Origin: Bdellovibrionales bacterium Ga0074139 | GTDB lineage: Bacteria > Bdellovibrionota > Bdellovibrionia > Bdellovibrionales > Bdellovibrionaceae | DNA: 64,000 nt | Direction of reading: 5' to 3' | NCBI GenBank assembly: GCA_001464795.1 | Contig: LNEB01000003.1 | Span: 124,001 to 188,000 of the forward strand | Shown here: positions 1-64,000 of the stretch, in pieces | Numbering within the stretch: the stretch's first letter is position 1 | Layout: each line of letters begins with the position of its first letter | Program-made: the position numbers and the translations under genes | Notes under the pieces: generated by a model | Told to the model about the DNA's origin: nothing | The model's database searches: none | What the model saw: the letters and a program-made list of their open reading frames with translations, nothing else

Positions 1-1
1 T

Positions 2-1168
2 GAAAACGGACAGCTTAAAATTGTGAGTGGCGGTTTGCCACTGGATTCTAAAGGTCAAGAAATGGCAGGAAACACGGACAACTGGTGGGTGGGTTTAAGT
101 ATCATTCACGGTCTTTTCGTAAAAGAGCACAACCACATTGCGCTTGAACTGAAGCGCCTTAATCCTAAATGGTCAGATCAAAAATTATTTGATAAGGCAA
201 GACTCATTAATTCAGCGCTGATCACAAAACTTTTCTTAACAGAAATGGGTGAGCCACGATTTCAAAGTAGCATTGTGAATATGCAATTAAAAAGCAATTG
301 GTATGGAATCGTTAATGCTTTAACTCAAGTCAAATCCAAAGGGACCGAATCAGATCTTTCGCCAGGTTGGGAAAAATTATTCCTAGGTCAGCCTTTATTG
401 ACTGGCTTTGCTGGTAGCAAAAGAAATCTGAATGGCTATGCATTTTCAATGAGTGAAGAATGGGCTGTTGTGTACCGCTATCATCAAATTCTTCCAGACA
501 CCTTAGAAATCAGAGATGAAAATAACCAGCTCCTTGAAACAAGACCTGTGGAAAAAACCCGTGGCCGTGAGGGTTACGATTTGGTTCAAAAATATGGTCA
601 TGATCAAATGTTAAAAATGTTTGCCACTCAGCACGCAGGGCAAGTGGTTCTTAACAACAAACCAAAATTTATGTCAGAGCTTGAAATACCTGTGCTTGGG
701 CGAATTGACATTGGAGCTCTTGATATCATCCGTGAGCGTGAGCGAGGAATTCCAAAGTTTAACCAGTTTCGTCGGCATATGGGACTTAAACCCTACTCAT
801 CATTCCTTGAACTCACTCGCGATGCGAAAACAGCTCAAAAATTAGCAAACGTTTACCCCAATATCGAATCCATGGACACCACCATTGGTCTTGTGGCGGA
901 ATTTAAACCTGACGGCTACGAGCTCGGTGAAACCCAATCCCTTATTTTAAGTTTAGCGGCTGTTCGTAGGCTTCAAGCGGACCGTTTTTATACGACACAG
1001 TTTAATGATAAGACCTATACAAAATTCGGCATGAACTGGATCAATACCACAACCATGAACAAGCTGATTGTCCGTCATCACCCAAGCTTAGCGAAAGCTT
1101 TAAAAAATGTTAAAAATCCCTTTGCCGTCTGGACCGATAAAGTTCAAAATAAGATGGGACAGTATTAA
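2..1168 (+). CDS. Cyclooxygenase-like animal haem peroxidase, 5' end outside window
   Basis: The reading frame is open to the left edge, so this is the C-terminal part of a longer gene; the GTG at 23 is not its start. Counting from that GTG, the protein has the LFVKEHN segment (31-37) typical of animal haem peroxidases, the proximal-haem segment YRYHQILPD (151-159), and the RERERGIPKFNQFR segment near 235-250 that matches the family's RGRDxGxPxYNxFR signature. The YRYH order places a Tyr three residues before the proximal His (codons at 473 and 482), as in the catalytic Tyr/His pair of cyclooxygenases and alpha-dioxygenases. The family oxidises substrates through haem; a fatty-acid substrate is inference. 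The distal His would lie upstream of the window. The next gene begins 14 bases downstream on the same strand. Confidence 0.85.
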   Translation, partial: ENGQLKIVSGGLPLDSKGQEMAGNTDNWWVGLSIIHGLFVKEHNHIALELKRLNPKWSDQKLFDKARLINSALITKLFLTEMGEPRFQSSIVNMQLKSNWYGIVNALTQVKSKGTESDLSPGWEKLFLGQPLLTGFAGSKRNLNGYAFSMSEEWAVVYRYHQILPDTLEIRDENNQLLETRPVEKTRGREGYDLVQKYGHDQMLKMFATQHAGQVVLNNKPKFMSELEIPVLGRIDIGALDIIRERERGIPKFNQFRRHMGLKPYSSFLELTRDAKTAQKLANVYPNIESMDTTIGLVAEFKPDGYELGETQSLILSLAAVRRLQADRFYTTQFNDKTYTKFGMNWINTTTMNKLIVRHHPSLAKALKNVKNPFAVWTDKVQNKMGQY

Positions 1169-1182
1169 CAAAAAAGAAGTAT

Positions 1183-2442
1183 GTGCTAACACTCGCAATT
1201 GATTTTGGAACAAGTAATACATTAGCCGGAGTGATTCGAGATGGAAAAATCGAATTGCTTCCCTTGGATCCTGAAAATCAGGATCCTCGTATTTTTAGAA
1301 CCTTGCTGTATTTCCCAGATGCCAATCAGGCCTTTTACGGCAAAAAAGCCATTACTGAATTCACGAGTAATGATTTCGAAGGCCGTTTGTTTAGATCCTT
1401 TAAAGCCCATCTTCCTAATCCTCAGTATCTGGGCACTACTGTGCAAAGCAGAAGGCTTCCCATTGAAGAAATGGTGGGGCTTTTTTTACTCGAAGTGAAA
1501 AAAAGAGCCGAGAAAATATTAAATCAAAAAATCACCAAAGCCCTTGTTGGAAGGCCTGCACTTTATTCCTTGGATCCAGTGAAAGAAGGGATTGCCACTT
1601 TCCGAATGGAGAAAGCCATACAGTTTGCTGGCTTTGAGGAATTTCAACTGATGCCAGAGCCCATTGCAGCCGCGTGGAGTTTAAAACCCACTTTAAAAAA
1701 AGTAAGTAAAATTTTAGTGGGAGATTTTGGCGGTGGAACCTCAGATTTCACACTCATTGAAATGGGTCCCACTCAAGAATTTGAAAAAAAGCATGTGCTT
1801 GGCCTTGGTGGATGTCCCAAAGCGGGTGATGCTTTAGATGGATTGTTTATGAAGAACCGCCTCAGCCGCCATTTTGGTGCACAAAGTGAATACCGAATCC
1901 CCATGGGGTCCAATGTTTTAAAAATGCCACCGGCTGTGACAGAAAAATTACAAGTGCCAGCGTGGATCTCGCATCTTCGTGAAAAAGAAACTTTTGAATT
2001 TATTAAAAATGTTCAAAAGTGCAGCCTCACTGAAAAAGATAGAAAATTTATCGATCAACTGATTGTGCTTGTGGAAGATCAACAAATTTTTTCTTTCTTT
2101 GAAGAAATCGAAAAAAACAAAAGACAATTATCAAACACTGATTTTAGTGATTTTCAATTTCAAGTGGAAGGCATTGATGTCATGGAAAGACTCAGCCGTC
2201 TCGAATTTGAAAAATGGGCAGCGCCATTGACTGCAGAAATTATGCAGCCCTTTGACGAAATGCTGGCTACATCTGGAGTTAAGGCCGGTGATATCGATCT
2301 TGTGTGCTTAACCGGTGGAACGGCCCAGGCCCCCATGATTCGCCAAGCCTTGGTGGATAGGTTAGGTGTTGAAAAATTGGTTTCCACTGACTTTTTTGGC
2401 TCGGTGATTTCGGGGCTGACTTTGGCTGGTGCCAGGTCCTAA
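1183..2442 (+). CDS. Hsp70-family (YegD-like) actin-fold chaperone protein
   Basis: 419 aa. It has the Hsp70/actin ATPase motifs: an N-terminal phosphate-1 loop (AIDFGTSNTLAG), PEPIAAAWS in the middle, a phosphate-2 loop (VGDFGGGTSDFTLIE, about 180-194) and an adenosine motif (LTGGTAQAPMI, near 377-387). It lacks the roughly 230-aa substrate-binding and lid part of DnaK, so it belongs with the short YegD-type Hsp70 relatives; its client is unknown. The start is GTG at 1183 with an AAGAAG-like ribosome site just upstream; no better in-frame ATG precedes the IDFGTSN motif. It follows the peroxidase gene by 14 bases and is probably cotranscribed with it. The last bases of the gene form one copy of a dispersed 25-base repeat. 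Confidence 0.85.
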   Translation: MLTLAIDFGTSNTLAGVIRDGKIELLPLDPENQDPRIFRTLLYFPDANQAFYGKKAITEFTSNDFEGRLFRSFKAHLPNPQYLGTTVQSRRLPIEEMVGLFLLEVKKRAEKILNQKITKALVGRPALYSLDPVKEGIATFRMEKAIQFAGFEEFQLMPEPIAAAWSLKPTLKKVSKILVGDFGGGTSDFTLIEMGPTQEFEKKHVLGLGGCPKAGDALDGLFMKNRLSRHFGAQSEYRIPMGSNVLKMPPAVTEKLQVPAWISHLREKETFEFIKNVQKCSLTEKDRKFIDQLIVLVEDQQIFSFFEEIEKNKRQLSNTDFSDFQFQVEGIDVMERLSRLEFEKWAAPLTAEIMQPFDEMLATSGVKAGDIDLVCLTGGTAQAPMIRQALVDRLGVEKLVSTDFFGSVISGLTLAGARS

Positions 2443-2452
2443 TTCCGGACTC
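2428..2452 (+). repeat. Dispersed 25-base repeat, copy 1
   Basis: Shares 20 of 25 positions with 12329-12353; the common pattern is GTGCCAGGyCCT-n2-TTCCGGAC. It spans the stop codon of the Hsp70-like gene and lies between two convergent genes, where a terminator or dispersed element could sit. Only two clear copies are visible in this window. Confidence 0.4.
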
Positions 2453-2469
2453 AGTGAATTGATTTTGCT

Positions 2470-3831
2470 TTAAATCTTCCAAGTGCCAGAAGTCGTGAGC
2501 CTGTCTTCGATGGAGTTCAGCCATCGAGGAGCTTTGGGGTCAGCGCTCCAGTGTTGCAGAAGATTTTCCACTTGCTCGATTTGATGCTTGGGAAGTTCTA
2601 GTGGATGCTGTTTATCACTTAAAATTTTTGACAACAGTTGATAGCCTGCAAGCCGAATGGTGAAGCGAACCAACGATAAATGAGTTTTTATTTTTGGTGC
2701 CAATTGATCGGCGTTCAAAGCACTTTTAAGTGTAATTTTAAAAAGTGTTCGATCAAATTTTGAGATTTTTTTATCAATTCCTAAAACTTGCACGGTTTCT
2801 TGGCTGGTCAAGAATTCTGTAATAAGTCGTGCAAGAGGTTTTAACTTCTTAAAGGGAATGGATCTTTCAACCGGAAGCATTAAAGCTTCACCCAATTGAA
2901 GCTGACTTTTTAAAAATAATTTTTTGGATTTTTGTCGAATGATGGAAAAGGCTTTATCAGCTTCTTCAAAATTAGAAAAAAGCAAAGCTGAATGAATCCC
3001 CATAATGTGACCGACTACGTTCCAAGTATGAAAATACGCATCTTCTTCGGTGGATGATAGTGACAGACCCAGCCTTCTAAGGCTTCGAATAAAGACATAG
3101 TGAAATGTTAAAAGAGTGTAGGCAAGTTCTTGTTGGTTACAAGGTAGCCCATTTTCACAGTCCCAACCCGCACTTGTTGTGGCCTCAAATAAATTTTGTG
3201 GTGGCCCTGAAAGTTCAATGGGTGGAATGACGACCTGTTCACCCTGATTGATTTTTTCAGTGATGGGACCTGGGTTATTTCTTAAAATCAGAAAGCGGAT
3301 CAAAGCGTGAATGATTCGTGCTTTTAATGTGTATACGATCCCCACTCCGTCTTTTGCAGTAATGCCATTTGGAAGCATCACTGAAAGGATCATGGTGGCG
3401 GTCGAGCGAATTCTTTGCTCTGTGGCCTTTTCTAGTTGTCCTGTGATATTGAGCACAGTTGAGATATCGGGAATAACGTAGACCTCGGGAAGGCTTGCGC
3501 AGAAAAAAAGCACACAAGCGTGCAGCCCTTTTTCTTTAAAAATATTTTCTGCCAATTTTATTTTTTTTGGATCACTCCAATCCGGTAACACTTGCGCTTG
3601 ATTAAAAAACTGATGCAGGGGTTCTGCCACTTTTGGATTGTCAGACAAAATCTGCGGCGTGAGATTTAAATCATCATTGGATTTCAACTGTTTGATAGCT
3701 TTCATGATATCTTGAATCAGTATAATTTTTTCTGATTCTGGAAGTTCGCTCCAAGATCCAAAAATTTGCGATATGGCATTGTCCGCCAATGTATCGCCCC
3801 TGTTTTGAAAGTTTTCGTGGTTATCAAGCAT
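2470..3831 (-). CDS. MpaB / latex-clearing-protein family oxygenase (DUF2236)
   Basis: 453 aa, no signal peptide. Features of the MpaB/Lcp fold are a PDWSDPKKI segment (83-91) followed by a helical core, RIRSTATMIL (140-149), LPNG, and ARIIHALIR (171-179), which matches the family pattern RxxHAxVR in which the His (here His175) is the expected axial ligand of haem b. Family members cleave or oxidise hydrophobic substrates such as polyisoprene or phenols with O2; the substrate here is not evident. Its start overlaps the end of the CruF-like gene by 8 bases, so the two are almost certainly translated from one mRNA, and an isoprenoid or carotenoid substrate is a reasonable guess. It converges on the Hsp70-like gene with 27 bases between them. 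Confidence 0.75.
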   Translation of the reverse strand: MLDNHENFQNRGDTLADNAISQIFGSWSELPESEKIILIQDIMKAIKQLKSNDDLNLTPQILSDNPKVAEPLHQFFNQAQVLPDWSDPKKIKLAENIFKEKGLHACVLFFCASLPEVYVIPDISTVLNITGQLEKATEQRIRSTATMILSVMLPNGITAKDGVGIVYTLKARIIHALIRFLILRNNPGPITEKINQGEQVVIPPIELSGPPQNLFEATTSAGWDCENGLPCNQQELAYTLLTFHYVFIRSLRRLGLSLSSTEEDAYFHTWNVVGHIMGIHSALLFSNFEEADKAFSIIRQKSKKLFLKSQLQLGEALMLPVERSIPFKKLKPLARLITEFLTSQETVQVLGIDKKISKFDRTLFKITLKSALNADQLAPKIKTHLSLVRFTIRLAGYQLLSKILSDKQHPLELPKHQIEQVENLLQHWSADPKAPRWLNSIEDRLTTSGTWKI

Positions 3832-4714
3832 TCCATTTCCAGTGCTTGAGGCTAATCAGAGCGATGAGCAGTGGAATTCCCATGGCAAATGCTGAAATGG
3901 TTCGGGTTTCCATAGGGTATCCGTAAAGCATTTGAAAAACCATCCAGTTGCCGTAGATATAGACAGGAATCAATGCGTGCCATTTGGAAAATGATTGAGG
4001 AGTTTTAATTTTTTTAGACTGAATGAAAATTCGCATCGGAAAGACAATGATGAATGAGACAAAAAGCCATCCAAAAAAACCTTGAATGGTTTCACCGAAC
4101 CACCAGCCGTCAGTTTTAATCATGATCCAAGCTTTCACCACATAAACCATATAGGGATCAGCTGCTAAATCGTAGGCTGTGACGACCATGGCAACCAAAA
4201 AAGACATGATCACATGGTTCAAAAATCCTGGAGTGGGATCCAGGGGGTTTCGAACAATGATTAAATTTGCCAAAACATAGCCAATGTAAACAAGGTTAAA
4301 CCACATCATAGGGATCACGATGGGAATCGAGAAAATTTGCGGTTGAAGGACATCGGTAAAATAGTACTCTCCGAAAAACCATCCGTAACGGGTCCCCAAA
4401 ATTTCCACAACAAAACCGATAATCAATGATAAAAGGACAAACAATGAGCTGACTTTAAAACCCAACAGATGACTGGCACTGACCCAGCAGGTGACGAACA
4501 TGACAAGGGAGACGACAAACATGGAAGTGGGAGTTATATTCAGGCTTGAGATTCCCATGGCTATTAAAAGTGCGATGTAGCAGGCGATGCTGAGACGGGG
4601 CAAATATTGGCTGAGACGTGGCAAAAGAGCCTCCTTAAATTTTTGTAGCATTACAATTGGCAAATTGAGTGATGAGAGTGAAATTGTGAAGGGGATTTGT
4701 GCCATAACGCCCAT
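3824..4714 (-). CDS. CruF-like carotenoid hydratase family membrane protein (DUF422)
   Basis: 296 aa, about eight hydrophobic segments. It carries the family's signature segments GTRYGWFFGEYYFTDVL, VIPMMWFNLVY and AYDLAADPYMV followed by DGWWFGETIQGFFGW. CruF and the related bisanhydrobacterioruberin hydratase add water to the psi-end group of linear carotenoids in the membrane. The first ATG (4714) is used here; an ATG three codons later or Met23 could also serve, and no clear ribosome site separates them. It is divergent from dnaE across 53 bases, which must hold promoters for both directions. The gene is followed by the overlapping MpaB-like oxygenase. No phytoene synthase or desaturase is in the window, so the exact reaction is inferred from the family alone. 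Confidence 0.75.
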   Translation of the reverse strand: MGVMAQIPFTISLSSLNLPIVMLQKFKEALLPRLSQYLPRLSIACYIALLIAMGISSLNITPTSMFVVSLVMFVTCWVSASHLLGFKVSSLFVLLSLIIGFVVEILGTRYGWFFGEYYFTDVLQPQIFSIPIVIPMMWFNLVYIGYVLANLIIVRNPLDPTPGFLNHVIMSFLVAMVVTAYDLAADPYMVYVVKAWIMIKTDGWWFGETIQGFFGWLFVSFIIVFPMRIFIQSKKIKTPQSFSKWHALIPVYIYGNWMVFQMLYGYPMETRTISAFAMGIPLLIALISLKHWKWNA

Positions 4715-4767
4715 AGTTAAAAGAGATAGGGCCTGATTTGTGGCCTTCAGTTTGTTAAAAATATCCT

Positions 4768-7700
4768 ATGTCATTTGTGCACCTTCATACCCATTCTGAA
4801 TACTCACTTCTTGAGGCCTCAACACGAGTCAAAGCCTTGGCCAAAAAAGCCAAAGAGTTGGGCCAGCCCGCCTTAGCCCTCACTGATAACGGAAATATGT
4901 TTGGAGCAGTGGAATTTTACTTTGCTTGTTTAGATCAAGGAGTAAAACCCATTTTAGGAATGGACGCTTTTGTCACCCGCGATCGTTTTGAAAAAAAACA
5001 AGAGCGTGAGGCTTCACTAGGGCCCAGAAGATTGGTACTTTTAGCACAAAGTTTTCAAGGCTATCAAAACCTGTGTGAACTTTCATCTAAGGGATTTTCC
5101 GAAGGTTTTTACTGGAAGCCCCGAATTGATGATCAACTTTTAAAAGAATATAATAAGGATTTGATTTGTTTAACGGGAGGCCTGCGCGGAGAAATTGCGG
5201 ACCTTTTACTTAAAGAAGGCCCTGATGCCGCCATGTCTAGGATTGAATTTTTAAAATCCATTTTTGGTGACAGGCTTTATTTAGAAATGAATAAAACTTT
5301 GCCTGCATGGAATCAGGTGAATGAATTTTTAATTCAGGCCTCTAGTCATTTGAGTGTCCCCTTGGTGGCAGCCAACGACATTCATTATCTGCGTCCCGAT
5401 GATCAAATTGCCCAGGAAGTTTTGGTATGCATTGGCTCTAACAGAACCTTGTCAGATGAATCCAGGCCTAAGCTAGGATCCAGTGAATTTTATTTTAAAT
5501 CCTCTGAGCAGATGCAAAAGCTGTTTAAAGAAACGCCTGAAGCGATCAAAAACACTTTGGAAATTGCTGACCGCTGCCAAGTGAAATTTAAAGTTAAAAA
5601 TGATCAAGGTAAACCCATTTACCATTTGCCGCAGTTTCCGACAGAACAAAATAGAACCATTAAAGAAGAGATGGAATTTCGCGCTCTTCAAGGTTTAGAA
5701 GCAAGATTTCAAGAAAAACAAGAACTGGGTCAGGCTTTAAGTGAGGCTGAGAAAAAAGTTTATTTAGACCGACTTAATTTTGAGCTCTCCATTATCGACC
5801 GCATGGGTTTCAACGGATATTATCTGATCGTTCAAGACTTTATTGGCTGGGCGAAATCTCAGGATATTCCAGTAGGGCCCGGACGGGGATCGGGAGCTGG
5901 GTCTATTGTTGCCTTTGTCCTTAGAATCACGGATTTAGATCCACTGCCTTATGGACTTCTGTTCGAGCGATTTTTAAATCCTGAGCGTATTTCCATGCCG
6001 GACTTTGATATCGATTTTTGCATGGATAGAAGACCTGACGTAATTCAGTACGTGACCCAAAAGTACGGCGCACAAAGTGTGTGTCAGATTATCACTTACG
6101 GAAAATTGCAAACTCGAGCTGCTTTAAAAGATGTGGGCCGAGTTTTAGGCATGACTTTTTCTGAAGTGGATGTGGTCTCAAAACTCATTCCGGACAAATT
6201 GGGAATTGGCCTTCAAGAATCTTTGGATACAGAGCCCAGACTTCGTGAAATGATGGAGATGAACCCTCAAATCGCAACTCTTGTAGATTTAGCGTTGCGA
6301 GTGGAAGGTCTTGTCAGACACGCAGGAATCCACGCAGCCGGTGTGATTATTGCTGACGGAAATATCACTCAGCATGCTCCTCTGTTTAAAGGGGCTGCTG
6401 AAGAAAACGTGGTTCAGTATGATATGAAGCATGCTGAAAAAATTGGTTTAATTAAATTTGACTTTTTAGGTCTTAAAACTTTAACCCACATTCAGCGGGC
6501 CTTAAGATTAGTTGAAAAAAATCATAAAAGAAAAGTTCAGCCCCACCAAATTCCTTTAGATGATCCCGCTTGTTTTGAGCTTTTAGGCCGAGGCGACACG
6601 GCAGGGGTTTTCCAATTTGAAGGTGACGGTATCACCGACGCCACAAGAAAAATCAAGCCCACAAGCTTTGCTGACGTGACTGCCATTACATCGCTTTATC
6701 GTCCTGGTCCGATGGCGAACATCCCTGAGTACACGGCCCGGAAGCACGGCGAAAAAGAAGTCGAGTACGTCATCCAAGAAACGGAAAGTATTTTAAAAGA
6801 AACCTACGGAATTTTAGTTTACCAAGAGCAAGTGATGGCCATTGCATCTCGAGTGGCCGGTTATTCGCTCGGTGAAGCCGATATGCTTAGGCGTGCTATG
6901 GGTAAAAAAATCAAAGAGGAAATGGATCAGCAGCGGGTCCGTTTCATGACCGGAGCTAAAGAAAAAGGTCATGATCCTAAAAAATCAGAAGAGCTTTTTG
7001 ATTTGATGTATAAGTTTGCTGACTACGGATTTAATAAATCCCACGCAGCCGCCTATTCGGTCATCACTTTACAAACCGCTTGGATCAAAGCTCATTACGG
7101 TGTGGAATTTTTTGCAGCCCTATTATCCACGGAAGTGAACAACACCGATAACGTAGTGAAGTACGTAAAAGACGCCCAGAAGCGGGGCATCCAAGTTCAT
7201 CCTCCGCATATTAATTTCTCTGATTATTTATTTACATGTTTTGAAAATAATATTTACTTTGGTCTTGGGGCCATCAAAGGTGTGGGCGAATCCGCCGTGC
7301 ATGCCATTTTAGAAGCTCGTGAAAAGAAACAAAACAAAAAATTTGATTCGCTGGAAGATTTTTTCAAAAATGTGGAAAGCAAAAAACTCAATAAAAAAGT
7401 GGTTGAGTGTTTGATCAAAGCCGGAGCCTTTGATGGCTTTGGATACCACAGAGCGCAGATGCTGGCCGGTTACCAAAAGTTAATGGATTTGGCTCAATCA
7501 GAAAGCCGGGACCGTGAAAGTGGTCAGGTTTCTTTGTTTGATATGGATCCCGTCTTTGAGCAAAAAGTGGAGCTTGAAAACTGTGAACCATGGACCAGAT
7601 CCTACCAGCTAACGGTCGAGAAAGAAGTTCTAGGTTTTTATTTAAGTGACCATCCGCTGAATGGTTACACTGCTTTATTATCCCACTGGAGCACAGGAAC

Positions 7701-8271
7701 ATTACAATCCTTAATCCAAGAGGCCACAAGTCATGAGCTTCAAGAAAATTCAGTAAAAGAAAAACGCAGAGTGGTGGTGTCAGGCCTGGTGTCGTCACTC
7801 AGGGAAGTGATTACTAAAAAAGGCACACGCATGGCCTTTGGGCAAATTGAGGATTTGACGGGGCAAATGGAAGTGATTCTGTTTCCTGATTCCTTCGCCA
7901 AATTTGAATCGGTTATTAAAAGTGATAAAGCTTTACTCTTGGGTGGATTTTTTGAAAAAGAAAGTGGTGCAGGAAAAATCATTTTGGATACGGCGACCAC
8001 TTTGGAAGACATCTTTTTGAAAGCGCGAAAAATTACTTTTCATCTGGATCGACTTAACCAAGATGACTACCCAATGTTAGAGAAAATCTTAAAAAAACAC
8101 TCTGGCACTGTACCTTTAAGCCTTGAGATGAAGCTGGATGATATGAACCGTAAAGTTCAAATCGAATCTGAAACTTTAAAAGGTTTAAAATTAAGCACAC
8201 AACTATTAGAATCCCTTCGTTCGGAATTTAAAACAGCTGATTTTTTTGAAATACAAGTGGGGTCCTCATGA
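4768..8271 (+). CDS. dnaE: DNA polymerase III alpha subunit
   Basis: 1167 aa, close to the usual DnaE length. An N-terminal PHP domain opens with HLHTHSEYS (5-13); the polymerase palm has GPGRGSGAGS and the PDFDID catalytic aspartates (Asp412, Asp414, Asp416). YRPGPM, FNKSHAAAYS and the tandem HhH region follow, then a beta-clamp-binding motif QVSLF at 920-924 and an OB-fold near 990-1065. It is the replicative polymerase of the chromosome. No Shine-Dalgarno sequence precedes the ATG at 4768. The stop overlaps the next gene's start in an ATGA junction, so dnaE heads a four-gene operon with two exported proteins and lipB. Confidence 0.98.
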   Translation: MSFVHLHTHSEYSLLEASTRVKALAKKAKELGQPALALTDNGNMFGAVEFYFACLDQGVKPILGMDAFVTRDRFEKKQEREASLGPRRLVLLAQSFQGYQNLCELSSKGFSEGFYWKPRIDDQLLKEYNKDLICLTGGLRGEIADLLLKEGPDAAMSRIEFLKSIFGDRLYLEMNKTLPAWNQVNEFLIQASSHLSVPLVAANDIHYLRPDDQIAQEVLVCIGSNRTLSDESRPKLGSSEFYFKSSEQMQKLFKETPEAIKNTLEIADRCQVKFKVKNDQGKPIYHLPQFPTEQNRTIKEEMEFRALQGLEARFQEKQELGQALSEAEKKVYLDRLNFELSIIDRMGFNGYYLIVQDFIGWAKSQDIPVGPGRGSGAGSIVAFVLRITDLDPLPYGLLFERFLNPERISMPDFDIDFCMDRRPDVIQYVTQKYGAQSVCQIITYGKLQTRAALKDVGRVLGMTFSEVDVVSKLIPDKLGIGLQESLDTEPRLREMMEMNPQIATLVDLALRVEGLVRHAGIHAAGVIIADGNITQHAPLFKGAAEENVVQYDMKHAEKIGLIKFDFLGLKTLTHIQRALRLVEKNHKRKVQPHQIPLDDPACFELLGRGDTAGVFQFEGDGITDATRKIKPTSFADVTAITSLYRPGPMANIPEYTARKHGEKEVEYVIQETESILKETYGILVYQEQVMAIASRVAGYSLGEADMLRRAMGKKIKEEMDQQRVRFMTGAKEKGHDPKKSEELFDLMYKFADYGFNKSHAAAYSVITLQTAWIKAHYGVEFFAALLSTEVNNTDNVVKYVKDAQKRGIQVHPPHINFSDYLFTCFENNIYFGLGAIKGVGESAVHAILEAREKKQNKKFDSLEDFFKNVESKKLNKKVVECLIKAGAFDGFGYHRAQMLAGYQKLMDLAQSESRDRESGQVSLFDMDPVFEQKVELENCEPWTRSYQLTVEKEVLGFYLSDHPLNGYTALLSHWSTGTLQSLIQEATSHELQENSVKEKRRVVVSGLVSSLREVITKKGTRMAFGQIEDLTGQMEVILFPDSFAKFESVIKSDKALLLGGFFEKESGAGKIILDTATTLEDIFLKARKITFHLDRLNQDDYPMLEKILKKHSGTVPLSLEMKLDDMNRKVQIESETLKGLKLSTQLLESLRSEFKTADFFEIQVGSS

Positions 8272-9359
8272 AGAATTTATTTTTCCTATTTTTATTTTCT
8301 TTTGCGGCTCAAGCCCAGATGCGTGATCAAACCATCAGTTATGAAAATCCTGAAGGGCAAAAATTAAGCTCTCAGGTTTTAGCCGATCAGGCTTTGAAGC
8401 AACTGGCTGAACAATTGGTAATTGAATTTATTGGGGTTGATTCCTTTACTAAAAATAAAGCAGTGGTGACCACTAAAGTGATCAATCAAGCCAATAAGTT
8501 TACGCCCTTTCAAAAGGTTCAAGGTATCGAGCGTGGAGATTTTGGATCACGTATTACGGTTCAGTTTCAAGTGTCACTGGTGGATTTTAGAAAATTGTTA
8601 TCGGATGCAGGGCTTTTTGCAAAAACAAGAATTGCCAGTGATGTAATTGCTTTTTTAAGTTTAGAAAACAGTAGCGGTGAGCGGGTTTCCAGTTCTTGGT
8701 CTCCTGATCCTGTCAGTGATCAAAAAGTTTCATTACAGGTGTGGCAAGAGGAATTTAAAAAGAGTTTTGATCAGTCAGGCTATTTTTATAACCGCAATAT
8801 TAACCCTGCTTGGTTAAATTCTTTTAAAAACTCAGTATCAGTACAGGATGTGATCGCCAAAAATACGAACACAGAATCTTTGATTCTCTGGGGACAAGCT
8901 AAGCTTTCAGAAAGCGAAAAATCCGGTGAAACCATCGTCACTGCACAAATTAAAATTTATTCTCAGAAGTTAAAAAAAGAAGTGACTGATTCCATTCGAA
9001 GATGGCGCTTAAAAGATCTGAATCACAGATCCTGGTCCACTTGGGCTCAGGAACTTATTTTGCAAATTGATGAGGTGGATCCTCGTTCATTATCAGAAGG
9101 TTCAAGCCTATTGATATCTGTGAAAGGAAATTTAAGTTTGATTCAGCAGGATTCCGTCAAGTCTTGGATTCTAAGTGTGAGCCCTAGCATTCAATCCGCC
9201 ACCGAGCGAGGGATTGCTCAAGATATGATGAGTTTTGAAGTGGACACCACAAGCACTGTGGATTTACTCGCGGGGCGAATGGCGGGTCTTACTTTTAAAG
9301 GAAGTCCCATCAAAGTTTCAAAAAGTTCCAACGCCATTCAAGTGGAGATTCTACCATGA
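8268..9359 (+). CDS. Exported protein of unknown function, downstream of dnaE
   Basis: 363 aa with a clear signal peptide (MKNLFFLFLFSFAAQAQ, cleavage after about residue 17). The segment ADQALKQLAEQLVIEF at about 39-54 and the following beta-rich stretch resemble the N-terminal domain of the flagellar/LPP20-type FlgT proteins, but the match is by eye only. No catalytic motif is visible. It is joined to dnaE and to the next lipoprotein gene by 4-base ATGA overlaps, so translation is coupled on both sides. Together with the next gene it may form a two-part periplasmic assembly equivalent to FlgT; that is inference. Confidence 0.7.
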   Translation: MKNLFFLFLFSFAAQAQMRDQTISYENPEGQKLSSQVLADQALKQLAEQLVIEFIGVDSFTKNKAVVTTKVINQANKFTPFQKVQGIERGDFGSRITVQFQVSLVDFRKLLSDAGLFAKTRIASDVIAFLSLENSSGERVSSSWSPDPVSDQKVSLQVWQEEFKKSFDQSGYFYNRNINPAWLNSFKNSVSVQDVIAKNTNTESLILWGQAKLSESEKSGETIVTAQIKIYSQKLKKEVTDSIRRWRLKDLNHRSWSTWAQELILQIDEVDPRSLSEGSSLLISVKGNLSLIQQDSVKSWILSVSPSIQSATERGIAQDMMSFEVDTTSTVDLLAGRMAGLTFKGSPIKVSKSSNAIQVEILP

Positions 9360-10270
9360 TTCAATTTTACTTTCTATTTTCAGCTTTGATCTTATCAGGG
9401 TGTGCGGCGATTCAATCAGGAAGTTCAACCTCCAACAGAGAAGTTAAAGATCAGAATCAATTGGTAACTGAAGAATCCAGCGCTCAAATGCGCAAGCGAT
9501 TAGCGGTTTTGCCATTTTTAGACAAGCCCACTTTTCCAGAAAATTTAAAACAAGAATCACAAATTCGTTTCATCGAAGAGCTGAACCGCGAAGGCCATTC
9601 CAAGGCCTATCTGACCAACTTGGTGAATTGTCCCCTTGTGAATTCTGAATATGATTTTAAAACTTGTGCTATAGAGGCTCAAAAATTAGGGCATCATATT
9701 TTAGTGGAAGGAAGAATTTTAAGCCTTGATATTAAAAGAGGCAGTGATCCTGTGGGTGTGGTTAAAAAAGTCAAAACCACTTTCACCGCTGTTTTGCGCC
9801 TGAGACTTTTTTCCATTCGTGGAATGAAAGAAGTTTTTAACACTGATAAAACTGTGACTTTCACCATGGAAGACACCACTATCGGCACACGCGGGTCAAC
9901 TGCTCAAGATTTACAAAATAATCCGCAGTTAATAGAAAAAATTGTGGTGGATGGATTTTTAGAATTTTTGCCACAAATCGAAAAGAATTTGGCTAAAGTC
10001 AGCTGGGAAGGTCGAATTGCTGCCATTCAAGGCCAAAAATATTACCTCAATGTGGGCAGTGTCAGTGGAATTCAAATCGGGGATTTATTAAAAGTTTATG
10101 ATCTAGGACCGCAAATTTATGACCCCGAAATGGGAACGTCCATTGGACAAGCTCCAGGGCGGGTGAAGGGCACTTTAGAAGTGGTTAGCTATTTCGGGCA
10201 GGATGGATCCATCGCCATTTTGCATTCTGGTGGGGGCTTTTTAGAAAATGATCGATTGGAAATCTATTGA
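9356..10270 (+). CDS. FlgT/CsgG-like lipoprotein
   Basis: 304 aa. The signal peptide ends in the lipobox LSGC (Cys16), so the mature protein is lipidated. The central part (KRLAVLPFL, then alternating helices and strands with ILVEGRIL) looks like the CsgG/TolB-N-like fold. The C-terminal part (LNVGSVSGIQIGDLLKVYD, then GTLEVV) looks like the FlgT C-terminal beta-domain. Such proteins support outer-membrane or flagellar basal structures. The start overlaps the preceding gene by 4 bases, and its 3' end overlaps lipB by 23 bases. The family assignment is from pattern, not from a search. Confidence 0.65.
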   Translation: MIQFYFLFSALILSGCAAIQSGSSTSNREVKDQNQLVTEESSAQMRKRLAVLPFLDKPTFPENLKQESQIRFIEELNREGHSKAYLTNLVNCPLVNSEYDFKTCAIEAQKLGHHILVEGRILSLDIKRGSDPVGVVKKVKTTFTAVLRLRLFSIRGMKEVFNTDKTVTFTMEDTTIGTRGSTAQDLQNNPQLIEKIVVDGFLEFLPQIEKNLAKVSWEGRIAAIQGQKYYLNVGSVSGIQIGDLLKVYDLGPQIYDPEMGTSIGQAPGRVKGTLEVVSYFGQDGSIAILHSGGGFLENDRLEIY

Positions 10271-10853
10271 GACCCAGTACTGGGGATTTAAGAATTTTGC
10301 AGAAGTCGAGGCTTTACAGCAAAAAGCCTTTACCGAGGTTCTCAATGGACACCCTGGATTTTTATTAGGCGGAGAGCTGTCTTTTGTTGTGACCCAGGGC
10401 CTAAGAGGTTTAGGCGAAGAAGTGCTCAACTCTGAAATTCAACCGATTAAAACTGACCGAGGTGGTAGCACCACATTGCACTCACCAGGCCAATTGGTTT
10501 TATATCCCATAATTAATTTAAAAAAAAATCAAACCTCCGTCAGAGAATTTATCACTCAGATATTAAATGTTTCACAAAAAACACTGCTATCTGTGGGTGT
10601 GAGCTCTGAAATGAATTTAAGTCCTGTAGGGCTGTGGACCGAAAAAGGTAAAATTGGTTTTTGTGGTCTACGGGTTAAAAACGGGGTGACCCAGCATGGA
10701 CTGGCTTTAAATGTCAGTAATGATTTGACACTTTTTTCACAGATCCATTCCTGTGGAATCAAACAGGGTCGTTACGACCGTGCCTATGATGGGAAATCTG
10801 ATTTAAATCCATTTGGTGTTTATAAGTCCTGGGTCAAAACCAGTCAAAATTGA
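10248..10853 (+). CDS. lipB: Octanoyltransferase LipB
   Basis: 201 aa, usual family length. It transfers octanoyl groups from acyl carrier protein to lipoyl domains. The signature RGGSTTLHSPGQLVLYPI begins at 71, the catalytic Lys is Lys135 in GKIGFCG, and the nucleophilic Cys is Cys169 in HSCG. GVTQHGLALNV (146-156) is also conserved. The ATG at 10248 lies inside the 3' end of the lipoprotein gene, giving a 23-base overlap and probable translational coupling. LipB is usually next to lipA; here it closes the dnaE operon instead. Confidence 0.93.
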   Translation: MIDWKSIETQYWGFKNFAEVEALQQKAFTEVLNGHPGFLLGGELSFVVTQGLRGLGEEVLNSEIQPIKTDRGGSTTLHSPGQLVLYPIINLKKNQTSVREFITQILNVSQKTLLSVGVSSEMNLSPVGLWTEKGKIGFCGLRVKNGVTQHGLALNVSNDLTLFSQIHSCGIKQGRYDRAYDGKSDLNPFGVYKSWVKTSQN

Positions 10854-10939
10854 AAGAAATAGGTGTCAGGATTATAACAGGTGAATCATTAAGGCCTGCT
10901 GACCTATAAGACCATTACCGTCATGGGAGGGGTCTTTTG

Positions 10940-11380
10940 ATGTGTACAAAATTTTTATTTCTATTCGTGTTGTTATTATCTCATCTGAGTTTTGCTGAAA
11001 GTCTTTGCCGCTATGATGGCAAAGACTATGACAGCCCGGGTTTTGGTGTTCCCAAGCGTCAGGGTTTGTCAATTAAGGGTCGATTCGGTTGTGTTTATAA
11101 GTGTGAGTGCGAAAATGGAAGCCAGTGGAAGGTCACCCATGTTTTGGAGGAATCCCACTTTGACTTACGCTTGATGAATAAAAACACCGGTGGTCCGCAC
11201 GCTGCCAAATGGTTTATTTGCCCGATGTCTGTGGATCCCAAGACCTGGACTGCCAATAGGGACGAGCTAGGCCGCATCCTCTATTACTCTGTGCAGCCTT
11301 CTTATGAAACTTTTCCAGCTTCTCGGATGATGTCGAGTCCTCAATTTCAAACTTGGAAAAAAGACTCTTGTCGTGAGTAA
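10940..11380 (+). CDS. Small exported cysteine-containing protein, unknown
   Basis: 146 aa with signal peptide (cleavage likely after SFAES-A region, about residue 20). The mature part is small, rich in charged residues and has five Cys (for example CVYKCEC), suggesting disulfides after export. The ATG at 10940 is chosen over the TTG just before it because a GGGAGGGG ribosome site (10925-10932) is well placed. No family is recognised. The next gene follows after 22 bases on the same strand and is probably cotranscribed. Confidence 0.7.
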   Translation: MCTKFLFLFVLLLSHLSFAESLCRYDGKDYDSPGFGVPKRQGLSIKGRFGCVYKCECENGSQWKVTHVLEESHFDLRLMNKNTGGPHAAKWFICPMSVDPKTWTANRDELGRILYYSVQPSYETFPASRMMSSPQFQTWKKDSCRE

Positions 11381-11402
11381 ACTTTATTGCCATTCTGCTT
11401 AA

Positions 11403-12239
11403 ATGTTTTTTTTAAACTTCCTGTTGGCCTTTAGTTTTGCACAAAATCCTTTAGTGAAAAACTCAGAGGCCTGTAAATGTGTAAGCGAAATTGAAGATCC
11501 CTATGAACAGGCGGCTGTTTTTAATTACGGAAAAAACCTGAATCTTTGTATTGATTCCTGCCGGTTTCGACCTGTGAAAATTCTAAAAAAATTTAAAAGT
11601 AGAGTGGAATTTGCCAATCTTCTTCACTTTGGACTTTTTTATAAAACAAGTTTCAACTTTCAGGATTTAAAATCGGTTTCTGTGGGTTTCGAGAATTTCA
11701 CTCCAGGCGTGAATCACGTGGTGCTTAAATTTGATTTCAAAAAGCCAATGCAATTATTCGAGCAAACCACGGGAGAAGTTTACGCTGACCCCCAGGAATC
11801 CATCATTGTCTCTTCAGAGGGAGTTCCTGGCCGGGGACGTGACTATAGTTTACTAGAAGGATTTTTAGGCGAGTACCTTGTGGTCACTCGGTTTGTGACT
11901 GGCTCTGAATACAAAAGATGGACGAAATTGATGAAAAACCCTGTGCAGTTTCACAAACTGGAAGTGACACAGTCTCAGATCGAAAAGGCGTTGCTGAACG
12001 CTTTAGAGGACAGTTTCGAAAAAGGTATTAATGAAAAGTATCAACTTTTCACTAATAATTGCTCTATGAAGGCTTACTCTTTTTTAGAGCTTCAAAAGCC
12101 TAATGACTTATCTTTGTTGCAGAAGGTTTCATTGGCGCTACCGATTGATGGGCCTGTTAGCACTTTGCAGTTTTTGAAGTCTGAAAAGTTGATTTTGTTG
12201 CATCATAAAAATAAGGTTGATACCTTAGGCGTACTTTAA
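11403..12239 (+). CDS. Exported protein of unknown function, DUF4105-like feature
   Basis: 278 aa with a short signal peptide (about 1-13, MFFLNFLLAFSFA). Three Cys near the mature N-terminus (CKCVSE and later CIDSC) suggest disulfides. The segment YQLFTNNCSMKAYSFL late in the protein resembles the conserved NC segment of DUF4105/NlpC-like proteins, where the Cys can be catalytic; this is weak evidence. It lies just before the tRNA-Val gene. Confidence 0.6.
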   Translation: MFFLNFLLAFSFAQNPLVKNSEACKCVSEIEDPYEQAAVFNYGKNLNLCIDSCRFRPVKILKKFKSRVEFANLLHFGLFYKTSFNFQDLKSVSVGFENFTPGVNHVVLKFDFKKPMQLFEQTTGEVYADPQESIIVSSEGVPGRGRDYSLLEGFLGEYLVVTRFVTGSEYKRWTKLMKNPVQFHKLEVTQSQIEKALLNALEDSFEKGINEKYQLFTNNCSMKAYSFLELQKPNDLSLLQKVSLALPIDGPVSTLQFLKSEKLILLHHKNKVDTLGVL

Positions 12240-12246
12240 ATTCCAA

Positions 12247-12322
12247 GATCCCTTAGCGCAGTTGGTAGCGCGCTTCCTTGACATGGAAGAGGTCACTGGT
12301 TCAAGTCCAGTAGGGATCACCA
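12247..12322 (+). tRNA. tRNA-Val (GAC), CCA encoded
   Basis: A full cloverleaf is readable. The 7-bp acceptor stem GATCCCT pairs with AGGGATC, the D stem is GCGC/GCGC, and the anticodon stem CTTCC/GGAAG encloses the loop TTGACAT with anticodon GAC. The T stem is ACTGG/CCAGT with loop TTCAAGT, and the 3' end is ACCA. A T-run follows directly. No partial copy of its 3' end is seen elsewhere in the window, so there is no sign of an island integrated here. Confidence 0.95.
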
Positions 12323-12328
12323 TTTTTT

Positions 12329-12353
12329 AGTGCCAGGCCCTGTTTCCGGACAC
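12329..12353 (+). repeat. Dispersed 25-base repeat, copy 2
   Basis: Second copy of the GTGCCAGGyCCT-n2-TTCCGGAC pattern also seen at 2428-2452. It lies just after the tRNA-Val T-run and before the histidine kinase gene. Confidence 0.4.
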
Positions 12354-12406
12354 ACTGCGCAAAAATTAAATTGATTTAATAATTCAGATACTCTAAGTTT
12401 TAAAAT

Positions 12407-13921
12407 ATGAAAATTTTTAACTTTCTAGCTTTTCCGTTCCTGGTTTCGGGCTCCATCGCCCTGTTTGTGCTGATATTCTTCCTTTTTTATTTTCAGTACA
12501 ATCAAGAGTACACCCAGGAAAAATCTGATCTCATTGCTAAAGCTGTGATCCAAAACATTCAAAATGAAATCCAAAGTCGAGTGGAAACCATTAATAGTTT
12601 TGGTGCCATTGAGCTTGTGCAAACTCAAGGCTATGAAGCCGAATTCGTGGCTTTTTGCGAAAGATTTATTAAACGATTCCCTGATATCTTTGCCATTAAC
12701 TTTGTAGATTCTAAGGGAATCATTCAGCGAGTTTACCCTGTAGACCGAAACAAAGAGGCCTTCCAAAAGGATCTTTATACAAGGCCTGAGCTGAGTCAGT
12801 ACTTGGAACTATCTAAATTAGATAAAAAAATCACCCTCAGTCATTATATTAAAACCTATCAGGGTGTTCATGGTTTTACCCTTTATGTTCCCATTTATAG
12901 TTCAGGTGATCTATTGGTGGGATGGCTGAATGTGGTTTTTAGTCTTGATCAGTGGTTGGAAAATTATCTTCGAACCAATGAATGGCAAAATGCCCATATT
13001 CAAATTCATTGGGACAAAAATTCAGAAGGAAATTTAATCATTGGTTCCCAAGAAACGGAAATGACCTTTGAAAAAAAATTTCAATTATTAAATCAGCAAC
13101 TTCTATTCAAAATTGGCTTTGTTCCTAGCTTTTTAGATGAAAAAAGAAACTTCTATTCTATTTCTGTGGGCATTTTTGGTTTTCTACTGATTATTTTTAC
13201 TTTTGTGATTTCCTTACAAAGAGTACGTCATGAAGAGAAACTCGAGATTTCCAATTCCAATTTAGAAACCAGTCATGTCATGATCAGCTCACTCACTCAT
13301 GATATTGCAAACCCTCTTTTTTCCATTAATCTTATTCTGACAAAGCTTTTTGACAGCCAATCGCCCGTGCAAGAGAAAGACAAACTTAGGCTCCGGCAGC
13401 TCATGAAAAGCATTGGTGAAATGTTAGATGCTGGCAAAAGTTTACAAAGTTTAAGACTTGGAAAAAGAAAATTAAAACTGGATAAGGTTTCCATTAGACC
13501 AGCTGTCGAAATGGCTATTTCGAATTTAGAAGACTTACTGATTAATAAAAACATAAAAATCGATTACCAAAACATAGCCTACGATTTTTATGTGCAAGCC
13601 GAAGAAAAAAGTCTGATTCATAATGTGCTAACCAATATCATCACCAATTCTGTTAAATTTTCACCCAGTGGTGAATCTGTGCATGTTTCAACGGCTTCCA
13701 CGGAAACGCATAATTTATTAATCATAGAAGATTTTGGGTTGGGAATCGATGAGTCTCAGAAACTGGAAACCCGGGACGGCACCTTTGGTGAAAAGGGTTA
13801 TGGCTTTGGATTGATGCAAGTGACTTATTTTATGAAATTTTACGGTGGAAGTTTTGAGATTAAAAACAAAACCTCTGGTGGCACCGGAGCTCAGGTTACC
13901 CTTCGATTTCTAAAGGCTTAG
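12407..13921 (+). CDS. Membrane sensor histidine kinase
   Basis: 504 aa. Transmembrane helices at about 9-29 and 250-270 flank a roughly 220-aa periplasmic sensor with CHASE/Cache-like features (INFVDSKGIIQRVYP, then YVPIY). The kinase core follows: the phospho-acceptor His298 in LTHDIANPL, an N-box NVLTNIITNSVKF, and the ATP-binding motifs EDFGLGID and GEKGYGFGL. It should autophosphorylate on His298 in response to a periplasmic signal; no response regulator is adjacent, so it is an orphan kinase here. The ATG at 12407 has no clear ribosome site. Its 3' end overlaps the convergent HTH gene by 26 bases. Confidence 0.9.
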   Translation: MKIFNFLAFPFLVSGSIALFVLIFFLFYFQYNQEYTQEKSDLIAKAVIQNIQNEIQSRVETINSFGAIELVQTQGYEAEFVAFCERFIKRFPDIFAINFVDSKGIIQRVYPVDRNKEAFQKDLYTRPELSQYLELSKLDKKITLSHYIKTYQGVHGFTLYVPIYSSGDLLVGWLNVVFSLDQWLENYLRTNEWQNAHIQIHWDKNSEGNLIIGSQETEMTFEKKFQLLNQQLLFKIGFVPSFLDEKRNFYSISVGIFGFLLIIFTFVISLQRVRHEEKLEISNSNLETSHVMISSLTHDIANPLFSINLILTKLFDSQSPVQEKDKLRLRQLMKSIGEMLDAGKSLQSLRLGKRKLKLDKVSIRPAVEMAISNLEDLLINKNIKIDYQNIAYDFYVQAEEKSLIHNVLTNIITNSVKFSPSGESVHVSTASTETHNLLIIEDFGLGIDESQKLETRDGTFGEKGYGFGLMQVTYFMKFYGGSFEIKNKTSGGTGAQVTLRFLKA

Positions 13922-14381
13922 TGGCCGAGGACACTTGGCTTAAGTAATATTCAAGCTCTGAAAAGGGAATTCTTCGGTGACCTCCTTCCGTAACATAACA
14001 CTTAATTTTCCCGCGCTTAATTTCCCGGCGAACGGTGTTCTCGGAAATACTCATGTGCACACTTAAAGCTTTCACGAATTCCGGTAGGGTGTAGTCCTCA
14101 TTTTCAGGCTTTTGTAAGGACTGCCTAAAAGTGCTAGGTTCGGGCACCCATTTTTTCTTGGCCTTGTGGTTTTCGATATAAACCCAAGACTGTTTAATTT
14201 TATTTTCTAATTTTTTCATCCATTCATCCGAAATTTCCACGCTGGCAGAATTGGCAGAATTTTCAATTTCCAATTTAAGGCTGTCCCAATGACCCAAGTC
14301 AGGAATGGAAATAATGACGTCGTTCAAAACACGTTTGATGACGACCGGATAATCGAGTGAAGAAAGAAGTGTTTTTTTCAT
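13896..14381 (-). CDS. HTH (excisionase-type) protein with HicB-like N-terminus
   Basis: 161 aa. The C-terminal half contains an excisionase/MerR-type helix-turn-helix: LPEFVKALSVHMSISENTVRREIKRGK followed by HRRIPFSELEYYL (total about 95-145). The N-terminal segment (DYPVVIKRVLND-VIISIPDLG) resembles the HicB antitoxin fold, but no HicA toxin is adjacent. The ATG at 14381 is preferred to an upstream TTG (14423). It is divergent from the recombinase gene, with about 140 bases between the two starts. A DNA-binding regulator is likely; its target is unknown. Confidence 0.6.
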   Translation of the reverse strand: MKKTLLSSLDYPVVIKRVLNDVIISIPDLGHWDSLKLEIENSANSASVEISDEWMKKLENKIKQSWVYIENHKAKKKWVPEPSTFRQSLQKPENEDYTLPEFVKALSVHMSISENTVRREIKRGKIKCYVTEGGHRRIPFSELEYYLSQVSSATKPLEIEG

Positions 14382-14521
14382 GTCCAAATTCTGCCAAATC
14401 TTCCAGAAAATGATACTGGCCAAAGGTCTAGTTCTGTATGCATGATTAGCTAACTATTCTTGCACACCTTCTGCATTGTCCTGTTTAATAATTTTGTTGA
14501 CACAAAAAATTGGAAAAAGAA

Positions 14522-15406
14522 ATGCAAGAATTGATTTTAACGAAAAATATTGAAGATATGTCGATGATAGGTTCTTGGATCTTTCAGAAGTCTGCAAAAA
14601 CTCAAAAATATTACAAACGGGTATTGAAAGATTTTTTGCAATTTTACCCAGGTATTAGCTTAAAAGCCGTGGAAATTACGCACTTGGCGCTGTTCTTAAA
14701 GGCCTACGGAGATCACACCAATTCCACCCGAAATACTTATAAAAGTGCACTGTCATCATTTTTTAGTTTTGCAACTAAGACGGGTTATTTACCCAGAAAC
14801 CCAGCACTTGCACTGGATCAATTAAAAAGTCCTGACCGAATGTATTCCAAGGTTTTAAGCCGGGAACAAATGGAGCAGATGATTTTAAAAGAGGAATCCA
14901 TTCGAAATAAAATGATTTTAAAGATCTTCTATTTCACAGGTCTTCGCGTGGAAGAGCTTTGTTCGCTGAAGGTGAGCTCTTTTATAAAGAATGATTTTGG
15001 AATGCTAATGACAGTCATTGGTAAAGGTCGAAAAGTCAGATCTCTACATTTGCCAAAGGAATTAGCTGATGAAATTCAAAGCTTTATTCTTAACCTTGAA
15101 TCTGAATTCTTATTTACCAATCAAAAAAATACCTTTGGTGTGTTTCAACCCCTCAGTCATAGTCAGGTCTTTCGTATTGTAAAAGCTGCAGCCAAAAAAG
15201 CAAAGTTGTCAGTTGAGCCCTCACCCCACTGGCTCAGGCACACCAGTGCGACCCACGCCATCGAGGGCGGTGCCCCCATTCATGTGGTGCAAAGATCCCT
15301 GGGCCATGAATCCATATCCACCACAGGAAAGTATCTTGATATTAGACCCAAGGAATCGGTGGGAGATTATATTCAGCCCATTCAAAGAGATCATCATGAG
15401 TCTTGA
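14522..15406 (+). CDS. Xer-type tyrosine recombinase
   Basis: 294 aa. All catalytic residues are present: Arg142 (TGLRVEEL), Lys168 (GKGRKVRSL), His236 and Arg239 (HWLRHT), His262 (LGHES) and the nucleophile Tyr271 (GKYL). An N-terminal SAM-like core-binding domain (about 15-95) precedes them. Length and motifs match XerC/XerD, so chromosome-dimer resolution or a related role is plausible. The ATG at 14522 is preferred over the TTG at 14510 because GGAAAAAG lies at ribosome-site distance. The stop overlaps the start of the ceramidase-like gene by 11 bases. No att-like repeats flank it. Confidence 0.88.
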   Translation: MQELILTKNIEDMSMIGSWIFQKSAKTQKYYKRVLKDFLQFYPGISLKAVEITHLALFLKAYGDHTNSTRNTYKSALSSFFSFATKTGYLPRNPALALDQLKSPDRMYSKVLSREQMEQMILKEESIRNKMILKIFYFTGLRVEELCSLKVSSFIKNDFGMLMTVIGKGRKVRSLHLPKELADEIQSFILNLESEFLFTNQKNTFGVFQPLSHSQVFRIVKAAAKKAKLSVEPSPHWLRHTSATHAIEGGAPIHVVQRSLGHESISTTGKYLDIRPKESVGDYIQPIQRDHHES

Positions 15407-16019
15407 TTTTTATTGTGAACGATTAAGCGACCAATTCTGGGCCGAGCCCATCAATGCGCTGACCAATATCGGTTTTCTATTGGTAGGTTTATGGTGGGCC
15501 CATTGGAGTTTTAAAAATAATAAAACCTGGCCACTGACTTTAAGCTTACTTTGTATTTTAACTGGCCTTGGCAGTTTTTTGTTTCATACCTATGCAAATT
15601 CTAAAACGCACCTCATGGATTTAGTGCCTATATTTTTATTTACGGTGGTTTTTGTTTTTTTCACCTTTTTGAAAACACTAGAGTTCAAAAAGTCATTAGC
15701 GGTCAGCGGATCCTTTGTTTTTGTCTTATGTATGGCTTTGATTGAAATATTTGTTCCGAAATCAGTGCTGAATGGATCGCTGCTTTATTTTCCCCCGCTG
15801 ATCACATTGTTTGTTGTTTCTTTCTCCGTATTAAAGACAAAGCCGAAAATAGCAAAACTCTACTTCCTAACAGGTCTTGTGTTTTTATTGAGTTTGGTTT
15901 TTAGATCTATTGATAATTTTGTTTGTGAACACTTCGTTATTGGAACTCACTTTTTGTGGCATTTGCTTAATTCCTTTGTGCTAGGAATTATGATTCAAAT
16001 CTCAGGCTCTAAGTCATAA
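15396..16019 (+). CDS. Ceramidase-family integral membrane hydrolase (CREST superfamily)
   Basis: 207 aa with about seven membrane segments. The opening YCERLSDQFWAEPINALTN matches bacterial ceramidase-domain proteins. The metal-site residues of the CREST superfamily can be placed: His64 in SFLFH, Asp75 in HLMDL and the paired His of GTHFLWH near the C-terminus. Related enzymes hydrolyse the amide of ceramides or similar lipids in the membrane using zinc. The true start is the ATG at 15396, inside the last bases of the recombinase gene. The 3' end overlaps the convergent secreted-protein gene by 25 bases. Confidence 0.8.
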   Translation: MSLDFYCERLSDQFWAEPINALTNIGFLLVGLWWAHWSFKNNKTWPLTLSLLCILTGLGSFLFHTYANSKTHLMDLVPIFLFTVVFVFFTFLKTLEFKKSLAVSGSFVFVLCMALIEIFVPKSVLNGSLLYFPPLITLFVVSFSVLKTKPKIAKLYFLTGLVFLLSLVFRSIDNFVCEHFVIGTHFLWHLLNSFVLGIMIQISGSKS

Positions 16020-16777
16020 AGGCTTAAATCAAAATAATAAGTTTGACCCCGGTGCTGATAACTAAAACAGCCTTTTTCATTGCCGCTGATATTAAACCCC
16101 GCACTCCACCAGTGATAACCAGGTACTGCCTGCACCGTATTGTAGCGGCTATTTGGATTATTATAAAACTGCAATTCGCTTCTGGGGTGATTGAAACCCA
16201 CGATATTTCGTGTGCGAAATCGGTGCTGAATTCTGGGGTCATTGATCAATTGACCCTCATCATCAAGAAGTTTGAGTTGCTCAGCCGTGTGGTAAAGAAT
16301 TCTTAGCTCTGGATCTTTAAAAGCCGTTTCATAAAAGCCTTTAAAATTTGCATTGGAAAATTGAGCGTATTTTCTTTTAAATAAAGACTCTGGAATCAGC
16401 AGGTGAGAGTGCCCCATATCAGGAAAAAAGACGCCGTCGATGACATCAAGCTCGAAAGCCTTTTCGATGTGCCGTGAAATAGAGCGAACAAAGTTCTCGG
16501 AAATTTCCACATCACCACCGCGGGACGGTTCGTAGGGAAGTTTTATTTTCTGAGTTTTTGGATCCCAGTAAGCTTTCTTGGGAAGTTGCCTGGGTGAATT
16601 GTAAATTTCAAAAAACCTGTGAATCAATTCAGCAAGTGAATAGTCCCAGCGAAAATCTGAGGAATAAAGCTGATCCAGTGGTTTTACTTGGCAGCGAGTT
16701 GCTATTTCATTTGGAGTAACTGATGCCAAAACGAAATTTGAAACTAAACAAAAAAAGAGAGCTGTTTTTAAAATCAC
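15995..16777 (-). CDS. Exported protein of unknown function
   Basis: 260 aa with signal peptide (about 1-18, ending in VLAS). The mature part is mixed alpha/beta, with HSHLLIPESLF and VPGYHWWSAGFNISG among its clearer segments; several His could bind metal, but no known family is recognised. It lies just downstream of ttcA on the same strand (29 bases), so it may be read from the MscS-ttcA transcript. Confidence 0.65.
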   Translation of the reverse strand: MILKTALFFCLVSNFVLASVTPNEIATRCQVKPLDQLYSSDFRWDYSLAELIHRFFEIYNSPRQLPKKAYWDPKTQKIKLPYEPSRGGDVEISENFVRSISRHIEKAFELDVIDGVFFPDMGHSHLLIPESLFKRKYAQFSNANFKGFYETAFKDPELRILYHTAEQLKLLDDEGQLINDPRIQHRFRTRNIVGFNHPRSELQFYNNPNSRYNTVQAVPGYHWWSAGFNISGNEKGCFSYQHRGQTYYFDLSLYDLEPEI

Positions 16778-16805
16778 CTATTAATAGGCTGACGGATAAA
16801 AAAAC

Positions 16806-17588
16806 TTAGATCAAGTCTGCATCAAGTGTTTGTTGCGAAGCATTCTTGATTTGAGGAAGCTGGCTGGGTTTCACATTGCACAGAGCTGTCATAAATGTGG
16901 CTCCAAGGTTGGGTATTTCCATCTCTAGATCTGACACCAGCTTTTTCATGCGCTTACGCTTCATGCCTTCCTGAGAACCGCAAAGGTTACACGGAATAAT
17001 AGGAAATTGCCAAACTTCTGATAATTCAATCAGGTGTTTTTCTGGCACGTAAGCTAGCGGTCTGATGACAATATTTCGTTTATCATCACTGACAAGCCTG
17101 GGCGGCATGGATGCAATATTTCCGGAATAAAAAAGGTTCAGTAAAGTGGTTTCAATCAAATCATCTCGGTGATGACCTAAGGCCATTTTGTTAAAGCCGT
17201 TTGAATAAGCAAAATCATACAAAATAGCCCTGCGAAGCCTTGAACATAAAGAGCAATAAGTGCCCTCTTTGATTTTATCCGTCACAATCGAAAATGTATC
17301 TTTTTCGATCACGTGAAATTTTATTTCTAGAGAGTCAATAAAAGCTTTGAATTCATCAATGCGAAAGCCCGGTTGTTTTTGATCTAAGATGGCGGCTTCA
17401 ATTGTAAAAGGAAAGCCTGCTTTTTTTCTGATTTCGTTGAGAAGCACCAACAATATACTGGAATCTTTGCCGCCTGAAACACAGACTAAAATTTTATCAT
17501 TTTTTTCGATCAATCCAAAATCGGCTGAGGCCCGAGTGATTTCACGGCGAATGTGTTGAGCCAGTTTGTGTTCCAGATTGATTTTCAT
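16806..17588 (-). CDS. ttcA: tRNA 2-thiocytidine synthase TtcA
   Basis: 260 aa. The PP-loop SGGKDS at 38-43 binds ATP, and two CxxC pairs (Cys112/Cys115 and Cys200/Cys203) are placed like the iron-sulfur and catalytic cysteines of TtcA. ALGHHRDD and IRPLAYVPE are also family segments. The enzyme makes 2-thiocytidine at position 32 of some tRNAs. Its start lies 47 bases inside the upstream MscS-like gene, so the two are translated from one transcript. Confidence 0.92.
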   Translation of the reverse strand: MKINLEHKLAQHIRREITRASADFGLIEKNDKILVCVSGGKDSSILLVLLNEIRKKAGFPFTIEAAILDQKQPGFRIDEFKAFIDSLEIKFHVIEKDTFSIVTDKIKEGTYCSLCSRLRRAILYDFAYSNGFNKMALGHHRDDLIETTLLNLFYSGNIASMPPRLVSDDKRNIVIRPLAYVPEKHLIELSEVWQFPIIPCNLCGSQEGMKRKRMKKLVSDLEMEIPNLGATFMTALCNVKPSQLPQIKNASQQTLDADLI

Positions 17589-18624
17589 GCCAGTTGACCT
17601 CTAGGCGTTGTTTTGCCACACGGATCTGGTTTCGTTCAAGGGCTTCCAGGCCCGAGCGTAAAATTTTATCACCGATCACGAATTGTTGGCCAAAGTTATC
17701 AATGAAATAAATGAGTTTAATTTGAATCCAGTTCTCGTTGATATCATTAGTATATCCAAAAGGCGCTGGAATGCCTCGAATATCAAAAAGTTGGCTTGCG
17801 GCTTGTTCAAGCACGTGAATGGCAAGCTTCGCATCGGAATCTAAAGCCACGCGAAACACCTGAGAGCGCATGATGGGTTGCTCAGGAGGGGAGAAATTAT
17901 TCAACTGCACTTGCGCCATCATTCGGTTGGGGACCGTGATAATTTCATCGGATAATCCCTTTAAGATCGTACTTCTCCAAGTGATTTCAATGACTTGCCC
18001 TGTGATCTTTTGAATTCCGCTTGGCATGATTTCAAGCCAATCACCGATTTCGTAGCAGCGATCGATCTGAAGACTGATTCCAGCAAATAGATTTCCCAAG
18101 GTGTCTTGCAGGGCAAGACCTAGAATAATTGAAAAGGCCGCAGAGGTCGCAAGTAAAGGCCCCAGTTGGATGCTAAAAATTTGCGAGATCATCCAAAACA
18201 GTAAAAGAATGGATAATAAAATCGTAAAGATATTCACTAATATAAGCGGAACACCAGATCTCGCTGAGCCCATGAAAAGATACTGCAGCACTAAGGTTCG
18301 GCAGGTCTTAACAAACACCACCATCCCCCAAATGAAAGTCAGTAAAGCAATGTAGGGAAGAATGCGCTCGCCTAAAGTGGATTCAATGCCTGCGGCTTCC
18401 GAGATCAATAAGTAAGCCCCAAGAAGAAGGCTTAGGATAATAAAATGATGGGTCAAATTGGTGTAGTGATTTTTAAGATTTTTATGTCTCTCTTCGCTTA
18501 GTGATTGCAAAAAGAAGCGGTAAAACAAGTAAGTCACAAGCGCCAAGGCGCCGAGCAAAAGGTAAGGCTCTAGGCCTAAATAATCCTGTAAGACTTTAAA
18601 ATTGATCCATTTATCAGATTTCAT
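17542..18624 (-). CDS. MscS-family mechanosensitive channel
   Basis: 360 aa. About four membrane helices occupy the N-terminal half; the last (pore) helix and its follow-on segment (ALQDTLGNLFAGISLQIDRCYEIGDWLEI) match the MscS pore and beta-domain start. Members open under membrane tension to release solutes during osmotic downshift. The 3' end overlaps ttcA by 47 bases. A divergent alpha/beta hydrolase gene starts about 110 bases away. Confidence 0.88.
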   Translation of the reverse strand: MKSDKWINFKVLQDYLGLEPYLLLGALALVTYLFYRFFLQSLSEERHKNLKNHYTNLTHHFIILSLLLGAYLLISEAAGIESTLGERILPYIALLTFIWGMVVFVKTCRTLVLQYLFMGSARSGVPLILVNIFTILLSILLLFWMISQIFSIQLGPLLATSAAFSIILGLALQDTLGNLFAGISLQIDRCYEIGDWLEIMPSGIQKITGQVIEITWRSTILKGLSDEIITVPNRMMAQVQLNNFSPPEQPIMRSQVFRVALDSDAKLAIHVLEQAASQLFDIRGIPAPFGYTNDINENWIQIKLIYFIDNFGQQFVIGDKILRSGLEALERNQIRVAKQRLEVNWHENQSGTQTGSTHSP

Positions 18625-18734
18625 AGGACTTTAGGTTCTGCTGAGATTTGCCCAAAGTCCAGTCTAGTTTTAGGCCCCTGGTTTGCTTAAGCTTCGAGTG
18701 TGTTCATTTTCAATTCATTTTTAGGGAGCTCTGC

Positions 18735-20219
18735 ATGTCTTTAATTGAGTCTGGTAAATATTGGATCCCAATCTTGGCCACTGTGTTGAGTTTTTCGACA
18801 GCCACTGCAAGTGCTCTCAACTGCCGTGCGACTGTGGGTCAAGTTTTTTACACCAGGGACACTGTTAATAAAAAGATCGATCACACGAATTTTATTTCCT
18901 ATCTTGGAGAAAAAAATCGTAAAGATATTTTTGGCCTTGTTGAAACCCAGTTCTCTGATCGCTTTGATACTCGGTTTTACTTTACTGGCACAGCACCAGG
19001 CACCAACCTCAAATCTAGCTTTCAAATCGATCCCAATGCAAAAGCGGTCTATGTTTTTTTTCATGGCTCTGGTACAGCGCAATCCTCAGGAAAGAATTTT
19101 TACGGCATTATGAACACTTTAGCTAAAATTGGTTTTAGCGCTGTGAGTTTTGATAAGCCCTTTCATGCCAACGGTCCCTTATCGCCCAAGTTTAATGATG
19201 CTGATTATTTCATAAACTGGCTGAAAAGTATTATCGATGAAGTGAAACTATCGGGAAAACCTGTTTATCTTGTTGGTCATTCCTTTGGTCCAGATGTGAT
19301 GGCTGAGTTAACGGCTCGTTTTCCTTTTTTAGTGGATGGAATGGTGGCATTAAGTCCTGCAGGATTTAATAAAACACTTAGTGATTGGTATCAAAATTAC
19401 ACAGCTAAAATGAAATTTGGTGGTGAAGTTCCTGTGAACGAAGCCGGTGGTCAGTGGGCGGGCACTGTTGGATCACAATTTCAATGGAGCAAAGGGACTT
19501 TAAAAGATCCCACAATTGTAAACCCCAATTTAAAAGTTCTGATGTTAAGTGGTGACCGCGAAGAGTATGTACCAGCACCAGTTGGAGGCTCTAAAAAAAC
19601 TCCTATCGGTCCTAACACTTATGACATTGGCAAAGCCTTTCAAGAGCATTTTAAAAACGCAGAAGTAAAAATTGAAAAGGGAATTGGACACTATATTTTT
19701 AATCATGTGGATGCTGAAGGTCACAATGTCGTTATGAAGCAGATTCTTCAGGTTTCAGGCCATGATATTAAATCAGTGAAAAAATACGTTGATGATTACA
19801 CTCTGCACGCAGGAAAACTACCCTATACTGAAAGAGCTATATCAAAGTATGCATTTGATGGAAACTTTAGAAGCTGGATCAATCGCTATGTGGGTGAAAA
19901 GGTTTTTAGAAACAAAATGAATTTTGGAAATGAGTTCTTAGCTAAAAATCTTTTTGATCAGTACGATTTATTTGCAAAAGATTATGAAGCAAAAATCGCT
20001 GAGTTTATCATCGGTAATAACCCTTTACTTGCTGATTTCCAAAAAGGAAATGCCAATGCTGTTGAGCAAGCTAGAAAATCATTCAAAGACCGGGCTAGCA
20101 CAGTTTTGACGGCTTTTAATGCTTATGTTGAAAGACTGCCAGAAGAGAAAAAAGCTGAAATATTAAATGCATTTAATTATCAGTTTCCAGAGGCCATCAT
20201 AAACTTGAAAAAAGAGTAA
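18735..20219 (+). CDS. Exported alpha/beta hydrolase
   Basis: 494 aa from the ATG at 18735, which has an AGGGAG ribosome site at 18723-18728; longer in-frame starts upstream are unlikely. A signal peptide ends near residue 27 (TASA). The hydrolase core has the oxyanion HGSG at 110-113, the nucleophile Ser183 in GHSFG, an Asp in the GDREEYVP segment and the catalytic His in GIGHYIF. The C-terminal 150 residues are mainly helical and unusual for the family; they may serve in binding. The substrate is unknown; an ester or peptide in the periplasm or outside is likely. Confidence 0.8.
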   Translation: MSLIESGKYWIPILATVLSFSTATASALNCRATVGQVFYTRDTVNKKIDHTNFISYLGEKNRKDIFGLVETQFSDRFDTRFYFTGTAPGTNLKSSFQIDPNAKAVYVFFHGSGTAQSSGKNFYGIMNTLAKIGFSAVSFDKPFHANGPLSPKFNDADYFINWLKSIIDEVKLSGKPVYLVGHSFGPDVMAELTARFPFLVDGMVALSPAGFNKTLSDWYQNYTAKMKFGGEVPVNEAGGQWAGTVGSQFQWSKGTLKDPTIVNPNLKVLMLSGDREEYVPAPVGGSKKTPIGPNTYDIGKAFQEHFKNAEVKIEKGIGHYIFNHVDAEGHNVVMKQILQVSGHDIKSVKKYVDDYTLHAGKLPYTERAISKYAFDGNFRSWINRYVGEKVFRNKMNFGNEFLAKNLFDQYDLFAKDYEAKIAEFIIGNNPLLADFQKGNANAVEQARKSFKDRASTVLTAFNAYVERLPEEKKAEILNAFNYQFPEAIINLKKE

Positions 20220-20297
20220 TCGCTTTAAGTCTAGTTTTTCAAGGCTTGGGTCCTAAATCGTGGTCCCCAGAACTAGTCGATTTTCATTGGATAGCTC

Positions 20298-21650
20298 ATG
20301 CTGGCCACTATGCTAATTTTAACTTTGTTTATTGCACTTCAAGGTTGGGCCCATTCATCGGCCGTTACGCAGGCGGTTCAAAAGCTTGAGAGCCACTCAC
20401 AATGTCAGGATTTAGAAAGTTTTTTTTGGTCAGAAACCCATCAGCTGATTTTAGAAAATACGATGGGTTTGGATTGGCAGAAATTAAAAGCGGCTTTTCA
20501 AAACTCGGAAGCTGAAAGAGTTCAAAATCTTTCCTATGCATTTGATTTATTTCAAAAACATTTAACTTCTTCCTTTTTTAAATTAGAAAAATCCCAGCAA
20601 CTCGAAATTTGGTCACAATTAGAATTGGGAATTGATACCAGCGCTCAACTGGGTCCACTGATCAAAGATCTTAAAAACCTCATGGAAAATTTAAAACAAA
20701 AAAATCTAAAAAATTGTATTCAGCCCTTTCAAGCCCCAAGAGCATCAGTCAATCTCTCTGAGGGGGCTAAAAAAGTCATGAGTGTGATTTATCAATCTTG
20801 CGAAGCTGTTAAGCTTGCCCCGCTGGATGATCAAGCTGCTTACATGGAAGGTGTGTCCGTCATCGGTGATCATTCTGACGGTGTGGGGAAGGTGCGAAAA
20901 ATTGCAAGCCTTCCATTGGTGCAAAAGACTCATCCGTATTTAAGAATACAAAATAATGAATCCGGATGCTTTCCCGTTAATGATAAGCCCGTGATTTATG
21001 ACTACGGGGGAAAACCCAGCTACCGATCAGCTGCCGGGTTTGAAATTGATTTGTTTAAAAACGCAGGCAGCGGAGGAAGAGAGCTGGGTCTGGATTGCTC
21101 GGCCTTGGTGGTGGCAAGTCTTGGCATTCAAGGTTTAAGATTAAAACCCAATGAGGACATGACCGCCCGAAACACGGCGGCTTTTGGCACAGCGACTTTA
21201 ATAAAATCTCCGGATTACTTTCCGTGCTTGGATTATGTGACCATCGGGAAAAATGAGGCTCCACTTTTGCCAGGTGATATTGTGACTGTTCAAGGTCACA
21301 CCTTAATCATAGATGAAACGGGCCAAGATCCTATGGGGTTATCATCAGTGACCAATGAAAAAGCCTGCTCACAAATTTCCGTGGATCAGATGGATTTCAA
21401 AGTTTTACATAGCTCTCCGGGGTGGGGAAGTGTGGGCATAGCAAGGATGGAAGGCCGGGATTATTTAAAAACATCGACCAAAATGCGAGCTGGAATTTTA
21501 AAGTATGCAAGAAATCATTGTGTCCTGAATTTTCAAAATAAAATTTTAAAGCCTAAATACACTGATGTTTCCATCACTCGGCACGGGAAAACAACCGAGT
21601 GTTTAGGAAAGTCTTTGACTTTGAATCATCAGTCTTGCGTTAGAAGTTGA
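20298..21650 (+). CDS. Exported NlpC/P60-like cysteine hydrolase
   Basis: 450 aa with signal peptide (cleavage after about residue 18, GWAHS). The first 250 residues are helical. The C-terminal part has the NlpC/P60-type Cys in LDCSALVVASL (Cys267) and the pattern LLPGDIVTVQGHTLIID with His334, the usual Cys-His arrangement of cell-wall amidases and endopeptidases. A peptidoglycan substrate is therefore likely but not shown. It follows the hydrolase gene by 78 bases and precedes another exported protein. Confidence 0.72.
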   Translation: MLATMLILTLFIALQGWAHSSAVTQAVQKLESHSQCQDLESFFWSETHQLILENTMGLDWQKLKAAFQNSEAERVQNLSYAFDLFQKHLTSSFFKLEKSQQLEIWSQLELGIDTSAQLGPLIKDLKNLMENLKQKNLKNCIQPFQAPRASVNLSEGAKKVMSVIYQSCEAVKLAPLDDQAAYMEGVSVIGDHSDGVGKVRKIASLPLVQKTHPYLRIQNNESGCFPVNDKPVIYDYGGKPSYRSAAGFEIDLFKNAGSGGRELGLDCSALVVASLGIQGLRLKPNEDMTARNTAAFGTATLIKSPDYFPCLDYVTIGKNEAPLLPGDIVTVQGHTLIIDETGQDPMGLSSVTNEKACSQISVDQMDFKVLHSSPGWGSVGIARMEGRDYLKTSTKMRAGILKYARNHCVLNFQNKILKPKYTDVSITRHGKTTECLGKSLTLNHQSCVRS

Positions 21651-21740
21651 GCTAAGTCGGACCTTGCCGCTTTTTTTTGTCGCGCTTGGGTCACTTTCCT
21701 TGCTATTCTAAGAGCTAAGTTAATAGGCAAAGGATGGTCT

Positions 21741-23486
21741 ATGCGCGCAAAAAGTCTGATTATTTCCATATCAATGGCGTCGATGGTTTTTCAACCTTTG
21801 GCAATGGCCCAGCAAAACAAACAGCAAGCTCAGCAAAGCTTAAAAGAATTTGTCAGAGTTTACCAACCCAAGGGTAAGCCAGTCACAATGAAAAAGTTTT
21901 GGGATCAAAACAAAAAAAACTTCAATCCCTACTGGCAAAAAGCTTTTTACCCATCAGTGGAATTACAAAAAAATAACAAGCTTCCTAAAATGGAAGTGAT
22001 TGATATCAAAGGTCCCCAGGGCACATCATCCGAGCGAATGATTTTAGATATCGACGGAAAAACAGTGTCCGTGGAATTTCTAGGCGGAGAAGAAAAGTTT
22101 GCTAGAATTAATAACATCATTATTTCCTACGCTGATTTTTATTATGTGACCGGCATGCTTGAGAAATTATCCAAAGACCCGGTGTTAGCCGCTGAAAATA
22201 AAAAGTTAGAAAATCAGATCTTAGCCAAATCAGCCACGCCAAGCTATGAACAGTATAAAAACATGACGACGGCGCAAAAGGCCGAATTTTTGCTTATGAC
22301 CAGACTTGCAGGAGAGGCTGCAACAGAAGCTTTGCTAATTAGTGCCAATGCTGAAAATCAAAAGACTTCGTTTTTCATGGAAACTTTTTTACCTAAAGCT
22401 TTTGCCAGTGCTGTAGGTCTTCCTTGTTTAGTGGGTGGTTACGAAGGAAAAGTTGTTAGACAATCGGGCCGCACCTTTTGTGATCCTAAGTCAGGCATTG
22501 AAGCTTTTAAAAAAGATTATCCTAAGCTAGCTGCAAAAGTCAGCTGTAAGGGGAATAATACCTTTGGCTGTCATCCCGTTAATTTCCCAAGAAGCAATGA
22601 CACTTGTTTCAATGGAAGCAACCGACTAGAAATGCAAGAGATGACAAGTAGCTGCGGATCGAGCTCTCCTTATAAGTCCAAACAAGACCAAGCGAACCTT
22701 GTTATGGCCTATCAAAAGCTTTTAGGCCAAGACACAAACGTTGAGCTTGTGGATGGAAAAGTAAAAGATAAAGAAACCTATGATAATATTGTTGTTCCTT
22801 ATATGAACACATTTAAAGCGGTTAACGATGCAGCTTACAATAATGTTTGTACAACTGAAAATATTGCCAAAGTAAAAACAGTTGATAAAAAAATTGAATC
22901 GGCATGTACGGCTTTAAAAGATCGTAAGCTTGATCTTGAATTATTCGTAGCCTCTGTCAGTCCCGGAGCTCCACCAGAAGTAGCTCCACCGCCGCCAATG
23001 GCGGGTGGTGACAATTGCACCACAGAAAAAAATGAGCCCGGCAAAAAAGATAAAGACGGAAAATGTATTCCACTGGTTGTGTCAGGTCCTGGTACTGGAT
23101 GCGTTGACGGTGTCGCTGTTCAAAAAGGTGATATGTCAGTGGGTAAGGGCGGATCCATTGATTGCCCAACTCCTGCAGCGACAACAAGATTGCCAGGCAC
23201 TGCTGGTCCTGCAGTTAGAAAGAAAGAAGATAAGGGTTGGTTCGGTGGATTTTTTAACACGACAGCTGGTATGTTGGTCTTAGGTGGTGGTATTTCTTTA
23301 ATTCTCGCCGGTTTATATAATAAGTGGTCGAAAGACGGCATTAACGTTTCTCCACCGATTGCAGCAGCCCCTCCGGCAGCTCCACCTTTACCAACCGCAC
23401 CGCCGCAGCCGACTAATCCTGCACCGCCAGCACCCATCGAAGGTGGAGTGGGAACAAATAATGCGCCAGCTGGTGGTCAGAGATAA
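21741..23486 (+). CDS. Exported protein with C-terminal membrane helix and proline-rich tail
   Basis: 581 aa with signal peptide (about 1-23, ending in AMA). The large middle domain has paired Cys (for example CLVG, CDPK, CKGNN, CHPVN, CFNG, CGSS) that probably form disulfides in the periplasm. A single membrane helix (GMLVLGGGISLILAGLYNKW) follows near 510-530, and the protein ends in a proline/alanine-rich tail. No family is recognised. The stop codon and the RDD gene's start overlap as TAATG, so the two products are made together and may form a membrane complex. Confidence 0.65.
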   Translation: MRAKSLIISISMASMVFQPLAMAQQNKQQAQQSLKEFVRVYQPKGKPVTMKKFWDQNKKNFNPYWQKAFYPSVELQKNNKLPKMEVIDIKGPQGTSSERMILDIDGKTVSVEFLGGEEKFARINNIIISYADFYYVTGMLEKLSKDPVLAAENKKLENQILAKSATPSYEQYKNMTTAQKAEFLLMTRLAGEAATEALLISANAENQKTSFFMETFLPKAFASAVGLPCLVGGYEGKVVRQSGRTFCDPKSGIEAFKKDYPKLAAKVSCKGNNTFGCHPVNFPRSNDTCFNGSNRLEMQEMTSSCGSSSPYKSKQDQANLVMAYQKLLGQDTNVELVDGKVKDKETYDNIVVPYMNTFKAVNDAAYNNVCTTENIAKVKTVDKKIESACTALKDRKLDLELFVASVSPGAPPEVAPPPPMAGGDNCTTEKNEPGKKDKDGKCIPLVVSGPGTGCVDGVAVQKGDMSVGKGGSIDCPTPAATTRLPGTAGPAVRKKEDKGWFGGFFNTTAGMLVLGGGISLILAGLYNKWSKDGINVSPPIAAAPPAAPPLPTAPPQPTNPAPPAPIEGGVGTNNAPAGGQR

Positions 23487-24052
23487 TGAATATGAATCAA
23501 GATCCAAAACCCCAACCAGAAAAAAATAGGGACATCGACTCGGTCACAAAAGTCTTTGATCCCCATCGTTGGCTTTTGGATTTTGAGCAAGATAAGCCTC
23601 TTAAAAAAGCCTCTCCCAGCGGTCCACAAAAACGCAGAACCAATGATGAAGTGATGCTGTGGAATTTAGTGTCTGCTGTGGTGGATCTTTTATTTGTGTC
23701 GATTTTACTTGTGGGTTTTATGTGGGGTCTTGGCCAACTTTTACAAGTTTCTGTTAAAGGGGCTTTGATGAATCTTTGGCAAATCAGCCAAGGCGGAACC
23801 CTAGGTTTAGTGTTAAGTTTTTTTTGGGTTTATTATGTGGCAATGCCAGCATTGCTTGTTTACACCCCCGGGCAGTGGGCGTGCCAGATCACCCGAACGC
23901 CTGAGGTTTTAACCTTTCGCTGGGTGGTGAGATCCACTTTAAGATTACTTGCCATGGTGATGACGGGCTTTGTGCTGATTCCATTGTTTTCGTGGGCCTC
24001 CGGTCAAGATTTAGAAGGTCAATTGACCGGTCTTAAGATTTACACAAAGTAA
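23486..24052 (+). CDS. RDD-like membrane protein
   Basis: 188 aa. A charged cytoplasmic N-terminus (1-45) is followed by membrane segments at about 60-85, 105-125 and 155-175. The YTPGQWACQI segment followed by WVVRSTLRLLA resembles the degenerate RDD pattern (aRDxxxGxxlGxxxxGxxV and later R). The function of RDD proteins is mostly unknown; transport or lipid roles have been proposed. It is translationally coupled to the preceding exported-protein gene and overlaps the 3' end of the convergent methyltransferase by 20 bases. Confidence 0.6.
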   Translation: MNMNQDPKPQPEKNRDIDSVTKVFDPHRWLLDFEQDKPLKKASPSGPQKRRTNDEVMLWNLVSAVVDLLFVSILLVGFMWGLGQLLQVSVKGALMNLWQISQGGTLGLVLSFFWVYYVAMPALLVYTPGQWACQITRTPEVLTFRWVVRSTLRLLAMVMTGFVLIPLFSWASGQDLEGQLTGLKIYTK

Positions 24053-25127
24053 ACAAACTTAAAACTTCCATATGTGTCGTCTGTGGGAACTGATCCACGA
24101 TGATGAGTTCCTGAAGTGAATAGCCAAGATTATTCAGATGCTGAGTATCCAATGCTAAGGTTTCTGGGTAGCAGGACATATAAATAATGGAATCTGATGT
24201 GACATCGGATTTTAAAAGTTCCCCCACACCGTTTCGGGCCGGATTTAAAAGTAGCAAATCATAATCGGATAATTTTAAATCGGTGGATTTTCTATAATCA
24301 CCACGGCGTAAATCAATCCGCTGACCCAAGCCTAAAGATTCCACGTTTTTTGTTAAGGCCTGAAAAGATAGCCCATCAAACTCAAGGGCTGTTAATTTTG
24401 AATTTTTATAAGCTAAAGCGGGGAAAGTGAGGTTTCCAATGCCTGAGCCAAACTCTAAAATGTTTTGTGGTTTTAAAGTTTCACACCAGTTTTCAATTTT
24501 TTCTGTGATCCAGGCGTTACTGATATGACTGGGCTGAGTGAAGCTAGCAACAGTACTAAGCAGTGGGATTTTTTTATGTTCAAACACTGTTTCTGACCAG
24601 TGATGAAACTGGGGCTGACCGATACCAAGTTCGCCTGAGGGTTTTTGATAAAGAGCTTTATGGCGTTGACCCATTTCCACATGACCTATTTCTTGAAGGG
24701 CCAGCAAATAATCCCTAGATTGCAAAAGATCTTTAATGTTTTCATTGGAAAAATCCAGCCAAAAACCAATTTCTTCTTGGGGGCTGACACGAATGCGAAA
24801 AGATCCCTTGCTGATGGGTGGTTTGAGATTTCTAAATTGATTCAGCGCTAATTGCAAAGAATCTGATAATTGAAGACAGATGGGAAGATCCTCAATTTTT
24901 CGCGTGATGTGTGAATAAAGACCGAAGTTGTGATTATCAAAGACAAAATCAAGACGTGACCTGAGTCCGTGAGTTCCAAAACTTTGAAATTGTATTTCTG
25001 GTAAAGTGTGACTTGTTAAAAGATTTCTAAGTGTGGCAATTTTTTGATTTTTTTGTGTTTCATAGCTGGATAAAATGGCATCACAGCCAGAACAGACGTG
25101 GGAATACTGACAAAGAACTGGATCCAC
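24033..25127 (-). CDS. RumA/TrmA-family RNA (uracil-5-)-methyltransferase
   Basis: 364 aa. Cys6, Cys12, Cys15 and Cys84 follow the C-x5-C-x2-C-xn-C [4Fe-4S] pattern of RumA (RlmD). The SAM-binding motif is LEFGSGIGNLTF, LNPARNGVG is the active-site motif, MSCYPETLA holds the catalytic Cys, and TTHMEVLSLF ends the domain. It methylates uracil C5 in rRNA or tRNA. The N-terminal TRAM domain of RlmD is absent, as the protein starts at the Fe-S motif, so the exact target is uncertain. It overlaps the RDD gene convergently and is divergent from the next small gene. Confidence 0.85.
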   Translation of the reverse strand: MDPVLCQYSHVCSGCDAILSSYETQKNQKIATLRNLLTSHTLPEIQFQSFGTHGLRSRLDFVFDNHNFGLYSHITRKIEDLPICLQLSDSLQLALNQFRNLKPPISKGSFRIRVSPQEEIGFWLDFSNENIKDLLQSRDYLLALQEIGHVEMGQRHKALYQKPSGELGIGQPQFHHWSETVFEHKKIPLLSTVASFTQPSHISNAWITEKIENWCETLKPQNILEFGSGIGNLTFPALAYKNSKLTALEFDGLSFQALTKNVESLGLGQRIDLRRGDYRKSTDLKLSDYDLLLLNPARNGVGELLKSDVTSDSIIYMSCYPETLALDTQHLNNLGYSLQELIIVDQFPQTTHMEVLSLFTLCKS

Positions 25128-25161
25128 TTCATGGCCCTCATTACTGCATAATTAAAGATAT

Positions 25162-25557
25162 ATGAAATACCTGATCTTTTTCTATTTTGTAAGCTCAATT
25201 GCGGTCGCCACTGAAACCTTGGAATTTAATTATATCACCAACGATGGCGGCATTTATTTAGACTGTGAGCATAAAGTCAAACCCACCGAGCCTGATTTTT
25301 TTTCTGTGGTGTGCGGTAAAGATTTAGCCATGGAGAAAAAATTTGAAGCTAAATTTCGTGTCAGACCCATTAATACGGGAACCCAACCCACCTATGAAGT
25401 GATTTACTGGGTCACTGACAGAAATCAAAAAGAGCGCATCGATCATAACTCGACTGTTTGGCTAAGACTTAGTAAAGGCTCTATTTTAGATGTGGTTCTG
25501 CATCAAGATTTAGAAAATGCCTATTCAGCCTTAGAGGTTCGCTACAAGGGCGGCTGA
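25162..25557 (+). CDS. Small exported protein of unknown function
   Basis: 131 aa with signal peptide (about 1-16). The mature domain is beta-rich, with two Cys (LDCEH and SVVCGK) that could form one disulfide. No family is recognised. It lies between the RNA methyltransferase (divergent) and the peptidase gene (same strand, 54 bases to its ATG). Confidence 0.6.
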   Translation: MKYLIFFYFVSSIAVATETLEFNYITNDGGIYLDCEHKVKPTEPDFFSVVCGKDLAMEKKFEAKFRVRPINTGTQPTYEVIYWVTDRNQKERIDHNSTVWLRLSKGSILDVVLHQDLENAYSALEVRYKGG

Positions 25558-25611
25558 TTGCGCTAAGCGTTTTCTATAGCAGATGAGGCTATCTGTGCTA
25601 GCTTGGCCTGC

Positions 25612-28473
25612 ATGAAAAACATTTTATTTTTATCACTTTTTTTATCTTCTGCTGCTTTTGCGCAACTTTATTCTAACCCCCGTCAGTTGACCTTTGTGGG
25701 CCCCCGGGCCGGCGAAGGGTATTTTTCTAACGACGGAAAAAAAATGATCTTTCAATCGGAAAGAACAGAAAAAAATCCTTTCTACCAAATGTTTGTGATG
25801 GATTTGCAATCGGGAAAAACCACAAGGTTAAGTCCTGGTTATGGTCAAACCACCTGTGGATGGATTCACCCCAATAATCAAAAAGCTTTGTGGTCCAGCA
25901 CACACTTGGATCCCAAGTGGAAACAAACAGAAGAAAAAGAAATTTCTGATAGAAAAAGCCCTGTGAAAAAACGCTACTCTTGGTCCTATGATCCTTACTA
26001 CGAAATTTTTGAATCAGATCTTCAAGGAAAAAAATTAAAGCAACTCACTAAGGCCAAGGGTTACGACGCTGAGGCCAGTTACAGCTCCAACGGAAAACTG
26101 ATCGCTTTTGCATCGAACCGAACAGGTTATGAAGCTGGTTTAACAGATGAAGAAAAAACTCTGTTTGAAAAAGATCCCAGCTCGCAGATGGAAATTTACA
26201 TCATGAATGCGGACGGAAAAAATGTTCGCCGCCTAACCCGCACTTTGGGTTATGATGGTGGTCCATTTTTCAGCAGCGACGGGCAAAAAATCACCTGGAG
26301 AAGATTCTCTGCTGACGGAGCTACAGCTGAAGTTTGGACCATGAATATTGATGGCAGCGAACAGCGCCAAGTGACTAGGCTCAATAAATTATCCTGGGCG
26401 CCTTATTTTCATCCATCAGGGGATTATATTATCTTTGCTTCTAACATCGAAGGCCACGCTAACTTCGAGCTTTATATCGTAGATTCCTTAGGCACCAAGG
26501 ATCCTGTTCGAGTCACCACAGCTGACGGCTTTGATGGACTGGCCACTTTTTCTCCCGACGGAAGTCAGATGACGTGGACCAAGCGGGGAGTCAAAGGGGA
26601 TTCACAAATTTTTATCGCCGAGTGGAATGATGTGGCCGCCCGTAAAGCTTTGGGTTTAGATACAAAAAGTAATCATTCTTTAAGTTTACAAACTGCAGTC
26701 AGAGAAAAGGATTTAAAATCCTTGGTCGAGTATTTTAGCGCAGAAGATATGCAGGGAAGAAAAACTGGATCCAGTGAAGAAAAAATTTATACAGCGCAAA
26801 TCGCAAAACTTTTTCAAAGCTGGGGACTGGTACCGGCCCCAGGACAAGCGGATTATTTTCATGAGTTTGAATTTATCAGCGGAATTAGATTCGGTCAGAA
26901 CAATTCACTGTCTGTTGAAGGTTTAAGTGTTAGGCAAAGTGATATCAATAAATTAAGCCAAACCTTTGAACCTCTTTCCATGTCCAAAAATGGTATGATC
27001 CCGCTGACGGAAGTGGTGTTTGCGGGCTACGGCTTGAAAGCCCCTGCCACCGAAAAAGGTCCTGCCTACGATTCCTATGCAGGTCTTGATGTGAAAGATA
27101 AATGGGTTTTGATGTTCCAAGATATTCCTCAAGATGTCAGCGTCGAGGAAAGACTGCATTATTTGCAGTACGGTAAGATGGAATTTAAAGCCACTGTGGC
27201 CAAAAGCGAAGGTGCTAAAGGAATCCTAGTGGTATCAGGGCCACTGACTAAAATTACGGAAAGCTGGGGAAAACCAAAGCTTGAAGGAAGTCCATTAGAA
27301 GGTGGAATCGCAGCTTTAAAAATCAGCCGTGATTTTGCAAAAATTTTGTTTCAAAAAGCGGGGCAAAACCCTGAAACTCTACAGAAAAAATTAGATAAAA
27401 ATGAAAAAGTAGAGGGCTTTTTAATCAAAGGCATTAAGATCCAAGCCCAAGTGGATTTAGTTCTCGACCGCGGAGTGGGCCGAAATGTGGTGGCCGTTCT
27501 TCCAGCCGTTAAAAATAAAAAATCAAAGTCTGCACTGCTAATAGGCGCTCACGGAGATCATTTAGGTCTGGGTGATCAGGGCTCATCACTCGCCAGTGGC
27601 TTAGAAAAAGGCATGATCCACTTTGGGGCTGATGATAACGCTTCAGGCGTATCAGCGGTTTTAGAAATGGCCCATTATTTTTCTGTTCCTAATAAAATGC
27701 CCCGTAAGCAGGATCTTTATTTTGCGATTTGGTCGGGTGAAGAGATGGGACTTTTGGGTTCCAAAGCTTGGATTCAGGATTGGAAAAAGAAAAACGGGGA
27801 TTTGAATAAAACTTTTCAAGCCCAATTGAACTTAGACATGGTCGGGCGCTTGAAAGATAAGCTGATTGTTCAAGGTGTGGGTTCAAGCAAACTTTGGGCC
27901 CCCATATTAGAAGAGCTCACAATTAAAACAGGACTTTCCATTGTGGCTCAAGACGATCCCTATGTGCCCACAGATTCCATGGCTTTTTACATCGAAAAAA
28001 TCCCAACACTTAACTTCTTTACCGGTGCTCATCAAGAGTATCACACGCCTCGGGATAAAAGTGAGCTGATCAATTACCCAGGACTAGTGAAGGTGACCGA
28101 CTTTACAAAAACTTTGGTACAAGATTTAGCATGGACCACTCAAAGCTTAGGCTTTGTAGAGATCGCTCAAAGCCAAAGAAATGGCCAGTCTGCTAGCCGC
28201 AGTTTTAGAATCTTCTTAGGCACCATTCCTGATTACTCTCAGGAAGGTGTCAAAGGGGTCCGGATTTCTGGGGTATCAAAAGATTCACCGGCTGAAAAAA
28301 GTGGTCTTAAAAATCAAGATGTGATCGTAGAATTAGGCAGTCAGAAGATCGAGAACCTTTATGACTACACTTATGTTTTGCAAAGTTTAAAGCCTAATAC
28401 CGAGATCAATATGAAGATTATGCGCTCTGGAAAATTAGAGGATCTTAAAATTGTCCCGGCGCTCAAAGAATAA
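25612..28473 (+). CDS. Exported TolB-propeller / PA / M28 peptidase / PDZ protein
   Basis: 953 aa from the ATG at 25612 (an upstream TTG is rejected because the signal peptide MKNILFLSLFLSSAAFA starts here). Domains in order: a six-bladed TolB-like propeller (PD40 repeats such as SSNGKLIAFASNRTGY; about 20-350), a protease-associated insert (about 400-570), a zinc-dependent M28 peptidase (about 590-830) and a C-terminal PDZ (about 850-945). The M28 zinc and catalytic residues are visible: His/Asp in AHGDHLG and ADDNASG, Glu-Glu in WSGEEMG, Asp in NLDMVGRL and His in EYHTPRD. It should be an aminopeptidase secreted to the periplasm or outside. It converges on the Fic gene with one base between them. 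Confidence 0.88.
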   Translation: MKNILFLSLFLSSAAFAQLYSNPRQLTFVGPRAGEGYFSNDGKKMIFQSERTEKNPFYQMFVMDLQSGKTTRLSPGYGQTTCGWIHPNNQKALWSSTHLDPKWKQTEEKEISDRKSPVKKRYSWSYDPYYEIFESDLQGKKLKQLTKAKGYDAEASYSSNGKLIAFASNRTGYEAGLTDEEKTLFEKDPSSQMEIYIMNADGKNVRRLTRTLGYDGGPFFSSDGQKITWRRFSADGATAEVWTMNIDGSEQRQVTRLNKLSWAPYFHPSGDYIIFASNIEGHANFELYIVDSLGTKDPVRVTTADGFDGLATFSPDGSQMTWTKRGVKGDSQIFIAEWNDVAARKALGLDTKSNHSLSLQTAVREKDLKSLVEYFSAEDMQGRKTGSSEEKIYTAQIAKLFQSWGLVPAPGQADYFHEFEFISGIRFGQNNSLSVEGLSVRQSDINKLSQTFEPLSMSKNGMIPLTEVVFAGYGLKAPATEKGPAYDSYAGLDVKDKWVLMFQDIPQDVSVEERLHYLQYGKMEFKATVAKSEGAKGILVVSGPLTKITESWGKPKLEGSPLEGGIAALKISRDFAKILFQKAGQNPETLQKKLDKNEKVEGFLIKGIKIQAQVDLVLDRGVGRNVVAVLPAVKNKKSKSALLIGAHGDHLGLGDQGSSLASGLEKGMIHFGADDNASGVSAVLEMAHYFSVPNKMPRKQDLYFAIWSGEEMGLLGSKAWIQDWKKKNGDLNKTFQAQLNLDMVGRLKDKLIVQGVGSSKLWAPILEELTIKTGLSIVAQDDPYVPTDSMAFYIEKIPTLNFFTGAHQEYHTPRDKSELINYPGLVKVTDFTKTLVQDLAWTTQSLGFVEIAQSQRNGQSASRSFRIFLGTIPDYSQEGVKGVRISGVSKDSPAEKSGLKNQDVIVELGSQKIENLYDYTYVLQSLKPNTEINMKIMRSGKLEDLKIVPALKE

Positions 28474-28474
28474 T

Positions 28475-29437
28475 TTAAATTTTATGGTAGGTGGCTAATG
28501 TCTTGTCGCCTGCCTTTTTGATTAACTTTTCTTTAACAGCCATTGCTAAATCGCGACTGGCAGTGGCCGTCGACATATCTGGAAAAAGGGACAAATATTG
28601 TTTTCTAGTGAATGTCTGGTCTTTGAAATGGTCCAGTGCGAACTGGATTCGTTCGGATGAATTTGGTTTTTTAAAAATTTGTTGGTTTTTAAAATTCTTT
28701 AAACTTTCCAAGATAATTTTCAATGAGAACTCAATAAATAAAGTGGAATCGCCTGCCTTATCTGATTTTTCAAGAACAGCGTAATATTCTTTTTGTTTTT
28801 TATGGATCAAACTTTCGGTCGAGATATATTCGAAGACAGGGGACTGTTTCATTAAAATCAGTTGCTGCCACAGTCTTCCCATCCGACCATTGCCGTCTTC
28901 AAAAGGATGAATGAATTCGAGCTCATAATGAAATACACAGGCCTTAATAATCCAAGGTGTCGATTTATCCTTTAAAAAAGCAAATAAGTTTTCCATAAGC
29001 CCAGAAACCTGTTTGGCAGGGGGGGCAACAAAACTGACTTTGGACCCTTTGAAAATACCCACCTGGCCTTTGCGGTACTGACCACTGACTTTGACTAGAT
29101 CCTGCATTAAAAGTCGGTGAGCTTTTAGTAAATCTTTTTCAAGTAAAGGGTTAAATTCCTGAATCATTTCGTAAACGATGAGAGCATTTTTAACTTCTGT
29201 GATTTGTAGAAATGGTCCCAAAACTCGCTTATTTTCTAAAATTGCTGTGACCTGATCTTCAGATAAGGAATTGCCCTCAATAGCTAAACTATGATGGACC
29301 GTTTTAATTTTATTTTCTTTACGAAGCTTAACAGAAGGTTTTTTAACACTAAGGCTTTTTAACTCTCCTAGAAATTCATGAATCTGTGTTACCAGACCAA
29401 GAACTGTGCTGTTAATTTGAAAAGGGTGTTTATTCAT
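28475..29437 (-). CDS. Fic-domain AMP-transferase with C-terminal winged helix
   Basis: 320 aa from the ATG at 29437; a TTG 18 bases upstream is also in frame but lies inside the palindrome. The Fic motif HPFEDGNGRMGR begins at His177, so the enzyme should transfer AMP (or another nucleotide group) to a hydroxyl on a protein. The inhibitory motif SLAIEGN (50-56) fits [S/T]xxxE[G/N] of self-inhibited class II Fic proteins. The last roughly 60 residues form a winged-helix-like DNA-binding domain (STATASRDLAMAVKEKLIKKAG). No toxin/antitoxin partner is adjacent. A perfect 13-bp palindrome lies right before the start, pointing to self-regulation. Confidence 0.88.
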   Translation of the reverse strand: MNKHPFQINSTVLGLVTQIHEFLGELKSLSVKKPSVKLRKENKIKTVHHSLAIEGNSLSEDQVTAILENKRVLGPFLQITEVKNALIVYEMIQEFNPLLEKDLLKAHRLLMQDLVKVSGQYRKGQVGIFKGSKVSFVAPPAKQVSGLMENLFAFLKDKSTPWIIKACVFHYELEFIHPFEDGNGRMGRLWQQLILMKQSPVFEYISTESLIHKKQKEYYAVLEKSDKAGDSTLFIEFSLKIILESLKNFKNQQIFKKPNSSERIQFALDHFKDQTFTRKQYLSLFPDMSTATASRDLAMAVKEKLIKKAGDKTLATYHKI

Positions 29438-29440
29438 AGA

Positions 29441-29470
29441 TTTTGATAGTATCAAATGATACTATCAAAA
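29441..29470. promoter_or_regulatory. Perfect inverted repeat at the fic start (probable operator)
   Basis: Two 13-base arms (TTTTGATAGTATC and its exact reverse complement, with AAAT between) occupy 29441-29470, 3 bases from the fic ATG. Each arm contains the small palindrome TGATAsTATCA, at 29444-29454 and 29457-29467, separated by 2 bases. A dimeric winged-helix protein could bind both, and the Fic protein itself carries such a domain. Confidence 0.7.
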
Positions 29471-29489
29471 AGCACTCAAAAAATCCTGG

Positions 29490-30173
29490 CTAAAGGGCAA
29501 ATCCTGGACATTTTCCAGCCGCTGCTTTGGCTATTTCAGCTTTTGATTTGAGCTGAGGATCATCACCCACGTAATTAAAAAGCTGGCTGTTTTGAATGAC
29601 GCAAGACTGCTGGCTTTGATTTTTCAAAGTGGAATTTCTTCTAGGATAAGCGCTGGGGGCATTTCCTAGAAAGAATCCTGCATCTAAAAAAGGCCATGTA
29701 GGATTCATGAACTCGACCCCACCTTGGTTTTTCGCATTCACTTCTTTTGCAACTTGAACTGTTGCTCCATCAATTTTTGTTATTTGTGCGGAATCTAAGG
29801 AAAAAGCCACGTTCAAATTTTGAAAGCCGCTGATAATAAGTTCCTGGCCTTCCACCTTCCAGCTGTACTGCTTAAAATTTTCAGCAAAGAAAAAAAACTC
29901 TCGGGCACCCGATGATCCAGGTCCTTCATCGGGTTTTAAAGAATTAAATATCAGCAGTAATCCGTCTGATGTAAAAAGATAGTCCCTGTAAATCAGTGTT
30001 TCAAAAGCATCTCGCGGATGAATACTGAGGTAACATTTTTTTCCATCTCCACTGAGTGACTGCTGAAGTTGAATATTGGAGTAACTTTCCAATTTTCGCG
30101 GACACTGAATGTTTGCAAAAGTGGTTGTTGAAAAACTTAAAAATAGGGTTGTTATTAAAATTTGTTTTTTCAT
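29490..30173 (-). CDS. Exported protein of unknown function
   Basis: 227 aa from the ATG at 30173, with signal peptide (MKKQILITTLFLSFSTTTFA); a longer in-frame start at 30230 would destroy that signal. The mature protein is beta-rich with four Cys. No family is recognised. It is divergent from the small membrane-protein gene at 30278, with about 104 bases between the starts. Confidence 0.6.
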   Translation of the reverse strand: MKKQILITTLFLSFSTTTFANIQCPRKLESYSNIQLQQSLSGDGKKCYLSIHPRDAFETLIYRDYLFTSDGLLLIFNSLKPDEGPGSSGAREFFFFAENFKQYSWKVEGQELIISGFQNLNVAFSLDSAQITKIDGATVQVAKEVNAKNQGGVEFMNPTWPFLDAGFFLGNAPSAYPRRNSTLKNQSQQSCVIQNSQLFNYVGDDPQLKSKAEIAKAAAGKCPGFAL

Positions 30174-30277
30174 TAATAAAGCGTACCGATAAAAGTTTGG
30201 AATCTGCAAGGATGAATCTGTACATTTCAAAAAGTTGTCGCTACACTAAAAAGAGTTTCCATGGAGGGAAACACCTC

Positions 30278-30682
30278 ATGAACGTAGAATTCTATCAAAA
30301 GAAAATCAAAAAATATCAATTTTTAATGGCGTCTTTCCTAGTGGCGATCCCAGTGATCATCAACATAGCCAATCAAGCGGGTCTTGATACTTGGAAAACT
30401 TCTGTGGCTATTTTGTTTATTGCTGCCTGCATTTTGTTTTTTTACCAAACCATTCAAACCTGTAAAAAAGTGGTTGAAGAGGCTTGTTATCAATTGACCG
30501 TGGGCTCTAAGGTTTACAAAAGATATCACGCCAAGCGCCCAGCAGAGGTTTATTTTATCTTTCAAGAAGGCCACCGGTATTATTATTTAGAAAATATTAA
30601 AAACGGTGAGAAGCGCCTTGTTGCTAAGGACAAAATTCTACAGGATTACGATTTGTCGATGTCCGTGGAAGCGCAAGCTTAA
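30278..30682 (+). CDS. Small membrane protein with two TM segments
   Basis: 134 aa from the ATG at 30278, which has a GGAGGG ribosome site (30263-30268); the longer in-frame ORF is not used. Two membrane helices lie at about 16-35 and 43-60 with a cytoplasmic C-terminal domain (YYYLENIKNGEKRLVAKDKI). No family is recognised. A CCGATAA-like sequence 85 bases upstream is discussed and rejected as a promoter below. Confidence 0.6.
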   Translation: MNVEFYQKKIKKYQFLMASFLVAIPVIINIANQAGLDTWKTSVAILFIAACILFFYQTIQTCKKVVEEACYQLTVGSKVYKRYHAKRPAEVYFIFQEGHRYYYLENIKNGEKRLVAKDKILQDYDLSMSVEAQA

Positions 30683-30726
30683 AGCTAGTTTAAATCATCT
30701 GATAAGTAATATTATGTTACAAAGAC

Positions 30727-31113
30727 TTAATTGAAAGTCCATTGTTTAAAGCCAAGCTTCAGGGCCTTATCTAAATCTTCTTGGTTGATCTCATAGATAT
30801 TCGCATCACCCGTTGGTGATCCACACACTTGAATGCGCATCAGGCCGTCGTTTTGATTGTACTTATTAAAGACCTGAATGCCTTTTAATTCCTTTTGCAT
30901 TTCATCTAAACTGATCTTCTTACCCATGCCGCATTGAAGGCTTCCATCGGCTTTAAACACTTTTATTTTCAAAGATTTAACTCCTGCTGTGGGAAGATTC
31001 TGAGCGGCACTGCTGGATCTGGTGGCTGAGTCCTGTTGTTGGGTTTTGATATTCCTACAAGGGGTGTTTTGGCAGCCAAGAACAAGCATTGAAAGTACTA
31101 AAAGCTTAAGCAT
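30727..31113 (-). CDS. Small lipoprotein downstream of bamB
   Basis: 128 aa. The ATG at 31113 overlaps the bamB stop in a TAATG junction; an in-frame ATG four codons earlier would give a longer signal but no coupling. The lipobox is LVLGC (Cys14). The mature domain is small, with two further Cys. No family is recognised. Position after bamB suggests a role at the outer membrane; that is inference. Confidence 0.6.
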   Translation of the reverse strand: MLKLLVLSMLVLGCQNTPCRNIKTQQQDSATRSSSAAQNLPTAGVKSLKIKVFKADGSLQCGMGKKISLDEMQKELKGIQVFNKYNQNDGLMRIQVCGSPTGDANIYEINQEDLDKALKLGFKQWTFN

Positions 31114-32270
31114 TATTGTACCCATCCAAAACTTTCCTTCGATTTTTCATTCAAATAAAGACTGTAAAGATAAGCTTCGCCCGAGATAAAGTACACTTCG
31201 TTGGTTTTCAAATCCACCGTGGGCTTTGAGAAAACTCCTCGGCCAGGCTGAAAACTGAAATGAGTTTTACCCGTTTCTTTGGATATAAATTTAATTTCGC
31301 CTTGAGATTCACCAAACACAATGTACTTGCTAATGAGTGCTGACCCCGTCGCAAGACCTTTGAGATCACTGACTTTCCAAACAAGCTCTCCGGTTTCAGA
31401 CTTTAATTTTAAAAGCTCAGAATTGGTCGTGGAAACATATAAAAAGTCCCCGTCCACGGTAACTCCTGAATAGGATCCTGAAGGGTAGCTCCAGATGATT
31501 TGTCCTTGATTGGCGCTAAGGGCATACACGCGGTCATCATAACCAGAGACCACAACGATGTTATTTTTAATCATCACCGCTTGGGCGTCGATATCACGAA
31601 ACTTTTTATTGCGGTTCAGAGTTTGTTCCCAGGCCACTTGGCCTGTGGCCGCTTTTAAGGCCACAAAAGAGCCTTCGGAAAATCCGACAAACACCAAGCC
31701 ATTGGCCACAGTGGGAGTACTGCTTCCACGAATGGTCATCAAAGTGGTATCAGGTTTTGAATAAACCCACACTTGCCGACCGGTATCAGCCTCTAAACAA
31801 AACACGAGATTTTGCGAATTTTGAAAATATAAAAGACCCGTTGAGGTATCCAGCACGGGGCTTGAAACATTTTCGCTGGAGCTTGAAAAACTCCAGAGTG
31901 TTTTGCCTGATTGAATATCCAGGGATGATACGGTTCCGTCGTTAGCGGCCACGAAAATTTGATTTTTAAATAGGCTGGCCCCCGCCTCGACTCCGCCTTT
32001 GAAATTCCTAGTCCAAATCAATTGCCCTGTGGATTTTTTAAAACTTGAAAACTCGCCTAAATTATTTCCTTGAAACACCTGATCTTCTTGAACAATGGGA
32101 GACATGCGGTTCATTTTTCGGTGCAACTGAAAATCACCCGCGACTGTGGGTTTGATCCAACGGGTTTCAAGTTTTGTTTGAGGTTTTACTCCACTTGGAG
32201 TTTCACTTAAAAAAACAAAACAACCCGTAAGTGGTAGGGTCAATCCAAGAGCAATTAATTTTGTGACCAA
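31113..32270 (-). CDS. bamB: Outer-membrane assembly lipoprotein BamB-like
   Basis: 385 aa with lipobox LTGC (Cys17). The mature protein is an eight-bladed PQQ-like propeller, with repeats such as TGQLIWTRNFKGG, SGKTLWSFSSSS, TGRQVWVYSK, TGQVAWEQ and TGELVWKVSD. BamB assists the BAM complex that inserts beta-barrel proteins in the outer membrane. The upstream YfgM-like gene overlaps it by 16 bases, the same order as yfgM-bamB in many Gram-negative bacteria, which strengthens the call. It is followed by a TAATG-coupled small lipoprotein. Confidence 0.85.
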   Translation of the reverse strand: MVTKLIALGLTLPLTGCFVFLSETPSGVKPQTKLETRWIKPTVAGDFQLHRKMNRMSPIVQEDQVFQGNNLGEFSSFKKSTGQLIWTRNFKGGVEAGASLFKNQIFVAANDGTVSSLDIQSGKTLWSFSSSSENVSSPVLDTSTGLLYFQNSQNLVFCLEADTGRQVWVYSKPDTTLMTIRGSSTPTVANGLVFVGFSEGSFVALKAATGQVAWEQTLNRNKKFRDIDAQAVMIKNNIVVVSGYDDRVYALSANQGQIIWSYPSGSYSGVTVDGDFLYVSTTNSELLKLKSETGELVWKVSDLKGLATGSALISKYIVFGESQGEIKFISKETGKTHFSFQPGRGVFSKPTVDLKTNEVYFISGEAYLYSLYLNEKSKESFGWVQ

Positions 32271-32965
32271 GATAGCGCTCTCTTGTATTTTTGAGCTTCT
32301 TTATAGGCCCAACGATCGGCCTTTAAATCCTTCATGTTAATTACAGAATCATAATGGGCCAAGGCCTTTTCTTTTTGTGCGAGCTTTTCTTCACAAAGAC
32401 CACTTTTTAAGTGCACAAGATCTTTTAAGAACACATTCTTTTTAGATTTTAAGATTGTGGACCAAGTGGCTAATGCCTGATCGCATTGATTTTGATTGGC
32501 CTGAAGGTCGCCTTTTTTAATCATTGCAATGGATGATAACAAATCATCGGAAGTGCTTGCTTTCACAGAGGATAAAGTTTCTAAAACTTCTTTTTCTTTG
32601 CCTAAAGTGAAACCAAGGTCAGCTAACATCAAAGAGGCCAGTTGAGTGGCTTTCAAATCAGGCTTGGATTTTACTAGTTGAGTAAGATCGTTAAAAAGTT
32701 TTTCTTGATCCACAACCGGAGGCTTTTCGGTGGCTTCTGGATTGGGATTTTGTGCCACTTTCCAGTTGTTGTAATCACGCTCGAACGGAGAAAGAGCCGA
32801 GAATCCTGCTTTCTCTTTTGAATTTTTGCTAACATTCAGCCCGGTCCAAATGCCGCCTAAAACTAACAAGGCCACAAGAGCACCTAAAATAGCTTTTATG
32901 TTTTTTGAGGCCATTTCGACCACTTTTTCTAAACCCATATGCAAAGAATCAAAAATTTGAGTCAT
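32255..32965 (-). CDS. YfgM-like TPR membrane protein (SecYEG-associated family)
   Basis: 236 aa. A single membrane helix lies at about 22-44 (IKAILGALVALLVLGGIW), with a cytoplasmic N-terminus and a periplasmic TPR-like helical domain (KSGLCEEKLAQKEKALAHYDSVI near 190-212). YfgM in E. coli binds the SecYEG translocon and periplasmic chaperones. The position directly upstream of and overlapping bamB supports this call. The leucine dehydrogenase gene lies upstream on the same strand with 8 bases between. Confidence 0.7.
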   Translation of the reverse strand: MTQIFDSLHMGLEKVVEMASKNIKAILGALVALLVLGGIWTGLNVSKNSKEKAGFSALSPFERDYNNWKVAQNPNPEATEKPPVVDQEKLFNDLTQLVKSKPDLKATQLASLMLADLGFTLGKEKEVLETLSSVKASTSDDLLSSIAMIKKGDLQANQNQCDQALATWSTILKSKKNVFLKDLVHLKSGLCEEKLAQKEKALAHYDSVINMKDLKADRWAYKEAQKYKRALSWSQN

Positions 32966-32973
32966 GATTTTTC

Positions 32974-34092
32974 CTAATCTCTGTTGAAAACTTCTTTTAA
33001 TGTTCCAAAAGCGCGGTTGGATTTTCCAGGATGACGCTGTTTTAAATGTCCAATGGTTTTGATTCGCTGTTCAGCAAGTCTATCAGCAGCTAAATGAGTG
33101 CCGATGTTTTCTTTTTTCGCGATATCAAAAACTTTCAAACAATTGTCATAAACACGCTTGGTTTTATCAAAGGCGCGGTCATGGCTGTAGCCTTCAAGTT
33201 CCACAAACACATTCATCAGTCCACCGGCATTGACCACATAATCAGGTGCGTACAAAATGCCTTTTGATTTTAATTCATCACCGTGACGAGGTTCAAGCAG
33301 TTGGTTGTTCGCACCACCCGCGACCACTTTGCATTTGAGTTTATTAATGGTGTTATCGTTAATGACAGCACCCAAAGCGTTGGGAGATAAAATATCACAA
33401 TCAGCAAATAAAATTTCATCGGGGTGAGTGGCTTTCACTTTGTATTGATCCACATGCATTTTCACACGCTGTTGATCAATGTCAGTGACCACAATGTCAG
33501 CGCCTTCTTGAGCTAAATATTTCACCAAGTGAGAGCCCACATTACCTAAGCCCTGAACGGCGACACGAATACCTTTTAGAGAATCAGTCTTTAATTGTTC
33601 AAAGGCTGCGGCTTTAATTCCCATCAAAACGCCGTGAGCGGTGTAAGGTGAGGGATCACCGGATCCACCAAAGTCTTTAGGAATGCCTGTGACCCACGGA
33701 GTTTCCATGTAGATATATTCCATATCTGTTTCACTGGTGCCCACGTCTTCAGCGGTGATGTATTTTCCGTTTAATGAGTTCACAAATTGACCAAAGGCCC
33801 TAAATAAACCTTCGGTCTTTTGGGTTTTAGAATCACCAATGATGACAGCTTTTCCGCCGCCCAAGTTCAAGCCTGCAGCTGCCGCTTTGTAAGTCATGCC
33901 TTTTGAAAGTCTGAGAACGTCAATTAAGGCTTCATCTTCGTTTTTGTAGTTCCACATGCGGGTTCCGCCGAGAGCGGGGCCTAAGGAAGTATTGTGGATC
34001 GCGATAATGGCTTTGAGGCCCACCGTTTTGTCGTGGCAGAAGATGACTTCTTCGTGGTCACCGTGTTTGGAAATCAGTTCGAAAGTTCCCAA
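32974..34092 (-). CDS. ldh: Leucine (Glu/Leu/Phe/Val) dehydrogenase
   Basis: 372 aa. Family motifs include GPALGGTRMW and KGMTYKAAAAGLNLGGGKAVI, holding the catalytic lysines; a Rossmann NAD site GLGNVGSH and TAEDVGTS complete the set. It deaminates branched-chain amino acids to 2-oxoacids with NAD. The start is a TTG at 34092, supported by an AGGAG ribosome site 7 bases upstream. A small imperfect hairpin (CCTATTCTT / AAGATAGG) lies just upstream of the ribosome site and could affect translation; this is a weak signal. Confidence 0.92.
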   Translation of the reverse strand: MGTFELISKHGDHEEVIFCHDKTVGLKAIIAIHNTSLGPALGGTRMWNYKNEDEALIDVLRLSKGMTYKAAAAGLNLGGGKAVIIGDSKTQKTEGLFRAFGQFVNSLNGKYITAEDVGTSETDMEYIYMETPWVTGIPKDFGGSGDPSPYTAHGVLMGIKAAAFEQLKTDSLKGIRVAVQGLGNVGSHLVKYLAQEGADIVVTDIDQQRVKMHVDQYKVKATHPDEILFADCDILSPNALGAVINDNTINKLKCKVVAGGANNQLLEPRHGDELKSKGILYAPDYVVNAGGLMNVFVELEGYSHDRAFDKTKRVYDNCLKVFDIAKKENIGTHLAADRLAEQRIKTIGHLKQRHPGKSNRAFGTLKEVFNRD

Positions 34093-34182
34093 TGGAGATC
34101 TCCTATTCTTTAAAAAGATAGGCAGATCATGACGGGTTTTACTGTGGGATGTTAGAAGTTATGCGTAGCGAAAATAGGATTT

Positions 34183-34539
34183 TTACTCAACATCAGAGAA
34201 TTCTTGAGAAATCCGGTCCATTTGCTTTTTTCGGTTGAAGCTTTGAGCCGACTTTTCCTTCTTGTAGCGTAACAGTTGGCTTGATGTTTTCGAATTGACC
34301 TGATCCTGAGACTCATCCACCCATACGCGGGCCTGTGCTGATCTGTCGCTGTTTTGACCTTCTTTGAAGGCTTGATCGGATTGTTTCATTTGCTTTTTAA
34401 TTTCACCATGAAGTTCCTGTTGAGCTGAAATATTATCAGTGATCAAAGAGTGAAAATCAGAAACCTTGGCTGATGAAAAAGACGATAGACCCAAAGCCAA
34501 AGTGCAAAGACCTAAAGTTTTTAAAATCAACTGTTTCAT
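34183..34539 (-). CDS. Small exported protein behind a sigma-54 promoter
   Basis: 118 aa with signal peptide (about 1-24, ending in FSSA). The mature part is highly charged and helical, mostly Gln, Lys, Asp and Ser, and looks like a coiled or disordered secreted peptide. No family is recognised. Its CGAGGAGAAG ribosome site is well placed. A near-consensus sigma-54 promoter (34574-34589) places transcription start about 25 bases before the ATG. Confidence 0.7.
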   Translation of the reverse strand: MKQLILKTLGLCTLALGLSSFSSAKVSDFHSLITDNISAQQELHGEIKKQMKQSDQAFKEGQNSDRSAQARVWVDESQDQVNSKTSSQLLRYKKEKSAQSFNRKKQMDRISQEFSDVE

Positions 34540-34572
34540 ATGTTCTTCTCCTCGTGCTATTGCCTATTATTA

Positions 34573-34590
34573 AAGCAAGTTAAGTGCCAG
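34573..34590 (-). promoter_or_regulatory. Sigma-54 (-24/-12) promoter
   Basis: On the minus strand TGGCAC-N5-TTGCT matches the consensus TGGCAC-N5-TTGCW. The -24 element (complement of 34584-34589) and the -12 element (complement of 34574-34578) have the invariant GG-N10-GC spacing. The start codon of the 118-aa exported protein is about 35 bases downstream of the -12 box. Confidence 0.7.
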
Positions 34591-34697
34591 AGCTTTCCAC
34601 TGTCAGCTCGAACAAGCCCCTGCCTGTTGTCGAGAGCTTAGACATATGACAATGTGAAATTAGCCATCTCATTTTGAGACACAACAAAGGATCCATT

Positions 34698-35285
34698 ATG
34701 GTTAAAAATCTTTTTGCCTCACAGATTTATCAAGCGAAAATCATGAAATCAAAGACCGACCTCTTAGAACTATCCCGGGAGATTTATAAAATTCGAGACA
34801 TTGATTTGGTGGGACAAAAATGGAGTAAGAAAAATTATGTTACAGGCTACACATCCTATGGGTCCATGGATCAACTGCAGCAATTTTCATCGAGCTTTTC
34901 TGATTTGAATCAAATGCTAAAGCCCCATTTAAAAACTTTTTTAAAATCGTTGGGGTTTAAAATTTCTGTGAATCAGCTGCAGCTTAATTCCATGTGGACA
35001 AATATTATGTCACAGGGATCACATCATAGTTTTCATATTCATCCGTTGTCCGTGATCAGTGGTACTTTTTATGTGCAGGTTCCTAAAGGTTCTGCAGCTA
35101 TTCAATTTGAAGACCCCAGACATGGATTGATGATGGCCTCCCCGCCTCGTGATGGAGTTTTTCACTCGCTTGTGCCAACAGCAGGGGATGTGGTTTTATT
35201 TGAAAGTTGGATGCGCCACCAGGTACCAGCGCAAACAGTGAAACAGGACCGGATATCCGTGAGTTTTAATTATGATTGGCGCTAG
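34698..35285 (+). CDS. 2-oxoglutarate/Fe(II)-dependent oxygenase (TIGR02466-type)
   Basis: 195 aa from the ATG at 34698, with AAAGGA as its ribosome site; a TTG 24 bases earlier is unlikely. The double-stranded beta-helix signature is present: WTNIMSQG, then HHSFHIHP (iron His), LSVISGTFYVQVPKGSAAIQFEDPR, WMRHQV (second His) and RISVSFN (2-oxoglutarate Arg). Related enzymes hydroxylate proteins or small molecules. The stop abuts the stop of the FG-GAP gene on the other strand with no base between them. Confidence 0.8.
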   Translation: MVKNLFASQIYQAKIMKSKTDLLELSREIYKIRDIDLVGQKWSKKNYVTGYTSYGSMDQLQQFSSSFSDLNQMLKPHLKTFLKSLGFKISVNQLQLNSMWTNIMSQGSHHSFHIHPLSVISGTFYVQVPKGSAAIQFEDPRHGLMMASPPRDGVFHSLVPTAGDVVLFESWMRHQVPAQTVKQDRISVSFNYDWR

Positions 35286-36845
35286 TTAGTACGCGGTAAA
35301 GACATAAACCGCACCTGTTTGAGTGCTTGAGTTGTTAAACTGATCTCCGTTTATGGTCGTGGCATTAGAGGCTTCATTTCTGGCACCTACAGCTAAAGTA
35401 TTGCCTGAAAGACTCATCGACATTCCAAAATTATCATTGCTGTCTGGGTTTGAGGCTTTAATAAATGCTATTTGATTCCAAATTCCACCCGATCGCTTGT
35501 AAACATAAGCAGCACCAGAAGTGGCCAGTGAATTATCAAAGCTTGCGGTCATGCCGTTTAAGACGCCTATTTGATTCGAATCTTCTTCATAGGCACCAAC
35601 AGCAATGATGTCTCCACTGATGGCAAGGCTCCAGCCAAATAAATCCCCTGGCCCTGAGTTGGCTGCTTTGATGTAGGCCTCTTGAGCCCAACTGACGCCC
35701 GTTCTTTGATAAACATAAACCGCACCGGCATTGTTAGCTGAGTTATCTGCACTTGCAAAAAAGCCACTGGTAATGAAAGTCTGATTGGAATCTTCGTTGG
35801 GGGCTCCGACCACAACCGTATTTCCGCTAATACTTACTGAGTGACCAAAAGTATCACCTGAACTTAATACGGGAGGCTTTATATAAGCCTGCTGTACCCA
35901 AATAGTGCTTGTTCTGAAATAAACATAAACGGCACCAGTACTAAGTGCAGAGTTATCAAAACTAACAGCTGTTCCATTGGTGATTGTGGTTTGAGCAGAG
36001 CTTTCATTGGTAGAGCCGACAACAAGAGTATCACCTGATATTGCAATACTTTTTCCGAATTGATCAAAAGCTTCTGAGTTGGCCGCTTTGATGTAGGCCT
36101 CTTGATTCCAAATTCCACCGGACCTTTGGTAAACATAAACAGCACCTGCGCTGTTAGCTGAATTGTCTGCGCTTGCGGCAGTCCCGTTTGTTATATTTGT
36201 TTGGGCGGAGCTTTCGTTCGTTGAACTCACAACAATTGTTTCTCCGTCAATCACAACAGAGTTGCCAAAACTATCGTTGGCATCAGCGTTGGCCGCTTTG
36301 ATGTAAGCTTGCTGAGCCCAAGTGATGCCTGTTCTTTGATAAACATAAACCGCACCAGAACTTGAAGCTGAGTTGTCACTACTTGCAGTGGTTCCGTTGG
36401 TGATCGTGGTTTGATTGGAGTCCTCAAAAGGAGCACCCACAACAAGCGTATCTCCAGAAATAGCTACACTTTGCCCAAAGGAATCTAAAGAGGCCGCGTT
36501 GGAAGCTTTTATATAAGCCTCTTGCACCCAAATGCTTCCGGATCTTCTATAAACATAAACAGCCCCGGAAGTAGCAGCTGAATTGTTTGCACTTGCAGTG
36601 GGACCATTCGTGATGGTGGTAAGGTTGGAGTCTTCGCTGGGAACACCGACAACTAAAGTGTCATGACTGATGGATACAGCCTGACCGAATAAATCCCCAG
36701 CACCAGAATTCACAGCTTTAACGTAAGCTTGCTGAGAAATAAATAAACTGAGTTTTTTCCAAAAACCAAAAGGAACAAATTGCGAATAAGAATTCACTGA
36801 GAACAAAATTAAAAATAGAATTAAAAGGGAACGGCTGTGGCCCAA
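35286..36845 (-). CDS. FG-GAP seven-bladed beta-propeller protein
   Basis: 519 aa with signal peptide (about 1-21). Seven repeats follow, each with DxFG, GDTLVVG-like and AVYVY segments (seven of each counted), as in the FG-GAP beta-propeller of integrin alpha chains. Many loops keep EDSN-type sequences, but the third and fourth blades have TNESS instead, so some metal sites may be lost. The TTG start at 36845 lies within the last 25 bases of the upstream fibre gene; a GGAG ribosome site at the right distance supports it and there is no ATG near. Translational coupling with the fibre is likely. Exported; probably an adhesive or partner domain. Confidence 0.85.
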   Translation of the reverse strand: MGHSRSLLILFLILFSVNSYSQFVPFGFWKKLSLFISQQAYVKAVNSGAGDLFGQAVSISHDTLVVGVPSEDSNLTTITNGPTASANNSAATSGAVYVYRRSGSIWVQEAYIKASNAASLDSFGQSVAISGDTLVVGAPFEDSNQTTITNGTTASSDNSASSSGAVYVYQRTGITWAQQAYIKAANADANDSFGNSVVIDGETIVVSSTNESSAQTNITNGTAASADNSANSAGAVYVYQRSGGIWNQEAYIKAANSEAFDQFGKSIAISGDTLVVGSTNESSAQTTITNGTAVSFDNSALSTGAVYVYFRTSTIWVQQAYIKPPVLSSGDTFGHSVSISGNTVVVGAPNEDSNQTFITSGFFASADNSANNAGAVYVYQRTGVSWAQEAYIKAANSGPGDLFGWSLAISGDIIAVGAYEEDSNQIGVLNGMTASFDNSLATSGAAYVYKRSGGIWNQIAFIKASNPDSNDNFGMSMSLSGNTLAVGARNEASNATTINGDQFNNSSTQTGAVYVFTAY

Positions 36846-39280
36846 AGATCGACTCCATCAAAAATAAAAGTGTACACAAGACCGCCAGCCGGTTGGTTGG
36901 GCATGTATCCCTGAGGATACCTAACTGTGAATCCTGGGTAAGAAATAGATCCACAGGTGGTCGTAGCGTTCGGCATAGTGATTGTGTAACTACCACCAGG
37001 AGTTAAATTGACTAAATTCAGAGCCCCACAAGCTCCACTTGAAGTGACACGAATAAAATTAGTACTACCGAAATCAAGAAATAAATTTGATAACGAACCA
37101 CCACTGGCAGACACCCGAGAGGTTATTTTTCCATCAATCTCAATTCCTCTGAAAGTTGGACTCATGTTTCCAGTAATTAAGTTTCCGATGTTTAAATAAT
37201 TATTTGTCCCAATTGCAGGTTTTGTGACAGAGCTGTCGGTTCCAATCAAAATATTATTATCACCACTGGACATGTTGGATCCACCCACTTCAAAACCAAT
37301 CACCACGTTTGAATTACCAGTTGTAACATCATCACCAGCACCGTGCCCTAGAAAAGTATTGTTGGAACCCGTGGAGAGACTATTTCCAGCATCAGATCCC
37401 ACAGCAGTATTATAGGCTCCGGTGTTTACAAACTGTAAAGCACTGGATCCAACAGCTGTGTTGTTAAAGGATTGAGCATTTTCTAAAGCCTGTTGACCGA
37501 CGGTTGTATTAAACGCTCCCGTTAAGAATCGACCGGCTCGGTTTCCTATGGCTGTGTTATTATTTCCAGTGGTTAGGTCTGTCATGACCTCTGAACCGAC
37601 AGCCGTATTTTCAAAGCCAGTGGTTAAATTTGTTAATGAGCTTTTCCCTACGGCCACATTGCCATCACCAGAAGTGACCGATCTTAAAGATCTGAATCCC
37701 ACACCCACGTTGTTGATGGCAGTTACTCCCAGTGTTGTCGTCATGGATTCATAACCAATGGCCACATTGTTGTAAGCAGCTAGTGCAGGAACACTGTTTA
37801 AAGCGTTATTACCAATGGCAATGGAAGCTCCAGGTGTGAGATCATTGGCAGGGAATCTAACTTGAGAAACTCCGATTTCATCACTTCCGCAAGTTGCAAA
37901 ACCCGATACGTTGAATTTTAAAACTTGGCCGTTTGTACAGTTCAATGAAACTAAGGCATTGCCCATGTTATTAACGAGCATGACACCTTGATTTCCCAGT
38001 GCAGAGCCAAGAGTTGGAATTTGCCCAGGACCAGATCCCGTGTTCACGTTAAGAATGGCAGAACCTGTGGTGGCACCACCAGTCAAACCTGTGCCCGCGA
38101 GTACTTCTGTGATGTCGCCAGCTCCAACGGCAGGAGCTGCCCAGGATAAAACACCCGCACCATCGGTCGTTAGTATTTCACCTGCTGCACCATCATTGGG
38201 GGGAAGAGTGAGAATATAGTTTGCTACAATATCCGTCGGCGTTCTAATCGTCGCCGTGTTAATGTCATTATCCGTTAAGACTAAATTTCTTCCTGAAAAG
38301 TTTGTCGCAGCGATGGAATTCACATTGGTGATGTTTTGATTACTCATGTTGATGGCGCCAGATATTGTTCCACCCACAAGTGGTAGTTTAGTAGCATCAT
38401 TGACTGTGGTGTTCACAACACTCGTCACTCGACCTTTATTATCAGTCATTATCACTGGAATTTGTGTGGCGGATCCGTAAGTTCCCGGAGTTCCCACATC
38501 ACCTAATGATAAAACTCCAGCTGTTAATCTTAAACCACTGGTCGCTTCATCCGTTAATCCTTGCACCACACCTTTAGCTGCATAACTTGCATCAGTGATC
38601 GCCCCACCCGTCTCATCAGGCGAAGGTGTCCAACTTCCCGCCACAAATTTTAAAACCTGTCCTGTTGTAGGAGCTGTTGCCACCACATTAGTGCCACGAA
38701 TGCGAGAGACCACAGTCGCTGTTGAAGGCCCTGTAACATCTCCTAAAATAGCGTCTGAAGGTCGTAAATAGTTTGTGGCCGTTCCATTTACTAAACCTAG
38801 AAGTGTATCCACTTGCACGTTTGATAAAATGGCCTGCGACGGGTAGCTGGCAATTTTTAAAAATTCATGTTGATTTCGCTCATTGAGTAATCCGGCTATA
38901 TTTGAAAATCCTGCTCGTGCCGATTCGTTGATGGCCACATCAAAAGTTTCTGCAAGCCAATTGATTCGCATCAATCGGTTGGCATTAATAGATGGACAGT
39001 TCACGTTGACGTAATTAGGATTCATGACTTGAGAAAACAAGGGCTCTGCAAAACTTGGGTTAATATTAAACTCACCATTGATAATATCAGTGACAACACC
39101 AACACTGGAAATCAACGGGATGGGACAGCCTTGTTTCATAATACTGACGGTGAAGGTTTGAGCAGGGCTATCGACAGCGACTCCTGAATTTTCAATGTAG
39201 CCTTCATAACGAAGAATGGATTGCGACCACGCAGGACTAGATAAAAAAATTAGAAAAAAAAGCAATGTGGTCTTTGACAT
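36821..39280 (-). CDS. Mosaic trimeric fibre protein A (adhesin-like)
   Basis: 819 aa, signal peptide MSKTTLLFFLIFLSSPAWS. Following a unique N-terminal domain, residues about 130-400 are almost identical in sequence to parts of the other two fibres (NFSGRNLVL, TTDGAGVLSW, LTGGATTG). Then comes a run of YadA-head-like repeats (NTAVGxxAL, about 480-700), and a compact C-terminal tip (GGSYTITMPNATTTCGS). There is no C-terminal beta-barrel, so it is not a standard type Vc autotransporter; how it reaches the surface is unknown. I suggest kinship with the mosaic trimeric fibres known in Bdellovibrio bacteriovorus that bind prey. Promoter and coupling to the FG-GAP gene are listed apart. Confidence 0.78.
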   Translation of the reverse strand: MSKTTLLFFLIFLSSPAWSQSILRYEGYIENSGVAVDSPAQTFTVSIMKQGCPIPLISSVGVVTDIINGEFNINPSFAEPLFSQVMNPNYVNVNCPSINANRLMRINWLAETFDVAINESARAGFSNIAGLLNERNQHEFLKIASYPSQAILSNVQVDTLLGLVNGTATNYLRPSDAILGDVTGPSTATVVSRIRGTNVVATAPTTGQVLKFVAGSWTPSPDETGGAITDASYAAKGVVQGLTDEATSGLRLTAGVLSLGDVGTPGTYGSATQIPVIMTDNKGRVTSVVNTTVNDATKLPLVGGTISGAINMSNQNITNVNSIAATNFSGRNLVLTDNDINTATIRTPTDIVANYILTLPPNDGAAGEILTTDGAGVLSWAAPAVGAGDITEVLAGTGLTGGATTGSAILNVNTGSGPGQIPTLGSALGNQGVMLVNNMGNALVSLNCTNGQVLKFNVSGFATCGSDEIGVSQVRFPANDLTPGASIAIGNNALNSVPALAAYNNVAIGYESMTTTLGVTAINNVGVGFRSLRSVTSGDGNVAVGKSSLTNLTTGFENTAVGSEVMTDLTTGNNNTAIGNRAGRFLTGAFNTTVGQQALENAQSFNNTAVGSSALQFVNTGAYNTAVGSDAGNSLSTGSNNTFLGHGAGDDVTTGNSNVVIGFEVGGSNMSSGDNNILIGTDSSVTKPAIGTNNYLNIGNLITGNMSPTFRGIEIDGKITSRVSASGGSLSNLFLDFGSTNFIRVTSSGACGALNLVNLTPGGSYTITMPNATTTCGSISYPGFTVRYPQGYMPNQPAGGLVYTFIFDGVDLWATAVPF
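38100..38870 (-). repeat. Shared fibre block, copy in fibre A
   Basis: Direct repeat of blocks at about 50390-51360 and 61310-62310. All three run in the same reading direction and encode the LTGGATTG-to-EFLKIASYPSQ part of the fibres. Identity at the DNA level is high by eye (long runs of matching bases), lower at the edges. Boundaries are approximate. Confidence 0.7.
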
Positions 39281-39291
39281 GGACTAAGGAC

Positions 39292-39319
39292 TTATCGGCC
39301 TAAGTGTTGGAATTCTTAA
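39292..39319 (-). promoter_or_regulatory. FliA-like (sigma-28) promoter of fibre A
   Basis: Minus-strand -10 element GCCGATAA (complement of 39292-39299) with AAGA 16 bases before its CGAT core (part of TTAAGAATT). Only 11 bases separate the -10 element from the ATG at 39280, so the leader would be about 5 bases. Confidence 0.55.
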
Positions 39320-39356
39320 TCAACTCGAATTTGTGTTTCAAAGTGAGACAGTTTTA

Positions 39357-42300
39357 CTAAGGACTGAAAAGGACTGCGGCTGTTACTTCATCAAGGGCTG
39401 CAAAAACAGATTTTGTTCTTTCAGGGGTACCTATCGTTGTAAAAGCTCCGCCTGCATAAACCATCGAGCCTGAAACTGCGATTGCATTGACTGAATTGCT
39501 GGCACCAGGATTCCAGCCTGTGGCGGAACCCGTTGTCGCATCAAGGGCTGCGATTCGACTTCTTGATTGTCCACCGATGGTACCAAAAATACCACCGGCA
39601 TAAACCGTCGAGCCTGAAACTGCGATTGCATTGACCTGACCAGTTGCATTGGGATTCCATGATGTAGCGGATCCCGTTGTCACATCAAGGGCAGCGATTC
39701 GGTTTCTGGATTGCCCACCTATCGCTGTAAAAGTCCCGCCCGCATAAATATTAGCCCCTGAAACCACAATAGCAAGAATAGAGTTATTTGAATCAGGGTT
39801 CCATGTGGTTGCCAATCCCGTGGTACCATCTAAAGCGGCCAGCCGATTTCTTAATTGCCCACCGATGGTGGTAAAAGTTCCGCCTGCATAAACCGTCGAG
39901 CCTGAAACAGCAATCGCAGAAACCTCTGCGCTGGCATTGGGATTCCAGGCCGTGGCTAAGCCTGTGGTCACATCAAGGGCTGCGATTCGGTTTCGGGATT
40001 GTCCGCCAATGGTGGCAAAAGTTCCACCGGCATAAACTGTTGAGCCTGAAATTTCCAAAGCCTTAACTTCATTATTTGAATTGGGGTTCCAAGTGGTTGC
40101 AAGTCCTGAGGTTGCAGAAAGGGCGGCGATTCGGTTTCTTGATTGTCCACCGATGGTGGTAAAAGTTCCACCCACATAAACAGTTGTGCCTGAAACTTTT
40201 ATGACATTAACAAATCCATTTGCGGTGGGATTCCAGGAAGTGATGTTACCATTCGTATTATCTACGGCGGCAATTCCAATTCTGCTTTGACCACCGATGG
40301 AAGTAAGAAATCCTCCCACGTAAACATTGGATCCAGATACAGCAATCGCATTAAGTGCATTGTTCGCATCGGGGTTCCAGGCCGTTACTGTTCCTGTTGT
40401 TGTATCAATAGCAGCAGCTCTGCTTCTGGATTGCCCTCCGATGACGCTAAAAAGTCCAGCGGCATAAATTGTCGATCCAGATATTGCAAGTCCTCTGACT
40501 ACACTGTTGGCACCTGGGTTCCAAGTTGTTGCACTTCCTGTGGTAATACTAAGAGCAGCAATACTACTTCTAGATTGCCCACCGATGGTACTAAATGCGC
40601 CACCAGCGTAAACAGTTGTGCCTGAAATGAGTAAAGCACTGATATAATTACTTGCATTAGGATTCCAGGTTGTTGCAGCTCCAGTCGTATTGTTTAAAGC
40701 TGCAATAAAATTTCTAGATTGCCCACCGATAGTCATAAAAATACCACCGGCATAAACCGTCGAGCCTGAAACAGCAATCGCATAAACCTCTGCACTGGCA
40801 TTGGGATTCCACGATGTTGCAAGCCCTGTCGTGCTATTCAAGGCTGCAATTCGACTTCTGGTTTGCCCACCGATGATGCTAAAAAATCCACTGGCATAAA
40901 CCGTCGAGCCTGAAACAGCAATCGCAGAAACCTCTGCACTGGCATTGGGATTCCACGATGATGCAAGCCCCGTTGTGCTATTCAAGGCTGCAATTCGACT
41001 TCTGGTTTGCCCACCGATGGATGTAAACTCTCCGCCTGCATAAAGACTGGTGCCAGAGATCACTAAGGCTCGAACGATTCCATTCGCGTGTGGAGTCCAG
41101 CTGGTTACATTTCCAGTCGAATTATCTAAAGCAGCAAGCCTTGTTCTTAACTGGCCACCAATATTAATAAAATCTCCACCGGCATAAACATTTGTACCCG
41201 AAACAGCAAGGGCTCTAACAACTCCATCAGCGTTCGGATTCCATGCGGTTGCATCTCCTGTTGAAATTTCCAAGGCAGCGATTCGGTTTCGGGATTGTCC
41301 ACTAATTGTCGTAAAACTACCACCCACGTAAGCGTTGGATCCTGAAATAATAATGACGTTGACTAAACCATTAGGGTTGGGATTCCAGGTTGTGGCAGAA
41401 CCTGTGGTGCTATCTAGAGCTGCAATTCGAAGCCGAGGCTGTCCACCGATGTTTGTAAAACTACCACCCACATAAACAGTTGTGCCTGAAGCAATAAGTG
41501 TACTTACAGAGCCACCTGTCGCATTCGGATTCCAAGCCGTTGCACTCCCTGTCGTGCTATTAAGTGCTGCAATATTATTTCTTGGTTGCCCACCGATGGT
41601 GGTGAAGTCTCCTCCGATGTAAACAATTGTGGATTCAACTAAAATAGTGCGAACGAAGCCACCAGCGATGGGATTCCATGCCGTGGCTAAACCTGTTGTT
41701 GTGTCAAGGGCTGCAACATTGACTCTTGCTTGGCCACCAATGCTAGAAAAAGTTCCACCGGCATAAACATTTGAACCCGATACTGCTATAAAATTAACTG
41801 AGTTGTTCGAATCAGGGTTCCATGTCGTTGCAAGACCTGTCGTGAGACTTATTTCTGCCAGTCGGTTTCTAGATTGCCCTCCGATGTTTGTGAAATTTCC
41901 ACCCACATAAAGGTTAGATCCTGAAACAGCAAAAGAAAGCACAGAGCCACCTGTCGCATTCGGATTCCAAGTCGTCGCTAAGCCTGATGTTGTATCTAGG
42001 GCTGCTATATAACTTCTTGCTTGCCCACCAACAGTCGTAAAATTTCCACCCACATATAGGTTGGATCCAGAAATAAACATGGCATTGATAGCACCATTGG
42101 CATTGGGATTCCAAGTGGTCGCATTTCCTGTTGTGGCGTCTAGGGCTGCAATATTACTTCTTACTTGTCCGCCTATTAAAAAATAGGATCCACCAGCAAA
42201 AACAGTCGAGCCAGAAACTGCGATTGCATTAATTGATCCAATGACCCCTCCGCTAAAAGATGTGGGAACACCTGTAGTTGCATTTACGGCTGCAAGACTA

Positions 42301-43595
42301 TTTCTTACTTGTCCCCCGATGGCACTAAAGCTTCCACCCACATAAACTAAGGATCCCGATATAGTAAGAGCATTCACAACACCATCAGTGCCAGGGTTCC
42401 AAACAGCATCCACCGACTTGTCTGATAAAATTCGTGCTAAATTATTACGTGGCACTCCTCCAACACTGGTAAAACTTCCTCCAATGTACCAGCCACTGGC
42501 TCCATCAGAAATAATCACATTAACGGTTCCGTTCACTTTAGGAAAACTTACATCCGGAAGACCTGAAGTATTGTCTAAGGCCGCCATCCGTGAACCCCAA
42601 TAAATGGGATTTGTGGCAGTAAAACTTCCACCAATAAGAATATCACCCGTACTATTTTCATCGATGGCATTAATGGTTCCACTAGGATTTACAACCCAAG
42701 AAGTGACACTGCTTGTGGCAGTATCAATAGCTGCTAAATTAAATCGATCAAGTCCATTTGCTGTAGTAAAAGTTCCACCTACATATAGAATACCTGATGC
42801 AAGCTTAAGTGAGCTAACAGCTGCATCCATAGGAATATCAAAAGTGAGATCCAAAGTTCCATCAGCATTCAAATGCGCAAGTCTTTGTCTTGCAAATCCT
42901 TGCACAGTCGTAAAATTTCCTCCGACGTACCAACCACCCGAGCCGTCTGAAATAGCTGCGTTAATTATCCCATTAAAAGGAGAGTTCCCACCCTCCTGAA
43001 GTTGTGCAATTGGAAAGTTTGAGTTGGCTGTTGTTGTATCAAGAGGGGCACCGTAGGCATTGGCGTTAGTCAAAAAACTTCCACCGATGTAAAGCGTTCC
43101 TGAGTCCAAAGCTAAAGCACTTACGGAACCACTCGTGATCTTTCCATATTCTGGATCAAAGGCCATGTCTAAAGTGCCATCACTTAAAATTCTTGCGACT
43201 CTTTTTCTGACCACTGAACCGATAGTATTAAACTCTCCGCCAACATACCAACCTCCAGAGCCGTCTGAAATAACTGCATTCACAGTGCCTTTGATGTCTG
43301 CTGTGATGGGATCAAAAGTAGAAAGAACTTGACCATTAGCTGCTACAGGAACTCCAGACCCGGTACAAATTCCGACTTGGCTAAAAGCACCACCCAAAAC
43401 AACTCGGTTAACTGCAGGCACTGGTTCAATCGCACTGATGTAACTATTAAAACAAAGATTTCCAAAGCGGTTGATGGAATTTCCAAACATTGAGCTGGAT
43501 CCCCTATTGAAAGGTCCAGCACCCGGCATTTGTGCATGCAGTAAACAAACAGCAAAAAAAAGAAAAGAAATAAGGAAGTTACGCAAGACTGACAT
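39357..43595 (-). CDS. Exported multi-propeller protein, 28 repeats (delta-60/DUF5122-like)
   Basis: 1412 aa with signal peptide (about 1-22). Twenty-eight repeats, each with a strand pattern like VNAIAVSGS / VYAGGTF / GGQSRNRIAAL / WNPNA, can be counted (all glycine-glycine-x-Phe sites listed). From the second third on, each is exactly 48 aa (144 bases). Each repeat has four strands and looks like one propeller blade, so 28 is four seven-bladed propellers. The first repeat holds a Cys pair with the N-terminal LCFNSYISAI, a possible disulfide clasp. The ATG at 43595 is used; the previous TTG adds one residue. It is followed after 77 bases by fibre A in the same direction. Confidence 0.85.
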   Translation of the reverse strand: MSVLRNFLISFLFFAVCLLHAQMPGAGPFNRGSSSMFGNSINRFGNLCFNSYISAIEPVPAVNRVVLGGAFSQVGICTGSGVPVAANGQVLSTFDPITADIKGTVNAVISDGSGGWYVGGEFNTIGSVVRKRVARILSDGTLDMAFDPEYGKITSGSVSALALDSGTLYIGGSFLTNANAYGAPLDTTTANSNFPIAQLQEGGNSPFNGIINAAISDGSGGWYVGGNFTTVQGFARQRLAHLNADGTLDLTFDIPMDAAVSSLKLASGILYVGGTFTTANGLDRFNLAAIDTATSSVTSWVVNPSGTINAIDENSTGDILIGGSFTATNPIYWGSRMAALDNTSGLPDVSFPKVNGTVNVIISDGASGWYIGGSFTSVGGVPRNNLARILSDKSVDAVWNPGTDGVVNALTISGSLVYVGGSFSAIGGQVRNSLAAVNATTGVPTSFSGGVIGSINAIAVSGSTVFAGGSYFLIGGQVRSNIAALDATTGNATTWNPNANGAINAMFISGSNLYVGGNFTTVGGQARSYIAALDTTSGLATTWNPNATGGSVLSFAVSGSNLYVGGNFTNIGGQSRNRLAEISLTTGLATTWNPDSNNSVNFIAVSGSNVYAGGTFSSIGGQARVNVAALDTTTGLATAWNPIAGGFVRTILVESTIVYIGGDFTTIGGQPRNNIAALNSTTGSATAWNPNATGGSVSTLIASGTTVYVGGSFTNIGGQPRLRIAALDSTTGSATTWNPNPNGLVNVIIISGSNAYVGGSFTTISGQSRNRIAALEISTGDATAWNPNADGVVRALAVSGTNVYAGGDFINIGGQLRTRLAALDNSTGNVTSWTPHANGIVRALVISGTSLYAGGEFTSIGGQTRSRIAALNSTTGLASSWNPNASAEVSAIAVSGSTVYASGFFSIIGGQTRSRIAALNSTTGLATSWNPNASAEVYAIAVSGSTVYAGGIFMTIGGQSRNFIAALNNTTGAATTWNPNASNYISALLISGTTVYAGGAFSTIGGQSRSSIAALSITTGSATTWNPGANSVVRGLAISGSTIYAAGLFSVIGGQSRSRAAAIDTTTGTVTAWNPDANNALNAIAVSGSNVYVGGFLTSIGGQSRIGIAAVDNTNGNITSWNPTANGFVNVIKVSGTTVYVGGTFTTIGGQSRNRIAALSATSGLATTWNPNSNNEVKALEISGSTVYAGGTFATIGGQSRNRIAALDVTTGLATAWNPNASAEVSAIAVSGSTVYAGGTFTTIGGQLRNRLAALDGTTGLATTWNPDSNNSILAIVVSGANIYAGGTFTAIGGQSRNRIAALDVTTGSATSWNPNATGQVNAIAVSGSTVYAGGIFGTIGGQSRSRIAALDATTGSATGWNPGASNSVNAIAVSGSMVYAGGAFTTIGTPERTKSVFAALDEVTAAVLFSP
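39420..42400 (-). repeat. Strict 144-bp tandem coding repeats inside the propeller gene
   Basis: A core like CCACCGATGG recurs at 39571, 39715, 39859, 40003, 40147, 40291, 40435, 40579, 40723, 40867, 41011 and 41155, always 144 bases apart, i.e. exactly one 48-codon blade. Regular spacing looks array-like but is coding. Confidence 0.85.
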
Positions 43596-43602
43596 CAATC
43601 AT

Positions 43603-43630
43603 TTATCGGCTAAAATATCAGTTTTCTAAA
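43603..43630 (-). promoter_or_regulatory. FliA-like promoter of the 28-repeat propeller gene
   Basis: Minus-strand -10 element GCCGATAA (complement of 43603-43610) with TAGA 16 bases before its CGAT core (43625-43628 on the complement). Seven bases separate the -10 element from the ATG at 43595, so the RNA would begin at or next to the start codon. Confidence 0.6.
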
Positions 43631-43706
43631 CTTTTAATCTCAATATGAGTCAGGATAAAATTGACCCCACACCAACATATTGCAAGAATTAACTCAGAGG
43701 TTCTAT

Positions 43707-44405
43707 ATGCTAGAGAAAAAAAGTTTTGCAGCAGGTTTACTACTAGGCGCTTTCCTCATCTGGGCTCTCTTTGTCAGAGAACCTTTTTTAACTTCTTTGG
43801 AGGATAAAGGAAGTTATGCCTACGGCCAACAGCTCGGTAAAAATTTAAAAAAAGGGTTTGTCGAGTATAATTCCAGAATCGTAAGAATGGGAATGGATCA
43901 TGCCGCTCGTGATCATTCAAAATTAGATGAAAAAGAAAAACGTGAAGGCATCCAGCACTTGCAAGAAAAGTCCATGCCCAAACGAAAGGAAATGCTGGCT
44001 CTGCAGCCTCCTTCGGCACCTGATGCAAGTCTTGATAATGATGGATTTCAAAACACGCCTTTTCAATTTTCATTTATCAAATCAAGTTGGGCTGACTATG
44101 AAAAAAACCGTGGGCAAAGATTGCCGCCTGAACCCCTACCTGATTTTAATTTACAAAGTTCTAATCCCAAACAGGTTTTTAAATTTGCATTAGTGGTTTT
44201 TGATTCTAGCGGAGCTATTTTGGGTGAAAAAAATTACAACTTAAAATCAGCTGATTTGCCCGAAGCTTTAAAAATTGTTTTGAAAAATTTAAAAGCTAAA
44301 GAAACGTGGCTTTTGAAAATGAAGCCGCCTTTTAATGATAGCAGTCGATTTGATTGGCCTGTTAGAATGGAAGAAAATAAGATTATTCAGATCACTCTTC
44401 GTTAA
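43707..44405 (+). CDS. Degenerate Mip/FkpA-like FKBP protein, possible fibre chaperone
   Basis: 232 aa with a single N-terminal membrane anchor (about 8-25), start ATG 43707 with a CAGAGG ribosome site. The segment GSYAYGQQLGKNLKKGF, followed by a helix and LDEKEKREGIQ, matches the N-terminal dimerisation domain of FkpA/Mip FKBPs. The C-terminal part (LPEALKIVLKNLKAKETWLLKM, ending NKIIQITL) has the shape of an FKBP fold but lacks the Tyr-Gly and other active-site residues, so catalysis is doubtful. It is convergent with the largest fibre gene, sharing 4 bases at the stops, between the two fibre/propeller operons. A folding helper for the fibres is a reasonable inference. Confidence 0.55.
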   Translation: MLEKKSFAAGLLLGAFLIWALFVREPFLTSLEDKGSYAYGQQLGKNLKKGFVEYNSRIVRMGMDHAARDHSKLDEKEKREGIQHLQEKSMPKRKEMLALQPPSAPDASLDNDGFQNTPFQFSFIKSSWADYEKNRGQRLPPEPLPDFNLQSSNPKQVFKFALVVFDSSGAILGEKNYNLKSADLPEALKIVLKNLKAKETWLLKMKPPFNDSSRFDWPVRMEENKIIQITLR

Positions 44406-47400
44406 TTAAACCCCGTGCTCCAATTGATGTAGCACTCGATACTACCACCATCATCGATTACAGAAATCGTGTAAGTGGACCTAAATGTGGTGGGACCGTT
44501 AGCAGGATTAAAATAGCGATTCGTGCAACCAGTGAAATCATAGGTTCTTGAGGTCAAATCAGAAATGTACAAAGTATAAGTTCCGCCGCTTGCTAAATTC
44601 GTCAGTGCAATGGTGGGGCTTCCCGGAGCTTTGAGTAATTGCATATTACCTAAAGATAAATCCACTGTGGCACCGGTGGGGATAATATTTGTTGAGGCGA
44701 CCACTGCACCTTGCACCGCTAACCTTGTGTTAGAAGCAGGAGCCCGGCCCACTCCCACGCGGCCTGTTGAATCAATTTGCATTCTCTCAGTGCCTGCCGT
44801 TGAGAGACCTAAAGTACCAACTCCACTACTAAACAATCCTGTGTTTGTATCACCACTAAATGCATAACCTGGGGCACCAGCCGATCCACCAGCTGCAGGA
44901 AGTTCAGTCGCTCCACCACCACCAACAAGATCCACAAAAGCTCCACCGTTTTGTGAGACTTTAAATTTACCTTCAGCAGTACTAAAATAAATTCTTCCTT
45001 GCCCTGCAGGAGATACTGTGGGAGCCGCCATTCCCCGTTGAGTGATCGCACCGTTAATATCTAGAATAGTGTTGGGGCTTGTCGTTCCGATACCGACTCT
45101 GCCTGTGGAAAAATCACCATAAATAAGGGGAGTTCCCGAACCATTATTAATCCATAAAGAATTGTTTAATGTAGTACCTGCAGCAGGGCCTGATTCATAA
45201 CCGATAAACACATTTCCATAACTTCCCGCTGTTGCATTTCGACCTGCACCATGCCCAAGAGCCGCGTTGTTGTTACCTGTTGTTATATTAGAGAGTGCAC
45301 CTCGGCCGATGGCCGTATTTTCAGAACCAGAAATTGAAGAGGACATAGCGGCATCTCCAATTGCTGTATTATCATTACCGTCTACATTCTGAGCCATTAC
45401 ATACATTCCCATAGCCGTATTTGTAGAACCGGTCGTTGTTTGATTAAGCGACTCATGTCCAATGGCCACGTTTCTGATTCCTGTGGTTAAATTTTGCATT
45501 GAAAGAAATCCAATGGCTGTATTTTCTACGCCTGTGGCTAATGCACCCACATTTGGTCCTAAAAATATATTGGATGAAGACGCAACCGCATCAGTTAAAT
45601 CATCAAGCGAAGTCGCTCCACCACCGACAAGATCCGTGTAAGCTCCACCGTTTTGGGAAACTTTAAATTTACCTTCAGCAGTACTAAAATAAATTCTTCC
45701 TTGGCCTGCAGGAGAAACGGCAGGAGCTGCGATACCTCGGTAAGTGGAGGATCCGTTCAAGTCTAAAGCTGACGAAGGTGCTGTCACACCGGCCCCAATA
45801 CCGATGTTACCTGCAAAAAAGTTACTATCAGATGCGCCGTTTTGGTAAATACCCCAACGATTGGTTCCTTGCAGGTCATCAATATAAAGACCTCTGGCAT
45901 CAGTCAACGTACCACCTGTTACAACAACATCAGCGTGATAAGCGTTTGCTGTTGTCGTGGCTCCTGCAGCATTTGTAACTCGACTTCTAGTACCAGATAA
46001 AAGAGTTGCAGAAGTCGCTGAAAAATCAGAGACCACTTCATTTAAGGATCCTACTCCGTTCGCTACACTGCCAGCGTACAAACCCACACGATTTTCTGAA
46101 GCATAAACATTGTTCCAAGTGGAGTTATTGTTTAAAAAAGCTTCATTCAAGATAATGGATAAGGTTCCGGTATTGCTGACTCCGTTAAATAAAGCAGAAT
46201 TTCGAATATTAGCATATTGACCAGTCGATACATCGAAGGGATTTCTATCAACCACAAAGCTTGATAACAATCTGTTAGGAGGAGTGACGCTATTTCCGAA
46301 TGCCACTTGCCCATCGGTTCCAATGGCAATTTTCGTATCACCATTAACTTCCAAATTAAGTCCAAAATTACTATTTGTACCAATAGTCATCGCAGCAGCT
46401 GTGGTGTTACCACCCAATAAAACATCTCCGCTGCCACCGCCGGCACCTACAAGATCCACGTAAGCTCCGCCATTTTGTGAAACTTTAAATTTATTCTCTG
46501 CAGTGCTAAAATAAATTCTTCCTTGGCCTGCAGGAGACACTGAGGGAGCTGCCATTCCACGCATCGTTGCAGCACCACTTAAATCAAGTTTAGAAGAGGG
46601 GTTCACATTTCCGATTCCAAGATTACTCGAGTAAATAATAAAGGCGTCGGCCTGTGTGATAGCAACAGGAGCCGCAGAGTATCCCCACGCAAAGGATCGA
46701 TCAGCTGTAGCTGATAATTGCATGTTAGCTCCACCCGCCAAAGAATGGTCACCAGCTGCAGTATTGGAAGCTCCACCAACTACCGTGGACTCGAGGCCAC
46801 TTGCAATATTATCAATTCCACCAATAACCGAAGCCCTGTTACCACTAGCTGAATTGCCAAGACCACCTGAAACCACAGCGCTATAATTAATTGCACTATT
46901 GCCTGAACCACCACCAACAGTCGCATATTCAAAATTTGCTATATTATAAATTCCACCACCGATGGTGCTATACGTTGCTGATGCTTCATTGGCAGCACCA
47001 CCTGAGATGGTCGAGGCAAAGCCATTTGCCAAAACATCATTTCCAAAGGCAACTGATCTTTCCCCAATATTTATATCATCCCATTCAGTGCCTGAAACTA
47101 TACCAGCACGAATTGCACTTTTTTCTGGAATCCACATCAAGCGTGTTCCAGCACCAGAAGCAGGGGTTACACCCGTATCACCATTAATAAGCAAAGAGCC
47201 ATCATTCGTGATCGTCATTCGTGTAGTGCTGTTAGTTTCGAAATTAAGTCCAAAATTATCATTTGTTCCAATTGTCATTCCACCGGCACCAAAGGAATTT
47301 CCACCTTGTAGAATATCTCCACTACTTCCGCCCGCTCCCACAAGATCAACGTAAGCTCCGCCGTTTTCAGAAATTTTAAATTTATTTTCTGCGGTGCTAA

Positions 47401-50400
47401 AATAAATTCTTCCTTGGCCTGCAGGAGAAACAGCAGGGGCTGCTCGACCACGAAGATTAAAAGCTCCGTCAATATCAAGAGCTTTTGTTAAGCCTGTGGT
47501 CATATCGCCATAAATCAGATTACCAATATTTAATTGAGAATTGCCTGTCGCTGTTGGTGCATCCACATTGTATCCGATAATAATATTCTCACTACCGGAT
47601 GTAAGATTCGTCGCCGCATCTCGACCAATAACTGTATTGTTATTACCGGTGTGACCACCAACCACTCGAAGTGCGCGAGAACCGATGGCTGTGTTACCTC
47701 CACCGCCCCCACTTCCAAATTCTAATGCAAGAGTTCCGATGGCTGTGTTCACGTTACTTGTTAAAGAAAAACCGGCATTGACTCCGACCGCGACATTCTC
47801 CCATTGAGAGTTCACACCTTGTAAAGCGTTGGCACCAATTGCTGTATTGGCATAACCAGTTGTTACATTAAATAGTGCGCCTTCTCCAACAACTGTAGTT
47901 GTTCCATCACCATTAGGACCATGACCCACTCTCATCCCATCAATTAAAATGTCTGTGCCATCTTCTTCAAGAATAGAATTCGCCAGTCCTGTGGCTGAAG
48001 ACCACTTAGGAATAGAATTAGTAGTACCAGTGCCTGATACTCCACCGCTACCCACAAGGTCCACGTAAGCTCCACCGTTTTCAGAAACTCTGAATTTGTT
48101 GGATGTGGAGTCAAAATAAATTCTTCCTTGATCAACAGGAGCATCAGCGGGTGCAGAAGCTAAACCTCTGATTGTTGTAGCTCCTAAAACATCAAGCGCT
48201 GTGTTCGGATCTATGACTCCAATACCTACACCACTTGACATGATTCGCATTCTTTCTTGCGATTGACCATTGCCATTTCCACCAGAAGATAAAAGTAAGG
48301 GACCATTGCGGGCTCCAATATTCAATCCCAATGTGGAATTGGTATTAACAACTTCTGCGGGTCTAAAATCTAAAGGCATTTCATCTCTGATTTCGACTCT
48401 TTCGCCAGCTGAGGTTCCAAAACTTGCGATGACATCGCCGTTACCAAGATTACTTGTTAATTGAACATCTAATTTTGCATTGGGAGCTGTCGTCCCGATA
48501 CCCACATTTCCAGTGGCACCGATTCTCATGCTCTCGCTTCCGTTATTAGAAAAGCCAATCACGTTGATTGCAGGTGAGAAAAGACCAGTGCTGCTACTAG
48601 AATTTGCAGACAATTCGTAAGCAGGTGAAGCGGCTGATCCCGCAAAAACTCGTTGTGGTCGGTAGTAATCAAAAGTTCCGTTTGTGAATTGAGCCGCATC
48701 GGATCCGCCTAAAGAAATTAAAAATCCATCGGGATCAATACGGTAAAATCCTGTATCGGGATCATTAGTAAAGGAAATCGAAGGTGATGAAGCTGAACCA
48801 TCGTCAGCTAAAAATGTACCACTACTGCCACCCGCACCCACAAGATCAACAAAGGCTCCGCCATTTTCGGAAACTCTAAATTTATTAGACGTAGAATCAA
48901 AATAAATTTTACCTGAATCCACAGCTGACAAAGATGGAGCAGCCGCAATTCCACGAATGTTCACATCTCCGTTGACATCAAAAGTTGAGAGAGCCGTAGC
49001 ATCAGGGGAATTAATAGAAACTCGGTCAGCTGCAAAATTACCGTAAATCAATGGAGAGCCTGGTCCATTATTAATCCATAAAGTATTACTTAAAACAGTG
49101 TTAGAAGAAGGACCTGATTGTACGCCAAGAAAAATATTACTTGAGCTAGCACCTGTGGCAGTGGCTCCTGCATTCATACCAATCGCAGTGTTGCTAGAGC
49201 CAGTTGTTGTAAGAACCAAAGCTGAACGCCCCACAGCTGTGTTCTGACTTGTGCTTGTAGCTGAAAGCAGAGCCCCATCACCCAAAGCCGTGTTGAAGCT
49301 TCCTGTGGTAAGAGAAGCTGTCGAGTAGGCACCAATTGATGTATTATAGTCGCCAACACTCAGGTTTTGTAAAGACACTCGACCAAAAGCTGTGTTGCCA
49401 GTGCCGTTTGTTAAGTCTAGTAGGGACTGAATTCCCACACCTGTATTATTTCCATTAGTCGCCAGAGCACCAGTTCCAGCACCCAAGAAAAAATTATTTA
49501 ATACCGTATCCACTTCTGCATCACTGAGTCCATCTATGTTAGTGGCTCCACTACCGCCACCTACAAGATCCACATAGGCTCCGCCGTTTTCGGAAATTTT
49601 AAATTTTCCATCTGCGGTACTAAAATAAATTCGACCTTGGCCTGCAGGAGATACTGCTTGCACGCCCAAGCCTCGCTGAGTAATGACACCATTAATATCG
49701 AGTGCCGTATTGGGATTCATGACACCGATTCCAACATTGCCTGCAAAGTAGTTTCTATCCGAGGCACCCACTTGATAAACACCCCAAGAATTCGTTCCTG
49801 CAAGATCCTCAATAAAAAGACCATAGGCATTAGTAATTGAGCCCGTAGACGTATTAACAACATTTGTATAGGTTCCGATCGCAGTATCGATGGTAGAAGC
49901 CGTATTCATATTGCTGATCACATTTCGAGTACCGATTGCATTTGTGATAGCTCCGTTACCATTTATACCTCTGACGTAGTTGTCAGTGCCAACAGCTTCA
50001 GCGAGGTTTCCAGTTGAACCGTGAGATATTTGATTATAAACACCAATAATATTATTCTTGTTGCCACTTCCATCAGTTGCAATATCATTAAATATGTTTG
50101 TGAGAGTACCTGTATTGTTAGTTCCAGCGTTGTAGAATGCATCATTTCTAAAGTTAGTGAAATCGCCGGTCTCTGAGAATGGATTTGTTGACAGTTGGAG
50201 TTTTGCATTAGGCGAAGTCGTCCCAATACCCACATTTCCAGTATTATCAATTGTCATTCTAGGTTGATTATCGGTCTCAAATGTTAATGAAAAATTATCA
50301 TTCGTTCCCAAAGTTGCAGCACCTGGAAAAGTATTTCCGTTATTCACAAAACCTGAGCCAGCGCCAGTTTCATCGGTCCCGCAACCGGCAATGCCCGCTC

Positions 50401-51874
50401 CATCAAATTTAATAACCTGATTCAGTCCGCAGTTCAGTGATGTCAGTGCAGTGCCTGTGGCATCAGCCACGATCACATCGCCTGCACCTAAGGCAGCTCC
50501 ACCCACTTGCGGAATTCTTCCAATCCCTAATCCCACATCCACAGCTAAAGTCGCCACTCCTGTGGTGGCACCGCCCGTGAGTCCTGTCCCTGCTGCAACT
50601 TCAGTGATGTCACCTGCACCACCACCAGCGGACCAAGATAATACTCCAGCGCCATCAGTTGTTAGCACTTCACCAGGGGCTCCGTCATTAACAGGTAAAG
50701 TTAAAGCGTAATTGGCAATAATATCAGTTGGAGTTCTGATGGTAATCGTGTTCGTGTCGTTATCATTTAAAACTAAATTTCTTCCAGAAAAATTAGTCGC
50801 AGCCACCGAATTAATATTTGTTATATTTTGATTTCCCATGTTGATAGCACCTGTCATGGTGCCGCCAGCCAATGGAAGTTTTGATGAATCATTGACCGCC
50901 GTGTTCACAACACCAGTCACACGACCTTTAGTATCAGTTGTGATCACAGGAATTTGCGTAGCTGACCCGTAAGTTCCCGCAGTTCCCACATCACCTAATG
51001 AAATCACACCGGCTGCTAATCTTAAACCGCTGGTCGCTTCATCCGTTAATCCTTGCACCACACCTTTTGCTGCATAGCTTGCATCACCAACAGCAGAACC
51101 TGTGGCATCAGTTGATGGAACCCAGTTCGAGCCATCATACTTTAAGACTTGGTTAACTGTAGGAGCTGTTGCCACCACATTAACGCCTCTGATTCGTGAA
51201 ACCACAGTCGCTGTTGATGGTCCTGTTACATCGCCCAAGAAATTATCTGAAGGTCGTAAGTAAGTTGTGGCCGTGCCGTTTACTAAACCAAGCAGAGTAT
51301 CCACTTGCACGTTTGATAAAATAGTTTGTGATGGGTAGCTGGCTATTTTTAAAAACTCATTCGCTGATCTTGAACCAAGTGTTTCCGAATCCACCGATTT
51401 GTAAGCCAGTGGCACATAGTTAATGGGCGTAGACGGAATCTCTTCCCATGATCCACCACCAGCTGTGGGACGAAATGCCATCTCCATTAACCGGCCGTGA
51501 AGACTGACTGAATTATAAGTTCCGCAATCAAGGCCTGTGTAAGAAGGGCCATTGGCAAAAACCTCTGGCAACTGAAAAGGAGCAGAGGTGACTGAATTGG
51601 GAACTGAAGTTTGAATTCTTGCTGGTGGTACAAGTGATGAATCACCTACTGTGATCGTAAACACACCGTTAGATGCACTCATGTCTTTAATTTGAGTTTC
51701 TTCCCAAAGTAAACAATTTCCTGTTGGTGATTTAATACGGATACGAAACTCGGCTGCGGCTGAAACAAGAGGATTGTTTGAAGAATCAACGATTTTTCCG
51801 TGCACAGTGATGCCTGAGCTCGCTTGAGCTTGTATAGCAAAAGACAATATTAAAAATAGAAGAGTGATTTTCAC
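44402..51874 (-). CDS. Mosaic trimeric fibre protein B (adhesin-like), largest
   Basis: 2490 aa from a GTG at 51874; the longer ORF upstream to 51979 would include the promoter and is rejected. After the signal peptide (VKITLLFLILSFAIQAQA), an N-terminal domain (GITVHGKIVDS onward) is shared with fibre C, then the block common to all three fibres. Seven QGRIYF-KFxxSxNGGAYVDLVG-type cassettes are spread along the shaft, each followed by different adhesin-like domains with NTAIG repeats, many DSN/NTGxVGIGTTxP segments and short GSGD linkers. The C-terminal about 100 residues form a tip (GGTYTLYISDLT, FNPANGPTTF) related to the other fibres' tips. Size, glycine-rich linkers and repeats indicate a long trimeric fibre. 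Confidence 0.8.
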   Translation of the reverse strand: MKITLLFLILSFAIQAQASSGITVHGKIVDSSNNPLVSAAAEFRIRIKSPTGNCLLWEETQIKDMSASNGVFTITVGDSSLVPPARIQTSVPNSVTSAPFQLPEVFANGPSYTGLDCGTYNSVSLHGRLMEMAFRPTAGGGSWEEIPSTPINYVPLAYKSVDSETLGSRSANEFLKIASYPSQTILSNVQVDTLLGLVNGTATTYLRPSDNFLGDVTGPSTATVVSRIRGVNVVATAPTVNQVLKYDGSNWVPSTDATGSAVGDASYAAKGVVQGLTDEATSGLRLAAGVISLGDVGTAGTYGSATQIPVITTDTKGRVTGVVNTAVNDSSKLPLAGGTMTGAINMGNQNITNINSVAATNFSGRNLVLNDNDTNTITIRTPTDIIANYALTLPVNDGAPGEVLTTDGAGVLSWSAGGGAGDITEVAAGTGLTGGATTGVATLAVDVGLGIGRIPQVGGAALGAGDVIVADATGTALTSLNCGLNQVIKFDGAGIAGCGTDETGAGSGFVNNGNTFPGAATLGTNDNFSLTFETDNQPRMTIDNTGNVGIGTTSPNAKLQLSTNPFSETGDFTNFRNDAFYNAGTNNTGTLTNIFNDIATDGSGNKNNIIGVYNQISHGSTGNLAEAVGTDNYVRGINGNGAITNAIGTRNVISNMNTASTIDTAIGTYTNVVNTSTGSITNAYGLFIEDLAGTNSWGVYQVGASDRNYFAGNVGIGVMNPNTALDINGVITQRGLGVQAVSPAGQGRIYFSTADGKFKISENGGAYVDLVGGGSGATNIDGLSDAEVDTVLNNFFLGAGTGALATNGNNTGVGIQSLLDLTNGTGNTAFGRVSLQNLSVGDYNTSIGAYSTASLTTGSFNTALGDGALLSATSTSQNTAVGRSALVLTTTGSSNTAIGMNAGATATGASSSNIFLGVQSGPSSNTVLSNTLWINNGPGSPLIYGNFAADRVSINSPDATALSTFDVNGDVNIRGIAAAPSLSAVDSGKIYFDSTSNKFRVSENGGAFVDLVGAGGSSGTFLADDGSASSPSISFTNDPDTGFYRIDPDGFLISLGGSDAAQFTNGTFDYYRPQRVFAGSAASPAYELSANSSSSTGLFSPAINVIGFSNNGSESMRIGATGNVGIGTTAPNAKLDVQLTSNLGNGDVIASFGTSAGERVEIRDEMPLDFRPAEVVNTNSTLGLNIGARNGPLLLSSGGNGNGQSQERMRIMSSGVGIGVIDPNTALDVLGATTIRGLASAPADAPVDQGRIYFDSTSNKFRVSENGGAYVDLVGSGGVSGTGTTNSIPKWSSATGLANSILEEDGTDILIDGMRVGHGPNGDGTTTVVGEGALFNVTTGYANTAIGANALQGVNSQWENVAVGVNAGFSLTSNVNTAIGTLALEFGSGGGGGNTAIGSRALRVVGGHTGNNNTVIGRDAATNLTSGSENIIIGYNVDAPTATGNSQLNIGNLIYGDMTTGLTKALDIDGAFNLRGRAAPAVSPAGQGRIYFSTAENKFKISENGGAYVDLVGAGGSSGDILQGGNSFGAGGMTIGTNDNFGLNFETNSTTRMTITNDGSLLINGDTGVTPASGAGTRLMWIPEKSAIRAGIVSGTEWDDINIGERSVAFGNDVLANGFASTISGGAANEASATYSTIGGGIYNIANFEYATVGGGSGNSAINYSAVVSGGLGNSASGNRASVIGGIDNIASGLESTVVGGASNTAAGDHSLAGGANMQLSATADRSFAWGYSAAPVAITQADAFIIYSSNLGIGNVNPSSKLDLSGAATMRGMAAPSVSPAGQGRIYFSTAENKFKVSQNGGAYVDLVGAGGGSGDVLLGGNTTAAAMTIGTNSNFGLNLEVNGDTKIAIGTDGQVAFGNSVTPPNRLLSSFVVDRNPFDVSTGQYANIRNSALFNGVSNTGTLSIILNEAFLNNNSTWNNVYASENRVGLYAGSVANGVGSLNEVVSDFSATSATLLSGTRSRVTNAAGATTTANAYHADVVVTGGTLTDARGLYIDDLQGTNRWGIYQNGASDSNFFAGNIGIGAGVTAPSSALDLNGSSTYRGIAAPAVSPAGQGRIYFSTAEGKFKVSQNGGAYTDLVGGGATSLDDLTDAVASSSNIFLGPNVGALATGVENTAIGFLSMQNLTTGIRNVAIGHESLNQTTTGSTNTAMGMYVMAQNVDGNDNTAIGDAAMSSSISGSENTAIGRGALSNITTGNNNAALGHGAGRNATAGSYGNVFIGYESGPAAGTTLNNSLWINNGSGTPLIYGDFSTGRVGIGTTSPNTILDINGAITQRGMAAPTVSPAGQGRIYFSTAEGKFKVSQNGGAFVDLVGGGGATELPAAGGSAGAPGYAFSGDTNTGLFSSGVGTLGLSTAGTERMQIDSTGRVGVGRAPASNTRLAVQGAVVASTNIIPTGATVDLSLGNMQLLKAPGSPTIALTNLASGGTYTLYISDLTSRTYDFTGCTNRYFNPANGPTTFRSTYTISVIDDGGSIECYINWSTGFN
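44931..49645 (-). repeat. Seven recurring cassette copies in fibre B
   Basis: Seven copies of a roughly 85-base block coding for QGRIYF...KF..S.NGGAYVDLVG, at about 44931-45005, 45627-45710, 46446-46530, 47336-47420, 48053-48130, 48838-48915 and 49560-49645. The domains between the copies differ. Coordinates approximate. Confidence 0.7.
50390..51360 (-). repeat. Shared fibre block, copy in fibre B
   Basis: Same block as 38100-38870 and 61310-62310. The extra 5' part (DNA 50390-50600) is shared with fibre C only. See the finding on mosaic blocks. Confidence 0.7.
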
Positions 51875-51882
51875 TAGATAAC

Positions 51883-51908
51883 TTATCGGTTGGTCTTCAT
51901 TTTCTCTA
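51883..51908 (-). promoter_or_regulatory. FliA-like promoter of fibre B
   Basis: Minus-strand -10 element ACCGATAA (complement of 51883-51890) with TAGA 16 bases before its CGAT core (51905-51908). Eight bases separate it from the GTG at 51874. Confidence 0.6.
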
Positions 51909-52014
51909 AAATGTCTAAACACTTGATTGTTGGTCTGGTTGTTTTGTTTTGAGTCGTGGTTTGTAAACAAAATTAACAAAAAAATGAAATATTATGTTTC
52001 ACTACGGATAGCCT

Positions 52015-52043
52015 TTGACCGTGCTTCGAATATGGCGTACAAT
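52015..52043 (+). promoter_or_regulatory. Housekeeping-type promoter of the AAA ATPase gene
   Basis: -35 TTGACC (52015-52020), 17-base spacer and -10 TACAAT (52038-52043). The ATG at 52052 follows after 8 bases, so the transcript would be leaderless or carry a 1-3 base leader. Confidence 0.65.
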
Positions 52044-52051
52044 TTCGAGGT

Positions 52052-53218
52052 ATGGTTAACCGATTCCAAAAACTTAGCAATTCTGATGACTTATTTCTAT
52101 TTGGTGCCCGTGGGACTGGTAAAAGTACTCTGATTCGGACTCTATTTTCTAACTCGAAAGTCCTGTGGATTGATCTACTCAGCGAGGAAGATGAGGAACG
52201 ATTTGGTCGGCACCCTGATGAGCTCTCAAAGCACCTTCGTAGTTCACAATATCAATATGTTGTCATAGACGAGATTCAAAAATTCCCAAAACTTTTGGAT
52301 ATTGTCCATTCAGAAATTGAACGCAAATCCACTGACCGTCCTTTTTTTATTTTGACTGGATCGAGCGCTAGAAAACTTAAAAAAAGTGGTGCCAATCTTT
52401 TAGGTGGAAGAGCCTTTACCTATTTTTTATTTCCATTTACTCATTTCGAGTTAGGTTCGCTTTTTCATCTTCAATCAGCATTGGAGTACGGTACGTTACC
52501 ATTGGTTTGGGCACGGCCTGAAAACGAAAAAAAAGAAGAGTTTCTTCGCGGATATGTTAGAAATTATCTTAAAGAAGAGATTTTGGCCGAGCAGATTCTG
52601 CGACAAATAGAGCCCTTTAAAGATTTTTTAGAAGTTGCGGCTCAAATGAATGCTGAAATTATTAATTACTCAAAAATGGCCCGTGATGTAGGAGTTTCTG
52701 ATCAAACAATTAAAAGTTTTTTTTCTATACTAGAGGATACTTTGATTGGCTATTCGCTACCTTCTTTTCATCGATCCGTACGCAAACGCCAGCGCGAAGC
52801 TCCAAAGTTTTATTTTTTTGATACGGGTGTACGAAGAGCATTAGCAAGAAATCTTAAAGTTCCTCTTAGCCCCAAAACAAGTGAGTACGGTAAAGCCTTT
52901 GAGCATTTTATTATTTTGGAAATTTTCAGAGCCTGCGAATATGCAAAAAATGATTTCAAACTGAGTTACCTAAGAACTAAAGATGATGCTGAAATTGATC
53001 TCATTATTGAAAGGCCTGGGCGACCCGATCTTCTACTAGAGATTAAGTCCGCCAATTATATAAGTGAAGATGAGACACGGATATTAAATAAGTTTTTTTT
53101 GGATTGGGGATTACCTTGTGAAGCTCAAGTTTGGTCGCTTGATCCACTGTCAAAAAAAATACAAAATGTTGACTGTTTACATTGGCAAGAGGGCATCCGC
53201 CGAATTTTTAAGCCATGA
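52052..53218 (+). CDS. AAA ATPase with DUF4143
   Basis: 388 aa. Walker A is FGARGTGKS (about 21-29), Walker B VVIDEIQ, with sensor-like TGSS further on. A C-terminal DUF4143 domain follows, with FDTGVRRALA and a PD-(D/E)XK-like core (SYLRTKDDAEIDLIIE). Proteins of this type occur scattered in many genomes, often as recently acquired genes; their function is not settled. The gene lies on the opposite strand between two fibre operons and carries its own housekeeping-type promoter. It converges on the small hypothetical gene with 6 bases between them. Confidence 0.85.
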   Translation: MVNRFQKLSNSDDLFLFGARGTGKSTLIRTLFSNSKVLWIDLLSEEDEERFGRHPDELSKHLRSSQYQYVVIDEIQKFPKLLDIVHSEIERKSTDRPFFILTGSSARKLKKSGANLLGGRAFTYFLFPFTHFELGSLFHLQSALEYGTLPLVWARPENEKKEEFLRGYVRNYLKEEILAEQILRQIEPFKDFLEVAAQMNAEIINYSKMARDVGVSDQTIKSFFSILEDTLIGYSLPSFHRSVRKRQREAPKFYFFDTGVRRALARNLKVPLSPKTSEYGKAFEHFIILEIFRACEYAKNDFKLSYLRTKDDAEIDLIIERPGRPDLLLEIKSANYISEDETRILNKFFLDWGLPCEAQVWSLDPLSKKIQNVDCLHWQEGIRRIFKP

Positions 53219-53224
53219 AAATGA

Positions 53225-53650
53225 CTAAAAATCGGAGGCCTGAAGCCGGTCCCTTCCCCATTGCTCAGAACTTGGAGATGCCAGTTGTGAAGACAGGGAC
53301 TGGTAAGCTTTGGTTAAGCACGTTTGATCCAAAATCACCCCTAGTGGCTGCGGATCCATTTGAAAATTGTAAAGTGCACCTGCTTGATCCACTGAAAAAA
53401 TAAGAAAAGTATCACCGATGATGGCTTCAGAATTTAAAGCTATACATTTAACAGCTTCCAAATGAATGCTTTTTAAAAGGGAATTATCTATTTTCAAAGT
53501 CCAAAGATCAATTCGGCGGCTGTCACCCCGTTCAATTTTTTCTTGTAGAGTTTGTACCGATAAGGGCCTTACCGATTTTTGGGTATTTTTAAAAATGAAA
53601 AATAAAACAATACTTAATACCGTTATTGAAATAAAAATCCATTTTTTCAT
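53225..53650 (-). CDS. Small membrane-anchored protein in the fibre C operon, unknown
   Basis: 141 aa with one N-terminal membrane helix (about 3-19) and a small soluble domain. No family is recognised. It starts 4 bases after the 14-repeat propeller stop, so it is the last gene of the fibre C - propeller operon, and it could take part in placing that pair at the membrane. This role is inference only. Confidence 0.55.
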   Translation of the reverse strand: MKKWIFISITVLSIVLFFIFKNTQKSVRPLSVQTLQEKIERGDSRRIDLWTLKIDNSLLKSIHLEAVKCIALNSEAIIGDTFLIFSVDQAGALYNFQMDPQPLGVILDQTCLTKAYQSLSSQLASPSSEQWGRDRLQASDF

Positions 53651-53654
53651 AATT

Positions 53655-55811
53655 CTATCTAGCCAATCCAGTCACTAAATCAACTTCTGTTATTCCTGAG
53701 CGAATTTTATCATTCACCCTAGAAAAACCCCCACCGTAAAGCCAAAATCGATTACCAATTTGCAAGGCTCCGTAAGCGGTAATATCCAAAGCCGGATCCC
53801 ACGCCGTTAAGACTCCTGTACTATCAGTTCTGGCAACGGCTCTGGGAACAGAATTAACTGTGGAATAACTTCCTGTGAAAATAACGTCACCGTTGGTTTG
53901 CTTCAAAAATCTGTACGTACTTCCGTTCGCACTTGGATTCCAAGTTGATACGGTAGCTGAGGGTATATCAAGACTAGCCACATTCACACGTGTGGCACCA
54001 CCCACCAAGTTAAAGGCCCCACCGATAAATAGCTCGTCGTTACTAAGTCCAAAGCCTACAATGTAGTTATTCACACTAACGGCCCAACTGGATAAAGCTC
54101 CTGTGGAATCGACCCGAGCCAGCTTGGGTCTTGAGACTCCACCCACATTATTAAATGTGCCACCCAAGAAAAAATCATTTCCGTAACGAATGATGGTATA
54201 AATCAGGGCATCTGCATTAGGATTCCAACTTTGCAAAGTTCCATCGGCAGAAAACGCGGCCGCACGATTTCTTACAGTTCCACCGGTACTTGTTGTAAAC
54301 GCACCCACCGCATAAACAATTCCTGATGGATCAATTTCAATAAAGCTGACATAACTGTTCACAAGAGGACGCCAAGAGGTTGCACCGGATTTTGTGAATG
54401 CCGCCAAATGCGTGGCCGCCACTCCACCACTTGAGGTGAAAGCTCCACCCGCATAAACTGTATCAGTTGCTGGATTGTAGGCCAGACTCCAAACTAAACT
54501 GTTCCCGGGACCATCCATATTGCCATCGAAACTCATCAGATTTCCATTGAAGTCCATGGCAGCGATGTACTTTCGCTTCACACCTTTAAAAAAAGTCATG
54601 TAGCCACCTAAAAAAATATTTCCTAATGAATTTTGAGCATAGGCACGAACAGTGGAACCAGGTTCCGGCGCCCAAGCCAGCGGAGTATTAGAGGCTGGAT
54701 CCAGTTTGGCCGCTGAAACTCGGGCAACTCCTGAAGTGGTGAAATTATCAAAATCACCGCCTACAAAAAGATTGGCTCCATCAAAGTGAACTGCGAAAAC
54801 TGTACCATTAGGTTGAGGGCTCCAGCTATTCAGTGCACCAGTGGTCATATTCACAGAAGCTAAATTCGTGCGACTTGTTCCACCGACCAATTGAAAGTAT
54901 CCGCCCATCCAAATTTGCGTGCCATCAGTTGCCATTCCACGCACCCAATCACTGGGATTCGGATTCCATGCTGTGGCTGTCGCCGGTGAAGACAGCGTGA
55001 TGGCGGCTGCATAATTTCTAGCAGTGGGGCCTACGACAGAGGTGAATTGTCCACCCACATAAATATCCGTTGCAGAAAAAACAAAGGTACGAACGCTGCT
55101 GTTAACACTGGGAATCCAAGTCGCATCTAAAACTCCAGAGGTATTGACCCTAGCTAATCTTCCTGTAGTGGTTCCAGAGATCATCGTAAAACCTCCACCT
55201 AAGTAAATGGAGGATCCGTTGTAATCGATATAATTAACAATATTATTAGGATTTGGATTAAACGCTTGAAGCACACCTGCTGTATCAACGGCTGCCATAA
55301 AGTTACGACCCGATCCACCCATGCTTGTGAACCAGCCTCCGATATAAATCACACTTCCCACTTTAACCATAGACATCACGGTGTCATTGGCATCAGGATT
55401 CCAAGACGTTAAATTTCCACTGCTATCAATATGAGCTAAACGATTTCGAGGTGTACCACCCACAAGTGTAAAGTCTCCGCCGATGTACCATCCATCACTA
55501 CCATCAGGGATCGCAGTAAAAACAGTACCACTGATAGCTGGAAAATTAGAAAATGTATCAACAGCCGTTGTGGCATTCACAACTTTCCCGTTACCAAAAC
55601 ATTGCCCTGCACGGTTAAAATTTCCTCCAACAAACATAGTATTTGAAGAAGTGACGGCATGAAGAACTTGATAGTCAAAACAAACGGGGGCCGGTACCAA
55701 GACTGAACCCCAGTTAGAACTGGAGGTTCTTGCATTGGCGAATTGAAGATTAGAAATTAACAGGCCTATCAGCAGTAAGAATTTACTGAAAACCGGCAAC
55801 CCACGTGACAT
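53655..55811 (-). CDS. Exported multi-propeller protein, 14 repeats
   Basis: 718 aa with signal peptide (about 1-27). Fourteen repeats of the VYAGGAF-type strand and following SWNPN-like segment can be counted, most clearly from FVGGNF to WLYGGGF. As each repeat has the four-strand look of a blade, 14 repeats equal two seven-bladed propellers. The first repeats carry a Cys pair (VCFDYQVLHAV and RAGQC), placed like those of the 28-repeat protein. The ATG at 55811 lies within the last 29 bases of fibre C, with a GGGAAG ribosome site, so translation is coupled to the fibre. Same operon ends with the 141-aa membrane protein. Confidence 0.85.
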   Translation of the reverse strand: MSRGLPVFSKFLLLIGLLISNLQFANARTSSSNWGSVLVPAPVCFDYQVLHAVTSSNTMFVGGNFNRAGQCFGNGKVVNATTAVDTFSNFPAISGTVFTAIPDGSDGWYIGGDFTLVGGTPRNRLAHIDSSGNLTSWNPDANDTVMSMVKVGSVIYIGGWFTSMGGSGRNFMAAVDTAGVLQAFNPNPNNIVNYIDYNGSSIYLGGGFTMISGTTTGRLARVNTSGVLDATWIPSVNSSVRTFVFSATDIYVGGQFTSVVGPTARNYAAAITLSSPATATAWNPNPSDWVRGMATDGTQIWMGGYFQLVGGTSRTNLASVNMTTGALNSWSPQPNGTVFAVHFDGANLFVGGDFDNFTTSGVARVSAAKLDPASNTPLAWAPEPGSTVRAYAQNSLGNIFLGGYMTFFKGVKRKYIAAMDFNGNLMSFDGNMDGPGNSLVWSLAYNPATDTVYAGGAFTSSGGVAATHLAAFTKSGATSWRPLVNSYVSFIEIDPSGIVYAVGAFTTSTGGTVRNRAAAFSADGTLQSWNPNADALIYTIIRYGNDFFLGGTFNNVGGVSRPKLARVDSTGALSSWAVSVNNYIVGFGLSNDELFIGGAFNLVGGATRVNVASLDIPSATVSTWNPSANGSTYRFLKQTNGDVIFTGSYSTVNSVPRAVARTDSTGVLTAWDPALDITAYGALQIGNRFWLYGGGFSRVNDKIRSGITEVDLVTGLAR

Positions 55812-58800
55812 AAATTTTGCTTCCCATTTTTGTAAAGTGATAAACGGTTTCAGTGCCGCTGACAGTTAAACCATTGGCTGGACTAAACAAAAAAGTGTCT
55901 GAACTGTGGGTAAAAGTACAAGTTCCTTGCGTCGTACCTTGTACTGCTAAAGTGTAACTTCCACCATCACGCATATTTTGTAAAGTCATGGCTCCGCAAC
56001 TTGCAGACGTGTATTGCATATTTCCATTGTCAAAATTAAATGTGGTTGATGCTGCATTATCAACTACAGGGGAAACAATTTGTCCACCCACCTCAAGATT
56101 ATTTGTCATCGACACTTGTCCAGCGGCATCGATCGTCATTCTTGGCGTGTTAGAAGTTTCAAAATTAAATGCAAAAGCATCATTAGTTCCGATGGTGACA
56201 GCACTACCCGTAGCGTTTCCGTTATTTAAAATATCACCTGAACCGCCACCACCACCAACAAGATCAACATAAGCTGCACCATTTTCAGAGATACGGAATT
56301 TATTCGATGTAGAATCAAAATAAATTCTTCCTTGGCCTGCTGGTGAGACGCCAGGTGATGCAATTCCACGTTGCGAGAATGCACCGTTCACGTCCAGAAC
56401 AGTATTTGGATTAGTTATTCCAATACCGACATTACCAATCGAGTCAACTCTCATTCGCTCTATTGCATCTGTTGCGAAAAGAATAGGATCCGCACCGTGA
56501 TTGACGATGACCATTCCGTCTGAAGCAGGAGCCGTGTAAATGAAACCACGATTTTGATAGATTCCCGAAAGTCCTGTAGCGCCGGCTCCTCCATGTCCGT
56601 AAGCCGCAATTCTATCCCCACCGATGTCAGCTACAAATAGCGATTCTGCTGCAGTGCCAGGATTAGTGTTTAAAACTCTCATTATAACATCGTCATCTTT
56701 TGCATGACTCATAACAAACTCATCGCCTGGATTTGTCGTCCCGATACCGACATTGCCATTAGGTAAAATTGTCATTCTAGGTGTATTATTTGTTTCAAAA
56801 TTCAGTGCAAAATTATCATTCGTTCCCAAAGTCGCAGCACCAGCAAAAGAATTTCCGTTATTTAAAATATCACCTGAACCACCCGCGCCTACAAGATCAA
56901 CGTAAGCTCCGCCATTTTCGGAAACTCTGAATTTGTTGGATGTGGAATCAAAATAAATTCTTCCTTGATCAGCCGGTGACACAGCAGGAGCTGCCATTTC
57001 ACGCTGGGTGAAAGCTCCGTTTAAATCAAAAGCTGTTGATGGCGATGTTGTACCGATACCAATATTTCCATTTGATAAATTTCCGTAAATTGCATTTCCA
57101 ATATTGAGTTGATTAGAACCTGTAGCCGCGACGACATCAATGTCATAACCAATGATTATATTATTACTACCCGTTGTTAAATTATCACCAGCTCCATAAC
57201 CAACACCAATATTATTACTTCCAGTGGCAAGATTCAGTGCTCTTGCACCGAGTGCCGTGTTGTTGTTTCCGTCAGCATTGTTAGCTAAACTATCAGAGCC
57301 AAGTGCTGCATTGTTTTGTCCAGTGGTATTTGCAATAGAGGCATTACTTCCAATCGCAGTATTAAAACTTGCATTAGTTGCTGTTAAAAGTGCGTTATTT
57401 CCTAGTGCCGTGTTAGCTGTTCCAGTTACTAAAAGTCGAAGAGCGGTATTACCAACAGCTGTATTCGCATCACCAGAAGCTAAAGTTCGAAGACTTGCTT
57501 GTCCAACGGCCGTGTTACCGATGCCGGTCGTATTTAAATTCAATGCGTTGACTCCGACAGCTGTGTTGCTAGCACCAGTTGTGTTAGCATCTAAGGCATC
57601 AGAGCCAATCGCTGTGTTCGCTGATCCAGTGGTGTTATTTAATAGTGCATCTCGACCGACAGCTGTGTTGAAACTACCCGTCGAGTTTGTCATCAGAGTT
57701 TGATTACCAACGGCCACGTTGCTTGCACCTGACGTTATATTCATCATTGAGCTATGTCCGATGGCTGTATTTCGAACACCCACGTTTGATGCAGCAGTTG
57801 TGCTACCTCTGAGTGCATAAGCACCTAAAGCAGTGCTTTGAGTCTGTTGAAAAGATGCGGTGCTGTCTGCGTAGCGCATGGCTTGAAAACCGACGGCTGT
57901 GGATTCACTTCTACCCACATTAGAATTCAAAGACATGTAACCAATAGCCGTATTACCAACACCATTAACATTTGTTTGAAATGACAAGGGACCGATGGCT
58001 AAATTTTGCACTCCCGTTGAGCTTGAACCCACTCCGCTGCCTAGGAAGAAATTAAAACTTGTTGTGTAATCTGCAACTCCATCACTTAAACCATCAATCG
58101 ATGATGATCCTGATGATGTACAAACCGCAAAACCTGAGGCATCAAAACCTAAAACTTGACCAACACCGCAAGTGAATGAAGAAGCAACACCAGAGCCGTT
58201 AGCAACAATGGCTTGATTAGCATTAAAACCACTCATCGAAGTTAAAATATCAGAATAAGCTGCACCATTTTCAGAGATACGAAATTTATTAGATGTGGAA
58301 TCAAAATAAATTCTGCCTTGGCCTACAGGTGAAACAGCAGGTGCTGCGATTCCACGTTGCGAGAATGCGCCGTTAATATCCAAAATAGTTCCTGGAGCTG
58401 TTGTTCCAATTCCCAAATTTCCATCAGCTGTTAATGTCATTCTTGGAGTACCGTTGGTGCTTGGATTTCCATAAACTAAGGCCGTCTGACTTTTAAAAGT
58501 CAGATCACCCATTTGATAACCAATAAAGGATCCATCAACTGAATTGTCAGTACTCAATGATAACATAGAATCACTGGAATTAATGGCCATCCAAGGTGAA
58601 CTGGCTCCAGAGGTAAAACTTTGCACATTAAAAGTGGCTTGCGAATCGTAGCCTGCAGCATCGACTCCCACACCTGCACGACCTGCCACAGTTAATAAAG
58701 TATTGGGAGAAGCTGTTCCAATTCCCACATTGCCGTTATTTAAAATTGTCATTCGTGAACTGTTATTAGTTTCTAAATTAAGTGCAAAGTTATCGTTGGT

Positions 58801-61800
58801 ACCAATGGTCACAGCACTACCCGTGGTATTTCCGTTATTTAAAATATCACCCGAACCACCACCTGAGCTTACAAGATCAACGTAAGCTCCACCGTTTTCA
58901 GAAACTCTAAATTTATTAGATGTAGAATCAAAATAAATCCGTCCTTGGTCAGTGGCTGACACAGCAGGGGCTGAAGCTATTCCACGCTGATCAATGGCTG
59001 ATGCAATGGACACTGGCGCTGTGGCATCTGTAGTATAAATAGAAAATTTATTCGTTCCTTCGATAGTTCCTGTATAAAGACCGTAGGCATTATTAATTAC
59101 ACCAGCACCTGGTTTTAATATTTCAGCCGCAACTCCGAAGGCATTATTCACAGTGCCCGCACCGGTGTGATTGATTCGATTAAATGAATTTCTGACAACA
59201 TCAACTGTCGCAGAACCTGAACCAATGGTCATATCATTCCAACTGGTTGTCACAACATTATTATTAGCAATTAAATCTAACGTTAAGCCATTTCTTGAAC
59301 CTGTAACTAAGGCAGTAGAATTAGACGGATTATTCATAAACGTTGAAGTGTTTGATGTAATCGCCTCGCCAGAGTTTGCATCAAATGGATTTGTATAAAC
59401 CTCAAATTTGTGGTTTGGATTACCAGTTCCAATTCCCACATTACCGTTAGCACTGATTCGCATTCGTTCGCTATTGTTCGTAGAAAATCCAATCGTGTTC
59501 GTAGCTGGAGCAAACATTCCCGTGCCCACACTGGAATTAGCTCCTAATCCATAAGAAGGATCCGTAGCTGATCCAGGGTAAACTCGCTGTGATCTGTAAT
59601 AATCAAAAACACCATTATTAAATTGAGCGGCATCAGAGCCACCGATGGTCATCATTAAGACATCATCAGCACCGCTGTAAAAACCCGTATTAGGATCATT
59701 AGTAAATGAATATGACGGTGCAAGGTCAGATCCATCATCAGCTAAATAAGTACCACCACTTCCACCACCCGCCCCCACAAGGTCCACGTAAGCTCCGCCG
59801 TTTTCAGAGACTCTAAATTTATTAGATGTGGAATCAAAATATATTCTTCCTTGATCAGCGGGTGATACTGCAGGAGCTGCAATTTCACGCATGGTAACGG
59901 CACCGTTAATATCCAAAGTAGTTGAAGGATTTGTCATTCCACCAAGACCCACTCGGCGATTGGTGAGATCTCCAAAAATGGTGGGATCTCCAGAGGCATT
60001 ATGAATGTATAACCTGTTAGACTCAGTTGCTGGAAATGTCACGGGTCCCGCAGAATGACCTAAGTAAATATTGGAATCTCCAGTTTGAAGACTTTCACCA
60101 GCACTTACTCCCAAGGCAGTATTATTTCCACCCTCAGCTCTGTACAAAGACAACCTTCCAATTGCAGTGTTTCCTGAGGATGACTGAAGAAAAGTGAGAG
60201 TTGCACTTCCAAGCGCCGTATTTCCTGTGCCATTGGTTACATTCACAAGACTACCACTTCCAATAGCTGTATTTGCATTACCAGTTGTTAAGCTTAAAAG
60301 TGCTTCCGGCCCAACTGCGGTATTTGTGCCACCAGTTGTTACAGACTGCAGTGCTTGATTACCAACCGCCGTGTTATCTACGCCAGTTGTAAGAGACTGC
60401 ATAACTTGACTTCCGACACCAGTATTTCGAATTGCTGCACTGCCGTTTCCTGCACCTTGACCTAAGTATAAACTATTATTTGTATAATTTGCAGCTGCAT
60501 CACTTAATGCATCAATTGTTGAGGCACCGCCCGCGCCTACAAGATCCACGTAAGCGCCGCCGTTTTCTGAGACTCTGAATTTGTTCGATGTAGAATCAAA
60601 ATAAATTCTTCCTTGGTCCGTGGGTGATACGGCAGGAGTTGCCATTTCACGAACATTCACTGCACCGTTCACATCTAAAGTGGTCGATGGATTTGTCATT
60701 CCACCAAGACCCACGCGGCGGTTAGTAAGATCTCCAAAAATTGTAGGATTACCAGCTGCATTATGAATATAAAGTTGATTAGAGATAACTCCCGGAGCTG
60801 ATGGGCCCGATAGATAGCCTAAAAATATATTTCCATCACTCAATCCTGTTGCATTATCTCCGCTAGCTGTACCGATGGCTGTGTTGTTTCCACCATTTCC
60901 TAAACTAGAAAGTGATGCACGCCCCAAAGCCACGTTAGCAGATCCACTGACTGAGTTCACAAGTGAGAGTTCACCCACGGCTACGTTATCACCACCGTCA
61001 ATATTTTGATACATGCTTGCATTTCCAACAGCTGTGTTTCGACTTCCTGTTGTAGACCTATTCAATGCTTCTCGACCAAAAGCTGCGTTATTGCCTCCGG
61101 TGGTCAGGCTTTGTAAACTAAGAGCACCGAAACCAGCATTATTTGCACCAGTTGTAACAGCTTGCAGTGACAAAGCACCAACGCTTGTATTTTGAGTGCC
61201 TGTCGTTGTTGTAGCCCCCACACCAGAGCCTAAATACATATTATAAGTTGTTGCATAATCGGTCGCCGCATCAGTTAAACCATCTATTGTTGTAGCACCC
61301 GCTCCGCCATCATCCGTCCCGCAACCCGCAATTCCTGCTCCATCAAATTTAATAATCTGATTCAGTCCGCAGTTCAGTGATGTCAATGCAGTGCCTGTGG
61401 CATTCGCAACGATCACATCTCCAGCACCAAGAGCTGTGCTATTTTGAGGAATTTGATTGATACCAGTGCCTACGTTTACATTTAATGTCGCAACTCCACT
61501 GGTCGCACCACCCGTAAGACCTGTGCCTGCTACAACTTCTGTGATGTCTCCGCCCGCTCCAGCAGCCGACCACGAAAGAACTCCCGCACCATCTGTTGTA
61601 AGCACTTCACCTGCATCACCATCATTAATTGGTAAAGTCAGGGCATAGTTTGCAACAATATCTGTCGGAGTTCTGATAGTAACCGTGTTCGTGTCGTTAT
61701 CATTCAAAACTAAATTTCTTCCAGAAAAATTGGTAGCAGCCACAGAATTAATGTTCGTGATGTTTTGATTTCCCATATTAATGGGACCCGTCATTGTGCC

Positions 61801-62820
61801 ACCAGCCAAAGGAAGTTTTGATGAATCATTCACCGCCGTGTTCACAACACCAGTCACTCGACCTTTCGCATCTGTTGTGATCACAGGAATTTGTGAGCTA
61901 GAGCCGTAAGTTCCAGCGGCCCCCACATCGCCTAAAGATAAAACTCCAGCTGCTAATCTTAGACCACTGGTCGCTTCATCGGTTAAACCTTGGACAACAC
62001 CTTTAGCCGCATACGAGGCATCACCAACAGCAGAACCCACGGCATCCGCTGAAGGCACCCAGTTTGTTCCATCAAATTTTAAAACTTGGCCAGTGGTAGG
62101 AGCTGTTGCAACGACATTTGTGCCACGGATTCGTGAAACGACTGTCGCGTTCGAAGGACCTGTGACATCACCTGCAAAGTTGTCTGATGGTCGTAAATAA
62201 TTCGTCGCCGTACCATTGACCAATCCAAGCAGCGTGTCCACTTGGGTGTTGGATAAAACAGTTTGTGAAGGGTAACTTGCAATTTTTAAAAACTCATCGG
62301 TATTGCGGTTACCTAATTTTTCGGCTTGATAAGCCAGTGGCACATAATTCACTTTCATCGAAGGCACATCTTCCCAAACTCCAGAATTAGCGACTTCACT
62401 AAAAGACATTTCCACAATTCGGCCATGCTGAGAAAGTGCATTGTAACTTGAGCCACTGGCGCAAGATAGGCCTGTGTAATTCACGCCGTTCGCAAAAACT
62501 TCTGCTAACTGAAAAGGTAAAGTTGTTACAGAGTTAGTAATCGAAGTTTGTGTTCGAACTGTAGGAACTGCCAATGATTGATCACCCACAGTCAATGTAA
62601 ACACTCCATTATCAGCGGGTGCCATGGGACGAATTTGAGTTTCTTCCCATAGTAAACAATTTTCTACTCCAGGAGATTTAATACGGATTCGAAACTGAGC
62701 GGTCGGTGCCACCAAAGGATTATCAGTGGAATCCACGATCTTTCCATGCAAAGTAATGCCAGAACTAGCATAAGTCCATTCGGACATAAAAAGGAGGTTA
62801 ATAACTAAAAATATTTTCAC
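55783..62820 (-). CDS. Mosaic trimeric fibre protein C (adhesin-like)
   Basis: 2345 aa from a GTG at 62820. An in-frame stop two codons upstream and the signal peptide fix this start; only a few bases separate it from the promoter. The N-terminal domain (GITLHGKIVDSTDNPLV onward) is close to that of fibre B. Then the common block, then a long shaft with six QGRIYFDSTSNKF cassettes and many NTAVGxxAL-type repeats. The C-terminal tip (GGSYTLAVQGTTQG, LFSPANGLTV) is a third version of the domain ending fibres A and B. The stop overlaps the start of the 14-repeat propeller by 29 bases. Adhesion in a trimeric fibre is the most likely role. Confidence 0.82.
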   Translation of the reverse strand: MKIFLVINLLFMSEWTYASSGITLHGKIVDSTDNPLVAPTAQFRIRIKSPGVENCLLWEETQIRPMAPADNGVFTLTVGDQSLAVPTVRTQTSITNSVTTLPFQLAEVFANGVNYTGLSCASGSSYNALSQHGRIVEMSFSEVANSGVWEDVPSMKVNYVPLAYQAEKLGNRNTDEFLKIASYPSQTVLSNTQVDTLLGLVNGTATNYLRPSDNFAGDVTGPSNATVVSRIRGTNVVATAPTTGQVLKFDGTNWVPSADAVGSAVGDASYAAKGVVQGLTDEATSGLRLAAGVLSLGDVGAAGTYGSSSQIPVITTDAKGRVTGVVNTAVNDSSKLPLAGGTMTGPINMGNQNITNINSVAATNFSGRNLVLNDNDTNTVTIRTPTDIVANYALTLPINDGDAGEVLTTDGAGVLSWSAAGAGGDITEVVAGTGLTGGATSGVATLNVNVGTGINQIPQNSTALGAGDVIVANATGTALTSLNCGLNQIIKFDGAGIAGCGTDDGGAGATTIDGLTDAATDYATTYNMYLGSGVGATTTTGTQNTSVGALSLQAVTTGANNAGFGALSLQSLTTGGNNAAFGREALNRSTTGSRNTAVGNASMYQNIDGGDNVAVGELSLVNSVSGSANVALGRASLSSLGNGGNNTAIGTASGDNATGLSDGNIFLGYLSGPSAPGVISNQLYIHNAAGNPTIFGDLTNRRVGLGGMTNPSTTLDVNGAVNVREMATPAVSPTDQGRIYFDSTSNKFRVSENGGAYVDLVGAGGASTIDALSDAAANYTNNSLYLGQGAGNGSAAIRNTGVGSQVMQSLTTGVDNTAVGNQALQSVTTGGTNTAVGPEALLSLTTGNANTAIGSGSLVNVTNGTGNTALGSATLTFLQSSSGNTAIGRLSLYRAEGGNNTALGVSAGESLQTGDSNIYLGHSAGPVTFPATESNRLYIHNASGDPTIFGDLTNRRVGLGGMTNPSTTLDINGAVTMREIAAPAVSPADQGRIYFDSTSNKFRVSENGGAYVDLVGAGGGSGGTYLADDGSDLAPSYSFTNDPNTGFYSGADDVLMMTIGGSDAAQFNNGVFDYYRSQRVYPGSATDPSYGLGANSSVGTGMFAPATNTIGFSTNNSERMRISANGNVGIGTGNPNHKFEVYTNPFDANSGEAITSNTSTFMNNPSNSTALVTGSRNGLTLDLIANNNVVTTSWNDMTIGSGSATVDVVRNSFNRINHTGAGTVNNAFGVAAEILKPGAGVINNAYGLYTGTIEGTNKFSIYTTDATAPVSIASAIDQRGIASAPAVSATDQGRIYFDSTSNKFRVSENGGAYVDLVSSGGGSGDILNNGNTTGSAVTIGTNDNFALNLETNNSSRMTILNNGNVGIGTASPNTLLTVAGRAGVGVDAAGYDSQATFNVQSFTSGASSPWMAINSSDSMLSLSTDNSVDGSFIGYQMGDLTFKSQTALVYGNPSTNGTPRMTLTADGNLGIGTTAPGTILDINGAFSQRGIAAPAVSPVGQGRIYFDSTSNKFRISENGAAYSDILTSMSGFNANQAIVANGSGVASSFTCGVGQVLGFDASGFAVCTSSGSSSIDGLSDGVADYTTSFNFFLGSGVGSSSTGVQNLAIGPLSFQTNVNGVGNTAIGYMSLNSNVGRSESTAVGFQAMRYADSTASFQQTQSTALGAYALRGSTTAASNVGVRNTAIGHSSMMNITSGASNVAVGNQTLMTNSTGSFNTAVGRDALLNNTTGSANTAIGSDALDANTTGASNTAVGVNALNLNTTGIGNTAVGQASLRTLASGDANTAVGNTALRLLVTGTANTALGNNALLTATNASFNTAIGSNASIANTTGQNNAALGSDSLANNADGNNNTALGARALNLATGSNNIGVGYGAGDNLTTGSNNIIIGYDIDVVAATGSNQLNIGNAIYGNLSNGNIGIGTTSPSTAFDLNGAFTQREMAAPAVSPADQGRIYFDSTSNKFRVSENGGAYVDLVGAGGSGDILNNGNSFAGAATLGTNDNFALNFETNNTPRMTILPNGNVGIGTTNPGDEFVMSHAKDDDVIMRVLNTNPGTAAESLFVADIGGDRIAAYGHGGAGATGLSGIYQNRGFIYTAPASDGMVIVNHGADPILFATDAIERMRVDSIGNVGIGITNPNTVLDVNGAFSQRGIASPGVSPAGQGRIYFDSTSNKFRISENGAAYVDLVGGGGGSGDILNNGNATGSAVTIGTNDAFAFNFETSNTPRMTIDAAGQVSMTNNLEVGGQIVSPVVDNAASTTFNFDNGNMQYTSASCGAMTLQNMRDGGSYTLAVQGTTQGTCTFTHSSDTFLFSPANGLTVSGTETVYHFTKMGSKIYVTWVAGFQ
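56258..60625 (-). repeat. Six recurring cassette copies in fibre C
   Basis: Copies coding for QGRIYFDSTSNKFR.SENG.AY lie at about 56258-56345, 56891-56985, 58250-58330, 58871-58950, 59771-59860 and 60537-60625. The domain between copies differs. Positions approximate. Confidence 0.7.
61310..62310 (-). repeat. Shared fibre block, copy in fibre C
   Basis: Third copy of the block found at 38100-38870 and 50390-51360. The part 61310-61500 is shared with fibre B only, the rest with both A and B. Confidence 0.7.
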
Positions 62821-62828
62821 TCTTTAAT

Positions 62829-62854
62829 TTATCGGTATGAGTTCGATTGGACTA
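62829..62854 (-). promoter_or_regulatory. FliA-like promoter of fibre C
   Basis: Minus-strand -10 element ACCGATAA (complement of 62829-62836) with TAGT 16 bases before its CGAT core (62851-62854). Eight bases separate it from the GTG at 62820. The region 62821-62929 holds nothing else I can see. Confidence 0.6.
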
Positions 62855-62929
62855 AAACAGCTAAGTGTTTAATGACTGGTCCAGTTGTTTCAATTTGAAA
62901 CAACTTATGGAAAAAAGATGCACAAAATC

Positions 62930-64000
62930 TTAAAAAGAATTCAGCAGGACTTCAGCCGTATTAATATCAAGCGCCCCGAAGCGAGACTTGGTCTTTGTGG
63001 TAACTCCCATCGTGCTAAACGAACCTCCGACGTAAATTCTTGAACCAGATACTTGCAAATGAACGACGACACCATTCACATTGGGGTTCCAAGCTGACAC
63101 AAGACCTGAGGTCACTTCTAAACTTGCAAGTGAATTTCTTAGCAAGCTTCCCGCTCGACTAAAAAAACCGCCGACATAAATATTTGCACCCACTAATTCC
63201 ATGGAGTTCACACCACCATTGAGTTGAGGATCCCATGGCAACGCAGTGGCAGAACTTGAATCAAGAGCTGCTAAATACAATCTAAAACTTCCACCAATAG
63301 TTGAAAAATTTCCACCCACATAAATAGTAGCTCCAGAAACCACGATGGATTTAACTGAACTATCTGCGCTAGGATTCCAAGCTGTTGCTAAACCTGTTGT
63401 TTTATCAAGAGCAACAATTCGGTTTCTTGACTCTCCACCAATTTGAGTGAAACTTCCCCCCGCATAGACTAAGGGTCCTTCAACAACTATAGTACTGACT
63501 CCAAAATCGGCATTAGGATCCCAGCTTGTTAAAAGTCCAGTAGTTAAATCGACAGCTGCTATATTATTTCTTACTTGTCCACTGATCGTGGTGAAGTCAC
63601 CGCCGATATAAAGAGTAGATCCATCAATAGTCAGATCGTTAACAAAATACCCAGGATTGGGATTCCAAACTTGCACAGCAGAGGTTTTAGCATCAATTGC
63701 AGCTAAATAGTTTCTTGATTGCCCACCGATGCTAGTAAAGCCTCCACCGATATACAAAAGATTGTTATAGCGAATCATTTTATTAATAGACGCATTCGCA
63801 CCAGGGTTCCAAGTTGTTGCTAAACCAGTCAAAGTATCAATAGCAGCCAGACGGTTTCGAAATTGTCCACCAATAAAAGTAAATGTACCACCCACATATA
63901 TATTAGATCCTGAAACAGCTACGGTGTTGACACCAGAGTTGGTTTCAGGATTCCACGAACTAGCAAGACCCGAGATTACATCCACAGCCGCAGCCCCACT
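62930..64000 (-). CDS. Multi-propeller protein, 3' end, truncated by the right edge
   Basis: The frame is open to the right edge, so the true start is outside; the GTG at 63985 is not taken as a start. Seven repeats of the VYxGGxF kind can be counted in 357 aa, plus the start of a further one. The C-terminal TKSRFGALDINTAEVLL closely resembles the end of the 28-repeat protein (TKSVFAALDEVTAAVLF), so the two are relatives. It precedes fibre C by 109 bases on the same strand, as the 28-repeat gene precedes fibre A. If the seven rule holds, the whole protein should have 14, 21 or 28 repeats. Confidence 0.82.
   Translation of the reverse strand, partial: SGAAAVDVISGLASSWNPETNSGVNTVAVSGSNIYVGGTFTFIGGQFRNRLAAIDTLTGLATTWNPGANASINKMIRYNNLLYIGGGFTSIGGQSRNYLAAIDAKTSAVQVWNPNPGYFVNDLTIDGSTLYIGGDFTTISGQVRNNIAAVDLTTGLLTSWDPNADFGVSTIVVEGPLVYAGGSFTQIGGESRNRIVALDKTTGLATAWNPSADSSVKSIVVSGATIYVGGNFSTIGGSFRLYLAALDSSSATALPWDPQLNGGVNSMELVGANIYVGGFFSRAGSLLRNSLASLEVTSGLVSAWNPNVNGVVVHLQVSGSRIYVGGSFSTMGVTTKTKSRFGALDINTAEVLLNSF

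Follow-up and report, generated by a model that had tools for sequence, protein, structure and literature searches.

A fibre tip domain paired with exported partner proteins across the phylum suggests that Bdellovibrio-like predators equip their fibres with interchangeable plug-in recognition heads

The window, that is the whole 64-kb stretch of DNA analysed here (C3:124001-188000), is part of a 2.9-Mb genome and contains genes for long surface fibres together with genes for exported beta-propeller proteins. With reading frames and Pfam searches we located all genes that an initial annotation of the sequence had placed there, and our repeat numbers for two of the propellers, ~28 and ~14, agreed with it. 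The fibre and propeller genes had been described as alternating. The genes are present, but their order is really that of four fibre-then-partner pairs, one of which is cut by the window edge. The features are:

35286..36845, minus strand: FG-GAP propeller, 519 aa, exported, with seven FG-GAP_2 matches; partner (putative head) of fibre A
36821..39280, minus strand: fibre A, 819 aa, MAT-type with a divergent N-terminal domain
36830..37162 (C3:160830-161162), minus strand: tip domain of fibre A, a divergent member, located by profile searches
39293..39319, minus strand: FliA-type promoter site of fibre A, TTAAG-N16-CCGATA, with CCGATAA at 39292-39298
39357..43598, minus strand: 28-blade DUF5122 propeller, 1413 aa, exported; partner of fibre B
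43604..43630, minus strand: FliA-type promoter site of the 28-blade propeller, with CCGATAA at 43603-43609
43680..44405, plus strand: FKBP-like gene, in which only the FKBP_N domain reaches the Pfam cut-off
44402..51979, minus strand: fibre B, 2525 aa as listed; the true start is likely GTG 51874
44405..44737 (C3:168405-168737), minus strand: tip domain of fibre B, located by profile search
51884..51910, minus strand: FliA-type promoter site of fibre B, with CCGATAA at 51883-51889
52052..53218, plus strand: ATPase, AAA_14/DUF4143 (Pfam)
53225..53650, minus strand: small membrane protein, 141 aa, without a Pfam match
53655..55811, minus strand: 14-blade DUF5122 propeller, 718 aa; partner of fibre C
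55783..62820, minus strand: fibre C, 2345 aa
55786..56118, minus strand: tip domain of fibre C, modelled with pLDDT 93
62830..62856, minus strand: FliA-type promoter site of fibre C, with CCGATAA at 62829-62835
62930..64000, minus strand: DUF5122 propeller, C-terminal part, full length 1410 aa; partner of fibre D

Within the pairs the order was constant, with the fibre first and the partner behind it: fibre D is followed by the 1410-aa propeller, fibre C by the 718-aa propeller and then the small membrane protein, fibre B by the 1413-aa propeller beyond the antisense FKBP-like gene, and fibre A by the FG-GAP propeller. Fibre D (1430 aa) lies just outside the window, upstream of its propeller, which it abuts without a spacer. 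Two fibre genes were said to overlap the next propeller gene, and they do so by 25 bp (fibre A/FG-GAP propeller) and 29 bp (fibre C/14-blade propeller). The small membrane protein is indeed the last gene of the fibre C operon, 4 bp behind the 14-blade propeller. The FKBP-like gene parts fibre B from the 28-blade propeller, and each of these two has a promoter-like site of its own; the FKBP_N protein is a possible folding helper, and its place in the fibre system is uncertain. In the 28-blade propeller the repeat motif recurs every ~48 residues, and in the 14-blade propeller 12 clear blade motifs and two double-length gaps were counted. FG-GAP_2 matches occur in only this one gene (35286..36845) of the genome.

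The fibres had been related by eye to the mosaic adhesive trimer (MAT) fibres of Bdellovibrio. This relation was upheld by a profile of the N-terminal domain built from the genome's own fibres (A2), which found 17 loci in genome G040 and 14 in G007; in the own fibres this conserved beta-rich domain is present directly after the signal peptide. Judged by their frame lengths, the G040 loci would fit Bd1334, Bd2133, Bd2734, Bd2740 and Bd2872. The fibres are mosaic, the N-terminal regions of B, C and D being 71-78% identical and the shafts shuffled; fibre A is 49-58% identical to the other fibres. As regards a beta-helical trimeric shaft, fibre C matched in sequence 8ojn, the structure of a "cell wall surface anchor" fragment (E=1.5e-6), and matches to phage tailspike and virion-protein profiles were also obtained. 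A YadA-type trimeric autotransporter was considered and rejected, as the C-terminus is formed by the tip domain and Pfam gave no C-terminal anchor family. Like the MAT fibres described by Caulton et al. 2024 (PMC10769870), the present ones consist of a signal peptide and conserved N-terminal domain, a long mosaic shaft and exchangeable C-terminal tips. They differ in that their tip lies by sequence outside the solved MAT tip families and in that another exported protein is coupled to them; propellers, operons and adjacent genes are not mentioned in the main text of that paper. Some MAT fibres end in the chaperone domain S74 (PMC10769870), for which Pfam gave no match in the fibres of the window.

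Six fibres of the genome, A-D and two on contig C14, end exactly in one tip domain of ~110 residues. The divergent tip of fibre A was recovered at E=1.7e-33 with the own-genome profile, which includes it, and at 4.8e-7 with a wider profile (A3). The seventh fibre (C3:241-243 kb) has another C-terminus, is situated among housekeeping genes and has no partner. The own-genome tip profile matched in 61 of 141 genomes of the order and the wider profile in 76 of 369 genomes of the phylum, and in nearly every case the domain formed the exact C-terminus of a fibre. When genome contigs were scanned with a single tip protein, the only match was one MAG, "Bdellovibrionia bacterium 2_bin.16", and a tblastn search of phage records for the tip gave no match. 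For the shared C-terminal tip a structure prediction had been proposed; AlphaFold2 produced a confident all-beta model of the fibre C tip (pLDDT 93), to which Foldseek assigned the fold of phage fibre C-termini, with 205 viral models at E<=0.001 and the Pa223 capsid spike as best solved structure (E=4e-4). The match to the assembly fragment of TSP4 (TSP4-N) of phage CBA120 was weak (E=0.31, TM 0.45). By its predicted fold the tip belongs with phage fibre proteins. Assignment to a solved MAT tip family was rejected, since no sequence match was found and no MAT tip appeared in the Foldseek list. The seventh fibre (L042:8175-11864) was seen to contain two N-terminal MAT-type domains of different types, at the start and in the middle, and upstream of it lies the gene of a small lipoprotein, which has a FliA-type site.

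Conserved adjacency in related genomes had been named as a check on the pairing. We analysed 80 tip-bearing regions from the order; 40 regions around MAT-type fibres without the tip, taken from single-contig genomes, served as controls. A partner was defined as an exported protein of at least 150 aa on the same strand whose start is no more than 60 bp from the stop of the fibre gene. To predict signal peptides and their cleavage sites we used simple hydrophobicity and the AxA rule, and the pairing and motif counts were obtained with custom scripts. Of 85 tip-bearing fibres, 50 had such a tight exported partner; for fibres with other tips the figure was 3 of 40 (p=1.8e-8, with genomes as non-independent samples); one of the three control neighbours resembles MurA by eye. 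In families outside the order 14 of 20 tips had a partner, as counted from the listing (p=1e-6 against the same controls), so that the adjacency was upheld in the order and beyond it. In the own genome a partner is present near all six tip-bearing fibres and the fibre with the other tip has none. We concluded that the pairing follows the tip, not the fibre or the propeller, and that the fibre-partner gene module is well supported. The other 35 of the 85 tip-bearing fibres had no tight exported neighbour; some had one further downstream or convergent, many had none, and the partners of such fibres may be encoded elsewhere or not exist. The Bdellovibrio literature yielded nothing on DUF5122, on beta-propeller plus fibre or on NHL repeat, and searches of it on RCC1 and on MAT/docking returned nothing on fibre-partner pairing.

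The bodies of the partners are unrelated. Among 53 scanned, 10 were RCC1, 8 LamG, 7 DUF5122, 5 NHL, 5 SBBP and 3 Kelch proteins, and FG-GAP bodies also occur. Of the joint functions that had been suggested for fibre and propeller, that of a fibre-tip cap is supported, but the propeller as its essential element was rejected because the bodies are so diverse. A general pairing of DUF5122 proteins with fibres was likewise ruled out, as two DUF5122 proteins of the same genome stand alone (L029:12091-16254 and L030:7589-10348, both predicted lipoproteins). Compared by sequence, the conserved parts of the module are the C-terminal tip domain of the fibre and the short mature N-terminus of the partner. 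The partner bodies do belong to the DUF5122, RCC1, NHL, Kelch and FG-GAP repeat families, but neither a fibre partner nor a docking peptide is part of the definition of any of these families. Soil Bdellovibrio have RCC1-repeat proteins whose annotation was that of RTX toxins (PMC5941755), and some of these may be fibre heads of the kind proposed below.

Some partners are Tat substrates. Two Tat-type RCC1 proteins with the N-terminal motif (L055, L110) are separated from their fibre by two genes. A TPR-like gene was observed between the fibre and the Tat-exported partner at L055, L105, L110 and L068, and at L055 and L110 a small gene that looks methyltransferase-like by eye lies there as well; the products of these intervening genes might modify the fibre or the partner. 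The two C14 fibres are followed by a large exported repeat protein, in one case directly and in the other after a DsbA-like gene. Large exported proteins with repeats around WTGAGGNANWN (L040:11515-17706, L040:3615-5570 and L041:721-4380) hold the partner position at the C14 fibres, and the two that were scanned gave no Pfam match. The DsbA-like thioredoxin-fold genes adjoining the C14 fibres (L040:10504-11481 and L041:4367-5344) have a CxxC in one case and not in the other.

In many partners the predicted signal peptide is immediately followed by a short common stretch of the type xxxxxGFWK, typically ...GxF[WF][KRQ]. Examples are QFVPFGFWKK in the FG-GAP protein of the window, QMFNMGAFWKRK in L080 and FRSTVAFWKG in L114, and outside the order QRVNIGFWKPA in L183. 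In the window the mature N-termini are encoded at about 36750-36782 (FG-GAP propeller), 43500-43532 (28-blade propeller, QMPGAGPFNRG) and 55701-55730 (14-blade propeller, RTSSSNWGSV, a weak fit to the motif). An unsupervised 9-residue motif reached a log-likelihood of 282, compared with 194-227 for shuffled windows and 168-194 for other exported sets of equal size, and with left-one-out scores partners were distinguished from controls with an AUC of 0.83. An aromatic pair was present in the first 16 mature residues of 23 of 47 partners, whereas among the other exported proteins 21 of 212 had one (p=8e-9), a conservative test because a few true, distant partners are still contained in the control set; outside the order 9 of 15 partners had the pair (p=1e-5). 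Furthermore, tip similarity correlated with peptide similarity (r=0.16, p=5e-4), and the correlation persisted among pairs whose bodies are unrelated (p=0.006). The two fibre-less DUF5122 proteins are without the motif. Some partners also lack it, namely L121, L125, L128 and several of the LamG proteins. The first three of these were seen to form a second class, with the N-terminus D..WTG.T..PGDYT in place of the aromatic motif, and they follow tips ending in ...VYV.W.SG[YF]. The 14-blade propeller was modelled with pLDDT 75 and was propeller-like by Foldseek; residues 1-43 were not folded in the model, as would be expected of a plug-in tail, and its N-terminus is outside the folded part.

The attack-phase promoter of B. 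bacteriovorus, TTAAG-N16-CCGATA, has been ascribed to FliA (PMC3627812). Four TTWAG-N16-CCGATA sites were detected in the 64-kb window against 0.01 expected, W having been chosen after the sites were seen; a search with the strict consensus and at most one mismatch returned the same four sites and no other in the window. At these sites only 4-11 bp separate the end of CCGATAA from the listed start codon, so that the mRNAs would have no leader or almost none. Related sites are present upstream of fibres D, E and F and of the operon of the seventh fibre. Among the control fibres, 7 of 41 also had such sites when up to one mismatch was allowed, compared with about 0.3% in shuffled sequence, and we therefore regard them as a property of these fibres in general. 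The sites predict joint production of fibres and partners during the attack phase. Different expression times of fibre and propeller, which had been named as evidence against a joint function, appear less likely, given the four FliA-type promoters.

We consider it probable, though by a modest measure, that fibre and partner form a two-component fibre in which the partner, exported on its own, is caught by the tip through its N-terminal peptide and serves as the head. The MAT-type fibre would be a trimer with its conserved N-terminal domain at the predator surface, and its long mosaic beta-shaft would carry the phage-type C-terminal tip domain, acting as a socket and not itself as the prey-binding end. 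The second protein, usually the product of the next gene, would be exported separately by Sec or Tat, and after removal of the signal peptide its first ~10 residues would plug into the tip. The remainder, be it a multi-bladed propeller, a LamG lectin or another fold, would then be the distal head that contacts prey, and a swap of the second gene would give new specificity while the fibre is not rebuilt. In the window, the heads of fibres A and C would come from their own operons, and the two large DUF5122 propellers would be the heads of fibres B and D.

We favour this plug-in model because the pairing tracks the tip (50/85 vs 3/40, and 14/20 outside the order), because unrelated bodies share the mature N-terminal motif, because similar tips tend to go with similar peptides even where the bodies are unrelated (p=0.006), and because the two DUF5122 proteins that stand alone in this genome do not have the motif. 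The tip fold, that of phage fibre C-termini with a weak TSP4-N match, also argues for it, as does the attachment of T2 gp38 to gp37 by its N-terminus (PMC12892980). The model is weakened by the 35 of 85 tip-bearing fibres without a tight exported neighbour, by the small size of the tip-peptide correlation (r=0.16) and the weak TSP4 match (E=0.31), by the partners without the motif and by the weak fit of the 14-blade propeller (RTSSSNWGS). A trimeric tip and a probably monomeric partner would moreover imply a symmetry mismatch, which counts against it. In the Bd2133 crystal a MAT tip pocket binding an N-terminal peptide, one per trimer, was seen by chance (PMC10769870); the Bd2133 tip is of a different family by sequence, and its peptide pocket is thus only an analogy.

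The motif sits directly behind the signal peptide, a usual place for sorting signals. It could accordingly be a general sorting or secretion signal, used for example in outer membrane crossing, with fibre and partner as independent co-expressed adhesins; the similar aromatic pair in 21 of 212 other exported proteins and the many tip-bearing fibres without an adjoining partner would be in line with this. We nevertheless judge this improbable, as it is the tip domain, and not the mere presence of a fibre, on which pairing depends, tip neighbours are strongly enriched in the motif, peptide and tip types co-vary, and the fibre-less propellers do not carry it.

The plug-in model has parallels in phages. 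In the gp37/gp38 system of the T2/S16 type the tip of a trimeric fibre bears a receptor-binding protein with a gene of its own, as proposed here, and head swaps of the T2 type work only if the N-terminal part of gp38 matches (PMC12892980). The likeness concerns the mode of action: the heads described here come from many fold families and have Sec or Tat signals, and no gp38-type family was found among the partners by Pfam, among the 25 commonest families listed. In branched tailspikes (TSP1-4 of CBA120, XD domains of T4 gp10; PMC8825819) a beta-domain of a trimer likewise recruits receptor-binding proteins, the XD domains of TSP4 recruiting partner spikes (PMC8825819). The partners recruited there are trimers, however, and bind through domains and not through a short peptide.

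T4 gp38, on the other hand, is a trimerisation chaperone of the fibre (PMC12892980), and a partner that assists fibre assembly in this way and is released afterwards would not be a permanent head. DsbA-like and FKBP-like folding-helper genes are found nearby, and the present fibres are without the chaperone domain S74 in which other MAT fibres end (PMC10769870). From an assembly factor one conserved family would be expected; the partners are instead large, unrelated and mostly of recognition-type folds, and many tip-bearing fibres need no adjoining partner, which makes such a role unlikely, and still less credible than a sorting signal. The adjacency of fibre and propeller could also reflect chance or a general clustering of surface-protein genes; in favour of this, the genes are repetitive and probably mobile, and many tip-bearing fibres have no such neighbour. 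We consider it very improbable in view of the overlapping or abutting frames, the fixed order from fibre to partner, the large excess over control fibres, the N-terminal motif common to the partners and the recurrence of the pairing in several of the phylum's families.

As to how Bdellovibrio-like predators recognise prey of many kinds, a first molecular answer came with the MAT fibres, although the deletion of a single MAT gene rarely has an effect (PMC10769870). The phylum-wide pairing of tip and partner suggests that the fibres of these predators are fitted with recognition heads that can be interchanged. If the plug-in model is true, exchangeable heads from neighbouring genes would add a second layer and greatly widen the recognition repertoire, many large propeller proteins that are "hypothetical" or misannotated would gain a function, and a short peptide tag might allow chosen proteins to be displayed on such fibres. 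For the wider idea of a universal adapter, in which the phage-like tip would throughout the phylum accept any exported protein with an N-terminal plug of ~10 residues and the prey-recognition heads, among them propellers, lectins and some Tat-exported proteins, would be freely exchangeable, we see the chances as evenly balanced.

Two variations of the gene module were observed besides. In L088 two tandem tip domains (G014:C19:345292-345603 and 346546-346845) are part of one fibre frame of 1869 aa. In L183 and L192 two successive partner genes lie behind one fibre, and both partners have an N-terminus of the GFWK/GFWR type.

Follow-up and report, generated by a model that had tools for sequence, protein, structure and literature searches.

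The genes for a large secreted beta-propeller and for three fibre proteins (fibres A, B and C) are each preceded by a site of the common form TTWAG-N16-CCGATAA, which ends only 7 to 11 nt before the start codon. Judging from the sequence, we consider it very likely that these four sites are Bdellovibrio-type FliA (sigma-28) promoters that would produce leaderless fibre and propeller mRNAs in the attack phase. Measuring on the minus strand how far before the start codon CCGATAA ends (the gap) confirmed the existence of all four sites and reproduced the values of 7, 11, 8 and 8 nt given in an earlier, sequence-only reading of this DNA. The sites lie within the window (the whole 64,000-nt stretch of DNA that was analysed) as follows:

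43603..43630, minus strand: FliA-like promoter of the 1412-aa beta-propeller; TTTAG 43630-43626, N16, CCGATAA 43609-43603, 7 nt to the ATG at 43595
39292..39319, minus strand: FliA-like promoter of fibre A; TTAAG 39319-39315, N16, CCGATAA 39298-39292, 11 nt to the ATG at 39280
51883..51910, minus strand: FliA-like promoter of fibre B; TTTAG 51910-51906, N16, CCGATAA 51889-51883, 8 nt to the GTG at 51874
62829..62856, minus strand: FliA-like promoter of fibre C; TTTAG 62856-62852, N16, CCGATAA 62835-62829, 8 nt to the GTG at 62820

The genes concerned, and two propeller genes that overlap fibre genes, are:

39357..43595, minus strand: CDS, secreted beta-propeller of 1412 aa (Pfam DUF5122, Rax2), a lone unit with its own promoter
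36821..39280, minus strand: CDS, fibre A, 819 aa, signal-peptide-like start
44402..51874, minus strand: CDS, fibre B, 2490 aa, GTG start
55783..62820, minus strand: CDS, fibre C, 2345 aa, GTG start
35286..36845, minus strand: CDS, FG-GAP propeller, 519 aa, overlapping the end of fibre A, without a FliA site of its own
53655..55811, minus strand: CDS, DUF5122 propeller, 718 aa, overlapping the end of fibre C, without a FliA site of its own

As had been claimed, two of the four lead genes (fibres B and C) start with GTG and a Shine-Dalgarno (SD)-like word is absent before all four (0/4). The N-terminus is signal-peptide-like at each of the four predicted starts. The FG-GAP propeller is probably cotranscribed with fibre A, and the 718-aa DUF5122 propeller probably with fibre C. 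Within 35286-64000, overlapping beta-propeller genes (FG-GAP or DUF5122) come after fibres, an order that suggests fibre-propeller pairs; the window edge at 64000 cuts a propeller gene whose start coincides with the stop codon of a further fibre gene (fibre D) and which is operon-internal. Fibre A has no Pfam family and no PDB match.

The fibre A site matches TTAAG-N16-CCGATA exactly, and the propeller, fibre B and fibre C sites differ from it by one mismatch (TTTAG). This sequence is the FliA consensus of B. bacteriovorus, assigned to 92 of 140 attack-phase promoters in the passages considered of PMC3627812, which report it for FliA (Bd3318) and name surface genes among the targets; FliA control of attack-phase genes is thus already known. 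Those passages do not mention leader length or leaderless starts, unlike the layout described here. FliA is reported to be essential in Bdellovibrio and to drive the TAD pilus operon (PMC5430801, in part), and the genome analysed here encodes a FliA (TIGR02479, 278.5 bits versus a cut-off of 189.6). Furthermore, we aligned 38 promoters (33 plus five loci from named genomes) that had been selected for CCGA near the start only and not for the -35, and observed T 0.76, T 0.53, A 0.66, A 0.74 and G 0.53 at -21 to -17. As TTAAG-N16 was not selected for in this alignment, its recovery is an independent sign of FliA. Together, consensus match, FliA gene and recovered TTAAG box argue from sequence for the proposed FliA-type promoters. 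Classical sigma-28 flagellin promoters share the -10 of the fibres, and the genome has eight flagellin-domain matches; at two of its own flagellin-domain loci (L049 and L055), however, the element is CCGATC or TCGATAA, with a TTAAG-like box judged by eye to lie at N15 rather than N16, and unlike the fibres its flagellins have leaders and mostly GGAGG-type SD words.

Scanning both strands of the window for WAGW-N16-CGATAA produced exactly four matches, all on the minus strand (39292-39317, 43603-43628, 51883-51908 and 62829-62854), compared to a shuffle mean of 0.38, with four matches reached in 1 of 100 shuffles. The bare CCGATAA is common, as had been noted (14 matches in the window, shuffle mean 5.1). 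We rejected raw genome-wide enrichment as evidence: TWAG-N17-CGATAA occurs 14 times in the whole genome versus 23 for the reversed control, and TTAAG-N16-CCGATA with at most one mismatch 72 versus 81 times. Since such bare counts stay at background, the evidence rests on position. Among the 40 window genes examined, CCGA[T/C] lies 5-13 nt before the start of the four named genes and of none of the other 36, so that the description of four hits out of four as beyond chance stands by position and not by genome-wide count. By a simple rule, 15 of the 40 window genes have an SD-like word and 21 of the 36 other genes lack one; as a missing SD is common in this organism, its lack is weak evidence on its own. 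These counts also raise the possibility that SD-independent initiation is common in this organism.

To follow the layout among other fibres, we used an alignment of the fibre N-terminus, which matched 32 of the 39 genomes listed, including the source genome (2.9 Mb in 15 contigs). Upstream DNA of 60 N-terminal matches and of the source genome's own fibres A-F was analysed with a fixed start rule; L111 and L122 had no start and were dropped, leaving 64 homologues, 58 of them from relatives. CCGA[T/C] is present at 5-13 nt in 30 of the 64, at exactly 7 nt in 16 of these 30, compared to 18 of 1714 control windows further upstream (1%). The motif was found at 26 of 38 homologues without a nearby upstream ORF end versus 4 of 26 with one (Fisher 3e-5), and an SD occurs in none of the 30 motif-bearing homologues versus 18 of the 34 motif-less ones (Fisher 6e-7), 12 of which have no nearby upstream ORF. 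Absence of the element from homologous genes in related genomes had been named as an outcome that would speak against the reading; relatives alone have it at 24 of 58 homologues, which did not refute the reading. Sixteen more homologues, mainly lower-scoring matches or members of other families of the order, include three with the element and 13 without, indicating that it thins out with distance and that many homologues lack it. In named genomes, a first scan found no loci and a second returned eight, of which L330 was set aside for too little upstream DNA; of the remaining seven, five carry CCGA[T/C] at 7-8 nt, L333 has TCGATAA and L331 lacks the element, where L328 counts only after its start was re-chosen by eye and the starts of L332 and L333 were likewise chosen by eye.

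In the source genome, the ten matches to the fibre N-terminus were assigned to eight fibre genes, as two of them fall in a second part of a gene that has another match. Three fibres identified later, D, E and F, carry CCGATAA, CCGATTA and CCGATCA at gaps of 8, 7 and 7 nt; the -35 of fibre D is poor, with 2 of 5 letters matching at N16. For fibres G and H, arithmetic on coordinates gives an overlap with the end of an upstream lipoprotein gene, and it is this gene whose start follows CCGATAA by 5 or 6 nt:

L041 (G000:C3:240555) and L067 (G000:C9:33343): lipoprotein genes leading the fibre G and H units, CCGATAA 5 and 6 nt before ATG

The layout is thereby present in 9 of 9 transcription units that hold a fibre gene (eight in all) or the lone propeller of the window. 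A fibre-specific layout was rejected, as other genes have the same one: it is a wider class. In the source genome, CCGATAA sites followed by an ATG within 24 nt were sorted (among the 100 of 153 matches listed, most of them fetched and a few loci added): of 92 sites, 60 lack an ORF of 70 aa, nine are overlapped by other ORFs and 23 have candidate lead genes. This count covers ATG only and leaves out genes that start with GTG, fibres B and C among them. The gap is 5-8 nt in 16 of these 23, 11 nt in one and 13-23 nt in six; 16 of 23 at 5-8 nt corresponds to a binomial probability of 1.4e-8, or 1.1e-7 without fibres A and D and the propeller. SD-like words occur in 0 of 17 lead genes with gaps of at most 11 nt and in 4 of 6 above. 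The permuted word CGACTAA gave 24 sites and a single lead, at 19 nt and with an SD.

Among the first 30 loci of a relative, G007, leads lie at 7, 7, 7, 8 and 20 nt, one of those at 7 nt with an SD-like word, and in B. bacteriovorus kdesi (G039) at 1, 6, 7, 7, 7, 8, 22 and 23 nt, with an SD-like word at the gap-1 lead and at one gap-7 lead. There thus appear to be two types of FliA unit, one predicted to be leaderless and one with a leader and an SD. A preference for a gap of 7 nt in the raw histogram was discarded, as in G007 gaps of 5, 7, 8 and 17 nt account for 13, 11, 10 and 10 of 100 listed matches; the 5-8 nt peak emerges only once CCGATAA sites are sorted by ORF and overlap. Whether the spacing is caused by the TAA of CCGATAA acting as an upstream stop codon was checked by excluding sites under other ORFs.

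In Campylobacter jejuni, sigma-28 sites (CGATwt) are described 6-8 nt upstream of the transcription start in the part of PMC3847290 considered. By that spacing, a gap of 7-8 nt would bring the transcription start to the start codon or right next to it. We hypothesise that FliA-RNA polymerase binds TTWAG-N16-CCGATAA and starts transcription some 6-8 nt farther downstream, at the start codon or a few nucleotides from it, when FliA is active in the motile attack phase. From the -10 spacing, the fibre and propeller mRNAs are probably leaderless, fibre A perhaps having a leader of 3-5 nt, and would be translated without an SD, two of them from GTG, the ribosome presumably binding the 5' AUG or GUG directly. 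Dispensing with an SD might offer some advantage to non-growing swimmers. The near-leaderless mRNAs that had been proposed gain support from the 5-8 nt gap kept in paralogues, in other genes and in other genera. Counting against SD-less translation here, reporter expression in B. bacteriovorus is strongly lower without an RBS, as given in part of PMC12622784, in constructs not known to be leaderless. The leaderless mRNAs of C. jejuni in the same portion of PMC3847290 resemble the fibres in having the -10 close to the start codon and no SD, but they have sigma-70 sites and all start with ATG, whereas the sites here are of sigma-28 type and the start is sometimes GTG.

It is unlikely, in our estimation, that the FliA promoters are real and transcription nevertheless starts farther away or reads through from upstream, yielding mRNAs with leaders and SD-less translation. 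The transcription starts are predicted positions, the fibre A gap is 11 nt and in-frame TTG/GTG codons lie upstream of fibre B, all of which would suit such mRNAs; against them stand the clustering of gaps at 5-8 nt, the 16 of 30 homologues at exactly 7 nt and the fibre B upstream extension, which is not signal-like. Through-transcripts would be SD-less too, because no SD would fit between the -10 and the start codon. We give very little weight to non-functional sites, whether copied between paralogues by duplication or due to chance: fibres B and C have paralogous N-termini with similar starts and CCGATAA is common, but the -35/-10 spacer sequences differ in all four sites, the propeller is unrelated to the fibres, and the layout is kept in other genera as well as at lipoprotein genes that are unrelated. 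Equally improbable are true starts farther downstream with an SD, making the promoter adjacency only apparent, for the start codons are predictions but such starts would forfeit the signal-peptide-like sequence that begins at residue 1.

The layout holds at the fibres and propeller as the sequence-only reading described it; what that reading missed, besides the wider class, is a second signal inside the coding start. ACGT occurs in the first 36 nt of 17 of 30 motif-bearing fibres versus 5 of 34 motif-less ones, and is the strongest of 256 tetramers compared to deeper coding windows (p 1.4e-6 before correction). Synonymous-codon shuffles of the motif-bearing set (observed 19/33, mean 5.4) reached the observed value in 0 of 2000 cases, as they did without G007 (observed 10/23, 0/2000), compared to 104 of 2000 for motif-less fibres (observed 7/47, mean 3.7). 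The six loci from named genomes added in this comparison include L333 (TCGATAA). Across eight genomes, CCGATAA-N5-9-ATG-N3-24-ACGT has 39 matches versus 8 for the reversed pattern and 27 with TGCA in place of ACGT, the excess being mostly in G007 (14 versus 5) and G039 (11 versus 5) and none being seen in G014 (4 versus 5), G011 (3 versus 6) or G024 (0 versus 2). Loci were given to 30 of the ACGT matches, and 24 of these open an ORF of at least 70 aa, 19 of them at gap 7, compared to 9 of 26 in the TGCA control, two of the nine carrying ACGT as well. In 19 of the 24, ACGT has a G two bases ahead of it, and the resulting GNACGT lies 6-26 nt after the start codon, with every reading frame represented (10/8/6). 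These frames and the 0 of 2000 synonymous shuffles led us to reject conserved signal peptides as a protein-level cause.

Genes with GNACGT are fibres and, judged by their N-termini, mostly signal-bearing surface lipoproteins; among ten compared with Pfam, one is assigned to DUF285 and one is RCC1-like, two exceed the cut-off of a bacterial Ig-like domain, another matches this family with a score below it, and five have no family. Leaderless-type fibre and lipoprotein genes of G007, G039, G011, G014 and G035 contain it, and paralogy within G007 makes these genes non-independent. In the source genome, ACGT is found in fibres D and F (L060 and L063) and the lipoprotein L400, and in none of the four window genes within the first 36 nt. 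We see an even chance that the prey-contact surface proteins of predatory Bdellovibrionales are under a dedicated two-part code, made up of a leaderless FliA promoter (CCGATAA-N7-ATG) and, 6-26 nt into the gene, GNACGT in whichever frame. The latter could serve an attack-phase regulator, as an operator or as an RNA site, in the joint control of fibres and large surface lipoproteins.

The fibres resemble the MAT fibres of PMC10769870 (in the passages considered) in being long secreted predator fibres, but have no S74 domain by Pfam; fibre C matches the solved Bd3182 MAT chain 8ojn over 35 aa (E 1.5e-6). The words FliA and promoter are absent from the main text of that paper. Titles and abstracts on Bdellovibrio leaderless mRNAs, sigma28, TSS/5' UTR and MAT fibres, a scope with subscription journals mostly outside it, do not report the layout, and conserved leaderless placement at adhesin genes together with GNACGT appears to be undescribed in the literature searched. 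If true, predator adhesin genes would be directly under the motility sigma factor and would form a class of leaderless sigma-28 mRNAs, GTG starts included. The leaderless reading predicts exact 5' ends that can be compared with existing B. bacteriovorus TSS data, and the rule CCGATAA-N7-ATG followed by GNACGT could list prey-contact proteins in uncultured relatives. Separately, a small gene near flagellin in the source genome (L050, starting MNIKG) has CCGATA 6-7 nt before its ATG, as does L344 of B. bacteriovorus kdesi, which has a similar start.
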